Below, one piece after another: positions 1 to 44,403 of a DNA stretch of 44,403 bases. Made by a program: the position numbers and the translations under genes. Within the stretch, counting starts at the first letter, position 1. The number at the start of each line of letters is the position of its first letter. The notes beneath the pieces are model-generated. The model saw only the letters and a list, made by a program, of their open reading frames with translations, did not search any database and was not told the DNA's origin. Source of the stretch: a virus; IMG/VR virus record IMGVR_UViG_3300022935_001705, positions 1-44,403 of that record. One strand, given 5' to 3'.

Positions 1-481
1 CTTCATAGCAAAAAAAGTGATTGATGCTTTTGAGTTTGCCATTAACTACAAAATAACTGCTTGGATGCAAACTGTATTTCCAAATACCTAGATTTCTGTA
101 TGCTGCTAGAATGTCCAGCATTTGTTCCTGCCAGTCTTTTAATACATTATCAAAGTCCTGTGTACAGCCTGTGCGTTCCCAAAAGTCTACACCTTGTATG
201 CGCCAGCATAATTTTTTGTTTTTCAAGTCAACATTTGCCATTTTAGGAACTACTGTGGGATTATTGTTCAACATGATGTTGCTAAACTTGAGATCTCTGT
301 TCCACTTTTCTTGCATGAGACTAGGATCTACCACTTTGTTCATGCCTTTGTGGTATGATGGATCATTCCAATAGTGCTGACAAAACACTGTCTTGTCTGC
401 ATTTATTAAACTGGTATAAATCAAGTTATTTCTACAACGGCCCTTACCGGGAACATTGTTGTAATACAACATATAATCCAT
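1..481 (-). CDS. Partial kinase-like (probable pseudokinase) phage protein
   Basis: The window edge cuts this reading frame, which runs on the minus strand from ATG at 481 and stays open for 160 codons to position 1. It starts MDYMLYYNNVPGKGRCRNN and is rich in Tyr, Asn and Trp. Near the visible end it contains SLHPSSYFVVNGKLKSIN. This has the spacing of the catalytic and metal-binding loops of small-molecule and LPS kinases (DLHPxN...xGxLxxID), but the catalytic Asp, the Asn and the second metal-binding Asp are replaced by Ser, Ser and Asn. It lies 32 bases after the tail-fibre-like gene and is probably co-transcribed with it. I infer a kinase fold without ordinary phosphotransfer activity; its role is unknown. 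A downstream ATG at 472 is an alternative start. The frame is certain, the fold tentative. Confidence 0.7.
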   Translation of the reverse strand, partial: MDYMLYYNNVPGKGRCRNNLIYTSLINADKTVFCQHYWNDPSYHKGMNKVVDPSLMQEKWNRDLKFSNIMLNNNPTVVPKMANVDLKNKKLCWRIQGVDFWERTGCTQDFDNVLKDWQEQMLDILAAYRNLGIWKYSLHPSSYFVVNGKLKSINHFFCYE

Positions 482-513
482 TTTATTATTATACTATGGT
501 TTTAGTTTGTGTG

Positions 514-2847
514 TCAAGTGTAAAGAGGCATGTATCTAGTGTTGCCGTTCACAGTGATTTCTAACCATTCGCTTGGTGCTGCTGAACTTGCAGGTGTGTT
601 TCCTGTTTCTCCTACCACTGTAAGATCTTTTATTTTAGCTGTCATTTCGCCATTTGCATTTACTAATACAGGCTCTTGTCGATTACCGTCATAATCACAT
701 ACACTTAATACAAACTCGCCTGGCATACATTCACTGCTAGTGTCTGCATCTGCTGCAACTCTAAATCCAATACTACCTGCAACTTGATAGTCGTAATCAG
801 TCCAGCCTGGATCGTCGTCGTCTGGAGCGTGTTGTGTTCTTCCGCCAAATCCTATTGCACTAATGTGATCTCCTGCATTAATGGGTGTTGGATCATCGTA
901 TGTTCCATTTGATTTCTTTATAATAATACCCATATCGTGCGAATGCAACCTGCCTGTTAACGGCACTGCATTAATAAGTAGAGCATGACCGTCTACTGGT
1001 TGATTGATACTAATGTTACCACTAATGCTTACAGCATCAGTTTCCACTAGCTGTGCATCTAATGTACCTGTAACCACTGTTGAAAGATCTGCTCTTTTTG
1101 TCTGTTGGTTGATTACAACATTTCCATGAAAATCAACTATGCTACCTTTTATTGTACTATTGACAGCGTCAATTAGTGTGGTACCACCGTTATTTAAGAG
1201 ATTTCCTGTTAAGTTACCTGTAACATTACCTACAACATTTCCAGTCAGGTTGCCTCTAATATCATTTGCATTTATGTTACCTGTTGCATATTCTACTACA
1301 GCAATACCATCTGAATCAACTAAATCACCTGCAAGAGATCCTCTGAATGTAGGTGCAGTTACAGTTGTATAGAATCTTGATTCAGTAATATCAAATACTG
1401 TTTCTAATGTTTCGTCGTGTACAAGTGTTCCTGCTGTTAACCCTCTTAATGTTCCGTAGAAAATATCTGCTTCTGCATCTACAATAGTATTTCCTAACGT
1501 GTTGTAAACGTTACCATTGAAGTTTCCATAAAAATCTTTTGTTAAACTGTTTGCTATTATTTCGCCATCGTGATTTGATAAAGAACCAATAAAACTACCA
1601 TTGAAAGTTCTTGTAACATTATCGTATACAACCAAACCATCTTCGTCAATAATGTTAGCACTCAGTGGCAGATATATTCTAGCATTTGTATCAATAACAA
1701 CATCTCCAGAACTATCTACAATAGAACCGCTAAATGTACCTGAAAATGTGTCATTGTTAATATCATACGCATAGGCACCCCATTTGTTTATTAGATTACC
1801 TTTGAGGTTAAGGGTTGCTAGTCCTGTTTCTGCATCAATAAGTAAACCTGTCCTGCTAAAAACATCACCTTCTAGTTTACCTATGAACAATCTGTCGGTA
1901 TAGTCTAGAAGTAAACTATCGTCTGCTGCATGTATATTACCGTGATATGTTTTACTCTGAGCATCAAGAACTACAGTATTTTGGAAATCAACTACTTGTG
2001 CTCCTTTAATAGTTGCACTAATATTTCCATCCTCGAATATAGGTGTACCATCTGGTTTTAAAATATCACCAATCAAAGTACCATAGAATCTGCTATTAGG
2101 AACATCAACAACTGTCTCGCCGTTGGGTTTGGTTAGTTGAGTAGGTCTTGCATCTGCAACCGCATCGTCGACATATTGTCTAGTTGCACCATCTATAATA
2201 TTGTATCCTGCAAGTGTTGTAGGAGTATTTTCTAAATCGTCAAAATCGGTAACGGTTGCTCCTTCGATACCGTATTCTGCTGCATTTGTAGGCTTATTTG
2301 TTATATTACGCCAGTCCAGATAGTAAGTAGGATCTAATCCATTTAAAGAATCTGCATCTACATTAGTTAAGTTGCTACCATCACCTGTGACATTACCTGT
2401 AACATTTCCTACAAAGGTTCCGGTAAATGTATTTGTGGCATGATCGTAAACTTTAACACCGTTTACATCATATAGGTCGCCTTGTAACCCACCATAAAGA
2501 GATTTTGTTTCGTGGTTGATTATTACATCGCCGTCATGGGCTCTAAATGTACCTCTAAAATTACCAAAGAACGTGCCTGTATTTTTGTTAAATGCAATAC
2601 CGCCAACGTCATTTTGTAAGTTACCAGAAAATGTATTGGTAGACGTATTGTATGCAACATTTCCGTCTGTGTCTACTATGTTAGCACTCAGATCTGCAAG
2701 GATAGTATTTGTGTCTTTGTCTACTAAAACAGTATTATCTGCACCAACAATCGTTGCCTTCACTCTGCTTGTGTAGCTATCCAAAATCATTGAGCTGTCT
2801 TCGCCCATGATGTTTATTCTATATGATGCACCTTCTGAAAAACTCAT
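514..2847 (-). CDS. Tail-fibre-like structural protein with tandem beta repeats
   Basis: This is a 777-residue protein made mostly of degenerate modules of about 22-25 residues with the pattern G-x-(F/L)-x-G-D-x3-(D/N)-x-G-x2-V-x-(D/N), plus short GNVTGNVTG runs. A middle segment (LDWRNITNKPT, then TLAGYNIIDGATRQ) resembles a repeat also found in the second fibre-like protein of this window and in other phage tail fibres. The C-terminal 160 residues are not repetitive (HSHDMGIIIKK... to NGNTRYMPLYT) and would form a tip domain. The start is well supported by AAGGAG 8 bases upstream of the ATG and a late-promoter-like GATAAATA just before it. It is probably a virion tail fibre or a fibre-associated protein; which fibre position it occupies is not known. 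Confidence 0.75.
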   Translation of the reverse strand: MSFSEGASYRINIMGEDSSMILDSYTSRVKATIVGADNTVLVDKDTNTILADLSANIVDTDGNVAYNTSTNTFSGNLQNDVGGIAFNKNTGTFFGNFRGTFRAHDGDVIINHETKSLYGGLQGDLYDVNGVKVYDHATNTFTGTFVGNVTGNVTGDGSNLTNVDADSLNGLDPTYYLDWRNITNKPTNAAEYGIEGATVTDFDDLENTPTTLAGYNIIDGATRQYVDDAVADARPTQLTKPNGETVVDVPNSRFYGTLIGDILKPDGTPIFEDGNISATIKGAQVVDFQNTVVLDAQSKTYHGNIHAADDSLLLDYTDRLFIGKLEGDVFSRTGLLIDAETGLATLNLKGNLINKWGAYAYDINNDTFSGTFSGSIVDSSGDVVIDTNARIYLPLSANIIDEDGLVVYDNVTRTFNGSFIGSLSNHDGEIIANSLTKDFYGNFNGNVYNTLGNTIVDAEADIFYGTLRGLTAGTLVHDETLETVFDITESRFYTTVTAPTFRGSLAGDLVDSDGIAVVEYATGNINANDIRGNLTGNVVGNVTGNLTGNLLNNGGTTLIDAVNSTIKGSIVDFHGNVVINQQTKRADLSTVVTGTLDAQLVETDAVSISGNISINQPVDGHALLINAVPLTGRLHSHDMGIIIKKSNGTYDDPTPINAGDHISAIGFGGRTQHAPDDDDPGWTDYDYQVAGSIGFRVAADADTSSECMPGEFVLSVCDYDGNRQEPVLVNANGEMTAKIKDLTVVGETGNTPASSAAPSEWLEITVNGNTRYMPLYT

Positions 2848-2865
2848 AGAAATCTCCTTATAACA

Positions 2866-2873
2866 TATTTATC
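2866..2873 (-). promoter_or_regulatory. T4-type late promoter box (GATAAATA)
   Basis: On the minus strand GATAAATA lies 18 bases upstream of the tail-fibre ATG at 2847. It fits the NATAAATA form reported for late promoters of T4-like cyanophages. The same octamer precedes the second fibre-like gene (34568-34575) and the 96-residue gene (39709-39716). Confidence 0.6.
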
Positions 2874-2877
2874 TTTA

Positions 2878-2885
2878 CATAAATA
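2878..2885 (+). promoter_or_regulatory. Possible plus-strand late promoter box (CATAAATA)
   Basis: CATAAATA reads toward the plus-strand cassette and directly abuts the TTGACA hexamer of the sigma70-type promoter. If active it would start a late transcript with a leader of roughly 30 bases before the ATG at 2922. The match is short, in AT-rich sequence, so support is modest. Confidence 0.35.
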
Positions 2886-2914
2886 TTGACAACCTTTCTT
2901 ATTTGCTATATACT
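2886..2914 (+). promoter_or_regulatory. Consensus sigma70-type promoter of the plus-strand cassette
   Basis: A perfect TTGACA (2886-2891) is followed after 17 bases by TATACT (2909-2914). TATATA at 2907-2912 with a TG two bases before it is an overlapping alternative -10. The predicted start lies at about 2919-2922, that is, on or just before the ATG at 2922, so the first mRNA would be leaderless or nearly so. The TTG of the -35 box is in frame with the gene and could be mistaken for its start codon. Confidence 0.75.
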
Positions 2915-2921
2915 GGACATA

Positions 2922-5444
2922 ATGTACGATATTATATATATTTCGCCACAAAAAACAAAAGATTACAGCATATTAAAAAAACGTTTGCCTTTATTGAAGT
3001 TTGCCAAAGACATCGAGCAAGCAAAAAATTTAGCACTTACGGATTTTTACTATCTAGTTTTTGATGACTTGTTAGTCGATGACAACTTTGTCTTTGACTA
3101 TGAAGTTGATGACTGGAGCAAAGATTATGTTCATGTTTTTAAGAATGGAAACTATTATGATGGAATAGCATTGATTCCAAAAACTAGAAATATTTCTTCA
3201 AAAGAAGTTGAGCATAGGTTTTTTGTAAATCGTAAAGAAGTTGATATACAAGCAAGTGTTCCTAAGCCGTTTGACTTATTTTATGTAGATACCTACAATG
3301 ACTATTTGTTTGCAAGTGAAAACAGTAGTACACAACTATTTTGGGTAAGTTCAAAAAATATACAACATAATAAAGAACTAGTAAATTCTTATTATATTAC
3401 ACATCATGAATCTCAGTTACGTAAACAAAATCATGCTTGGATAACCGAGTTTGGCGCATATAACGGACTGTTTTTGTGTAGCAAAAATAAGATTGCTACA
3501 CAAAAAGAAATAGACTTCAGATTTTTAGTCAACAAAATAGAACACAACGATACTGTTGGTAGCACAAAAACAAAGTATGATGTTTTTACTATTGATAGTT
3601 ATGAAGATTATATTGTAGCATTAGAAAATAGTGAAACTGAAATGTTCTGGGGAGATAGTAATAATATTCTCAGCAATATTCCTGATTTATATTTTCCGCA
3701 CGACAACGAGTATGATCGAAAAACAAATCATAACTTTATACACTGTGATGATAAAAGAAATGGTTTGTTTTTGTTTAGTAAACATTCGCCTGTTACAGAG
3801 CGTGAAATAGAATATAGATTTATTGTAAATGCAAAAGAATGGAATATTGTTGCAAGCCAAGAAATAGAATATCCTGTATTTGAGATTGACTCGTATGATG
3901 AATACTTACAAGCACTAGAGGAAAGTAAAACTGAAATGTTTTGGATGAGTAGTGCAAATATAAAAGCAGATATTCCTAATATATACTTTACACATGATAA
4001 CGAGTATGATAGAAAACGTAATCATGCATTTATTCACAGGGTGCAAGATAATAATCTGTATAACGGGTTATTTCTTTGCAGCAAGCATCGACCCCTAACA
4101 CAAAAAGAAGTAGAGTTTAGACATATTGTAGATCGCAAAGAATGGAACATCATAGGTAGCACTGCTATTGAGTATGATGTATTTGATATTGATAGTTATG
4201 AAGATTATCTATACGCACTTGATAATAGCAAAACTGAAATGTTTTGGATGAGTAGTGCAAATATAAAAGCAGATATTCCGAACTTATATTTTACGCACGA
4301 TAATACATATGACAGAAAAACAAATCATAACTTTATACATTGTGATGATAAAAGAAACGGGTTGTTTTTACTCAGTAAACACACACCTGTAACAAAAAAA
4401 GAAATAGAACACAGGTTTTTAGTAAATGCAAAAGAGTGGAATATTAAAGCAAGTGGTCCTTTAAAATATGACATATTCTATCCTAAGACATATGAAGATT
4501 ATTTAAATGCTCTTGAAAACAGCAAAACAGAAATGTTTTGGATTATACCAGATTATGTAAATCCAACCGACAGATTTAAGTTTGACACATATTTTACACA
4601 TGACGAAACTTATAACAGAGAAATCAATCATGTATATTTGAATGGAAAGTATCACGATGGTATTGTACTATGTAGTAAGAAAAGCAAGTTTAGTAAACGT
4701 GAGTTTGACTACAAGTTTATTGCTGCAAAGAAAGAAGTTCCTGTAGTTATAAGCACACCTTTGCCTTATGATATTGTGTTTATTAGTTATCAAGAAAAAC
4801 TTGCAGATCAAAACTATCAAAGACTGCTAACACGTTTTCCGAATGCAAAACGTGTGCATGGTGTTAAAGGTATTCACCAAGCGCATATTGAAGCAGCAAA
4901 GCAAGTTGATACTCATATGTTTTGGATAGTTGATGGCGATGCGATTGTTTTAGATGAGTTTAAGTTTGATTACCAGTGTGCACAGTGGGACAAAGATACA
5001 GTTCATGTATGGCGCAGCATTAATCCTGTAAACGATTTAGTTTACGGTTATGGAGGTGTAAAGTTATTTCCAACAGAACTTACCATTAATATGGATACAA
5101 GTAAACCTGATATGACTACAAGTATAAGCGACAAGTTTAAAGCAGTTGGTGAAATGAGTGTGTTAACTGGATTTAATACTGATCCTTTTGAAACTTGGAA
5201 AAGTGCTTTTAGAGAATGTTGTAAGCTAAGTAGTAAAGTTATCGATAGACAACAAGATAAAGAAACAGATGACAGATTGTTTACTTGGACAAATGTTGGA
5301 GCAGATAGAAAGTTTGGGTCATATGCTATTGCCGGTGCAAAAGCAGGCAAGAAATATGGTGAACAAAATAAAGGAAATATAGAAGCATTGAGAAAAATTA
5401 ATGACTTTGATTGGTTAAAGGAGCAGTTTGATGCAACCGCCTAG
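2922..5444 (+). CDS. Glycosyltransferase-like protein with six degenerate tandem copies
   Basis: The 840-residue protein ends in the most complete domain (about residues 620-740), which starts YDIVFISYQEKLADQNY, contains RVHGVKGIHQAHIEAA and then MFWIVDGDAIVLDEF. DGD at 671-673 fits the metal-binding DxD of a GT-A glycosyltransferase fold. Upstream lie about six shorter modules of about 100 residues with the core (S/T)YEDYxxALENSKTEMFW, then YFTHDxxYDRKxNHxFIH, NGLFLxSKH and (N/D)xKEWNI. These keep the MFW strand but lack the DGD motif, so they are probably non-catalytic copies. I chose ATG 2922; the in-frame TTG at 2886 is the -35 box. It is the first gene of the cassette. A scaffold, binding or repeat-sensing role for the copies is possible. 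Confidence 0.7.
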   Translation: MYDIIYISPQKTKDYSILKKRLPLLKFAKDIEQAKNLALTDFYYLVFDDLLVDDNFVFDYEVDDWSKDYVHVFKNGNYYDGIALIPKTRNISSKEVEHRFFVNRKEVDIQASVPKPFDLFYVDTYNDYLFASENSSTQLFWVSSKNIQHNKELVNSYYITHHESQLRKQNHAWITEFGAYNGLFLCSKNKIATQKEIDFRFLVNKIEHNDTVGSTKTKYDVFTIDSYEDYIVALENSETEMFWGDSNNILSNIPDLYFPHDNEYDRKTNHNFIHCDDKRNGLFLFSKHSPVTEREIEYRFIVNAKEWNIVASQEIEYPVFEIDSYDEYLQALEESKTEMFWMSSANIKADIPNIYFTHDNEYDRKRNHAFIHRVQDNNLYNGLFLCSKHRPLTQKEVEFRHIVDRKEWNIIGSTAIEYDVFDIDSYEDYLYALDNSKTEMFWMSSANIKADIPNLYFTHDNTYDRKTNHNFIHCDDKRNGLFLLSKHTPVTKKEIEHRFLVNAKEWNIKASGPLKYDIFYPKTYEDYLNALENSKTEMFWIIPDYVNPTDRFKFDTYFTHDETYNREINHVYLNGKYHDGIVLCSKKSKFSKREFDYKFIAAKKEVPVVISTPLPYDIVFISYQEKLADQNYQRLLTRFPNAKRVHGVKGIHQAHIEAAKQVDTHMFWIVDGDAIVLDEFKFDYQCAQWDKDTVHVWRSINPVNDLVYGYGGVKLFPTELTINMDTSKPDMTTSISDKFKAVGEMSVLTGFNTDPFETWKSAFRECCKLSSKVIDRQQDKETDDRLFTWTNVGADRKFGSYAIAGAKAGKKYGEQNKGNIEALRKINDFDWLKEQFDATA
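3289..4700 (+). repeat. Tandem ~300-base coding repeats in the glycosyltransferase-like gene
   Basis: The motif (S/T)YxxYxxAxExSxTxxFW begins at about 3290, 3595, 3891, 4192 and 4486, a period of 294-306 bases. Some copies are nearly identical at the DNA level. A 50-base stretch at 3927-3976 recurs exactly at 4230-4279, and the segment starting at 3720 recurs with only a few changes at 4317, two units away. This points to recent unequal recombination, so the copy number may vary between relatives. Confidence 0.85.
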
Positions 5445-6381
5445 TTGGTTATATGGACTTCAAGATTATTTAGACTTTGAAAACGATTACATTGCAAAGT
5501 TATTTGTAGATCAGTTAATCAGTGTATATTTCAGCGATAATAAAGCAAACAGTGTAAAGAACTTGTGTTTATCAGATGCAGGCGATGCAACCGAAAGACT
5601 ATCAAGATTTAACTTTTATTTTAAGTTATTAGAAGACAACGAAATCGATTTTGTTGAAACTGTTAGTGTAATGCGTAAACGATTACCAAATGTAAAGTTG
5701 TTAGATATATTTCACAAGTATGGACGCAAAGAATATGATATGACTCATCTAGCTGATGCATTTAGTAGAGGTCAAGTCAAAAGTAAAATATGGATGTCGC
5801 AAGAGTTAGAAAAAATTCAAAACAAGTTTGAAATGATTCATGTACATGCAGGCTGGTACGGACAAACAAGATTATATTTAGAAAATGCAGGTATTGAGTT
5901 TGATAAGATGCGTGTTTTTGATATTGACAAAACAGCTTGTGAAATAAGTGATTATGTTTTTAATCTTGATTTGATTGAAGATTATAAAGTAAAATCTGCA
6001 GAACTTGATTTACCTTTGAGGGACGATGATGTAAATCCTGAAACAGTAATGCCTTGGTTAAGTAGGACTGGTGTTGAATACGAAGTAAAAAACTACAAAA
6101 AAGAAACTAGTTATAAAGAAAAAACTATTCCAAACTTGATTATTAACACAAGTGCAGAACACATGGATCACATATGGTATTACAAGTTTAAATATAGACC
6201 ATTACCGTCTGATCCATTATTTGTTATACAAACAAATAACTTGTTTGAGCATGAAGATCATGTTGAATGTGTACACAGTATTGATCATATGAAAAAAAGA
6301 TTTCCTATGTCTAGATTAGAATATGCAGGAGAACTAGAGTTACCTGGTTATAAAAGATTTATGTTGATAGGACGTCCATGA
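5431..6381 (+). CDS. Class I SAM-dependent methyltransferase-like protein
   Basis: This is a 316-residue protein. Around residues 137-170 it has MIHVHAGWYGQTRLYL followed by MRVFDIDKTACEIS, the layout of methyltransferase motif I (here GWYG at 141-144) and motif II (acidic DID at 164-166). Later NLIINTSAEHMDHIWYY has the place of motif IV. About 130 residues precede the Rossmann-like part and are not recognised. AAGGAG at 5418-5423 selects ATG 5431 rather than the TTG one codon earlier. It overlaps the preceding gene by 14 bases. The substrate is unknown. Confidence 0.55.
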   Translation: MQPPSWLYGLQDYLDFENDYIAKLFVDQLISVYFSDNKANSVKNLCLSDAGDATERLSRFNFYFKLLEDNEIDFVETVSVMRKRLPNVKLLDIFHKYGRKEYDMTHLADAFSRGQVKSKIWMSQELEKIQNKFEMIHVHAGWYGQTRLYLENAGIEFDKMRVFDIDKTACEISDYVFNLDLIEDYKVKSAELDLPLRDDDVNPETVMPWLSRTGVEYEVKNYKKETSYKEKTIPNLIINTSAEHMDHIWYYKFKYRPLPSDPLFVIQTNNLFEHEDHVECVHSIDHMKKRFPMSRLEYAGELELPGYKRFMLIGRP

Positions 6382-6599
6382 TTGAAGATTTAAGTTTAAG
6401 AGAGTTACAAAAAGAAAGTGCCAGAGCTTTAAGCACAATGCAAGCAACAAATAATAATATTTGGCAGTTTAACAAAAAAGCACATCATAATAGTCAAAAC
6501 TGGTATAAGGCTGTAATCGAGTGGTACATAGAACAATATGGTGATTTACCAAGTAAGACTGGTCCTGGTAAAGATATAAGGTTACTATATGATGAATAA
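6378..6599 (+). CDS. Small uncharacterised protein, 73 residues
   Basis: This short gene starts inside the stop of the methyltransferase-like gene (ATGA overlap) and overlaps the next gene by 11 bases, so it is clearly part of the coupled operon. The protein starts MIEDLSLRELQKESARAL, has a helical, Trp/Tyr-rich middle (NWYKAVIEWYIEQYG) and ends PSKTGPGKDIRLLYDE. It contains no Cys and no recognisable leader or core of a ribosomal peptide, though a substrate or adaptor role cannot be excluded. Confidence 0.65.
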   Translation: MIEDLSLRELQKESARALSTMQATNNNIWQFNKKAHHNSQNWYKAVIEWYIEQYGDLPSKTGPGKDIRLLYDE

Positions 6600-7254
6600 A
6601 TCTAAAAGAGTAGTTATATTTGGCGACAGTTGGGCTCAAAAAAACACAACAATATATAATTTTACTTGGCCTGAAAAGTTAGAAAATAAATATGAAGTAC
6701 ACAACTTTGCACGAGATGGTACCAGTCTTGATTGGTCTCTGCAGCAACTAGGCCGTGCTGTTAAAGATAACCTTTTCGGAGAGTCGACAGTAATGATTTT
6801 TTTTCTTACTGATCCGTGGAGACAAAACTGGTCATTTTTTGAACAAAATCATCAGTTTCTAGCAAAATGGTTAGTTGAACCCCCTAGGTTTTGGTTAAAA
6901 GACAAAGAGTTGAAAGAAACTATAAGTCCATATTTAAGATATAAGGGGTTTTCAAGAATCTTTTTTCGAAATGTTGCTCCAAGATATGCAATGAGAGAAA
7001 CTACAAAAACAATAGGTATGATTAACCTAATGGCAGGTATGTATGAAAAAATATTGATTGTTCCTAACTTTGAAAAAATTGATTTAAGAAGGATTAAGTT
7101 GCATGATAATATAGATGTGTGGGATCCTATGATTGATATTTTAGGCAAAAAACTAGATTATAACGATAATCAATGTAATCATTTACCGGAGGAACACCAT
7201 AAAACTTTTTTACTCAAACTAGAAAGTTGGATTGATAACGATGTACAAGTATGA
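6589..7254 (+). CDS. SGNH/GDSL hydrolase-like protein
   Basis: The 221-residue protein begins MMNKSKRVVIFGDSWAQ; GDSW (12-15) is block I of the SGNH family with the nucleophile Ser14. NFARDGTSLDWSLQQ follows as a probable oxyanion block (G in place of the usual Gly-Asn region). NQCNHLPEEHHKTF near the end provides a His in the position of the catalytic His of block V. Members act as esterases, O-acetyl hydrolases or transferases on glycans and lipids. ATG 6589 and ATG 6592 are adjacent alternatives. It overlaps both neighbours. A second GDS protein occurs at 41469-42059 but is not closely similar. Confidence 0.6.
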   Translation: MMNKSKRVVIFGDSWAQKNTTIYNFTWPEKLENKYEVHNFARDGTSLDWSLQQLGRAVKDNLFGESTVMIFFLTDPWRQNWSFFEQNHQFLAKWLVEPPRFWLKDKELKETISPYLRYKGFSRIFFRNVAPRYAMRETTKTIGMINLMAGMYEKILIVPNFEKIDLRRIKLHDNIDVWDPMIDILGKKLDYNDNQCNHLPEEHHKTFLLKLESWIDNDVQV

Positions 7255-8320
7255 AGATATTAGAACTATACATTTAGAAAACACACAAAACTGTCAAGCT
7301 AGTTGTCCAATGTGTGATCGTAATCAAAACGGAGGTGCAGTTAATCCTCATATTGATTTGAGCGAGCTTACACTGGAAGATTGTAAACGCATCTTTGAAC
7401 CAGACTTTATCAAGCAGTTAAAAACTATGTACATGTGTGGTAACTTAGGCGATCCTATTGTTGCACGAGATACACTAGAAATATTCAAATACTTTAGAGA
7501 GCAGAACAAAGATATTTGGCTTTCTATGAACACAAATGCAGGAGCAAGAGATGAAACGTGGTGGCGTGAACTTGCCCAAGTCTTTGGCAGGATGGGCACT
7601 GTTATTTTCAGCGTGGATGGTCTTAGTGACACTAATCATATTTACAGGCAGGGTGTTGTCTGGGACAATGTAGAACGTGCAATGCGTAGTTTTATTGCTG
7701 CCGGAGGCAGAGCACGTTGGGACTTCTTAATATTTGAACATAACCAACATCAAGTAGAACAAGCAGAAGAACTTAGTAAGGCAATGGGTTTTGAAAGATT
7801 CCAAGCAAAGAAAACAGGAAGATTTGTAACTGCAAAAAGCGATAAAAAAGAATCTCATCAAGCAGTTGATAAAAAAGGTAATAAAACTGCTGAACTAAAA
7901 AAGCCTGAAAAAAAGTATCTTAATAAAGCATTAAGCAAACAAGATATGTTGTTAGAAAAATATGGTAGTATGGATTCATATTATGATGTTGTTCCTATTA
8001 AGTGTAAGGTTAAAGACGAAGGCAACTTGTTTATAACAGCAGAAGGTCTTGCAATGCCTTGTTGTTGGACTGCTGGTCGTATGTACAAATGGTGGCATAA
8101 AGATCCTAAAACTGAACAAGTATGGCATTTCATAGATGCCGCTGGAGGCAAAGATGTACTTAATGCTAAAACACACGGCTTAAAAGCAGTATTTGAAACT
8201 GGCATCTTTGATAATATTGAAACCAGTTGGAATATAAAAGGTTGTGATAACGGCAAACTTAAAGTTTGTAGCATGAAATGTGGTATCGAGTTTGACCCTT
8301 TCGGAGAGCAGTTTAAATAA
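7241..8320 (+). CDS. Radical SAM protein with C-terminal SPASM-like Cys region (first of eleven)
   Basis: This is a 359-residue protein. C18-x3-C22-x2-C25 (CQASCPMC) binds the SAM-cleaving 4Fe-4S cluster, and CGNLGDP a little later stands where the GGEP-type SAM-binding motif is expected. The C-terminal third has CKVKDEG, then GLAMPCCW and finally a CDNGKLKVCSMKC group, a SPASM-like site for auxiliary clusters. A Lys-rich linker lies in between. It is a clear paralogue of the protein at 19559-20626. ATG 7241 is preferred over the TTG at 7232. It overlaps the SGNH gene by 14 bases. The substrate is unknown; SPASM proteins commonly modify peptides or small molecules. Confidence 0.85.
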   Translation: MYKYEDIRTIHLENTQNCQASCPMCDRNQNGGAVNPHIDLSELTLEDCKRIFEPDFIKQLKTMYMCGNLGDPIVARDTLEIFKYFREQNKDIWLSMNTNAGARDETWWRELAQVFGRMGTVIFSVDGLSDTNHIYRQGVVWDNVERAMRSFIAAGGRARWDFLIFEHNQHQVEQAEELSKAMGFERFQAKKTGRFVTAKSDKKESHQAVDKKGNKTAELKKPEKKYLNKALSKQDMLLEKYGSMDSYYDVVPIKCKVKDEGNLFITAEGLAMPCCWTAGRMYKWWHKDPKTEQVWHFIDAAGGKDVLNAKTHGLKAVFETGIFDNIETSWNIKGCDNGKLKVCSMKCGIEFDPFGEQFK

Positions 8321-8327
8321 GTACTGT

Positions 8328-9458
8328 ATGTCTTTACATTGCGCAAAAACTTATAACAGTATATACTTTAATACTGGAAATATTACACATTGTTGTATGC
8401 AAACCAATCTAGACAACTATAAAGTTGACTGGAGCGATGTTACAAAACTAGACGATTATTATAAAAAACATAAAGCATTTAAAGAAATAAGAAAAAGTTT
8501 AGACAAAGGTATTAAACACCCTGCTTGCGAAAACTGCTGGATAGCAGAAGAAAAATACAATCACAGTTGGCGTTTTGATGACATGCGCACAGAAACTGAA
8601 CCCAGGATAAAGTTTGTTGACATTAGATTAAGTAATAAGTGCAACTTGCAATGTAAAATGTGTCAGCCTCAAGAAACAGATCAACTTGTAAAGTTAGGAC
8701 TAGAACTCCAAAGCAAGGGTATACACACGCCATTAGTTGAAGATATTCCTAGTCCTGTTCCTGATCAAACCAAGTTTCTTGAAATGGTGTTAAAGTTGCC
8801 TCATTTAGAAAAGATAAGATTTGCAGGCGGTGAACCTTTCTTAATGCCCGAGGTTGAAGAGTTTTTAGTAAAACTAGTTGAAATGGGTAAAACAAACTTG
8901 GAAGTAGAGTTTATTACAAATGTAACATCTGCAAAACCGAGAATATTAGAAGCACTTGAAAAATTTAGAAATCCTTGGCTGTGCTGTAGCATTGATGGAA
9001 TCAAAGACACACTAGAATACCAACGGTACCCTAGTAAATGGAAAAGTATTGAAAACAACTTTATAAAGTTTTACAATAGTAAATGTAATGTAAGTATTAA
9101 TCCGTGCATCGGCATTTTAAACTATTTAGATATACATAACTTTTTTGCATGGGCTAATCAGTTTCCAAAAGCAAAAGTTCATTACAATGAAATAGAAAAC
9201 TTTGATTTTATGAACTTTAGATTTATTCCAGAAAACGTAAGAGAAGATTTTTACAAATCATTTGTAAATATGAATCTTGTAAATGCTAATAGGCGTTGGT
9301 ATGCATTTCAACAAAAGGTGATGTATGAAACGGCACAGCCTACAATAAAAGATTGTAAAGATTTAAAACTTTATGCTCTTACTATTTGGGACTATAAATG
9401 TAATGAAAAGTTTTTAGATCGATATCCTTGGGCTAGTTATATGTTGGAGAAAGTATGA
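8328..9458 (+). CDS. Radical SAM protein with N-terminal twitch-like domain (1 of 4)
   Basis: The 376-residue protein starts with a Cys-rich region (C5, C22/C23 and C67-x2-C70) followed by the radical SAM core C105-x3-C109-x2-C112 (CNLQCKMC) and RFAGGEPFLMPE. The Cys layout before the core matches the family annotated as N-terminal-twitch radical SAM proteins, in which a second Fe-S cluster precedes the core. It starts at ATG 8328, 7 bases after the preceding stop; the open frame extends upstream, but that part overlaps the previous gene and looks non-coding. The next three genes have the same architecture. Substrate unknown. Confidence 0.85.
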   Translation: MSLHCAKTYNSIYFNTGNITHCCMQTNLDNYKVDWSDVTKLDDYYKKHKAFKEIRKSLDKGIKHPACENCWIAEEKYNHSWRFDDMRTETEPRIKFVDIRLSNKCNLQCKMCQPQETDQLVKLGLELQSKGIHTPLVEDIPSPVPDQTKFLEMVLKLPHLEKIRFAGGEPFLMPEVEEFLVKLVEMGKTNLEVEFITNVTSAKPRILEALEKFRNPWLCCSIDGIKDTLEYQRYPSKWKSIENNFIKFYNSKCNVSINPCIGILNYLDIHNFFAWANQFPKAKVHYNEIENFDFMNFRFIPENVREDFYKSFVNMNLVNANRRWYAFQQKVMYETAQPTIKDCKDLKLYALTIWDYKCNEKFLDRYPWASYMLEKV

Positions 9459-10597
9459 ATTGTTTTTATGCATACAATGGAAGAAGCATGGTAGACATGG
9501 ATGGCAAAATTTTGCCATGTTGTAAGTATACAGGTGATACACCATATTTGTATGAAGTAGATAGTTTAGATGAAGTATCTAAGAGCAAGCATTTTAAATA
9601 TATTCAAAAAAGTTTAGAAGAAAACAAGTGGCCAACCGGTTGTTGGATGTGCAAAGAAGATGAGGAATCTGGGCGTGAAAGTAGACGTCAATATGGAAAC
9701 TATCTTGTGGAAAACAATATTCTTACACAGGACACAGGTTCTACTGTTGAACTAGAAATAAGTATTGACTATACATGTAATATGATGTGCAGGATGTGCG
9801 GTCCAGCAGCCAGTAGTAAATGGGGTAGTGCAAAAAGTGTTATAAATGATTTTGCCGAAAATGATATTGATTTGTTTACAAACAGAACAAATGTAACATA
9901 TAAGCAATATCAAAATAAGTTCATTGAGGTTTGGAATAAAACAGATCTGTCAAGTATAGAAAGTATAAGGCTTATAGGAGGAGAACCTTTTTACGCTAAA
10001 CATCTTGACAAGTTTTTTGAAAAACTGTATAATAGTTGTGATGTGAGTAAAGTATCCTTATTCATTAATACAAATGGAAGTATTTTTCCTAAACAAGAAC
10101 TAATAGATAAACTTTTGATGTTTAAAAAATGTGAAATAAGTTTTAGTCTTGATGCAGTTGGCTCGTTGGCTGAGTGTTTACGATATGGAATAAGTTGGGA
10201 GCAGATTGAAAATAATGTGCAAAAATGGGTTCAACTTAAAGAAAGAAGTAAAAATATAATTTTGAGTAATACAGCTACGATAAATATACTTAACTTTAAC
10301 ATGATAGATAAACTAGAAAAGTTTTGCGAAACTTATGGAATATCTTTCTGGTGCAATCCTTTACAGCGTCCTAAATATTTGTCAATATATCAGCTTGAAA
10401 TAAATGAAAGAAAAGAAAAAATGAACAAGGGTATAGGCGCTAACTTTGAACAACTTGTTTTAGCAAATGATAAGTATGAACCAGAATACAAAACTTTGGC
10501 AAAAAGTATTGATATTTTAGATAACTTTCAAGGTATTAAGTTTAAAGATATCAATCCAGACATATACGAAATGGTAAAAAATAAAATAAATGACTGA
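9455..10597 (+). CDS. Radical SAM protein with N-terminal twitch-like domain (2 of 4)
   Basis: This 380-residue protein has a twitch-like set C3, C22/C23, C63-x2-C66 (DMDGKILPCCKYTG, then GCWMCKEDEESGRESRRQ), followed by the core C108-x3-C112-x2-C115 (CNMMCRMCGP) and RLIGGEPFYAK. The ESGxxSRR stretch after the CxxC pair recurs in the next two paralogues. The start overlaps the previous stop by 4 bases (ATGA). The four family members are clearly diverged, so they probably act on different positions or substrates rather than being redundant copies. Confidence 0.85.
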   Translation: MNCFYAYNGRSMVDMDGKILPCCKYTGDTPYLYEVDSLDEVSKSKHFKYIQKSLEENKWPTGCWMCKEDEESGRESRRQYGNYLVENNILTQDTGSTVELEISIDYTCNMMCRMCGPAASSKWGSAKSVINDFAENDIDLFTNRTNVTYKQYQNKFIEVWNKTDLSSIESIRLIGGEPFYAKHLDKFFEKLYNSCDVSKVSLFINTNGSIFPKQELIDKLLMFKKCEISFSLDAVGSLAECLRYGISWEQIENNVQKWVQLKERSKNIILSNTATINILNFNMIDKLEKFCETYGISFWCNPLQRPKYLSIYQLEINERKEKMNKGIGANFEQLVLANDKYEPEYKTLAKSIDILDNFQGIKFKDINPDIYEMVKNKIND

Positions 10598-11999
10598 TAA
10601 TATATCCCCTACATTCTGTGCACTGCCATGGTTACACCTATCTAGCAGACCAGACGGCAAAATGAGAACCTGTTGTACTTCTAATGCTAGTAGTGTACAA
10701 GACCCTGATAGTAGTAATAAAGTTGGCGGCGGCGAAGTTGGTGTTGTAAAAAACGATGATGGTATTCCAGCAAACTTTAATCACACAAGTTTAGAAGATG
10801 CATGGAATAGTGCATATATGCGTAACGTTCGTAAAATGATGTTACGTGGAGAAAAACCTGCAAGTTGTTTAAAGTGTTACAAAGAAGAAGATGCAGGACA
10901 TTTGTCTAAACGTAACTGGGAAAGTCAGTATTGGGGATACAGATATGACTTAGAAAAACTTGCTGCTGAAACTGATGAAGATGGAACTATTCCTACAAAG
11001 ATTAGATATATTGACCTTAGAATGGGCACAAAATGCCAGCTTGCTTGTGTTATGTGTAGTCCACATGATAGTAGTGGGTGGATCAAAGAATGGCAACAAA
11101 TGTATCCAAACATGAAAAACGAAAAACTAAAAGGCACAAGTCAGTGGGATAACAAAGGCAGAAATCATGGTGCAAGTTATAATTGGCACAAAAACAATCC
11201 ACGTTTTTGGCAAGACTTGTATGATCAAGTACCAAACCTTTATCAGTTGTATTTTGCAGGCGGTGAAAGTCTTATCATCGACGAACATTATGATTTACTT
11301 GAAGAATGTATTAAGCGTGGCTATGCTGAAAAGATTGAGTTACGGTATAATAGCAATGCAGTAGAATGGCGTGACGATTTGTTTGACCTATGGGCCGAGT
11401 TTAAAAGAGTTAGATTTCATTATAGTATTGATGCAGCCGGCGAACACAATGATTATATTAGATATCCTAGCCAATGGGAACACCAAGAAGAAGTTTTCCA
11501 TAAATTAGATAACACTTCACCACAAGTTGAAGTTACAACTGCTACAACTATCATGGCATTAAACATTGGATATATTCCAGAGTTTATACAATGGAAAGTT
11601 AACCAAGGATTTAAGAAGATAAACAAATGGCCTCTAGGTGCAGGTGGTGTTAATATGCACTTTGCTTATTGGCCTCCGCAACTAAATGTAAAAGTTTTGC
11701 CTCAACATATAAAAAAGAAAATTACAGACAAATACGAAAATGAGTTTTATCCTTGGGTTGACGAAAACTGGGAAAGATTTACAGGAGTGAAAGAAGCAGG
11801 AGTAACAAAGGAACAGTTCTTGCAAGCACCATATGGATTAAAAAGGTATAAAGGTATAATCAACTTTATGAATGCAGAGGATTGGAGTGCTAGATTACCA
11901 GAAACAAAGGAATATTTACAGTTGATTAACAAACAACGTGGCTGGGAAACAAAGTTTGGTGAAGTATTTCCTTTATTACAGGAGATAGTCTATGAGTGA
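10590..11999 (+). CDS. Radical SAM protein with N-terminal twitch-like domain (3 of 4)
   Basis: This is a 469-residue protein, the longest of the four. The twitch-like part is FCALPWLHLSSRPDGKMRTCC (C10, C28/C29) and C93-x2-C96. The radical SAM motif is C149-x3-C153-x2-C156 (CQLACVMCSPHDSSGW), followed by YFAGGESLIIDEHY, where Ser replaces Pro of GGEP. It is most similar to the next gene, sharing the WPxxLNVKVLPQHIK-type C-terminal region, so the pair probably arose by duplication. It overlaps the upstream gene by 8 bases and the downstream gene by 8. Confidence 0.88.
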   Translation: MTDNISPTFCALPWLHLSSRPDGKMRTCCTSNASSVQDPDSSNKVGGGEVGVVKNDDGIPANFNHTSLEDAWNSAYMRNVRKMMLRGEKPASCLKCYKEEDAGHLSKRNWESQYWGYRYDLEKLAAETDEDGTIPTKIRYIDLRMGTKCQLACVMCSPHDSSGWIKEWQQMYPNMKNEKLKGTSQWDNKGRNHGASYNWHKNNPRFWQDLYDQVPNLYQLYFAGGESLIIDEHYDLLEECIKRGYAEKIELRYNSNAVEWRDDLFDLWAEFKRVRFHYSIDAAGEHNDYIRYPSQWEHQEEVFHKLDNTSPQVEVTTATTIMALNIGYIPEFIQWKVNQGFKKINKWPLGAGGVNMHFAYWPPQLNVKVLPQHIKKKITDKYENEFYPWVDENWERFTGVKEAGVTKEQFLQAPYGLKRYKGIINFMNAEDWSARLPETKEYLQLINKQRGWETKFGEVFPLLQEIVYE

Positions 12000-13374
12000 T
12001 TGTAGATTTTGTCCTTTGCCTTGGAACAGTATAAATCTACGTAATAACGGCGACTTGCGTATTTGCTGTAACACAAATAGTTATAGTCCGCAGCGTGGTA
12101 TTATGAAAAAAGAAAATGGCGAAACATATAATGCTGGTAAAGACGACTGGAATGAAGCACGTAATGCACCTATTTTAAAAGAAGTACGTGCTGCTATGCT
12201 CAAAGGCGAATGGCATCCTGAATGTGAGCGTTGTAGACAAGAAGAACTAAACGGTATTCGTAGTCGTAGAGAATACGAAAAAGAAGATTGGGAACGCTGG
12301 TTTGGTAATCACATTGATTATGAAAAAGCTGTGCAAATCACAGACGAAGACGGAACATTAGATGTAAGTAAACAAGATATTAACTTTGTTGACATACGTT
12401 ATGGTAACTTTTGCAATCTAAAGTGTCGTATGTGTGGTCCTACTGATAGTCACAAATGGTACGAAGATCATGTAAAACTAACAGGCAGGACACACTATAA
12501 AGATACGCATGAAAAAATACAACTTGTAAAAAATGAAAAAGGAAAGTATTACACTGATCAGTATGATTGGTTCCAAAATAATAATATGTATTGGCATAAC
12601 TTTGAAAAGTATGCTGCAAAAGCAAAAAAACTTTACATTGTGGGCGGCGAACCTTTGATTATTGATGAGCATTTTGAAAGTTTAGAACGTATTGTTGCTA
12701 ATGGTACAGCAAAAGACATGCGTTTAGAATATAACACTAATCTTACAAATGTTCCAAATAGATTAATCAAGATGTGGGAGAACTTTAAACAAGTTAGGCT
12801 AGGAGTAAGTATTGATGGCACAGGAGATGTGTTTAACTATCAACGCACACCTGCAAAGTTTGATGCAGTTTATAAAAACATGTTAAAGATTGATCAAAAT
12901 CCAAATATAAATCTCAAAGGATGGTTTGCATTTACTGTCACACCTATGAATGTATTTCATTTTGTAGAGTTTATGAAATGGAAGTTAACTGAGAGTGGAT
13001 TAGAAAGATTCAATCCTATATCAGACTCACGCCCGATTGTATCTCATCATATGTGTCATAGTCCAAAATATTATAACGTCAAAGTTTTACCTCAGTATTT
13101 AAAAGATCAAGTAGCCGAATATTATCAAGAACACATAGATTGGATAAATGATACTGATTTTGATGAAAAAGTTAAAAAAGATTTTGCTAAAATAGCCAAC
13201 GGTGTTATCAAGTTTATGATGAGCGAAGATTATTCTGATGGAATGTGTTGGAGTGGGCGTACATGGCTAGAAGAGTTTGTTGACGTTACTGTAAAGTTAG
13301 ATGAAATACGTAAGCAAAATATCTTAGATATTGTACCACAGTACAAGGAGTTATTTGATGCATATAACAAATGA
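11992..13374 (+). CDS. Radical SAM protein with N-terminal twitch-like domain (4 of 4)
   Basis: The 460-residue protein has a twitch-like part FCPLPWNSINLRNNGDLRICC (C7, C25/C26) and C78-x2-C81, then core C141-x3-C145-x2-C148 (CNLKCRMCGPTDSHKW) and YIVGGEPLIIDEHF. It pairs with the preceding paralogue through the shared VDIRYGNFC-type strand and through the YYNVKVLPQYLK and later FMMSEDYS segments (FMNAEDWS in the neighbour). It overlaps the next gene by 17 bases. Function is inferred only from the family. Confidence 0.88.
   Translation: MSDCRFCPLPWNSINLRNNGDLRICCNTNSYSPQRGIMKKENGETYNAGKDDWNEARNAPILKEVRAAMLKGEWHPECERCRQEELNGIRSRREYEKEDWERWFGNHIDYEKAVQITDEDGTLDVSKQDINFVDIRYGNFCNLKCRMCGPTDSHKWYEDHVKLTGRTHYKDTHEKIQLVKNEKGKYYTDQYDWFQNNNMYWHNFEKYAAKAKKLYIVGGEPLIIDEHFESLERIVANGTAKDMRLEYNTNLTNVPNRLIKMWENFKQVRLGVSIDGTGDVFNYQRTPAKFDAVYKNMLKIDQNPNINLKGWFAFTVTPMNVFHFVEFMKWKLTESGLERFNPISDSRPIVSHHMCHSPKYYNVKVLPQYLKDQVAEYYQEHIDWINDTDFDEKVKKDFAKIANGVIKFMMSEDYSDGMCWSGRTWLEEFVDVTVKLDEIRKQNILDIVPQYKELFDAYNK
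13345..13350 (+). promoter_or_regulatory. Ribosome binding site AAGGAG deciding the start of the next radical SAM gene
   Basis: AAGGAG lies 7 bases before ATG 13358, inside the end of the upstream gene. It supports that ATG over the upstream in-frame start at 13331. Confidence 0.7.
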
Positions 13375-14254
13375 AAATCTTGATTGCTGTGTACTAACTC
13401 TTTTTGTTCATAATGTTTGTAACTTTAACTGCTCTTACTGTAATGATTATCATAGAGATGGAAGTTATAGATGGCCGACAGATTGGCAACCTTATATAGA
13501 TTTAATCAAAGAAGTAAAAAAACAAAACAAATACATCTATGTGGAAGTATTAGGCGGCGAACCAACTGTATGGCCTAAGTTCCAAGACTTTGTAGATACA
13601 ATAAGTGATGAAGATGTATTTGTAGAATATGCAACAAATGCTAGTAGAACTTTAAGATACTGGGAAAAGTTTAAAACACAAAAAGCATTTGTATTTTTAA
13701 GTTGGCATGCTGAAGAAGCAAATGATGACCATTTTTACGAAGTTGCAAAGATTATGCAACACAAGGCAAGTGTTAGTATTCCTCTTATGATTGTTCCTGA
13801 TAACTACGAAAGAGCAAAAGCATTATATGAAAGACTAAAAGATCTCGACGTAGAAATAACACCAAAGTTCACAAGAACTAGTATTGACGGTACAAGTTAT
13901 TTTGAATATACAGATGAACAACGTGAATGGATACAAAACAACAGTTGGCATAAAATGAAACCTTTTGGTATTGATTGGAAGATACCTCAAAACTTGCACT
14001 TTGACGGAGAACCTATGCGTTTTATGAAAGTTCTAGATCAAGGATTGCACAAGTTTGAAGGTTATACTTGCACCGCAGGCATACGCAGACTTATGGTAGA
14101 ACCTGATGGTAATGTAAAAAGGTGTACAAAAGGCGTTGGCGGCAGTTTAGGAAATATCAAAACAGGTACATATACATTGCCCAAAGATCCTATTATTTGT
14201 GATTATAGAGCATGTCCTTGTAAGTTAGATGCAGTAGTAGAAAAATGGATATAA
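13358..14254 (+). CDS. Radical SAM protein with C-terminal Cys-rich region
   Basis: The 298-residue protein has its radical SAM motif at C21-x3-C25-x2-C28 (CNFNCSYC), then YVEVLGGEPTVWPKF. The C-terminal part reads YTCTAGIRRLMVEPDGNVKRC and ends with CDYRACPCK, a Cys set able to bind an auxiliary cluster. The core resembles the later paralogues at 17372 and 22976 (WHAEE/ SLHTE at the same place, and an EPDGxVKR-type segment). It overlaps the upstream gene by 17 and the downstream gene by 10 bases. Confidence 0.85.
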   Translation: MHITNENLDCCVLTLFVHNVCNFNCSYCNDYHRDGSYRWPTDWQPYIDLIKEVKKQNKYIYVEVLGGEPTVWPKFQDFVDTISDEDVFVEYATNASRTLRYWEKFKTQKAFVFLSWHAEEANDDHFYEVAKIMQHKASVSIPLMIVPDNYERAKALYERLKDLDVEITPKFTRTSIDGTSYFEYTDEQREWIQNNSWHKMKPFGIDWKIPQNLHFDGEPMRFMKVLDQGLHKFEGYTCTAGIRRLMVEPDGNVKRCTKGVGGSLGNIKTGTYTLPKDPIICDYRACPCKLDAVVEKWI

Positions 14255-15177
14255 AATACGAAGATTTAACATTAGAACATTTAGGTACACGTAGACAACG
14301 TCCTATGTTTGTAAGTATGTTTAATAAATTTAGAGCACAGTTGGATATGAAAGATTATCCAAAAAATCCTCATGCATATAAAGACAAGTTTTTAGATTAT
14401 ATGGATCAATGGATTAAAGGACATAAGAGAATCAAATATACTAATCTTGATTCTTTTACTAGAAAAGACGCTATTATAGGCACAACACATCAACTTGACG
14501 AACTTCATCAACTGCATGGAAAAAATATTACAACTTATAAAGGCGAATACAAATACCACAGACGTCTTACTGATTTTCAAGTAAATCAAATAGAAGATTA
14601 TACAGAACTACAACCTGGTAATGTGTTTGTTGCTAGTTATCCAAGTTGTATTACCACTAACCATCACAAAGATTTTGATAAACTATTAGACCATTGTCAA
14701 GATAATGACATACCTGTTCACATTGATGGTGCATGGTTTGGACAATGTAGAAACTTTGATTTTGATGTATCGCATCCTGCTGTAAAAAGTGTTAGTGTAA
14801 GTCTAAGTAAAGCCTTTGGAATGGGCAGTCAACGTATAGGAATAAGATATACCCGCGAACGTGTTAATGGACCTATAAGTATTATGAATGACTTTGACTA
14901 CTCTAATGTAAGTGATATGTGGATTGGTGTAGAAATGATAAAATCCTTTGGTGTTGATTATTGGTGGGGTAACTATGAACACCTGTATACAAAAGTTTGT
15001 AAAGATTTTGGTCTTATAGAAAGTGATAGTATTCATGTCGGATGGATTGATGAAGGAAAACACGGCATTAACCAATATGGTATTAGAACGCCATTACGTC
15101 TTCTTATAGATGGCATATATGATCAAAGAGGAACCGATAAAGGTCTAAATAAAATAGAGCAAGGTGAACGAAAATGA
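14245..15177 (+). CDS. PLP-dependent aminotransferase-like enzyme (fold type I)
   Basis: The 310-residue protein contains PVHIDGAWFGQC, where Asp161 would pair with the pyridine nitrogen of PLP, and VSVSLSKAFGMGSQRIG, where Lys189 is the expected Schiff-base lysine and Arg197 is near the phosphate. This is the layout of the aspartate aminotransferase superfamily. At 310 residues it is shorter than the usual 380-430, mostly at the C-terminus. It sits between radical SAM and oxygenase genes; transamination or decarboxylation of a pathway intermediate is plausible. The substrate is unknown. Confidence 0.65.
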   Translation: MDIKYEDLTLEHLGTRRQRPMFVSMFNKFRAQLDMKDYPKNPHAYKDKFLDYMDQWIKGHKRIKYTNLDSFTRKDAIIGTTHQLDELHQLHGKNITTYKGEYKYHRRLTDFQVNQIEDYTELQPGNVFVASYPSCITTNHHKDFDKLLDHCQDNDIPVHIDGAWFGQCRNFDFDVSHPAVKSVSVSLSKAFGMGSQRIGIRYTRERVNGPISIMNDFDYSNVSDMWIGVEMIKSFGVDYWWGNYEHLYTKVCKDFGLIESDSIHVGWIDEGKHGINQYGIRTPLRLLIDGIYDQRGTDKGLNKIEQGERK

Positions 15178-15626
15178 GTTTTTTAAAGTTGCCTAACTTT
15201 GTTACAAAAGAAGAAAAAAAGCATTTGCTTTCTTTAGTTGACAGTGATATTTTTGTCAACCATACAAATACACAGACTGGAACAAATAGTTCTTTGCATT
15301 TTGGTCAAACTGAGTTTAGACATATGCCTCGTGCATGTGTAATGAAAATGTATCCAAACATGGTGCAAGACTGGCATACAGATTCTCCAAGATTTGACAG
15401 ACAAACTGTGATATTGCATCCATTAACTGACGATTATGCACCTGTGCATACAACTGGAGGAGCAATAAATACTACCGTAATGATTGATACACAATCTCCT
15501 CATGCTGTTTTTAACAATAATAATCTTAGAGTTAATTTACAACTTGCCTTAGCAGTCGATTGGGATGAGTTAATGGCAGACAGGAACAGTCATTGGTGGA
15601 AGTTGATAAGGAGTTTGTATGAGTAA
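15174..15626 (+). CDS. 2-oxoglutarate/Fe(II) oxygenase-like protein (1 of 4)
   Basis: This 150-residue protein has an HxD...H iron-binding set: H68-T-D70 in QDWHTDSPRF and H110 in QSPHAVFNNN, followed by R119 (NLRVNLQLAL), the likely 2-oxoglutarate anchor. The short size corresponds to a minimal double-stranded beta helix. It begins with a 4-base overlap to the PLP gene and ends with an 8-base overlap. Hydroxylation of a peptide or small molecule is the likely chemistry. Confidence 0.6.
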   Translation: MSFLKLPNFVTKEEKKHLLSLVDSDIFVNHTNTQTGTNSSLHFGQTEFRHMPRACVMKMYPNMVQDWHTDSPRFDRQTVILHPLTDDYAPVHTTGGAINTTVMIDTQSPHAVFNNNNLRVNLQLALAVDWDELMADRNSHWWKLIRSLYE

Positions 15627-16200
15627 CTTTGGAGATAACCAAGCACCTTTACTTGATGGATGGATCAGTAGAGAAGAATGTGAACTAGTTAGTAGATGGA
15701 TGTTACCCGAGACTGGAAATATATTGGAAACAGGAAGTGCATTTGGCAGATTATTTGATTACTTGTATTGGAAACACCCTAACTGGAACTATGTATCTGT
15801 AGATCCGTTGAGTGAACGTGAAGTATATAAACAGCTTGACAAATCTAAAAGATATTTTGATAATGGTAATAGAGGATATAGGGCCACTCATGAAGGATTA
15901 AAACAAAATATTCCTTTTGCAACCTGCTACGATATGCCATTTGAAGATTTTGAAACAGACATGAAGTTTGATGTTATTAGTATGGGCATGAACAATCCTG
16001 AAATAAGATGGAAAGATGTTTACAAGAAAGCATTTAGTATGCTTAAAGATGATGGTTATATTGTAGGTAGAAATATTGTACAACTTCCTGACCCAAGAGG
16101 TAAAGATACACCAAGAAAAGCAATGAGAAAATACGAGGTGCTTGATGTTGAGTTTGGTTCTTTTGTTATTAGTAAAAAGAAGATTGCAAAACTGAGATGA
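15619..16200 (+). CDS. Class I SAM methyltransferase-like protein (tandem pair, first)
   Basis: The 193-residue protein has LETGSAFGRLFDYLY (motif I, residues 36-50), VSVDPLSE (motif II, acidic residue after beta 2), FDVISMGM (motif IV) and MLKDDGYIVGRN (motif V/VI). The following gene is a clear paralogue with the same order of elements (DGWIS start, FEDFETD, DVxSMG), so the two arose by tandem duplication. Both could methylate related substrates or form a heterodimer. Confidence 0.65.
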   Translation: MSNFGDNQAPLLDGWISREECELVSRWMLPETGNILETGSAFGRLFDYLYWKHPNWNYVSVDPLSEREVYKQLDKSKRYFDNGNRGYRATHEGLKQNIPFATCYDMPFEDFETDMKFDVISMGMNNPEIRWKDVYKKAFSMLKDDGYIVGRNIVQLPDPRGKDTPRKAMRKYEVLDVEFGSFVISKKKIAKLR

Positions 16201-16718
16201 TTGCAGAGGGATGGATTAGCATACAAGAAATGGATCTTGTAAAAAAATATATGACACCTACCACTAGTATACTTGAAGTGGGTGCAGCTAATGGGCGACT
16301 TTTTAGTTATTTGTACAAGGATTTTCCTACTGCTGATTATTATGCATTAGATCCTTGGGAGCAAGAAAAAGTTAGATTACAAGTTGACTGGAATAAGGGA
16401 TATTTCGATAAAGATAATCTTAAAGAAGTTATTACAAAAGAAATGTTTGTAAATAACTGTCCTTTTTCAAAAACTTATGAAATGTATTTTGATGATTTTG
16501 AAACTGATCAGAAATATGATATTGTAAGTATGGGTTTGGTAAGTAGTAGTGTAGATTGGAAAAGTGCGTATATAAAGGCTTTTAGTTTATTAAAACCAAA
16601 TGGTATTGTTATTGGAAGAAACTATAATCATAAAAAATATGGTCCTATTATAAAAAACGTAATAACACAATACAATCTTATCGATCAAGCAAAAGGTAGT
16701 TTTGTAATAAATGTATGA
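16197..16718 (+). CDS. Class I SAM methyltransferase-like protein (tandem pair, second)
   Basis: This 173-residue protein repeats the features of its upstream neighbour: EGWISIQEMD, LEVGAANGRLFSYLY (motif I), YALDPWE (motif II), FDDFETDQKYDIVSMG and LLKPNGIVIGRN. It is slightly shorter. A 4-base ATGA overlap joins the two, and it overlaps the next gene by 8 bases. Confidence 0.65.
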   Translation: MIAEGWISIQEMDLVKKYMTPTTSILEVGAANGRLFSYLYKDFPTADYYALDPWEQEKVRLQVDWNKGYFDKDNLKEVITKEMFVNNCPFSKTYEMYFDDFETDQKYDIVSMGLVSSSVDWKSAYIKAFSLLKPNGIVIGRNYNHKKYGPIIKNVITQYNLIDQAKGSFVINV

Positions 16719-17388
16719 TTTTGGTTCTCATAAAGTTAATATAGATATCGAATACCATAAAAATGAGTTTAGGAATATCTTAGCAGAAAGCAAAGCAAAA
16801 GTCACCGGCCTAAAAGGACATAACCTGTTTTGTAGTTTATCAAAAGAAGATAAAGCAGTGTTACAAGACTATCTTGTTGATCTTACTGGAACCTTTAATG
16901 ATTGGAACTTTGATTACTTTCATAGTGGAGAACCTGCTGGTTTACACACTGATTATGAGACAGTTCCGTGGGATGATAAAGTAGATTGTCATACTGTTGT
17001 AGGATGCATTATACCTTTAGAATGGAATAGTAAACAGCCTTATACAGTAAACTACAATAAAGTTAGTGATATTCCAAGAAAAATGATGTATCGCAAAGGA
17101 GAAATGCGGTACAGAGATAATGACGAAATCTTTGAGTATAGAACAAAATGGGAATATGACGAAGAAGTTTTAAAATATAATCCAGCTGATTGCTTGTATG
17201 CAAAAGAATATGCTGATTTAAAAGTAGACAGTGTTTACACATGGGAACTAGGCACACTTATGCTGTTTGATGCAGCTAGATGGCATAGCAGCAGTTGGTT
17301 CCTTTCAACAAACGATATTCCTGAAGTTAGTACTGAATGGAAACGTGCAATAATAGGATTTGGATCTGTAGATGTTCAACGCAATTGA
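16711..17388 (+). CDS. 2-oxoglutarate/Fe(II) oxygenase-like protein (2 of 4)
   Basis: The 225-residue protein has H79-T-D81 (AGLHTDYE), a distal H192 (LFDAARWHSSSW) and R212 (WKRAIIGFGS), the standard iron and 2-oxoglutarate residues. A long insert rich in charged residues (about 110-175) separates the two halves of the beta helix. It overlaps the next radical SAM gene by 17 bases. Confidence 0.55.
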   Translation: MYDFGSHKVNIDIEYHKNEFRNILAESKAKVTGLKGHNLFCSLSKEDKAVLQDYLVDLTGTFNDWNFDYFHSGEPAGLHTDYETVPWDDKVDCHTVVGCIIPLEWNSKQPYTVNYNKVSDIPRKMMYRKGEMRYRDNDEIFEYRTKWEYDEEVLKYNPADCLYAKEYADLKVDSVYTWELGTLMLFDAARWHSSSWFLSTNDIPEVSTEWKRAIIGFGSVDVQRN

Positions 17389-18535
17389 TCAAATAGATAA
17401 TGATAGTTTTGATGTAGTATGGGACTTAGGAAGAAGATGTACTTATGCTTGTACATATTGTGGCCCGCATCATAGTAATAAAACAAGCCCAAACACTCCG
17501 TTTGATGTTTTGGTGCACACATTAGACGGTATTGTAGAATATACTGATACGCTAAACAAGTATAGGAAGCAACAAAAGAAAACAACACTCGCTTTCACAG
17601 GAGGCGAACCAACAATAAATCCTGACTTCTTTAGATTTATAGAATACTGTGAAGAAAAATATCCAAAAGTTAAGACAAATATTACAACTAATGGCTGTTA
17701 TACACCAAAAAAATGTCAACAGATTATTGACAATATTGATAGTTGTACTGTGAGCTGGCATGCTGAACAAAGCGAAATTGAAGAACAACTTGTGCGTAAT
17801 AATATTATTGCAATGAAAGAAGCAGATTACAATTTTAGAATAAACTTAATGTTTCATAAAGATTATTTTGATGAATGTATTGCTGTTGCAGATTGGCTTG
17901 ATGAACTGGGTGTTAGATATACTCCAAGAGTGATAGGAGATAGTGGAAATCCAAAAGACGTTGAAGACGGTTCTGCACATATTTACACCGAAGAACAACA
18001 TCAATGGTTTAAAGATTATTGGAGTAGAGGTAAAAAAGAAAAAGTAAACAAAAAAGCCAAGAGTTGCGAAATGGCGCAAAACATAGGACGTCCTTGTTGT
18101 GCAGGCAGAGGCCTTAATCTTTGCATAGATAATAAATGGTCAGAAGGGAGATTTGTACCAGAAAACAACTTTAATGGTTGGAACTGTATGGTAAACTGGG
18201 ACTTCTTGTTTATTAACAGTGAGCTGGATGGTGTCTGGCATCACCAAACATGCCAGGTCAACTTAGATGGCGAAATAGGACCTATAGGAAAAGCAAGCAG
18301 ATTTGATCTTATAAATGAAAAACTAAAAAATACTTTAGAAACAGGTGTAATGCCAGTAATAAAATGTCCAAAATCCTATTGTGGGTGTGGTTTATGTTCG
18401 CCAAAAGCGTTAAATACAAGTGTAGCAGAAGAAATATTTAAAAAGCATACAAAAGATTTAACGCCGTTGTTCCAGCAAGAAGCAAAAGAAGAAAATAAGG
18501 ACAACTCAATCATTCGTATGCTTAAAGCATATTAA
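17372..18535 (+). CDS. Radical SAM protein with extended Cys-rich C-terminus
   Basis: In this 387-residue protein C23-x3-C27-x2-C30 (CTYACTYC) is the radical SAM motif and LAFTGGEPTINPDF the SAM-binding strand. The C-terminal half carries many Cys: GRPCCAGRGLNLC, GWNC, HHQTCQ and finally CPKSYCGCGLC, suggesting one or two auxiliary clusters. WHAEQSE at the middle is shared with the paralogue at 13358. The last residues form a charged tail. It starts in the stop region of the oxygenase gene. Confidence 0.85.
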   Translation: MFNAIDQIDNDSFDVVWDLGRRCTYACTYCGPHHSNKTSPNTPFDVLVHTLDGIVEYTDTLNKYRKQQKKTTLAFTGGEPTINPDFFRFIEYCEEKYPKVKTNITTNGCYTPKKCQQIIDNIDSCTVSWHAEQSEIEEQLVRNNIIAMKEADYNFRINLMFHKDYFDECIAVADWLDELGVRYTPRVIGDSGNPKDVEDGSAHIYTEEQHQWFKDYWSRGKKEKVNKKAKSCEMAQNIGRPCCAGRGLNLCIDNKWSEGRFVPENNFNGWNCMVNWDFLFINSELDGVWHHQTCQVNLDGEIGPIGKASRFDLINEKLKNTLETGVMPVIKCPKSYCGCGLCSPKALNTSVAEEIFKKHTKDLTPLFQQEAKEENKDNSIIRMLKAY

Positions 18536-18544
18536 GGAAAGAAA

Positions 18545-19549
18545 ATGGCCATTATCAGTTTAGAAGCAGCAGAACTACTTAGAAGTTATAAGCAACAACA
18601 TTTAGAAACATTAACAGATTATATTAGGACTAACGCTCCTAGTAGAACAGATAATTTTTATAAATGTATGACTGATATGTCAAAAGTATACGATGCAGTA
18701 ATGGAAAAACTACGTTGGGGCAATGATAAACAAATGCAATTTATTGTTGAGGAGTTTTATAAGTTTGGTGTAAGACAGATACACACTACCGATGTAGAAA
18801 GAGATGTTTATAATATATTAAAGCCATTGATCTTGAAAACTTTGGCCGATCATAACATGTCTTTTGCAGTTGAACAAGCAGTTACAGAATCTTTTACAGT
18901 TTTACTATCACAACTGGACAATGGCCCAGTTTGGACTGATATGGATCCAGTCAAAGCTGCATTTATTGCTCAAAGAGCACAGCGTAACTTTGACTTTAGC
19001 CAAGAAATACCTGAAGAAGATTACAACACTATTCTGCAAGCCTGTGTAAATATGCCAACAAAACAAAATAAATCATTTTATAAAATGATAGTAAGCACAA
19101 ATATTGAGTTTAATCGCCTTGCATATGATCATAGTATTGATCCAGCTAATCCTGACTTTGATAGACCTTTACACAGAAATGGACAAGTTTGGGCACCACT
19201 ATTATTAATATTTGTACCAGAAGATCCAGATTCTATTGACAATCCATTTGGAGATGATTTTTATACTAACTACAATCAAAGTTCTGGTATTGCAGCAGGT
19301 GTAGCAGCACATACAGCGGCTACACTTGGTTATAGAACTGGTTACTGCCAATGTGTGCAATGGAGTGCATTTTTTGATGATGCAGAATCACAGTTTAACG
19401 TACAGAGACCTGTTGTAAATACAGGTTTGATGCTAGGTATAGGTAAACCTAGACAAGATTATTCAAGAGGGTCGATTATTATAGAAGGGCAATACGGTTA
19501 CGAAGTTGATGACAGCGAGGACAAAGTGATCAATATTGAATTTTTATAG
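18545..19549 (+). CDS. Nitroreductase-family flavoprotein with possible N-terminal globin-like domain
   Basis: In this 334-residue protein, residues 144-334 match the nitroreductase layout: RNFDFSQEIPEEDYNTIL, then VNMPTKQNKSFYKMIVST (the FMN-binding P-x2-x-N-x2-x-(W/F) segment), SGIAAGVAAHTAATLGYRTG (dimer helix) and GLMLGIGKPRQD. Residues 1-126 are helical and resemble globin helices E-H: KFGVRQIH80 with a possible proximal His80, LKPLILKTLADH, then a helix ending FTVLLSQL. The first helices are shorter than in ordinary globins, so this half is uncertain. AAGGAAAG precedes the ATG. An FMN-dependent redox step, perhaps delivering electrons to the Fe-S enzymes, is possible. Confidence 0.65.
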   Translation: MAIISLEAAELLRSYKQQHLETLTDYIRTNAPSRTDNFYKCMTDMSKVYDAVMEKLRWGNDKQMQFIVEEFYKFGVRQIHTTDVERDVYNILKPLILKTLADHNMSFAVEQAVTESFTVLLSQLDNGPVWTDMDPVKAAFIAQRAQRNFDFSQEIPEEDYNTILQACVNMPTKQNKSFYKMIVSTNIEFNRLAYDHSIDPANPDFDRPLHRNGQVWAPLLLIFVPEDPDSIDNPFGDDFYTNYNQSSGIAAGVAAHTAATLGYRTGYCQCVQWSAFFDDAESQFNVQRPVVNTGLMLGIGKPRQDYSRGSIIIEGQYGYEVDDSEDKVINIEFL

Positions 19550-19558
19550 GACTTTTAT

Positions 19559-20626
19559 ATGGCATGGTTTGATGTAAGTGAAATCGGCAGAGTACAAATT
19601 GAGTTAACTAACTACTGTAATGCTGCTTGCCCTCAGTGCGATCGATGGGAACAATGGGTAGATTTTAAAAAAGGAAAAAGACCTTCAGATAATCTAAATA
19701 ATAGATATTATACTTTACAAGATATACAAAATATTTTTGGAAGATACGATTGGTCAAACTTAGACTATTTACATTATTGCGGTAATGTAGATGAACCAAC
19801 AACTAATCCAGAAATGATAGAAATCACAGAGTATTTTTTAACTCTAAATAATACAATGAATATTGCTGTTGCTACAAATGGCGGTACACGCAATGAAGAG
19901 TTTTGGCAACGATTAGGAGAAATAAGTGCCGAAACAAACTTATTTGTGCATTTTGGTATAGATGGTTTAGAAGACACAAATCACATATACCGTAGAAATG
20001 TAAAATGGGATATATTAGAAAACAACTTTAGAACATATATAAAGGCAGGCGGCAAAGCAGTATGGCAGTTTATAGTTTTTAGTCACAATAAACATCAACT
20101 TGAAGACGTAAAAAAACGTGCAGACGAAGAAGGATTTATCAGTTTCAATATTATTCAATCAGGACGTTCTGAAGTTGAAACTGTAGAGGATGCTCCAAAA
20201 AAGAAAAAACCCGAAAAAGTAGAAGTTGAAAAAGTTGAAATACCTGAATGGTATGACAAAGGCAAAGGTGACAGTATAAACGGTAAAACTTTTAAAGAGT
20301 TAAGAGATGCAAATATTACACTAGAGTGTGTGCAATGTCCTGCAAGGAAGGACAGCTCAGTTTCGAAGTTTCATAAAACAAAAGGAAATATATATATTAG
20401 CGCAGATGGATATTTAGTTCCTTGCTGTTGGATGGGAAACCTTAGAGAGTTAGAAAAACTTTGGAGCACATATGACTTTTTAAATAGACATGATCACAAT
20501 GTCTTACATCGTCCGATAGCTGATATATTACAGGGTCAAGTTTGGAGTTTTATTGACGAAGAACAGCAAAATATTGATCTCTGTGTTAAAAAATGTAAAG
20601 AGCTTATCGGGGATTCCCATTTATGA
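19559..20626 (+). CDS. Radical SAM/SPASM-like protein, paralogue of the 7241 gene
   Basis: The 355-residue protein has C20-x3-C24-x2-C27 (CNAACPQC) as core motif, YCGNVDEPTTNPE in the GGEP place, and a C-terminal set CVQCPARKDSS, GYLVPCCWMG and LCVKKCKEL. The same architecture, including a charged linker before the C-terminal Cys region and the shared GLxDTNHIYR segment, is found in the first radical SAM gene of the cassette (7241), so the two bracket the central block. Its stop overlaps the next ATG by 4 bases. Confidence 0.85.
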   Translation: MAWFDVSEIGRVQIELTNYCNAACPQCDRWEQWVDFKKGKRPSDNLNNRYYTLQDIQNIFGRYDWSNLDYLHYCGNVDEPTTNPEMIEITEYFLTLNNTMNIAVATNGGTRNEEFWQRLGEISAETNLFVHFGIDGLEDTNHIYRRNVKWDILENNFRTYIKAGGKAVWQFIVFSHNKHQLEDVKKRADEEGFISFNIIQSGRSEVETVEDAPKKKKPEKVEVEKVEIPEWYDKGKGDSINGKTFKELRDANITLECVQCPARKDSSVSKFHKTKGNIYISADGYLVPCCWMGNLRELEKLWSTYDFLNRHDHNVLHRPIADILQGQVWSFIDEEQQNIDLCVKKCKELIGDSHL

Positions 20627-21345
20627 TTGATAATCTAGTTTTAGATAAAAAGTTTAAGAATATAGGTATAAGATTATCAGGTGGTGCTGATAGTAGTATC
20701 TTATACTATGCTATCTGTAAATATTACAAAGACACTGATACAAATATTTTTCCTATCACTATAGCTACAAAACGCAAACCGTGGTATATTGACGGAGCAA
20801 ATCGTGTAATACAAACTGTAGGCGATTTGCTTGGAGTATATCCTACGAAACATTACACTTATTTTGAAGATGATGACACTGTTGATGATTTAGGACAACA
20901 ATATATTGACAGTCAAGATAATCTAATGGACTATGCTATCAGTTGTGAAAACTTAGAAATAATTTATAGTGGATTAACTGTAAATCCACATAATCCTACA
21001 CTAGTAAAGTTTTTAAATGACAATGCTGAAACATTTAAAATAGACATGGATAGAGTACATCATCACAATAATAAAAGAGATATTGCAAGAGACAATCCAT
21101 TTGATTGGGGTCCTGTAGATACAGTGCACGGAGAAGGAAAGGTAATAGCAAACTTTCCTTTTATTGATGGAGATAAAAAAGGAACCTTCAAAGCATATAA
21201 GGATCTTGATATGCTAGATATCTTATACCCTTTAACTTTTAGTTGTGAAGACCCTGATGATTATAAAGATATAGACACAGTAGAACATTGTGGTCATTGT
21301 TTTTTCTGCTTAGAACGTTGGTACGGATTTGGAAGAATAGTATGA
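20623..21345 (+). CDS. QueC-like PP-loop ATPase (1 of 3 in tandem)
   Basis: The 240-residue protein has RLSGGADSSILYY (PP-loop SGGADSS, 19-25), which binds ATP for adenylation. The end has FSCEDPDD followed by HCGHCFFCLERWYGF, the four Cys of the QueC-type zinc site. Known relatives use ATP and ammonia or another nucleophile to convert a carboxylate to an amide or nitrile (QueC), or amidate sugars. No QueD or FolE is present, so preQ0 synthesis is not implied. Followed directly by two paralogues. Confidence 0.7.
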   Translation: MIDNLVLDKKFKNIGIRLSGGADSSILYYAICKYYKDTDTNIFPITIATKRKPWYIDGANRVIQTVGDLLGVYPTKHYTYFEDDDTVDDLGQQYIDSQDNLMDYAISCENLEIIYSGLTVNPHNPTLVKFLNDNAETFKIDMDRVHHHNNKRDIARDNPFDWGPVDTVHGEGKVIANFPFIDGDKKGTFKAYKDLDMLDILYPLTFSCEDPDDYKDIDTVEHCGHCFFCLERWYGFGRIV

Positions 21346-22208
21346 TTGATAATATAAAGTTAGATAAAAAGTTTAAAAACGTAGGAGTAAAGTTATCAGG
21401 AGGTGCAGACAGTAGCATACTTTATTATGCAGTTTGTAAGTATTATGCCGACACTGATACAAAAGTTTTTCCCATTACACTTGCAACTAGTGGTAAACCT
21501 TACTACATTGATTATGCAAAACGTATAATAGAAAAAGTTGAAGAACTAACTGGTAAGTCAGCCGAGAAACATTACACAATATTCAAAGAACACGAAGGCT
21601 TTAGTAACGAGCAAGTTTATATTGAAGGACAAAATGAAATAGTTAAGAAAGCAATAGAAGAACAAAATCTTGAAATCGTATATAGTGGTTTGACTAAAAA
21701 TCCTAAATATTCGATATTCTCAAAGTTCTTACGTGAAAATCAAGAAAGCATGGGTTATGACTATGAAACTATAATGTTCCATCTTAATAAGAGAGATAAA
21801 AGTCGCGACCCTGAAGCATGGTACCAACTAGTCTTTCCTACTATTAAACTTTGGTTTGAATATAGAGTGCATAAAACAAAAAACTTTATATACGACTGGA
21901 ATGCTGAACATAACTATGTATTGTTTAAACTAGGATTAAAGCCTAGGAAACCACATAAAAAGAAATATACACCTTTTGACCCTTTACTACATTTTAATGG
22001 CGTGTATTTTAACAGACCTTTTGCCACAGGAGATAAGAGGGGTGTATTTAAAGCATATGACGATTTAAATATGATGGATATTTTATATCCTTTGACATTT
22101 AGTTGTGAAGATACAACAGAATATAATGGCATCGGTCCTGATCACAAACATTGCGAGCACTGTTTCTTTTGTGCAGAAAGATGGTATGGTTTTAACAGGA
22201 TCATTTAA
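21342..22208 (+). CDS. QueC-like PP-loop ATPase (2 of 3 in tandem)
   Basis: This 288-residue paralogue starts at the ATGA overlap with its neighbour (MIDNIKLDKKFKNVGVKLSG), and carries SGGADSS and the C-terminal SCEDTTE ... HCEHCFFCAERWYGF. A segment of about 45 residues in the middle (around TIKLWFEYRVHKTKNFIYDW) is an insertion relative to the other two copies. The repeated copies suggest specialised rather than redundant roles. Confidence 0.7.
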   Translation: MIDNIKLDKKFKNVGVKLSGGADSSILYYAVCKYYADTDTKVFPITLATSGKPYYIDYAKRIIEKVEELTGKSAEKHYTIFKEHEGFSNEQVYIEGQNEIVKKAIEEQNLEIVYSGLTKNPKYSIFSKFLRENQESMGYDYETIMFHLNKRDKSRDPEAWYQLVFPTIKLWFEYRVHKTKNFIYDWNAEHNYVLFKLGLKPRKPHKKKYTPFDPLLHFNGVYFNRPFATGDKRGVFKAYDDLNMMDILYPLTFSCEDTTEYNGIGPDHKHCEHCFFCAERWYGFNRII

Positions 22209-22945
22209 TGTTTGATAGTTTTTATTCAAATCAAAATTTTAAAAATATTGCAGTAAAGTTTAGTGGAGGAGCAGATAGCACTATTTTGTATTATGCTTGT
22301 TGCTTGGCATATCCAAATGCAAAAATATATCCAATAACTCTACAAACTGATAAAAAGCCTTTTTATGGCCCAGTCACTAGAAGAATCATTAAAAAAGTAA
22401 CAGAGCTTACAGGTAAAGAGCCTGAAGAACATGTTGTAGTGTTTGCAAAACATGATGATTATACAGAAAGACTGGATGCAGCAGTAGAAAAGATCATAAG
22501 AAAAAACAATATAGATATTGTATACAGCGGACTTACAATAAATCCTCCCTTAGATCATATTTCATTTATGGTTATGAAATATCATAAAGAATATAACATC
22601 AATCCTGTTATTGCAATGGAACATATTAAAAATAGAGATGTATCCAGAGATACATTTACAGGAACTGATTCAACAGTTGATACAATCCGAGGCGAAGCTA
22701 ATATTTTACAAAACACTCCATTTTTAGCTGTAGATAAAAAGGATGTTTATTATGCATATAAAAACTTAGAAGTATTAGAAACATTGTGGCCTTTAACAAA
22801 TAGCTGTGCAGCTCATACAAATGAAAACTTTACAGATTTAAATAACTTTAATCATTGTAATCATTGTTTTCCTTGTTTAGAAAGACTTTATGCATTTGGT
22901 CATTTTATTAGAACTTGTGGCGATTTAGAGTTGCCATACGGTTGA
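22208..22945 (+). CDS. QueC-like PP-loop ATPase (3 of 3 in tandem)
   Basis: This is a 245-residue paralogue with KFSGGADSTILYY (PP-loop) and SCAAHTNE ... HCNHCFPCLERLYAFG (zinc Cys set). Its start shares one base with the previous stop (TAATG). It is the most diverged of the three. It ends the first translational block of the cassette, because a new promoter follows. Confidence 0.7.
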   Translation: MFDSFYSNQNFKNIAVKFSGGADSTILYYACCLAYPNAKIYPITLQTDKKPFYGPVTRRIIKKVTELTGKEPEEHVVVFAKHDDYTERLDAAVEKIIRKNNIDIVYSGLTINPPLDHISFMVMKYHKEYNINPVIAMEHIKNRDVSRDTFTGTDSTVDTIRGEANILQNTPFLAVDKKDVYYAYKNLEVLETLWPLTNSCAAHTNENFTDLNNFNHCNHCFPCLERLYAFGHFIRTCGDLELPYG

Positions 22946-22969
22946 CACAAAGTTTAAAGGTGTTATAAT
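22942..22969 (+). promoter_or_regulatory. Second consensus sigma70-type promoter inside the cassette
   Basis: TTGACA (22942-22947) and a perfect TATAAT (22964-22969) are separated by 16 bases, with a TG one base before the -10 (extended -10). The predicted start is about 22976, which is the first base of the next gene's ATG, so this transcript is also expected to be leaderless. Confidence 0.75.
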
Positions 22970-22975
22970 ATTATT

Positions 22976-24097
22976 ATGATTGAAGATTTAAAATGGAGCA
23001 ACTACGATTTTACTAAGATACCTTTTAACGACATTGTCCAAGTCGGACAACGTACTCTTCTTTATAGAGATATCTTTACTGTTAGTTGGCTTCTTGGTAG
23101 GTTTTGCAATTATCGTTGCAGTTATTGTTGGCCCTACGCTCGTAGCGACAGGAAAGATCATAGACCAACAGAACTATGTCTCAAGACAATAGATGAGATA
23201 AAGAGGCAAGCACGTGATAACGGTTTTAACAGTTTCCATTTTAGTTTGTCTGGCGGTGAGCCTACCTTTCATCCAGGATACTTGGACATACTTGGTCATT
23301 TGGCTTCTGATGTCGACAATACTAATTATACTTCCGTACATATGACATCAAACTGCTCTAGACCAATGAGTTGGTTTGAGGATTATGTAGAACGTGTTAA
23401 GCCTTTCCATAGGGCAAGTATTACAGCAAGTTTGCACACAGAACATTTAAATACTACTGACAAGTTACAAGACTTTGCAGACAAGTTGATACTGTGTCAG
23501 GAGCATGATGTACAAGTTACAATCAATATGGTTATGGTTCCAGACTGGTTTGAACGTGATTGGGAAAATGCTTTGTTCTTCCATGAGCAAGGTATCAACG
23601 TCACCCTTAAACCGCAGTCTGACCCTACGGCGTCAAGAATCGTTGAAGGATACAAAGAAGAAGACTTGAAGCGACTTTGGAACGGTATGCCACAACGTGC
23701 ATATACAGAAAGCAAACGCAAATGGGAAGGAAGACCTAAACCTAGTTTTGCTATTCCTACTGGAGTAAATGGAAAAAATGATGCCAGTGTACCGTGGCAT
23801 ATGCAAGTTGAGTTTAAAGATAGTCAAGGCGAAAAATGGTATATGGATCAAGCTGAAAGATTTAATGCTTTCAACTTTAACAAGTTTAAAGGCTGGAATT
23901 GTAATGCTGGCTATCAAGGTATTATTATTCGTGAGCCAGATGGTAGCGTTAAACGTAGTTACAGTTGTCATGATGTTCCTCTTGGTAATATAGAAACAGG
24001 ATTTAAACTATTTGATAAGCCGATGCCTTGTATCACAGAAAGTTGTGTAAGTTCGGCTGATAGCAAGATTCCAAAAAGGAAAGAAAATGTCGTTTGA
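22976..24097 (+). CDS. Radical SAM protein behind its own promoter
   Basis: The 373-residue protein has C44-x3-C48-x2-C51 (CNYRCSYC), HFSLSGGEPTFHPGY as SAM-binding strand, and a C-terminal GWNCNAGYQGIIIREPDGSVKR-type segment with Cys (SYSCHDVPLG, CITESC) that would hold an auxiliary cluster. It resembles the 13358 and 17372 proteins. The region 23000-24000 uses visibly more C/G-ending codons than its neighbours, and it has its own promoter, so it may have joined the operon separately. No Shine-Dalgarno is evident because the mRNA should start at the ATG. Confidence 0.85.
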   Translation: MIEDLKWSNYDFTKIPFNDIVQVGQRTLLYRDIFTVSWLLGRFCNYRCSYCWPYARSDRKDHRPTELCLKTIDEIKRQARDNGFNSFHFSLSGGEPTFHPGYLDILGHLASDVDNTNYTSVHMTSNCSRPMSWFEDYVERVKPFHRASITASLHTEHLNTTDKLQDFADKLILCQEHDVQVTINMVMVPDWFERDWENALFFHEQGINVTLKPQSDPTASRIVEGYKEEDLKRLWNGMPQRAYTESKRKWEGRPKPSFAIPTGVNGKNDASVPWHMQVEFKDSQGEKWYMDQAERFNAFNFNKFKGWNCNAGYQGIIIREPDGSVKRSYSCHDVPLGNIETGFKLFDKPMPCITESCVSSADSKIPKRKENVV

Positions 24098-24719
24098 CTA
24101 TTATAGTATGCTTACCCAGTTTGGAAACTTTTATCCTCTAAACTTGAAAATAAAGTCGCCTAATCAGTTGGTAGATTGGACAGAAGAAAACTTTGAATAT
24201 GTACCATACAATCCTCGTAAAAAAATAGATCGTTGGGGTCTAAGTATTACAAGTTTAAACGGCGGTGTTGACGGAATACCAGATTTAGATAGTTTGTCCG
24301 AATACAATAAAGAAAACGATACAGCTTATAAAGAAGAAGACTTTTGTGTCCATACGCCTGTATATGAGCATCCTGAACTAAAAAAAATATTAAGTCCATT
24401 TGATAACTACTATGTAAGAACTCATTTTTTAAAACTAAATCCAGGAGGATTTTTTCCTCCACATAGAGATTTAAAAAACGATAAGTTTAAATATTTTAGG
24501 TTGATTGTACCATTAAATAACTACAATCCTCCATATTTTAACTTTATACTAGAAGATAAAATGCTGTATTGGGAAGGCGGAAAAGTATACTTTTTTGATT
24601 CAGCTAAAGTACATTATTTGTTTAACTGTTCGAGTAAACCAAGTTATTGGATAGTAATAAATGTAAATACTAATGAACATACTGTTAAAACAGTAATGAA
24701 ACATTTTGAAGCAATATAG
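24087..24719 (+). CDS. 2-oxoglutarate/Fe(II) oxygenase-like protein, AspH/cupin type (3 of 4)
   Basis: In this 210-residue protein GGFFPPHRDLKNDKFKYFR contains H126-R-D128, and KVYFFDSAKVHYLFNCS contains the second His176, the HxD...H iron site of aspartyl/asparaginyl hydroxylase-like oxygenases. The C-terminal anchor Arg is not obvious. It overlaps the radical SAM gene by 11 bases. Confidence 0.55.
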   Translation: MSFDYYSMLTQFGNFYPLNLKIKSPNQLVDWTEENFEYVPYNPRKKIDRWGLSITSLNGGVDGIPDLDSLSEYNKENDTAYKEEDFCVHTPVYEHPELKKILSPFDNYYVRTHFLKLNPGGFFPPHRDLKNDKFKYFRLIVPLNNYNPPYFNFILEDKMLYWEGGKVYFFDSAKVHYLFNCSSKPSYWIVINVNTNEHTVKTVMKHFEAI

Positions 24720-24728
24720 GGGTAAAAA

Positions 24729-25394
24729 ATGTTAAAAGAAAAACTATTAAGACGCCATCAGCTACCTGGTTTTTTAAAACTTCCGGATACATACAAGTTT
24801 GACATTGATAAAATTTTAGAAGTATTCCAAAATAACTTTGACGAACTTAAAAAAGGAACTGGAAGAGATTTTATTGTAAGTCAATGTGATAGAGGATATA
24901 GCACATATAGCGACGGAAACTATAACTTATACAGTGTAACAGAGTTTGATGAATCTTTTGAACCAGAAGATAACGGTGTCATGAAAAACATTGCAGAAGT
25001 TAAAAAAGATCCACGTTGGGATGAAAGAAAATATACTAAAATAGCAGATTGGGCAAAAGGCACATACATTGAAGAGGTACTAAAATCATTCAAAGGACAA
25101 GTATCTAGATGTAATATTCGTGTTATGGATCCAGGAGGAAGTATTAGCGAGCACATGGATTATGATACTACATTTTCTATGCGTTATCATATTCCACTAG
25201 TAACTAATGACAAAAGTTATTTTACTACAAGACAAAAAGGTGCAAAAGAAGTTGAAACTTTTAGAATGGAAGCAGATGGAAGCACCTATTTCTTAAACCA
25301 AGGGTTGCCACACGCCGCATATAATGACGGAGATACACCACGTATTCACTTAATGGTATGTGTAAACGGTCAAGAGGACATTAGAGGTTTGTAA
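24729..25394 (+). CDS. 2-oxoglutarate/Fe(II) oxygenase-like protein, AspH type (4 of 4)
   Basis: In this 221-residue protein DPGGSISEHMDYDTTFSMRYH gives H142-M-D144 with R152 nearby. FLNQGLPHAAYNDGDTPRIHL gives H195 and R205, a complete HxD...H plus Arg set of the aspartyl/asparaginyl beta-hydroxylase family. A Shine-Dalgarno AGGGG lies 6 bases upstream. Directly after another oxygenase, which suggests successive hydroxylations. Confidence 0.65.
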   Translation: MLKEKLLRRHQLPGFLKLPDTYKFDIDKILEVFQNNFDELKKGTGRDFIVSQCDRGYSTYSDGNYNLYSVTEFDESFEPEDNGVMKNIAEVKKDPRWDERKYTKIADWAKGTYIEEVLKSFKGQVSRCNIRVMDPGGSISEHMDYDTTFSMRYHIPLVTNDKSYFTTRQKGAKEVETFRMEADGSTYFLNQGLPHAAYNDGDTPRIHLMVCVNGQEDIRGL

Positions 25395-25398
25395 TAAT

Positions 25399-27357
25399 AT
25401 GAAGATATTAGTATGTAATCTTGGCTTACTGCCTATGAGTACATTTTTACCTTACTTGTATGCAAGACTTAGGACATATATAGAAGTTGACTATGATAAA
25501 CACATCGATTTGAAATGGCAAACTCCTATATTTCGTTGTTACGATAACGATGTATCCGCTGAAGAAATTCTAAAAGATATTGATGTAAAAAATCTAGATA
25601 TGCTGTTAACAAGTAACTATACTTGGAATATAAATGATCAGTTAGAGTTATCACGTTATGTAAAGAAAGTAAACCCAAACTGCTTTATAATAGCAGGCGG
25701 CCCGGAGATTGAATATAAAAATTTAAAAGTATTTGAAAGATTAGATTGTGTAGATGCTATATGTTACGCTGAAATAGAAAGTGTGATGCCTGAATTTTTA
25801 TATAACTATCAGAACAATATTGATTATGATATCAATGGTATTATTTTAAAAACGAATCCCTTAAAACCAAGAACACCAGTACTAAAAATAGAATGTAAAG
25901 ATATCATCGGCAAACCATATACCCATTTAAAACATGAATTTATAAAATGGGCAAAAGAAATAAAATCAAAAGGCAGCCAATCTCGTGTTGCTGTTAGCTT
26001 CGAAACAAATCGTGGATGTCCTTATGGTTGTACTTTTTGTGATTGGGGAAGTGCAACTGCCTCAAAGATAAAAAAGTTTCAACGTGATTATGTCATGGAA
26101 GAAATAGATTCCGTAATGGAGTTAAAACCTGATTTGGTTTTAATTGTAGATGCTAACTTTGGTATTTTTGAAGACGATCTAGATTACATATATAAACTTA
26201 TTGAATGTAAAAAGAAAAACAACTACGTCACAACAGTGGCCTTCAGTAGTGCAAAAAATAAAAAAACAAGGGCAACACAAGCACATGTTGCATTGCACAA
26301 AGAAGATATGTTAAAAGTTTCTCATATGGGTATACAACATACCGATGAAGAAGTTACAAAAATAATGGACAGAGATAATATCAAGGCAATAGAAAGCATT
26401 AAAGAAATAAACGACGGCTTAAAAGCAGGAGTTCCGCTTGTGCCTGCTCTTATTGTTGGCAGTCCAGGAGACAGTATAGACAAGTGGAAGACTGCTATTA
26501 CAGATTTAATGTGTATGAGTTTTCATGATGACGTGAGATTGCACGATTTTCAGTTATTGCCTAATTCACCTGCCATGGATACAGAATATATGGAAAAGTA
26601 TAAAATAGGCTATATAGATAAAACTTATCACGAGATGCCCAATTCAAAACGCAAAGCAAGTCCTGCTAAGTTTGTAGCCGAAACATTTTCTTACACAAAA
26701 GAAGATTTTGTTGAAATGCAAACGTGGAGTTATTTCTATCTTGGATTCCATACACTTGGTATTTTTAAATGGGCTGCTCTGTATGCACATCATACTCTAA
26801 ATATACATTATAAAGATTTTTATGATCGTGTAGCAAATCTTAAAACTGTTAAAGATATCATTTCACATGTCAGGATTCAAATGCACAGGTTTGTATTGGA
26901 AGATGCGGTTAATAAGTTTATTGATTATGATAATAGACTGTGGCAACCAGATGCTTTCGTTTACTACAAGAGTATTGAAAATTTAGAAACATTATACGAA
27001 GAATTCTGTGTTGAATTTAAGGATGATTTCGGCGATGTGTTAAATGATATTATTGCATTTAACAAGTTTATACAGATAAACTTTGAACACGAACACGAAA
27101 TAACTATTGGACACAACTTTAAAGATTATTTTAAAGATGTACTACAAACTCCTGCATTTGAAAAATCCAAACTAATACCAAAAAAAGAACGCACTGTATA
27201 TGTAAACGATGGATATCTAGGATTACAAAAGGAATATTTGATTCCTAAAGTCAACAATATTAATCAATATAAAGAAAAAATTTATAATAAGATACTCAAA
27301 CAGGCGCCCAATTATCGGCACCGATTATATTACTATCATGGGGCAATAAAACAATGA
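25399..27357 (+). CDS. B12-binding-domain radical SAM protein
   Basis: The 652-residue protein starts with a Rossmann-like B12-binding domain (about residues 1-140) carrying LDMLLTSNYTWN and FIIAGGPEIEYK. The core motif is C207-x3-C211-x2-C214 (CPYGCTFC), and a helical C-terminal domain follows. This matches cobalamin-dependent radical SAM enzymes (class B methylases and relatives), which usually methylate unactivated carbons; the B12 domain lacks the DxHxxG motif, as usual in this class. It is the largest enzyme of the cassette and is unusual for a phage. Its stop overlaps the next ATG by 4 bases. Confidence 0.8.
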   Translation: MKILVCNLGLLPMSTFLPYLYARLRTYIEVDYDKHIDLKWQTPIFRCYDNDVSAEEILKDIDVKNLDMLLTSNYTWNINDQLELSRYVKKVNPNCFIIAGGPEIEYKNLKVFERLDCVDAICYAEIESVMPEFLYNYQNNIDYDINGIILKTNPLKPRTPVLKIECKDIIGKPYTHLKHEFIKWAKEIKSKGSQSRVAVSFETNRGCPYGCTFCDWGSATASKIKKFQRDYVMEEIDSVMELKPDLVLIVDANFGIFEDDLDYIYKLIECKKKNNYVTTVAFSSAKNKKTRATQAHVALHKEDMLKVSHMGIQHTDEEVTKIMDRDNIKAIESIKEINDGLKAGVPLVPALIVGSPGDSIDKWKTAITDLMCMSFHDDVRLHDFQLLPNSPAMDTEYMEKYKIGYIDKTYHEMPNSKRKASPAKFVAETFSYTKEDFVEMQTWSYFYLGFHTLGIFKWAALYAHHTLNIHYKDFYDRVANLKTVKDIISHVRIQMHRFVLEDAVNKFIDYDNRLWQPDAFVYYKSIENLETLYEEFCVEFKDDFGDVLNDIIAFNKFIQINFEHEHEITIGHNFKDYFKDVLQTPAFEKSKLIPKKERTVYVNDGYLGLQKEYLIPKVNNINQYKEKIYNKILKQAPNYRHRLYYYHGAIKQ

Positions 27358-28253
27358 AGACATACGAAGCATGTAATAACCCATTTGATACTATAATGGT
27401 TGATGTAACACATCGTTGCAATATGGAATGTGCTAACTGTTATTTGCCAAATAGAGATATTCCTGATATGGATATCAACAGATTATATGAAACTATTTCT
27501 AAGCTGCCAAAGAGGACATTTGTTAGATTAATAGGTGCCGAACCTACAATGCGTGAAGATATTTTTGACATTATTAGCACTATAAAAAAACTAGGACACC
27601 ATGTAAGTTTGACTACAAATGGATTAAAACTTGCACACGAACCTTATGTAAAACGTTTGAAAGATGCAGGATTACGACTTGTTCTTTTGAGTATGAATGG
27701 CGCCGATGACAATACAATATACAAAGTTATAGATGAAGGAAACTGGGCAACTGCAAAGGTAAGAGCACTTGAAAATCTACTTAAACATAATATGATCATT
27801 AATACAGGTACTATTGTAGCAAAAGGTGTAAATGAAAATGTTATACAGAAACAGGTTAACTTGTTTGTAGAAAAGGCCAAGTTGCATAACTATAAAACAA
27901 AAATAACACCTATTTTACGTTTTAGAAGTGTTGGTGCTTTAGGACGGTATATGGAAAATACAAGCATGACATATAACGAACTTATTCAGTTGGCTAGTAA
28001 ACAACTAGGTGTTAGTATTTCGCATATTGAAAGCAATGATGTAAAAGCAAATATTGATGTAAAAAATAATACATTTGGATATATTTTTCCAATACAAACA
28101 GAAGTAGGTGAAGTGTTTATAAGACTTGTTGATTGGGATGCAGATGAATACGGAGTTCCTGATCCTGATAGCAACAGTAGAGGTCGTATTACACAGGATT
28201 TTAAGATTGCACCGTTTTTTGATCATGTAAAGGAAAATGAGTTTGGCTATTAG
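27354..28253 (+). CDS. Radical SAM protein without auxiliary-cluster domain
   Basis: The 299-residue protein has C22-x3-C26-x2-C29 (CNMECANC) and RLIGAEPTMRED, where Ala replaces one Gly of GGEP. The C-terminal region (ITPILRFRSVGALGRYM onward) has no Cys, so only the SAM-cleaving cluster is expected. Directly behind the B12 radical SAM gene, it may act in the same step. It overlaps the next gene by 17 bases. Confidence 0.82.
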   Translation: MKTYEACNNPFDTIMVDVTHRCNMECANCYLPNRDIPDMDINRLYETISKLPKRTFVRLIGAEPTMREDIFDIISTIKKLGHHVSLTTNGLKLAHEPYVKRLKDAGLRLVLLSMNGADDNTIYKVIDEGNWATAKVRALENLLKHNMIINTGTIVAKGVNENVIQKQVNLFVEKAKLHNYKTKITPILRFRSVGALGRYMENTSMTYNELIQLASKQLGVSISHIESNDVKANIDVKNNTFGYIFPIQTEVGEVFIRLVDWDADEYGVPDPDSNSRGRITQDFKIAPFFDHVKENEFGY

Positions 28254-28839
28254 TGTAACAAATATTATAGACGATGTTGATCTTATTTTACAACTCACTA
28301 CTATAGCAAGTATGGATAAACATCGCAATGCTGTAAACTATGAAAACTTTGGTGCAAGGATAAAAAACTATAAAGCGTTTTATGTAGTAAAGGAAGACGA
28401 AACATATCTTGCAATGAGTGGAATATATCAAGGTGATCATTGGGATAAAGATTTAGCTCGTATAGGTGATAGAAACTATTATTTTCCTATAGCAAGATCT
28501 AAAACATTAGGTTTTAAAGCAGCAAATGGATATACTGCATATAATAGCGATTATCTAGTACCAACTCAAAAAGAATGGTGTTTAGAAAATGGTATTACTA
28601 ATATTTTTTTAAGTATTCAAGAAATAAATCGTAGACCTGCTTTGCAAAAAATGTTAAAATATCAAAAAAGCAAAGGTAACTTTGATTTTGCTATGTTGAA
28701 AGATATGTATTACACATGTAATGAGAAATATAATCCTAACGTATATAATCCTAAATGCTGGCAGAGTGTTATAAGTTACAAAGGTAAAGATATAAACTTG
28801 CCTAAAATACCAATAGAAAGCATAAAGAATGTGGTATAA
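28237..28839 (+). CDS. Uncharacterised protein, possible acyltransferase-like
   Basis: I do not recognise this 200-residue protein with certainty. It is Tyr- and Asn-rich; KAFYVVKEDETYLAMSGIY in the first third followed by a helix-rich half resembles the order of a GNAT acetyltransferase, but the acetyl-CoA loop is not evident. AAAGGAAA lies just upstream of the ATG. It overlaps its neighbours by 17 and 11 bases, so it belongs to the same coupled unit. Confidence 0.5.
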   Translation: MSLAISVTNIIDDVDLILQLTTIASMDKHRNAVNYENFGARIKNYKAFYVVKEDETYLAMSGIYQGDHWDKDLARIGDRNYYFPIARSKTLGFKAANGYTAYNSDYLVPTQKEWCLENGITNIFLSIQEINRRPALQKMLKYQKSKGNFDFAMLKDMYYTCNEKYNPNVYNPKCWQSVISYKGKDINLPKIPIESIKNVV

Positions 28840-29440
28840 CAAAGAGAAAAAAATAGGATTTGTCCATATACCAAAAAATGCAGGAACTTCTGTTACTGGT
28901 ACATTACTTAAACATGATTTTGTAAAGTTTGAAGAATATGGCAAGTTTTATACTTTGCCCATAGGTGTAATAAAAAATCATTTTGAAGATTATCTTATTT
29001 GTTCAGTAGTACGTAATCCATTTGATAGATTAGTAAGTTATTATCATTTTTTAATACAAAAACAATATGGTGTTTTTACCAAAGAGTTTTTAGGAAGTTT
29101 AAGTGACATTAATAAAGGATTTAACTATTGGTTACTAGAAACCGAAACTGTTATAAAAGAACAATATTTGTACAAAGAAAGTATTATTCAAAAACAAACG
29201 CAATGTGATTATTTGTGTGATAACAACAATAACATACTTGTTGACTATATTGGTAAGTTTGAAACTATAGATACCGATTGGAAAACTATCTGTGATCTTT
29301 ATAAAATTAAATACACAGAGTTACCAATGAAAAACACAAGTATGCGTCCTGGATACAAAAATGTCTATAGCCAGGAAGCTATAGACTTTGTTGAAAAATA
29401 TCACAAGGACGATTTAGATAGGTTTAACTATACTTTTTAA
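28829..29440 (+). CDS. Sulfotransferase-family protein
   Basis: The 203-residue protein starts MWYNKEKKIGFVHIPKNAGTSV; IPKNAGTS (14-21) is the 5'-phosphosulfate loop of carbohydrate sulfotransferases. VVRNPFDRLVSYYHF (about 60-74) is the 3'-phosphate-binding segment with R62 and S70. It would move sulfate from PAPS to a sugar or other hydroxyl. Such enzymes act on glycans and polysaccharides, which fits a surface-glycan role. It is the last gene of the cassette; its stop overlaps that of the protease gene on the opposite strand. Confidence 0.75.
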   Translation: MWYNKEKKIGFVHIPKNAGTSVTGTLLKHDFVKFEEYGKFYTLPIGVIKNHFEDYLICSVVRNPFDRLVSYYHFLIQKQYGVFTKEFLGSLSDINKGFNYWLLETETVIKEQYLYKESIIQKQTQCDYLCDNNNNILVDYIGKFETIDTDWKTICDLYKIKYTELPMKNTSMRPGYKNVYSQEAIDFVEKYHKDDLDRFNYTF

Positions 29441-31827
29441 CCTCTATCAAATCGTTGTTTTATTGTAACTATTGCATTCTTTATTCGTATAGCACCATTA
29501 AACGAACTTGTACGTTGTGGAAAAGTTGTCTGGGTAATAAGATTTGTATCTTGATATCCAACTCGTGCATCGCCGCCTTCTAAGCTATTATAATCAAGCC
29601 AGTTGTTTGTTGTTGCAGTTGTAGATTCTGTGCCTGTATAAAAGTTTGCACTATCTTGTGCATCTAAACTATTAAAATAGTTTTTGACATCTGCATATGT
29701 CCAGTTCCTGTTAAGTCCAACTAGACACGATATAAACCCTGCTGCAACTGGACATGCTGCACTAGTGCCGCCAAATGCACAATCTTCTGGTACACCTGCA
29801 CCACTACCACTATCCGCTGTAAAACCAGGATATGTATCAGGATATCTACCTTCGGATGTATATGCTCTATTTGCTGCCAATGTACCATCTGCGGCAAAAT
29901 ATACATCGATGCCATTACCTCTGTCACTATAACCTACTTTTGCTTCTTTAGAGGTTACATATTCATCATCAAGTGCGCCTATGTTGATTGTACCATATGT
30001 AGTTTCTCTAGCACCTACAGTAATTGTACCGTTCATTGCACTGTGTGCACTACATTGATAGTAATAGGTACCGTGAGCAGTTGGTGTCCAACTTACTGTA
30101 CTACCCTCGCTTGCACCTTGTCCTGTTGCACCTGTAACTTGGTCTCCGGTGCCTGTGCCTTGTACAGTTTTTAAATACATTGGATGACTTGCACTAGCAT
30201 TGTTTGTAATTGAAATTGTATCACCTACTCTTATGTTGATACCTGCATTATCACCAGACACTGCACCATCTCTGTCTGTACCGTTGCTCAATGTGTAGGC
30301 AGTCGTTCCGTTGTTGGTTGCATCTACGGTGTAAGTACTGCCTGCGCCAAGTGTCTTTCCACCTTGCTGTGGAAATCCTCTACGGTTCGTTGTGCCAGTA
30401 GTTTCTACACTAAACTCAAAGTAACTTGTGTCTTCTAAGTCTCTGGTACTAATGTCACTTACATAGTTGTTAAAATCAGGATGATCCCAGTTCACTTGTT
30501 TTTGATTACTATTACCAGCAGCACAAACAAATATTACACCTGAGTCTATAAGTTCGTCTAGTGCAGTTGTCAGTGAGTTGGTTTTCATTTCGCTTTTCCA
30601 GCGACCTAAATCACCTTGAGATCCCATATGATCGATAAATGTCGGCTCGTCGCCTGTTCCACCATATTGTACAGGTGCGTCTGTACGGAAGTGATAATAA
30701 CCGTTTGTGGTACCTTTACTTGCTCTATACCCCCAACTGTTTGAACTTATTGTTGGATCTTGTGTGCCGTATTTTGCATTAGTAGGTTTTGTGTTATGAA
30801 AAATCTTTTGAATATCAAATCCACGTTCTATATCTGAACCATTTGTACCATATAAGTTTAAAACCCATTTATTAGCATTGTATGCCCAGCCTTGTGTTCT
30901 ACCGTATGTAAGCGCCATACAGGGCGTACAGTGGGTGCCTACGCTGCTCTGTGCTGTGTTACTGCCATTGCAATAACTGCGTGTATAACTGCTTGTAACT
31001 GCTGTTGTAGTACCTGCTGAAGGAAACTTTGCATTAAAAATTGCACTTCTATTTGCAGTGCTTATCCACCAGTCACGTGCAAAACTTTCTACAGGAACAA
31101 GTGTGTTATCCCATCTTGTTGTAAGTCTATTGCTAGGATCTGCATCAAAATAATCTGGATCTAAATAGTAAGGTGCATCTAATACTAAATCTAGTACATC
31201 GCATGTTCCATCTCCTGGCAGCACATTACCCCCGACATATGCATAAGGTGTAGAAGATCCTGAGCAGTTATTTTGAAACTCAGGATGGCCTATCCATCCG
31301 CCGCCGTCATCTGCAACAATAACATCTACATCTCTTCCATCTGCAAACTGTTCAACTTGAGAACTATAAACATAGTTGTCTGTTCTTCCTTCTTCTACCC
31401 ATAGATCTAGTTTTTTCATATGGCGTAGTAGCTGGAAACCTGTCCTGTTATAATCAGTTGAATCTGGCGTGCCAGGAAGTGTATTACTATTTTCGAACTC
31501 TCTATATACTTTAACTGCACCACCAAAACGGTTGATTAAATCGGGTGTAGTTGCTTGTAACTCGTCTGGCGGAGGAGCATAAGTTTCTGGATACATTACA
31601 TAATCGACGTTCACAAACTTCACTCTTGGATCTTCTTTTAGAGTTGCTGCTTCTTCGTCTGTTAACAAAAAAGTACCTCTGGTTGGACTGTGTGCTTTGT
31701 CATCTGTACAAGTACAAGCTCTATCTGGTATATTTGCTAATCCACTTGTTGCTTCGCAAAGTTCGTTATGGATTTCAGTCCATTGTTCACTGTTGTGTGT
31801 TCCCAGCTGGTAATACTTTTCAGCCAT
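29437..31827 (-). CDS. Subtilisin-like serine protease with inserted cupredoxin domain
   Basis: In this 796-residue protein the S8 catalytic residues are visible: Asp174 (VIVADDGGGWIGHPEF), His299 (SVGTHCTPCMA), Asn439 of the oxyanion hole (FVCAAGNSNQ) and Ser689 (GGTSAACPVAAG). Between Asn439 and Ser689 an extra domain of about 100 residues (about 505-605) is inserted, with HPMYLK (His548) and YYYQCSAHSAMNGTI (Cys592, His595, Met598), a type 1 copper set with amicyanin-like C-x2-H-x2-M spacing. There is no signal peptide. It lies 12 bases after the tail-fibre-like gene and is probably a virion-associated or fibre-processing protease. No PPC domain was recognised. Confidence 0.75.
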   Translation of the reverse strand: MAEKYYQLGTHNSEQWTEIHNELCEATSGLANIPDRACTCTDDKAHSPTRGTFLLTDEEAATLKEDPRVKFVNVDYVMYPETYAPPPDELQATTPDLINRFGGAVKVYREFENSNTLPGTPDSTDYNRTGFQLLRHMKKLDLWVEEGRTDNYVYSSQVEQFADGRDVDVIVADDGGGWIGHPEFQNNCSGSSTPYAYVGGNVLPGDGTCDVLDLVLDAPYYLDPDYFDADPSNRLTTRWDNTLVPVESFARDWWISTANRSAIFNAKFPSAGTTTAVTSSYTRSYCNGSNTAQSSVGTHCTPCMALTYGRTQGWAYNANKWVLNLYGTNGSDIERGFDIQKIFHNTKPTNAKYGTQDPTISSNSWGYRASKGTTNGYYHFRTDAPVQYGGTGDEPTFIDHMGSQGDLGRWKSEMKTNSLTTALDELIDSGVIFVCAAGNSNQKQVNWDHPDFNNYVSDISTRDLEDTSYFEFSVETTGTTNRRGFPQQGGKTLGAGSTYTVDATNNGTTAYTLSNGTDRDGAVSGDNAGINIRVGDTISITNNASASHPMYLKTVQGTGTGDQVTGATGQGASEGSTVSWTPTAHGTYYYQCSAHSAMNGTITVGARETTYGTINIGALDDEYVTSKEAKVGYSDRGNGIDVYFAADGTLAANRAYTSEGRYPDTYPGFTADSGSGAGVPEDCAFGGTSAACPVAAGFISCLVGLNRNWTYADVKNYFNSLDAQDSANFYTGTESTTATTNNWLDYNSLEGGDARVGYQDTNLITQTTFPQRTSSFNGAIRIKNAIVTIKQRFDRG

Positions 31828-31838
31828 TCATGTCCCCT

Positions 31839-34535
31839 TTAATGTAAGTCTACCCAAGCGCCGGCTGCATAACCTTGGAACTTGTTTGTAGTCGAGTTGT
31901 AAATCATATCGCCATTAGTTGCAGACAATGCATCTCTTTCTGCTGTTGTGAAACTTGCCATCTTTATAGGGCTTGATGATATTTCTACTCTAGTTCCTGC
32001 TGTAAGAGCAATAGCACCATCTGATTCGATTTCTGGTGTGCCAGCACCGCTTGTTTCTAGATTATCATAATAAAGTGTTGTTACATTTAAAGTATCAGCT
32101 GTGATATTATTTGTCACAGTCAAACTATTTTCTACAGTAAGATCGCTTGATACAGTTACAGCTGGTGTTATTACAATACCACTAGAATCGCTTGTGTCTA
32201 ATGTGCTTGCACTAAATGTAAAGTTGCCTATATCACTAATTTGAGATTGTGTAATGCTTAGTGCAGCTTCGTGCTGTGTAACACTTGATTCTGCAATGCT
32301 TGCATCTGGTACCGAACCTGTCAATGTCGATGCTGTCAGTGTTCCTGCTGTACCGTCTACAAGTATAGTTGAATCATCTGAAATAATACTGCCTCTTACC
32401 TGACCCAAAGCGTCACCTGGTTGTAGTGCAGTATCTGCTAATGCACCCTGTGCACTTGTCGCTGCATCTGTTATTCCGTAACCTGTTAATGTTGTCGGTG
32501 TACCTGTAATACTTCCCCAAGTAAAGTCTTGAGCAACGCCTTCGATGGTGATATTGCCTTCTGCATCACTTGAAGTAGTAATATTTGTTCCACCTAAAAT
32601 AGAAAATGTTTCGCCTTCGTTTATAAGTCTAATAGCACTATCATCTGCTGCAACACCAATGTGTGTAAAGGCACTTCCGCCTCCACCGCCACCTCCTGCT
32701 GGTGCGTTTGTTGGACTCCAGTGTGTGCCATCCCAGTATAAGAACTGACCTGTTTGTGGTGTTTCCCAACTGCTTACTTCCCATTTACCTGTTGATTGGT
32801 TCCATTGTGAAAGTTGACCAGTGTGATCGCCTGAGTTAGGAATATTTGTATAACTACCTGCTTGTACAAACTCGAAACAATCTTTGTCACTGTTGTATAG
32901 CATTCCACCAACAAGTGACGCACTGTCATTTCCTAAACCATCAATGTCTGCTTGGGCAGTGCCAACTAGTTGTAATAAACTACCATAAACACCAGCACCT
33001 TCTAAAATATCAGTACGTACTGTATTAAATTCACGCCAGTCAGATATAGCACCATCATATACATTTAGTGTTTTATTTGCGCTATCCCAAAATACTTCAC
33101 CGTCGCCTGGAGTTGCAATCTCGCTGATTAATCTGCTATCTTCAAAACGTAATGATCCGTCTGTGATATGTAGTTTAGCAGCTGGTGCAGCACCACCAAT
33201 ATGAAATCCACCATCTCTAAAAGCATAATACTTGTCAGCAGTTGCGTATGCACCTGTAGAGTCAATACCAATAAGTAGTCTATCTTGTCTACCAATAATC
33301 TGAACATTAACTTCAACGCCGTTTGTATCATTTTTTGCAAACCCAATATAACCTAAGTTAACATTTTGACCATCGTAATCATCTGCAACATCTTCGTTCA
33401 TCAAAGTAAGGTTACCACGGTTCTGAGCGCCTTTGACTGTAACTGTGTTTTCTGCGCCTGCTGTTGTTCCTGATACTACCAAATCGTTGCTGCTTGCTAC
33501 AAATGCACCACCGTAGAAAGTACTTGTATTACTGTCGTATGCGAGAGAACTATCTACTGAATAAAGGTCACCTGTTAGTTGTCCTTGGAAGTATCCAAAT
33601 GCCTCTCCTTGTAAACTACCTGTAACATTACCTGTAAGATCGCCTGTAACATTACCAGACACATCACCAATAAGGCGTCTAGTAGTAGAGTTTAACAATA
33701 CTGTGCTATCTTGACCAAAAACATTACCTGTCATATTTCCAATAACATCGCCATATAATGCACCAGTAACTTCTCCTGTTAGATCACCTGTAACATTACC
33801 TGTAATATCTCCAGTAACATTGCCTGTGACATTACCAGTCACATTACCTGTTAAAGGTCCAGTAAAGTTTCCTGTAAATGTTTCTGTAACTGGATCCCAT
33901 GCTACGCCACTGTCATTTGCAATAAGAGTACCTGCGATGTTAATATCATATGTCTGGCCTTCGATTATACCAGAACCTCCGCCTCCGCCGGCATATATAC
34001 TGTCAATATCAATACTTGTCCATGTTCCGCCAACATATGCAAGTACGTCATTTGCATTAGGACCGATAGCAGTTACATCTTGTAACTGATCTAATGTAAT
34101 ATTTGTTAGTAGAGATCCATCACCAGAAAAATCACCAGTAAAAATACCAGTTGCTGAATCATAAGCAAGAGTGCTATCTCCTGCAACAATATCACCTAAA
34201 ATATTAATATCATATGTTTGACCTTCAGTGATACCAGTTCCGCCGACTCCGGTAATACCTGTAAGTCCGCTACCGTCACCTACAAATGCGGTAGCTGTAA
34301 CTGTACCAGACATGTTAATGGCACCATTGCCAACAATCTGGTAGTTTGCTAAGTTAAGATTTTGTGTTAGCGATGCTGGTGAGCCTTCTACACTACCAGT
34401 TATTCTAATACCGCCCAAAGTAGTGCCATCACCGGCATATACTTCTTGGGTATCTGTTACATAAACAAGTTCGCCTTCCTGAAAGATAACGGTTTGTCTT
34501 TCGGCGTCTGTTCCTCTTCTTAAGCGGAATGCCAT
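31839..34535 (-). CDS. Tail-fibre-like structural protein, second copy type
   Basis: The 898-residue protein begins MAFRLRRGTDAERQ, an N-terminus typical of phage tail fibre and baseplate-associated proteins in marine T4-like phages. The middle is repetitive, with GNVTGNVTGNVTGDITG-type runs (about residues 220-320) and TLTGYGITDAAT, which the other fibre-like protein also has. A Gly-rich hinge (PAGGGGGGG) and a C-terminus ending NKFQGYAAGAWVDLH follow. AGGAG 8 bases before ATG 34535 and a late GATAAATA support this start; the ATG at 34577 in the same frame overlaps the promoter. It is probably a structural fibre gene expressed late. Confidence 0.75.
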   Translation of the reverse strand: MAFRLRRGTDAERQTVIFQEGELVYVTDTQEVYAGDGTTLGGIRITGSVEGSPASLTQNLNLANYQIVGNGAINMSGTVTATAFVGDGSGLTGITGVGGTGITEGQTYDINILGDIVAGDSTLAYDSATGIFTGDFSGDGSLLTNITLDQLQDVTAIGPNANDVLAYVGGTWTSIDIDSIYAGGGGGSGIIEGQTYDINIAGTLIANDSGVAWDPVTETFTGNFTGPLTGNVTGNVTGNVTGDITGNVTGDLTGEVTGALYGDVIGNMTGNVFGQDSTVLLNSTTRRLIGDVSGNVTGDLTGNVTGSLQGEAFGYFQGQLTGDLYSVDSSLAYDSNTSTFYGGAFVASSNDLVVSGTTAGAENTVTVKGAQNRGNLTLMNEDVADDYDGQNVNLGYIGFAKNDTNGVEVNVQIIGRQDRLLIGIDSTGAYATADKYYAFRDGGFHIGGAAPAAKLHITDGSLRFEDSRLISEIATPGDGEVFWDSANKTLNVYDGAISDWREFNTVRTDILEGAGVYGSLLQLVGTAQADIDGLGNDSASLVGGMLYNSDKDCFEFVQAGSYTNIPNSGDHTGQLSQWNQSTGKWEVSSWETPQTGQFLYWDGTHWSPTNAPAGGGGGGGSAFTHIGVAADDSAIRLINEGETFSILGGTNITTSSDAEGNITIEGVAQDFTWGSITGTPTTLTGYGITDAATSAQGALADTALQPGDALGQVRGSIISDDSTILVDGTAGTLTASTLTGSVPDASIAESSVTQHEAALSITQSQISDIGNFTFSASTLDTSDSSGIVITPAVTVSSDLTVENSLTVTNNITADTLNVTTLYYDNLETSGAGTPEIESDGAIALTAGTRVEISSSPIKMASFTTAERDALSATNGDMIYNSTTNKFQGYAAGAWVDLH
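33595..33872 (-). repeat. 12-base tandem GNVTG-coding repeats
   Basis: Within the fibre-like gene, the minus strand repeats 12-base units coding Gly-Asn-Val-Thr with variants (GDIT, GDLT, GEVT, GNMT) in about two blocks (about 33595-33670 and 33716-33872). Such runs are prone to slippage, so length may vary between relatives. Fewer copies are in the other fibre gene (about 1190-1270 and 2390-2420). Confidence 0.8.
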
Positions 34536-34567
34536 ATTAAATCTCCTAGGTGATATTTCTCTAATAG

Positions 34568-34575
34568 TATTTATC
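34568..34575 (-). promoter_or_regulatory. T4-type late promoter box (GATAAATA)
   Basis: GATAAATA lies 32 bases before ATG 34535 of the second fibre-like gene. It is identical to the box before the first fibre-like gene, supporting coordinated late expression of both. Confidence 0.6.
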
Positions 34576-34590
34576 ACATGTCAAGATTTA

Positions 34591-34902
34591 TTATTTGTTT
34601 AACTTTAAAAACTTTTTAACTCTTTTAGATAAATCTGCTTTGACACGATCCATATCCATACGGAAATCAATACTTTCTATACTATCTTGATATAAATTGA
34701 ACATTTCATCCAATGAAGTTTCAATCTCTTCTATTGGCTGTTTTTTGGCACTATCTTTAATATCGATATGCCATATTGTTTTATCGTGGAATCTAACTAT
34801 TACTTTATTCATATAAGCGACTGGCAAGGTTTCCATATCAATGGAATCAAATATTTCTTGCCAGTGCTCTTCTGTGTGGGGTGGTTGTTTTTTATCCGAC
34901 AA
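34591..34902 (-). CDS. Small conserved phage protein, probable TTG start
   Basis: The frame is open upstream to 34989, but that part lies inside the preceding gene and looks non-coding. TTG at 34902, overlapping the preceding stop region, gives a 103-residue protein MSDKKQPPHTEEHWQEIFDS. It ends FRMDMDRVKADLSKRVKKF and is strongly charged. No function recognised; the family seems to be shared with marine T4-like phages. There is no strong Shine-Dalgarno, so the start is inferred. Confidence 0.55.
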   Translation of the reverse strand: MSDKKQPPHTEEHWQEIFDSIDMETLPVAYMNKVIVRFHDKTIWHIDIKDSAKKQPIEEIETSLDEMFNLYQDSIESIDFRMDMDRVKADLSKRVKKFLKLNK

Positions 34903-35491
34903 CTTCTTGTTTCTTTGTTGTTCTTTTCTTTGTTGGAACAAGTTCTTCTGCTTGATCTCTAAGTGCCTTTGCTTCTTTAAACAAAGCATCAGCTTGACTA
35001 CGAAGTTGTTTTGCTAAATCTTCGTCACTAAGCGTATCAGGTTGTGTAACCGGTTGTGCTTCTTCTTGGACTGGAGTCTCTACAACATTTTCTTCTTTGA
35101 TAGGAGTGCTGTCTGGTTGTATTGACAAGTCTTCTAAAGATAAACCACGCTGTGACGCAATGATTTCATTAAGTTGATCTAATCCAACTACATTGTTTGA
35201 ATCAGGAGTCATCTCAACTTCATTAGTTGCAAACTTTCTAAGTTGACCTTCTCTGTGCAGTGCTGCCAACATATTTCTTCCATCAATAAAATAAGATCTA
35301 GCAAGTGCTGTTGCTAGTTCATATTCTTCTTGTCCTGCTGCTGATTCTACGATTTTCATTAGATCGTCATGATCGGCTGCATTTAGATTTTCTGTTAGAA
35401 TCACTAGTGCATTATAAGGGTCATTAGGAATAGTTCTATATGCAACAATAGCCTTGTGTCTATTTGTTTTGATTCTTCCTACGTGTTTCAT
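34892..35491 (-). CDS. Conserved phage protein with charged coiled C-terminus
   Basis: The 199-residue protein begins MKHVGRIKTNRHKAIVAYRT, then NDPYNALVILTENLNAADHDDLM. A middle part (ALARSYFIDGRNML) is followed by a Pro/Glu-rich linker and a helical tail (LAKQLRSQADALFKEAKALR) likely to form a coiled coil. It starts with an ATGA overlap to the upstream gene. I recall similar proteins in cyanophage and pelagiphage genomes without an assigned function. Confidence 0.7.
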   Translation of the reverse strand: MKHVGRIKTNRHKAIVAYRTIPNDPYNALVILTENLNAADHDDLMKIVESAAGQEEYELATALARSYFIDGRNMLAALHREGQLRKFATNEVEMTPDSNNVVGLDQLNEIIASQRGLSLEDLSIQPDSTPIKEENVVETPVQEEAQPVTQPDTLSDEDLAKQLRSQADALFKEAKALRDQAEELVPTKKRTTKKQEVVG

Positions 35492-35745
35492 GCTGCTTCT
35501 TCTTTTTCACTTCCTGCCTTTTCTGCTGGTGCTGCATCGCCTGCTTTTTCAGCTTCTTTTGCTGCTTCAGCCTGCTTTTGTACTTCTGCTAAAAACGCTT
35601 CTAGCTTGTTATACACAATACCAACTGCGGCCATTTCGTTTGGTTTAAAAACACCACGTTCGCTTGCAACATCAATGATACCTTTCATAGTAGCAAGGTC
35701 TTGGATGTTTAGTTCTTGTGGGTTAGGTTGTTGTTGTTCAGACAT
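35488..35745 (-). CDS. Small conserved phage protein, acidic helical
   Basis: The 85-residue protein begins MSEQQQPNPQELNIQDL; a helical body follows (VYNKLEAFLAEVQKQAEAAK), and the end is an Ala/Glu/Lys tail (AGSEKEEAA). AAGGAG lies 6-8 bases before the ATG. It is translationally coupled to the following gene. Function unknown. Confidence 0.7.
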   Translation of the reverse strand: MSEQQQPNPQELNIQDLATMKGIIDVASERGVFKPNEMAAVGIVYNKLEAFLAEVQKQAEAAKEAEKAGDAAPAEKAGSEKEEAA

Positions 35746-35781
35746 TTTTTACTCCTTATATTGATACTTATGTCATATTTT

Positions 35782-36060
35782 TCAACTGTATTTCAAATGT
35801 GGACAAGCTAACATAAAATAACTCATCTCTTTTTTGTTTTCAAATCCTATTTTAATAATAGTATTCATTGTATCTTCTTTATTAAGTGCTACTGTATTGC
35901 CTATATAGTATTTGCCTCTAAGGTTGCTATATATCCAATCATTTATTACATCATATAGATTATATCCTGGTGCTATTGTCATAGTTTCGAAATAAGGAGG
36001 ACAAAATTCTACTCTCCTTATATTCAAAACATTTAAAGGATTTATAATATCCTTCTTCAA
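35782..36060 (-). CDS. Uncharacterised protein, 92 residues, TTG start
   Basis: TTG at 36060 overlaps the preceding TGA (TTGA) with GAGGAGG about 6 bases before, so it should be translated by coupling. The protein (KKDIINPLNVLNIRR... to SYFMLACPHLKYS) has no recognisable motif. It follows the VWA gene and may be functionally linked to it. Confidence 0.6.
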   Translation of the reverse strand: MKKDIINPLNVLNIRRVEFCPPYFETMTIAPGYNLYDVINDWIYSNLRGKYYIGNTVALNKEDTMNTIIKIGFENKKEMSYFMLACPHLKYS

Positions 36061-37328
36061 GCGGCCTCCTCGTAGTGAGCTGTAATCCCAAAAGGTGCCT
36101 GAAGGTCTTTGTTGTGATTGCTATGAATCACAAATACAGTGTCACAGTAGTCCGGATCTCCCCAGCTATCCCAAGCGTATCCATCAGTAAACATAATAAA
36201 CTTTTTAGGTTGAATATCGTTTTCTTTCATATAATGCCAGTTCGCCATAAAGTCTGTGCCGCCGCCACCTTGTGGTTCGTACTCTAGTAGGCTTTTACCG
36301 TCGTCATATGAAAAATCTTCTTCTGCATATACAGCAGTATCAAAACACCAGATTTTAATATTATAGTCTTTAAACTCGTCCATAATACCATTAACTTCAC
36401 CTAAAAAATCTTTTGCTTGATCGTTACCAATACTACCGCTCATATCAAAACTAATACAAATATCAATAGTGTCTTGAAAACTCATGCCTGGTAAAATAGC
36501 ACCAGTGTGCCATGCCTTACGGTTAGGACGACTAAATGTATAATCGCTTTTAATAGTACTTTGGATTTGTTGACGAATAAGCTCACGCCAGTTCATTTTA
36601 GGCTCTGTCATTTCTTTGATCATACGTTGGATGCCAGCAGGTGTATTTCCTGCACCTGCACTTTGAGCCGCTTGTAGCATGGATTCTTTGATCTCGTCTT
36701 TGATCTGATCCATTTCTTCTTTTGTGTATTTGGGAAGACCTTTGCCTTCTCTTTCTTCGTTTTCTTTTTCCCAGTCGATGTGTTCGTCTAGCATTTCGCC
36801 TAATGCTTCTACATACTCACGACCATTCTTTTCAGCTTCCTTAAACAGTTCGTCATAGACTTCTTCACTAGCCCAGCCTTCGTATTTGAAGTCTTGGAAG
36901 CAGTCTACAATACTTGGTTTGTCGCCAATACGATCACGTACCAACAAGTTGTTTACAATGTAATCGGCTGCAATATTATACAATCTAGGATCTCTATCAT
37001 CTCGACGTTCTAGGTGATCGTATACCATATGTAGGATTTCGTGTGCAACAACAAACTCTATCTCTTTATTTGTCATTGCATTAAAGAACTGTGTATTATA
37101 ATAAAGATTGCGACCGTCTACAGCAGCAGTAGGTATAAACTCATCTGCTGGAGTAATCTTTAAACGTGTTGCCATGTTACCAAAAAACGGATGTCGTAAG
37201 AGAAGTCCAACACGTGCCGTAATAATACGATCGTGGACTTCTTTTTGCATTTCAGCTAACTGTTCTTCTGAGATGTCAGGATCTGGTTGCCATTGACGTG
37301 TGTTACTTGCTGTTGCTTTTGTAGACAT
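36057..37328 (-). CDS. Metallopeptidase-like and VWA domain protein (MoxR partner)
   Basis: The 423-residue protein has VVAHEILHMVYDH (H96-E-x-x-H100, zinc-dependent metallopeptidase-like motif) in its N-terminal part and, in the C-terminal part, a von Willebrand A fold with MIDAS CISFDMSGSIGND (D296-x-S298-x-S300) and a later FTDGYAW. This is the arrangement of the DUF2201-VWA proteins that pair with MoxR ATPases. Its start has GAGGTG and a separate promoter upstream. In T4-like marine phages the pair is common, but the substrate is unknown. Confidence 0.8.
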   Translation of the reverse strand: MSTKATASNTRQWQPDPDISEEQLAEMQKEVHDRIITARVGLLLRHPFFGNMATRLKITPADEFIPTAAVDGRNLYYNTQFFNAMTNKEIEFVVAHEILHMVYDHLERRDDRDPRLYNIAADYIVNNLLVRDRIGDKPSIVDCFQDFKYEGWASEEVYDELFKEAEKNGREYVEALGEMLDEHIDWEKENEEREGKGLPKYTKEEMDQIKDEIKESMLQAAQSAGAGNTPAGIQRMIKEMTEPKMNWRELIRQQIQSTIKSDYTFSRPNRKAWHTGAILPGMSFQDTIDICISFDMSGSIGNDQAKDFLGEVNGIMDEFKDYNIKIWCFDTAVYAEEDFSYDDGKSLLEYEPQGGGGTDFMANWHYMKENDIQPKKFIMFTDGYAWDSWGDPDYCDTVFVIHSNHNKDLQAPFGITAHYEEAA

Positions 37329-37351
37329 AATGCACCTCTTTATTACATTTT

Positions 37352-37380
37352 ACTATAACAATATTTAATAATATTGTCAA
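37352..37380 (-). promoter_or_regulatory. Sigma70-type promoter for the VWA gene
   Basis: On the minus strand TTGACA (37380-37375), a 17-base spacer and TATAGT (37357-37352), with TG one base before the -10. It lies just downstream of the terminator of the preceding gene. Confidence 0.7.
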
Positions 37381-37381
37381 C

Positions 37382-37420
37382 TAAAAATACAAATAGTGGG
37401 TGACATTTCTGCCACCCACT
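37382..37420 (-). terminator. Rho-independent terminator after the MoxR gene
   Basis: AGTGGGTG at 37395-37402 pairs perfectly with CACCCACT at 37413-37420 (8-bp stem, 10-base loop). Read on the minus strand, the stem is followed by a T-rich tract ending in GTATTTTT. It lies 8 bases after the MoxR stop and precedes the promoter of the VWA gene, so the two halves of the pair are separately transcribed. Confidence 0.75.
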
Positions 37421-37428
37421 AATATCGC

Positions 37429-38508
37429 TTACACTGCTTGGGCTGCTTTAATAAACTTACCGTAACGATCGTGGAACTCGTCGAAACATTCAACTGCGTC
37501 TGGATCAATAGGCAGAGCATACTGTGTTAGCGCAAGTTTAATGCCCATAACAACTAGCTCAGTTTCAAAGTTATCCATTGCAAAACGCAAGAAGTTGTTG
37601 ACTTTATCGTCAAACTTTTTATCGTTTGCGTCAGATGCTTCTTTAAGTTCGTAGCAAAGAGAAACAGTTAAGGAATACTTGGCACTGATTTCTTCTGTTT
37701 TAAGCTCTTTAACTTTTCCATTAAGAACATCTGATGGATTAGGAAGTTGCCCAGCAACTTTGCGATGTGCCATAAATTTGACTGCAAGTCCTTCACCTAC
37801 TGAACCAGCAACAAGATCGGTAGTTGTAGTCTCGTCATCATCTTCGTCTAAAAACTCAGATACAAAAGACCAACTACGTGGAGTTGCAAATGAACGACTT
37901 GGTGACTTAGGATCGAAATCATAAAGGTCTTTTTTACTAAAGTTTAAAAAGCCCATTACATCTGGATGGATATGATTTGCAGCAGCCCAAGCAAACCAAT
38001 CATCAAACTCAACTGCAAGTTCTAAGTGTACAAAGCGGTTTGCAAGCGGTGCAGGCATACGGTAAGTAACACCTTTGTCTGCTTCACGGTTACCTGCTGC
38101 GACAATCATTACATTGTCGGGCAGTTTATATTGTCCTACTCGACGATTTAGAATCAACTGATACGCTGCCGCTTGTACAGCAGGAGCAGCTGAGTTCATC
38201 TCGTCAAAAAATACAACAATATTATCATATTGACTTGCAAACTCTTCGTCTGGAAGTTCTTCTGGTGCGCCCCACACCATTTTATTTTTGTTACTATCAA
38301 AATACGGAACGCCTTTGATATCTGTTGGATCCCACAATGATAGTCGAATATCGATTAGATGCGAGTTTGGTAAACTATCGGTAACTTGTGCTACAATATC
38401 TGATTTACCAATACCGGGAGGACCCCAAATAAAGATTGGACGTTTTCTTGCAAGTGCTCTACGAATAGATTTTTTTGCTTTGTTTGGTGAAATAGTTCTA
38501 TCTGACAT
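37429..38508 (-). CDS. MoxR/CobS-type AAA+ ATPase
   Basis: The 359-residue protein has FIWGPPGIGKSDIV (Walker A 29-36), VVFFDEMNSAAP (Walker B 98-105), and VIVAAGNREADKG (sensor 1). It belongs to the MoxR-type ATPases, often annotated CobS in phages; phage copies are not evidence for cobalt insertion. Its natural partner is the VWA/metallopeptidase protein encoded after it. It is followed by a terminator and preceded by its own promoter. Confidence 0.82.
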   Translation of the reverse strand: MSDRTISPNKAKKSIRRALARKRPIFIWGPPGIGKSDIVAQVTDSLPNSHLIDIRLSLWDPTDIKGVPYFDSNKNKMVWGAPEELPDEEFASQYDNIVVFFDEMNSAAPAVQAAAYQLILNRRVGQYKLPDNVMIVAAGNREADKGVTYRMPAPLANRFVHLELAVEFDDWFAWAAANHIHPDVMGFLNFSKKDLYDFDPKSPSRSFATPRSWSFVSEFLDEDDDETTTTDLVAGSVGEGLAVKFMAHRKVAGQLPNPSDVLNGKVKELKTEEISAKYSLTVSLCYELKEASDANDKKFDDKVNNFLRFAMDNFETELVVMGIKLALTQYALPIDPDAVECFDEFHDRYGKFIKAAQAV

Positions 38509-38540
38509 ATTGTATTCCTCTTTTTCAGTGCCTATGCATA

Positions 38541-38569
38541 ATATTAACAGTTTGATATTACATAGTCAA
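38541..38569 (-). promoter_or_regulatory. Sigma70-type promoter for the MoxR gene
   Basis: TTGACT (38569-38564), a 17-base spacer and TAATAT (38546-38541) with TG one base before the -10, on the minus strand. The -10 is weaker than that of the other promoters, compensated by the extended TG. Confidence 0.5.
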
Positions 38570-38571
38570 CC

Positions 38572-38949
38572 TTATTTTTTATAAAGTTGACGAATATTTT
38601 GGCGGTCTTTGTAGCCAATACCTTGCTTCCACAAGAAATAATCAAACCCTTGCTCACAGTTAACATCATCATCTTCTGCATCGCACAAGAACTCTACTGC
38701 TTTTTTCCAGTTGCAATCGCAGAACTTCATAGTAGCAGCTACCTGCTTACGGAACTCTACAAGGTTAGCAGCTTCGATGCGCTCCTCTTCCTTTTGGTTA
38801 TACTCCATAGTTGCAACTAAACTGTCCCAAGTTTCTTGCTTTTCGGCAGGTGTATATTCAGCCCAATCATCAAAGAAACGCTGTGATGGACGAAAGCCAT
38901 ATGCATCTTTATGAAGATCAGAAATAATATCGTCGCTGTAAGTAAACAT
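38572..38949 (-). CDS. Conserved phage protein, 125 residues
   Basis: The preferred start is ATG 38949 (MFTYSDDIISDLHKDAYGF), which has GAGGG 7-8 bases upstream, rather than the ATG at 38976, which would lie on the predicted transcription start. The protein is acidic and helical, with a Cys-rich patch (MKFCDCNWKKAVEFLC). Its first 35 residues (SDLHKDAYGFRP) are of a type seen in many phages. Function unknown. Confidence 0.7.
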   Translation of the reverse strand: MFTYSDDIISDLHKDAYGFRPSQRFFDDWAEYTPAEKQETWDSLVATMEYNQKEEERIEAANLVEFRKQVAATMKFCDCNWKKAVEFLCDAEDDDVNCEQGFDYFLWKQGIGYKDRQNIRQLYKK

Positions 38950-38982
38950 TTGTAAGCCCTCTTTGCTTTGTTTCATACTATT

Positions 38983-39010
38983 AATATAGTTATTATTTAC
39001 AAAAGGTCAA
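38983..39010 (-). promoter_or_regulatory. Sigma70-type promoter before the 125-residue gene
   Basis: TTGACC (39010-39005), a 16-base spacer and TATATT (38988-38983), minus strand. The predicted start is around 38977, giving about a 27-base leader with a Shine-Dalgarno for ATG 38949. Confidence 0.55.
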
Positions 39011-39399
39011 GAGGCTTCGTCATCTTTTTTTTGTCTTGTCATCGCTTTTGTTAAGCCATACTTGCGTAAATCCCCACTAAACAAAGTGAGTTCTACTGCT
39101 TTTTTCTCCATTGTAACAATAATACTTCGGTTGGTTAGATAATATGGACAGTCAATAAACTTGTCTAAAAAAATAATGATTTGTGTTGTTAAAGTCATAT
39201 GAAGAGGAAACGGTATTTCATATGTAGCAATTTCTAATCTATTTAGAACGTCAAGGCCTTCTTCTGTTAATCTAAGACCTCCTTCGTTTTTGTCTCTTGT
39301 GTTATACCACCATAAATGTTTAACACTTTGTACATTTTGATCAGATATTGTTTCACCTAACTGTTTTAAAAACAGCTTGGTATAAGTAGTTTTATTCAT
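39007..39399 (-). CDS. Conserved phage protein, 130 residues
   Basis: The protein begins MNKTTYTKLFLKQLGET; VKHLWWYNTRDKNEGGLRLTEEG follows, then DVLNRLEIATYEIPFP and a compact hydrophobic beta part. The layout (WWYNTR...GGLRLTxEG) suggests a small winged-helix-like phage regulator, but I do not recognise the family by name. It overlaps the upstream gene by 8 bases; the end lies near the promoter of the following gene. Confidence 0.65.
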   Translation of the reverse strand: MNKTTYTKLFLKQLGETISDQNVQSVKHLWWYNTRDKNEGGLRLTEEGLDVLNRLEIATYEIPFPLHMTLTTQIIIFLDKFIDCPYYLTNRSIIVTMEKKAVELTLFSGDLRKYGLTKAMTRQKKDDEAS

Positions 39400-39682
39400 T
39401 GTCGATAAGATCGCCGTGTGTTAGTTTATACACAGCAAACTCGTTTGTTTTAAACATTTGATTAAGTTTTTTTGCTAAGTTATGTGCATGACCGGGATTT
39501 GAGAAACTTGTTTTCTTATACTTAGGTCCTGGATAGTTTGTAAGTGTATTTTGACTTTTTAGATTAAAAGGCTTGCCTTGATGAAAGACTGCCCATATAG
39601 CCTCAGCTTCTAATACTTGCTCACTTCGATAAGTTTTACCATCAACAAACTCCATAAGCACCGTTGGTTTAGGCCTGCTCAT
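39392..39682 (-). CDS. Small conserved phage protein, 96 residues
   Basis: The protein starts MSRPKPTVLMEFVDGKTYRS and has a middle FHQGKPFNLKSQNTLTNYPG and an end FAVYKLTHGDLIDNE. A compact alpha/beta domain is likely. AGGAG lies about 7 bases upstream and a GATAAATA box about 26 bases upstream. Function unknown. Confidence 0.65.
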   Translation of the reverse strand: MSRPKPTVLMEFVDGKTYRSEQVLEAEAIWAVFHQGKPFNLKSQNTLTNYPGPKYKKTSFSNPGHAHNLAKKLNQMFKTNEFAVYKLTHGDLIDNE

Positions 39683-39708
39683 ATACGTCTCCTAGTTATA
39701 TACGTATA

Positions 39709-39716
39709 TATTTATC
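39709..39716 (-). promoter_or_regulatory. T4-type late promoter box (GATAAATA)
   Basis: The third exact GATAAATA of the window lies upstream of the 96-residue gene; the surrounding 64-base gap is AT-rich. Confidence 0.5.
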
Positions 39717-39746
39717 TAAAAAAATCTCTTTTTTCTGATTTATTGA

Positions 39747-39992
39747 TCAAGTCCAATCAGCATTTCCGCCCATTTGTACTTGTATGACCTCGTCTGAACT
39801 GCCACCGGCATTTTCTTTTACAAACTTTTCTAGATCGCCATTCATTCTAGACATAACAATACCTAAGGTAAAAGCCAAATTTTTTGCATTAGTTATATCT
39901 AATCTTATATCTTTTGCCCTACTATTTTCAGCAGCTTGTACTTGCTTTATAAACTGCTGTATAGGTTGTGTATTAATCGGATCTATTGACAT
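39747..39992 (-). CDS. Small uncharacterised phage protein, 81 residues
   Basis: The 81-residue protein begins MSIDPINTQPIQQFIKQ and is predominantly helical (SRAKDIRLDITNAKNLAFTL), ending in a Gly/Ser-rich tail (NAGGSSDEVIQVQ). It overlaps the preceding gene by 20 bases. No function recognised. Confidence 0.6.
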   Translation of the reverse strand: MSIDPINTQPIQQFIKQVQAAENSRAKDIRLDITNAKNLAFTLGIVMSRMNGDLEKFVKENAGGSSDEVIQVQMGGNADWT

Positions 39993-40440
39993 TACTTAAT
40001 GCTGCTCTCATTTCTAGTTCAGTTTTAAAAGGGCCTATGTATTGATTTCTCTCAATAGTAATAAGTTTTGGACAAAAACTTTTTAACCATGTGACATTGA
40101 ACTTGACTAGGTAGTATCCGGCACAGTAAATACTTTTTGATTTTTCACTTTTTGTAAACAAAGGTAACTTACGTTGGATATCAAACATACTATTATACGG
40201 ATATGTTCGTGTTGGAAAACCGTGAACAGATTTATCTTCTGTTTTATCTTCGTTGTAGATTTTAGCGATAAGGAAGTTTTTACCAAATGTTTTACTCAAA
40301 TCTTTGATAGTAGGAAACATGGTAACATTTCCGTTTTTACTCAACAAAAATCCATCATCTTGCTTTGTAAGGGTTCCTACCTTTTCGCCTTTTTCTTCTA
40401 CAATCCAAAACTTGTCTTTTAAAATTTCTTTTGCGTTCAT
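39973..40440 (-). CDS. Conserved phage protein, 155 residues
   Basis: The protein begins MNAKEILKDKFWIVEEKGEKV and has a beta-rich first half (GTLTKQDDGFLLSKNGN), then YIGPFKTELEMRAAL near the end. It resembles a family I recall from T4-like marine phages next to the exonuclease gene. It starts in the exonuclease stop (ATGA) and so is translated with it. Function unknown. Confidence 0.65.
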   Translation of the reverse strand: MNAKEILKDKFWIVEEKGEKVGTLTKQDDGFLLSKNGNVTMFPTIKDLSKTFGKNFLIAKIYNEDKTEDKSVHGFPTRTYPYNSMFDIQRKLPLFTKSEKSKSIYCAGYYLVKFNVTWLKSFCPKLITIERNQYIGPFKTELEMRAALSNVNRSD

Positions 40441-41417
40441 TGATTATATCTCGCTTGTAATGGTTCAGCATATTGTGCAGCATTATCTGCAATACGTTGA
40501 AGATCCCAACGAGCACAAAACTTCATAAGTCTCATACCCACTTGGCTAATGTTTTTGCTTTCAACTGCTTGAATAGTATTATTTATTTCTGCACGAATAT
40601 GTTCAGGCTGTGCAGTTAAGTCACACAATGTAACATTACGTGTGTAATCATCAAGTACACGATGTTCTACACCTTCATGATCTACCCAACGCTGTAGCAT
40701 CATGTTATTCCAGTTGTAGCCTTTTGTTTGTTTATCTGCAAATGCTTCTAGTAGACCTACTTTGTTCTTTGTGCCTTTTTTTCTAACACCTGGATAGGCA
40801 CTAAACACATTGTCACTAGTATCTCCACGCATACATTTTTCGAACAACATGTATTGAGGTTCTGGAGCAGGTTTTGGCTGTTTGGTTTTCTTATCCACCA
40901 CGGGCTGACCTTTGTCATCAAAATATCCTTCTACAGTAATAGTAGTATTACTTACCCCATTATATTGACGCACATTAGGTGCAATGAGCTGTGCAAAGTC
41001 GCCGTCTGTACTAATGATAACATGATCGTCGTTAGGATGATTTTGTATCCAGCCAGCAATAAGATCATCTGCTTCTAGTACAGGATTGTGTAGTACAGTG
41101 CAGTTAGTTTTGTTACCTACAAACTCTTTAAACTCGTCAAAGATTTCCCAAAACACTTTATCTTCTTCTGCTTCACGTGGACTCATTGCATCGCGGTGTT
41201 CTTTGCGATTACGCTTGTAAGGCTCATAATAGTCCTTACGCCATGAACGTCCTTCTAAACAGAAAACAACATGCGAACCGTTGAAGTCCTGCCATGCTTT
41301 CTTAATGCTGTTAAGTGTGATGTGCATTGCCATGCCAACTTTAGTATCAATGTCGCCACGTACAACATGACGAGCACGGAAAAATGTGTTAGCAGTGTCA
41401 ATAAGAATATAAGTCAT
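40437..41417 (-). CDS. rnh: 5'-3' exonuclease / T4 RNase H-type (FEN family)
   Basis: The 326-residue protein has the FEN/PIN layout: D7 (YILIDTANTFFRA), KDYYEPYKRNRK (arch Lys/Arg region), VLEADDLIAG (E115, D117, D118), IISTDGDFAQL (D138, D140) and RGDTSDNVFSAYPGVRKKG (D and helix-3-turn-helix). These acidic residues bind the two catalytic metals. T4 RNase H removes RNA primers during lagging-strand synthesis, and this is the probable role. A promoter with an extended -10 precedes the gene. Confidence 0.8.
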   Translation of the reverse strand: MTYILIDTANTFFRARHVVRGDIDTKVGMAMHITLNSIKKAWQDFNGSHVVFCLEGRSWRKDYYEPYKRNRKEHRDAMSPREAEEDKVFWEIFDEFKEFVGNKTNCTVLHNPVLEADDLIAGWIQNHPNDDHVIISTDGDFAQLIAPNVRQYNGVSNTTITVEGYFDDKGQPVVDKKTKQPKPAPEPQYMLFEKCMRGDTSDNVFSAYPGVRKKGTKNKVGLLEAFADKQTKGYNWNNMMLQRWVDHEGVEHRVLDDYTRNVTLCDLTAQPEHIRAEINNTIQAVESKNISQVGMRLMKFCARWDLQRIADNAAQYAEPLQARYNQ

Positions 41418-41443
41418 AAAACGCCTCTTTGCTAGTTATGTAC

Positions 41444-41472
41444 AAATTAGCATTGTTTAAAGTAAAAGTCAA
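41444..41472 (-). promoter_or_regulatory. Possible sigma70-type promoter for the exonuclease gene
   Basis: TTGACT (41472-41467), a 17-base spacer and TAATTT (41449-41444) with a TG before the -10. The -10 is weak, so this is tentative. It overlaps the end of the upstream SGNH gene. Confidence 0.4.
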
Positions 41473-42059
41473 GAACTCTTTTTAATAATGATTTCGTCTA
41501 TACGCTTAGACAAATACTTTGCAATATTATGATGCCCAACTTCTGTAGGATGCAGGCAACCTGCTAAACTTTTTGACAAATCACTCAAAGGAGTTGATTC
41601 ATAAGGAATACCTTTTGGATAATATATTTGTTCGGGAACATATTTTACAAATGATTCTACAAACAAATGTGGAATATTCTTTTGTTTCATTACTTCGTGT
41701 AATAAAAGCACTAATGCATCTTTAATAAAATAACCCTGTTCGTCGGCATGTAGATTTGTTTCACAGCAATGATAAGCATCTGTATCTCTATAATAATGAG
41801 CTTGTCTATCTAAACCGCTAAATGCAACAACAACAAAAATATTATTTTCGGTACATAGTTTAAGCCAGCTATAGCAGTCATATGCAATCTTTTGATTTGC
41901 ATTTCCTCGTAATCCCATGTTTTGACTAGTGGTAATAAACTTACTGTAATCTTTGATACGATTTACAAAACTTATTTCACTACGTTCTTCTGGTGTATTT
42001 TCAACAGGTTCTTTAATAAGTCCTTCAACAAAGCTATCACCAAATACTACAAGTTTCAT
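41469..42059 (-). CDS. SGNH/GDSL hydrolase-like protein
   Basis: The 196-residue protein starts MKLVVFGDSFVEGL (GDSF 7-10, nucleophile Ser9), has LRGNANQKIAYDC (block III GxN) and ends with GCLHPTEVGHHNIAKYL, where Asp is not directly seen but HP...GHH matches block V with the catalytic His. It overlaps the upstream gene by 4 bases. The same fold class is present in the plus-strand cassette (6589-7254). A de-acetylase or esterase role is likely; substrate unknown. Confidence 0.6.
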   Translation of the reverse strand: MKLVVFGDSFVEGLIKEPVENTPEERSEISFVNRIKDYSKFITTSQNMGLRGNANQKIAYDCYSWLKLCTENNIFVVVAFSGLDRQAHYYRDTDAYHCCETNLHADEQGYFIKDALVLLLHEVMKQKNIPHLFVESFVKYVPEQIYYPKGIPYESTPLSDLSKSLAGCLHPTEVGHHNIAKYLSKRIDEIIIKKSS

Positions 42060-42439
42060 GATATTTCGCTTCTTCCTTTACTAATAGGAACAACATTAAT
42101 GTATCCAGCATTACGATCTGGATTCATGTCTTCTTCTACTAACATGTTATACACAATGTCTTTAAACCACCTATCAACTATTTCTTCTTGTGCATCTGCA
42201 TCAGTTCCATAACCGTTTTCGATTAGTTCTTCTATAAAGTAGTCATTCCAGTCAAGTTCAAAAAATCCATTACGTATATTATCTTCATTAACTTGCATAT
42301 CTAATACATTTACCCAAGGCTCTTTACGTTTGTTTGCAAGTGCTTTAGGATCAGTTTTTGCTAAAACTGAGTTTTCTTTTTCGAGAAGTTCTTTTTCTCT
42401 AGCCTCTATGCCAGTTATACGTTTAAGCCATTGTTTCAT
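42056..42439 (-). CDS. Conserved phage protein, 127 residues
   Basis: ATG at 42439 is preferred over the ATG at 42541, since the latter part lies within metK. The protein starts MKQWLKRITGIEAREKELLEKE, has a coiled first third, then DNIRNGFFELDWNDYFIEELI and EEIVDRWFKDI. The same organisation (NGFFELDWN-type segment) I recall from T4-like cyanophages, without known function. Its start is 1 base after the metK stop. Confidence 0.7.
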   Translation of the reverse strand: MKQWLKRITGIEAREKELLEKENSVLAKTDPKALANKRKEPWVNVLDMQVNEDNIRNGFFELDWNDYFIEELIENGYGTDADAQEEIVDRWFKDIVYNMLVEEDMNPDRNAGYINVVPISKGRSEIS

Positions 42440-42440
42440 T

Positions 42441-43520
42441 TTACCACCCAATCTTTTCCCAAGGTACATCTTTGTTTCCAAAGTGTCCGTATGTGCAGTT
42501 ATTACTATACTGGGTAAAGTTAAACATGTCAAATCTATCAATGATGCCTTTAGGCGTTAAGTCTATGTTGCTTTCAATAAACTGTTGAATACTACGATTG
42601 TGTCCATTTGAATCTACATACACACTGGTAGGTTCTTTTACACCAATAGCATAACTCAACTGAATCTGACACCAATCTGCCATGTTATCAGCAACAACAT
42701 TCTTTGCCAACCATCTTGCCATGTATGCTGCACTGCGGTCTACTTTTGTAGGATCTTTTCCACTAAATGCGCCCCCACCATGAGGAGCGTAACCACCGTA
42801 GGTATCAACAATGATTTTTCGTCCAGTAACTCCGGCATCACCGTCTGGTCCACCAATAACAAAGTTACCTGTAGGATTAAGATGCCATACAGTATCTTTA
42901 TCAACTAAGTCTCCTAACACATGTGTTGCAGCAGCATGAGACAATGCTTTTGCCTGATTAATACTGCCGTCTGCGTGTTGTGTACTTATCACAACTTGGT
43001 CAATTCGCTTTACACGATCGCCTTCGTACTCTACACTGACCTGTGATTTAGAATCTGGTCCGAGCACATCTCCACGCATGGTTTTCAGTTGTTTTAGGAT
43101 TTCGTGTGCATAGTAGATAGGTGCTGGCATATATGCATCGTTGTCGTTGCAAGCATAACCAAACATCAGTCCTTGGTCTCCTGCACCAAAGTCGTCTGTA
43201 CCCAATGCAATGTCAGCACTTTGGCTGTGAATCTCGTTGTAGATATTCAAGTTGTCCCAATGAAAGCCTGCTTGTTCGTAACCGATCTCTCGAACCTTGT
43301 TACGAACAATATCTTTTACTTGGTCATTTGAAACATTAAAGTTTTTTACTTCGCCCGCCAATGTAACATGATTGGTGGTTACAAGTGTTTCAACAGCAAC
43401 ACGAGTTGTTTCGTTGCCTGCTGCTAGTCCTGCATCAACTAGTGCATCTGAGATTTGGTCTGCAACCTTATCTGGATGTCCTTCGCTAACACTTTCGCTG
43501 GTAAAAATATAGTTATTCAA
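42441..43520 (-). CDS. metK: S-adenosylmethionine synthetase
   Basis: The 359-residue protein shows the MetK signature: FTSESVSEGHPDKVADQISDALVDA (ATP-binding N-terminus), GAGDQGLMFGYACN (second signature), and GGGAFSGKDPTKVDRSAAYMARW (phosphate-binding loop). It is slightly shorter than bacterial MetK (about 384). It makes SAM from methionine and ATP, and so feeds the radical SAM and methyltransferase enzymes of the phage. The start is TTG at 43520, with AAGGA about 8 bases upstream, overlapping the stop of a tiny upstream frame (TTGA). No other start is near the family N-terminus. Confidence 0.93.
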   Translation of the reverse strand: MNNYIFTSESVSEGHPDKVADQISDALVDAGLAAGNETTRVAVETLVTTNHVTLAGEVKNFNVSNDQVKDIVRNKVREIGYEQAGFHWDNLNIYNEIHSQSADIALGTDDFGAGDQGLMFGYACNDNDAYMPAPIYYAHEILKQLKTMRGDVLGPDSKSQVSVEYEGDRVKRIDQVVISTQHADGSINQAKALSHAAATHVLGDLVDKDTVWHLNPTGNFVIGGPDGDAGVTGRKIIVDTYGGYAPHGGGAFSGKDPTKVDRSAAYMARWLAKNVVADNMADWCQIQLSYAIGVKEPTSVYVDSNGHNRSIQQFIESNIDLTPKGIIDRFDMFNFTQYSNNCTYGHFGNKDVPWEKIGW

Positions 43521-43603
43521 AGTTGTTTCCTTATCTTTTCGTATTGTTCTTCAGTATGTACGCCTTTGTTGTATTTAGATATTTCTTTAAGTTCCCCAGG
43601 CAT
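43517..43603 (-). CDS. Possible 28-residue coupling peptide between queE and metK
   Basis: ATG at 43603 lies inside the last codons of queE, in another frame, and opens 28 codons starting MPGELKEISKYNKG and ending EQYEKIRKQL before TGA, which overlaps the TTG of metK. The composition looks like real protein (charged, helical). It may be a translation-coupling mini-gene rather than a functional protein. Without it, 66 bases would lie between queE and metK. Confidence 0.4.
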   Translation of the reverse strand: MPGELKEISKYNKGVHTEEQYEKIRKQL

Positions 43604-44403
43604 TTCCGAATAAGCTGATGTGGAGTCTAGGCGAGAACCGCCAGCCTCGTTCCATACAGAGGTTCGCCACCTCTTGTACGTTGAGAGTGTATTCTTCCGA
43701 CCTACCCCCAAGCGGCATGAGATATACAGGAACGTCCACGCCCGCTTTACGATAGGTATCAACTGCTCTACCAACTTCGTCAACATCACTCTGATCAGCA
43801 ACAACAAACTTAAAATACATATCAGCGCCATCAACAAGGGAATACTCACGAGCAACATCAGGCTTAATAGCATCATCCCAAGACTCGCCCGATACGGATA
43901 GTTTGGGAGAACAGCTAAAAGTGAGCTGAATTCTTTCGTGACCGTTGAGATAGTTGTAGAAGTCATCGTGTAGATGCTGTGTAGTGTTGGTTTCGATTGT
44001 GACATTTTTTAAATCCTGCATACCTGGGTGTTCAAACAGCTCGACATACAACCGTTGCCAAGCAAGTAATGGCTCGCCGCCTGTAAGGATAAGATGAACA
44101 TCTTGTCCATTATCCATAGTCCATTTGCCTTCTGGCAACAAACTAAGCAAGTGTTCTACTACTTCATCAATAGTAGCCAATTTGTTAAAGTCTTTAAACT
44201 CTGGATAGATACTAGCATATGTATCACAACCTGTATGCACAATAGGCAAGTCTTCAAACTTTTCTGTTTTTTCTACAATACCATCGTCTAACAATGCTTT
44301 TACTTCTGCATTGTAACGATTACCTTCTGCGTGTTGTTTCCAGCGATCACCTACGCTTTTATCAACGCCAAAGTTCATGCAACGAAAGTTACAACCAAAA
44401 GTG
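43587..44403 (-). CDS. queE: 7-carboxy-7-deazaguanine synthase-like radical SAM protein, partial
   Basis: The reading frame continues past the window edge. The first visible residues are TFGCNFRCMNFGVD: two of the three cluster Cys at C-x3-C, but Phe occupies the third Cys position. Then come VHTGCDTYASIYPEF, LILTGGEPLLAWQ (SAM-binding), VTIETNTTQ and FSCSPKLSVSGES (QueE-type), and PLGGRSEEY; the C-terminus ends RLHISLFGNAWGT. QueE converts 6-carboxytetrahydropterin into the 7-deazaguanine precursor of queuosine or DNA modification. The phage form differs at the third Cys. It is upstream of metK in the same operon. Confidence 0.8.
   Translation of the reverse strand, partial: TFGCNFRCMNFGVDKSVGDRWKQHAEGNRYNAEVKALLDDGIVEKTEKFEDLPIVHTGCDTYASIYPEFKDFNKLATIDEVVEHLLSLLPEGKWTMDNGQDVHLILTGGEPLLAWQRLYVELFEHPGMQDLKNVTIETNTTQHLHDDFYNYLNGHERIQLTFSCSPKLSVSGESWDDAIKPDVAREYSLVDGADMYFKFVVADQSDVDEVGRAVDTYRKAGVDVPVYLMPLGGRSEEYTLNVQEVANLCMERGWRFSPRLHISLFGNAWGT

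Follow-up and report, generated by a model that had tools for sequence, protein, structure and literature searches.

Why should a phage carry eleven radical SAM (rSAM) enzymes in a single block of genes, and what would they make? The block in question lies in a viral record of 44,403 nt, the whole of which is referred to here as the window. The original prediction described a 28-gene cassette on the plus strand, and all 28 closely packed open reading frames (ORFs) are present between 2922 and 29440 in the ORF list of the record. Most neighbouring genes overlap, and no intergenic gap exceeds about 30 bp. A second contig aligns over 31,309 bp at 99.95% identity and parts of the cassette occur in two further contigs (90-100% identity), so the cassette is not an assembly artefact. 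A translated scan places 12 rSAM genes in the whole record, the 12th being a QueE-like gene at 43587-44402. The same virus is also represented in IMG/VR by a 57-kb contig, 99.95% identical, in which the rSAM count rises from 11 to 19. The genes of the cassette are as follows.

2922..5444, + strand: g1, anchor; degenerate self-repeats, then a C-terminal domain of modelled GT-A fold with a VDGDA motif
5431..6381, + strand: g2, anchor (diverged, about 25-36% identical); methyltransferase-like by eye
6378..6599, + strand: g3, anchor; 73-aa all-helical protein (AF2 pLDDT 91)
6589..7254, + strand: g4, SGNH-like by eye, no family match
7241..8320, + strand: g5, anchor; rSAM with SPASM-like C-terminal cysteines (PF04055 1.6e-8)
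8328..9458, + strand: g6, rSAM of N-terminal twitch type (NF033640 198 bits)
9455..10597, + strand: g7, rSAM of N-terminal twitch type (NF033640 208 bits)
10590..11999, + strand: g8, anchor; rSAM of N-terminal twitch type (NF033640 418 bits)
11992..13374, + strand: g9, rSAM of N-terminal twitch type (NF033640 356 bits)
13358..14254, + strand: g10, rSAM with SPASM-like C-terminus (PF04055 2.2e-12)
14245..15177, + strand: g11, PLP-dependent aminotransferase-like, weak (PF00155 0.009)
15174..15626, + strand: g12, putative 2OG-Fe(II) oxygenase (HxD...H by eye, no family match)
15619..16200, + strand: g13, class I methyltransferase-like (PF13489 0.0014)
16197..16718, + strand: g14, class I methyltransferase-like (PF08242 2.4e-6)
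16711..17388, + strand: g15, putative 2OG-Fe(II) oxygenase (HxD...H by eye, no family match)
17372..18535, + strand: g16, rSAM with SPASM-like C-terminus (PF04055 3.9e-11)
18545..19549, + strand: g17, nitroreductase/flavin-like by eye, no match of its own
19559..20626, + strand: g18, rSAM with SPASM (PF04055 2.3e-12, SPASM 9.5e-4)
20623..21345, + strand: g19, QueC-like PP-loop ATPase (PF06508 above gathering)
21342..22208, + strand: g20, QueC-like PP-loop ATPase, tandem paralogue (PF06508 above gathering)
22208..22945, + strand: g21, QueC-like PP-loop ATPase, tandem paralogue (PF06508 above gathering)
22976..24097, + strand: g22, anchor; SPASM-like rSAM (PF04055)
24087..24719, + strand: g23, Asp/Arg-hydroxylase-type 2OG oxygenase (PF05118 2.5e-6)
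24729..25394, + strand: g24, Asp/Arg-hydroxylase-type 2OG oxygenase (PF05118 2.3e-10)
25399..27357, + strand: g25, cobalamin-dependent rSAM, TokK/CysS/KedN5-like (B12-binding 1.9e-9)
27354..28253, + strand: g26, MoaA/TrsS-like rSAM (PF04055 5.3e-18)
28237..28839, + strand: g27, GNAT-like by eye, no family match
28829..29440, + strand: g28, sulfotransferase (PF03567 7.2e-15; phrog_3347 galactose-3-O-sulfotransferase 3.9e-19)

Gene-by-gene Pfam and NCBIfam searches, which the original prediction had called for, uphold most of its enzyme calls. All 11 proposed rSAM proteins have the CX3CX2C motif and a PF04055 match (E 5e-18 to 1.4e-6), g9 being the sole one just under the gathering score (29.0 against 29.5 bits). 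Pfam also agrees on the PP-loop ATPases (g19-g21) and the sulfotransferase (g28), and the predicted glycosyltransferase-like protein, g1, is backed by its fold. The other calls fared unevenly. Two of the 2OG oxygenases (g23 and g24) have their Pfam family and two (g12 and g15) are weak; the methyltransferases g13 and g14 are borne out, but by weaker matches; the PLP and flavin enzymes (g11 and g17) stay weak. The family suggested by eye for g17, nitroreductase (PF00881), is found in 4 of 110 cargo proteins of relatives.

Finer names are harder to assign. The curated cut-off of N_Twi_rSAM (NF033640), 170 bits, is passed by g6, g7, g8 and g9 and missed by g5, g10, g16, g18 and g22. Judged by its sequence matches (TokK 3e-48, CysS 1.5e-31), g25 is probably a C-methyltransferase; the KedN5 equivalog name (NF033712) was rejected, at 152.7 bits against a cut-off of 700, as was NF045646 for g26 (103 bits against 490). 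Likewise, the QueC equivalog name (TIGR00364) was rejected for g19-g21 (23.8, 21.6 and 22.7 bits against 150.3), which match only the Pfam family PF06508, and g21 falls under the cut-offs of both the QatC and QueC models. An Rfam search gave no match. No TM-like segment is present among the 28 window proteins (the TM value of 1.75 for g1 is due to a false N-terminal extension), and one occurs in only 7 of 288 proteins of relatives.

Is the cassette peculiar to this virus? The original prediction proposed a search for the same gene order in marine viral contigs, and an anchor frame does recur in hundreds of viral contigs, from uncultured and mostly large phages. Co-occurrence, expected for most of the genes, holds for g1, g2, g3, the rSAM genes g5 and g8 and, further downstream, the rSAM gene g22; the rest of the 28 are variable cargo. 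The most conserved protein of the cassette is g22 (mean column identity 80%), and its weak sequence match to structures is to viperin only. Records retrieved by g22 contain g5 in 49 of 50 cases and 8-24 rSAM matches in all 50, g5 and g8 are each in 11 of 11 contigs, and g3 is found at 50% identity or more in 33 of 40 full-length g5 loci. Two outcomes had been named in advance as speaking against a system, scattering of the genes in relatives and loss of most cysteine motifs. Neither was seen: the anchors stand together in 49 of 50 records, and the motif is kept in 979 of 991 rSAM proteins, the 12 exceptions lying at locus ends.

The first 25 kb has no nucleotide match in 50,697 phage genomes; tblastn with g22 and the g1 domain gave no match, with g5 a single weak one (23%, in a pelagiphage), and a search with g8 gave three weak ones. 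The single-cell virus AG-345-D19 has distant relatives only. Among 84,980 genomes g5 is found in just 3 MAG contigs, which makes it phage-restricted and led to rejection of a host-derived metabolic origin for it. This bears on the suggestion that these are general auxiliary genes, whose rSAM products would raise the Fe-S or cofactor metabolism of the host. Such a role has been proposed for CP220 (PMC2853527) and for marine phages bearing Fe-S genes (PMC5332604), an A-type Fe-S carrier gene is in 7 of 50 records, and the window has metK. However, an anchor almost without cellular relatives and a turnover of cargo much faster than a core host pathway would allow make this explanation very improbable. 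Neither accessory gene is a fixed part of the system: metK was missing in all 16 relatives searched, which disqualifies it as a conserved SAM-supply gene, and 7 of 50 records is too few for the Fe-S carrier to be a fixed partner.

One clue to function is g1. The AF2 model of a single-domain orthologue (pLDDT 90) matches, at E<=1e-3, GT-A-type glycosyltransferases and one sugar nucleotidyltransferase, and supports a GT-A fold for the C-terminal domain, with TM-scores to known transferases of 0.3-0.5. Orthologues of g1 range from 220 to 852 aa, repeat copy number varying among phages, and g1 and g2 are fused in one relative (G006). No family in Pfam, PHROGs or NCBIfam accommodates g2. The AF2 model of g3, a compact helical domain, has no fold match.

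What if the substrate were a protein or peptide? In this RiPP-like scenario the SPASM and twitch rSAMs would act on a tail protein, on the g1 repeats or on a small peptide. The architectures of g6-g9 (N_Twi_rSAM) and of g10, g16, g18 and g22 (SPASM-like C-termini) are common in peptide maturases, and the variable repeat number of g1 fits as well. However, neither the window Pfam matches nor the 25 families listed from the 110 cargo proteins include a PqqD/RRE domain, and the window cassette has no transporter or leader peptidase. Hidden precursor peptides have no room, because the intergenic gaps are too small. The sole small protein, g3, shows conservation over its full length and folds compactly into helices, whereas a precursor would have a variable core; it was ruled out as an RRE or precursor on those grounds. 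RiPP clusters have a precursor with conserved leader and variable core as well as RRE/PqqD; the cassette has no room for the former, and the latter is not among the Pfam families named above. Protein or peptide modification is distinctly unlikely.

The cargo that separates and follows the anchors varies among phages, and its rSAM enzymes are intact. Over about 158 loci there are 305 rSAM families at 60% identity and 175 at 40%; three are near-universal and the pool is unsaturated. In G010 and G011 the anchors are 85-93% identical, yet several rSAM genes are in one only. Values of pN/pS for anchors and shared cargo (0.08-0.48) indicate purifying selection. In a Pfam survey of 110 non-rSAM cargo proteins, the families listed (25 of 30) include Epimerase/GDP_Man_Dehyd, UDPG_MGDP_dh, RmlD, DegT, Carbamoyltransferase, Nitroreductase, Asp_Arg_Hydrox, sulfotransferase and GDSL. 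Epimerase is in 24 of 50 records and a NodU-like carbamoyltransferase in 14 of 50, mostly 3-9 kb from g5. The window yielded no amidinotransferase, but CPT_0086 of phage CP220 has 20 relatives in the protein set from related phages (best E 7e-43). Judged by these families, the cargo is of carbohydrate type, typical of sugar and aminocyclitol chemistry.

How the cassette is expressed and bounded is suggested by three further features.

2886..2914, + strand: promoter of g1, TTGACA-17-TATACT, the -10 ending 7 nt before ATG 2922
22942..22969, + strand: promoter of g22, TTGACA-16-TATAAT (12/12, extended -10), 6 nt before ATG
29363..29386, no strand assigned: hairpin in the end of g28, with T-rich flanks on both sides

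Leaderless mRNAs are predicted from the near-consensus sigma-70 promoters, which end 5-7 nt ahead of the g1 and g22 start codons. The g1 promoter has at least 11 of 12 matches at the same spacing in 21 of 79 g1 genes, against controls of 0/66 for g3, 1/97 for g5, 1/108 for g8 and 13/2457 for other ORFs. The g22 promoter is kept at this level (at least 11/12) in 46 of 89 g22 genes. The start of g1 at 2922, as originally given, is the right ATG; an alternative at TTG 2886 was rejected since that TTG is the -35 box. The hairpin is a possible bidirectional terminator at a convergent boundary. Tail-fibre and virion proteins lie immediately upstream of the cassette in G012 and G003. This adjacency is seen in relatives only: the left flank in the window is an unassigned 777-aa minus-strand gene, and in G001 the left neighbour is a second array.

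The original prediction left the product as a surface glycan, small molecule or protein. A real, conserved and intact system has stood, and the cargo narrows the choice towards a glycan without settling it. The preferred reading, to which we give a probability of about one half, is a modular, diversifying cytoplasmic carbohydrate-tailoring locus of large phages, linked to host recognition, with a putative acceptor. It is favoured because of the fixed frame with a variable middle, the unsaturated rSAM pool and the kept motifs; because of the GT-A fold of g1, the sugar-type cargo and the tail-fibre adjacency in G012 and G003; and because of the near absence of membrane proteins, the g1 and g22 promoters and the similar gene mix of CP220. 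Several observations count against it: the low GT-A TM-scores, the lack of a recognised nucleotide-sugar synthesis enzyme in the window, tail-fibre adjacency confined to relatives, SPASM and twitch domains that are also typical of peptide maturases, and a DNA-base pathway close to the cassette (FolE in 24 of 31 records, QueE nearby).

That pathway raises the question of DNA hypermodification, in which 7-deazaguanine (FolE, QueE) or another base would be elaborated with variable groups, giving restriction escape per lineage. FolE and QueE, the genes expected of a 7-deazaguanine system, both occur, outside the cassette; the QueE-like gene in the window flank has orthologues 76-82% identical, QueC-like cargo is in 18 of 31 records, CP220 has QueC/FolE genes besides its rSAM module, and rapid variation would also fit restriction escape. 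However, g19-g21 miss the QueC equivalog cut-off, the genes identified in the window include no hydroxymethyl-base synthase, DNA glycosyltransferase or transglycosylase, and cargo with sugar epimerases, dehydrogenases and carbamoyltransferases does not suit a base. Also, 8-24 rSAMs far exceed any base pathway known to us. On balance this explanation is unlikely.

The sugars could instead be those of the host, with LPS or capsule remodelled for superinfection exclusion. The authors describing the pelagimyophage host-recognition cluster, with its glycosyltransferases and rSAM cassettes, interpreted it so (PMC7029224). However, surface remodelling would require host export machinery. Membrane proteins are almost absent, and no flippase, polymerase or lipid-linked transferase is recognised among the listed cargo families; host O-antigen/LPS conversion clusters differ from the cassette in having a membrane flippase or lipid-linked transferase. 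We consider this version distinctly improbable.

Under the glycan-tailoring reading, the cassette would be transcribed by host RNA polymerase. Acting in the cytoplasm, the glycosyltransferase among the anchors would work with the core rSAM enzymes to put in place or alter a shared sugar scaffold, after which the cargo would make phage-specific changes: oxidation, deoxygenation, epimerisation, C-methylation, hydroxylation, amidation, carbamoylation, guanidination and sulfation. The acceptor would most likely be a virion protein of the adjoining tail-fibre module, with the host surface second. Each lineage would thereby have its own surface chemistry, and cargo exchange would be a chemical form of antigenic variation. 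Clusters for aminoglycoside-type antibiotics combine rSAM, B12-rSAM, PLP aminotransferase, epimerase, carbamoyl- and amidinotransferase and methyltransferase. This is a similar toolbox, but the cassette is phage-borne and has no resistance or export genes. A more specific proposal, which we hold tentatively, is combinatorial aminoglycoside-like tailoring, in which conserved rSAM anchors and the GT-A enzyme would hold a slot for the exchange of hundreds of different radical and sugar-modifying enzymes, giving a lineage-specific virion signature.

Is such a system new? The original prediction named it the strongest candidate for an undescribed system, but multi-rSAM phage modules are already known. 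Campylobacter phages CP220 and CPt10 have 11-12 rSAM proteins with an interchangeable module (2010, PMC2853527). After the baseplate spike genes, CP220 (FN667788) has 5 rSAM genes, an amidinotransferase and 2 nucleotide-sugar-transferase-fold proteins. The likenesses are clustered rSAM genes (about five there, 11 in the window cassette), a nucleotide-sugar-transferase-fold protein in the module (here the modelled GT-A domain of g1), content exchanged between close phages (here G010 and G011), and CP220 rSAM and amidinotransferase proteins with detectable relatives in marine arrays. No homology of g1 to CPT_0088/0089 was detected, and tblastn found no CP220 match to g1, g5 or g22. The marine arrays differ in their fixed anchors (g1, g3, g5, g8 and g22), 8-24 rSAMs, two leaderless-type promoters and much wider cargo. 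The T4-like marine genome TARA_ERS488813_N000010, with 12 rSAM genes and Fe-S assembly genes, was reported as Fe-S gene content only, with no cassette architecture, anchors or promoters given (2017, PMC5332604); compared by description only, it may belong to the same group. The pelagimyophage cluster, a hypervariable island, adjoins the tail fibres and contains glycosyltransferases as well as added rSAM cassettes (2020, PMC7029224), but there the rSAM genes are a minor addition and conserved rSAM anchors are not described.

In 2010 and 2017 phages carrying about a dozen radical SAM genes were remarked on and left unexplained. What was a scattered observation is now a widespread system, defined by a frame, promoters and boundaries that can be tested, and linked to a cultured phage, CP220. 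It provides some 300 radical SAM families (at 60% identity) that are unstudied, together with a phage-restricted core enzyme. If the reading is true, no larger reservoir of uncharacterised radical SAM enzymes in viruses is known to us. Aminoglycoside-like tailoring, if true, would amount to chemical antigenic variation via gene exchange. If the product is a variable decoration of virion or DNA, it would add a new layer, built on radical chemistry, to the arms race between phage and host.

The original prediction of a 28-gene plus-strand cassette at 2922-29440, eleven of whose genes encode radical SAM (rSAM) proteins, is borne out. The genes, g1 to g28 in order, are packed end to end with gaps of at most 30 bp. 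The CX3CX2C motif is present in all eleven named genes, and all are assigned to Radical_SAM by Pfam (E 5e-18 to 1.4e-6), one narrowly missing the curated score. g6, g7, g8, and g9 pass the NF033640 cut-off. g25 carries a B12-binding domain, and its nearest matches among solved structures are TokK and CysS. When the whole record (linear, 44.4 kb) is scanned in translation, 12 rSAM places emerge. Two features outside the eleven named genes are:

20623-22945 (+): three tandem QueC-like PP-loop paralogues, all failing the QueC equivalog cut-off
43587-44402 (-): QueE-like gene in the right flank, the twelfth rSAM place

The tandem paralogues are possibly a new kind of amide, nitrile or conjugation enzymes. 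An independent contig from the same virus (G001) is 99.95% identical to window 1-31309 and adds 25.8 kb to the left, bringing the total to 19 rSAM genes in 57 kb. This second rSAM set (G001 31310-57089; loci L046 and L047) lies partly on the opposite strand.

Related stretches are abundant in IMG/VR (39 by the g8 pattern, at least 470 by g22 and at least 594 by g5). A gene-by-gene comparison of 11 contigs uncovered a constant frame, invariably in the order g1, g2, usually g3, g5, g8, and g22, with other genes interspersed. Each contig has a single copy of each of the rSAM genes g5, g8, and g22, at no less than 50% identity. All contigs also have g1 and g2, at lower identity, and g3 is present in 9 of 11. 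In one relative the g1-like and g2-like proteins are fused in a single 827-aa ORF (L070:8853-11336). Among 50 records chosen by g22 alone, 49 contain g5 (E <1e-175) and every one has 8 to 24 rSAM matches. g5 has no evident cellular home: a search of 84,980 genomes found it on three MAG contigs, one of them 46,940 bp long, the same size as an IMG/VR contig.

Two of these anchors, g1 and g22, are each directly preceded by a near-consensus sigma-70 promoter. That of g22 is a perfect TTGACA-16-TATAAT with an extended -10 and stops 6 nt short of the ATG; that of g1 matches 11 of 12 consensus positions and stops 7 nt short. Counting promoters with at least 11/12 matches whose -10 ends 3-9 nt upstream of the ATG, the arrangement recurs at 46/89 g22 and 21/79 g1 genes, compared with 0/66 for g3, 1/97 for g5, 1/108 for g8 and 13/2457 other ORFs, counts that are not fully independent because some loci are near-duplicates. 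Transcripts would start at or beside the ATG and are thus predicted to be leaderless. The simplest reading is that host RNA polymerase transcribes two units, each headed by an anchor. A similar arrangement lies outside the cassette, where a perfect consensus promoter (488-517, -) sits 6 nt before the ATG of a minus-strand ORF (2-481).

The genes among the anchors are exchanged. The best relative of an rSAM protein has a median identity of 29% within its own contig and 40% in another contig. Across about 158 loci there are 175 rSAM families at 40% identity and 305 at 60%, only three of the latter being near-universal, and the count is not saturated. Widespread motif loss, which would have spoken against the cassette, was not seen: 979 of 991 rSAM relatives retain the motif, and the 12 exceptions start less than about 100 bases from a locus end, which has cut off the N-terminus. 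The shared genes, anchors and cargo alike, have pN/pS of 0.08 to 0.48 and are therefore working genes.

Recognised families among 110 non-rSAM cargo proteins are mostly sugar and small-molecule tailoring types (Asp/Arg hydroxylase, nitroreductase, carbamoyltransferase, aminotransferase, epimerase/GDP-mannose dehydratase, UDP-glucose/GDP-mannose dehydrogenase, DegT, RmlD, sulfotransferase, and GDSL). The carbamoyltransferase is mostly 3-9 kb from g5. In the single-cell marine virus AG-345-D19 (L242; MH319727, 5919-7953) one lies beside an N-terminal-twitch rSAM gene, so this pairing recurs in a different lineage.

Comparable modules are known. Campylobacter phages CP220 and CPt10 encode 11-12 rSAM proteins and have an interchangeable module (PMC2853527), a T4-like environmental genome containing 12 rSAM genes has been characterised as Fe-S-protein-rich (PMC5332604), and pelagimyophage host-recognition islands acquire rSAM cassettes (PMC7029224). 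In the CP220 record the module follows the baseplate spike genes and comprises five rSAM proteins, one amidinotransferase and two nucleotide-sugar-transferase-fold proteins. Several of these rSAM proteins and the amidinotransferase have significant relatives in the marine arrays. The rSAM matches may reflect general superfamily kinship, and the amidinotransferase (E to 7e-43) would be the stronger link. The cassette appears to belong with these unexplained phage modules. Its anchored architecture, promoters, spread, and enzyme-pool size are apparently new; no description was found in the open-licence literature, although absence there is not proof.

Upstream of the cassette in relatives G012 and G003 are genes matching virion structural and tail-fibre families, followed by two more proteins that look glycosyltransferase-like by eye, and by a g1 paralogue heading a second rSAM array. 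Downstream is a convergent block with an HNH endonuclease, ATPase, exonuclease, and QueE. The nearest relatives of the HNH protein (44%) are those of large myoviruses, PA5oct and RaK2 among them, and cassette-bearing contigs reach 382 kb. The window also has a subtilase (S8; 29437-31827, -) that combines a plastocyanin-like copper domain with similarity to phrog_9158; it is rare in relatives and is a candidate unusual virion or tail protein. A metK gene (S-adenosylmethionine synthetase; 42441-43520, -), sharing 49% identity with MetK of phages and bacteria, would be fitting for a SAM-hungry cassette; it was absent from all 16 relatives searched.

What does the cassette modify? The main rival target to a glycan is DNA, because the phages also carry FolE and QueE, and CP220 likewise has QueC and FolE genes. 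QueE-like orthologues are 76-82% identical, the gene adjoins FolE in G012 (73973-75694) and FolE is found in 24/31 records. Judged from these genes, a predicted 7-deazaguanine pathway accompanies the cassette. For a glycan, the C-terminal domain of g1 was modelled at pLDDT 90, and its fold matches at E <=1e-3 are GT-A-type transferases, with low TM-scores. In g1 (2922-4900) the first half of the GT-A domain also recurs several times in degenerate form, the number of repeats varying among phages from 0 to several. Transmembrane-like segments occur in none of the 28 window proteins and in 7 of 288 from nine relatives. The conservation of a GT-A protein, the sugar-type cargo, the solubility of the proteins and the tail-fibre genes nearby together point to cytoplasmic glycan tailoring, on a putative acceptor, tied to host recognition, in line with the surface glycan among the predicted products. 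A frame that stays constant around exchanged genes, as in this cassette, is what diversifying selection would be expected to produce, as in O-antigen loci.
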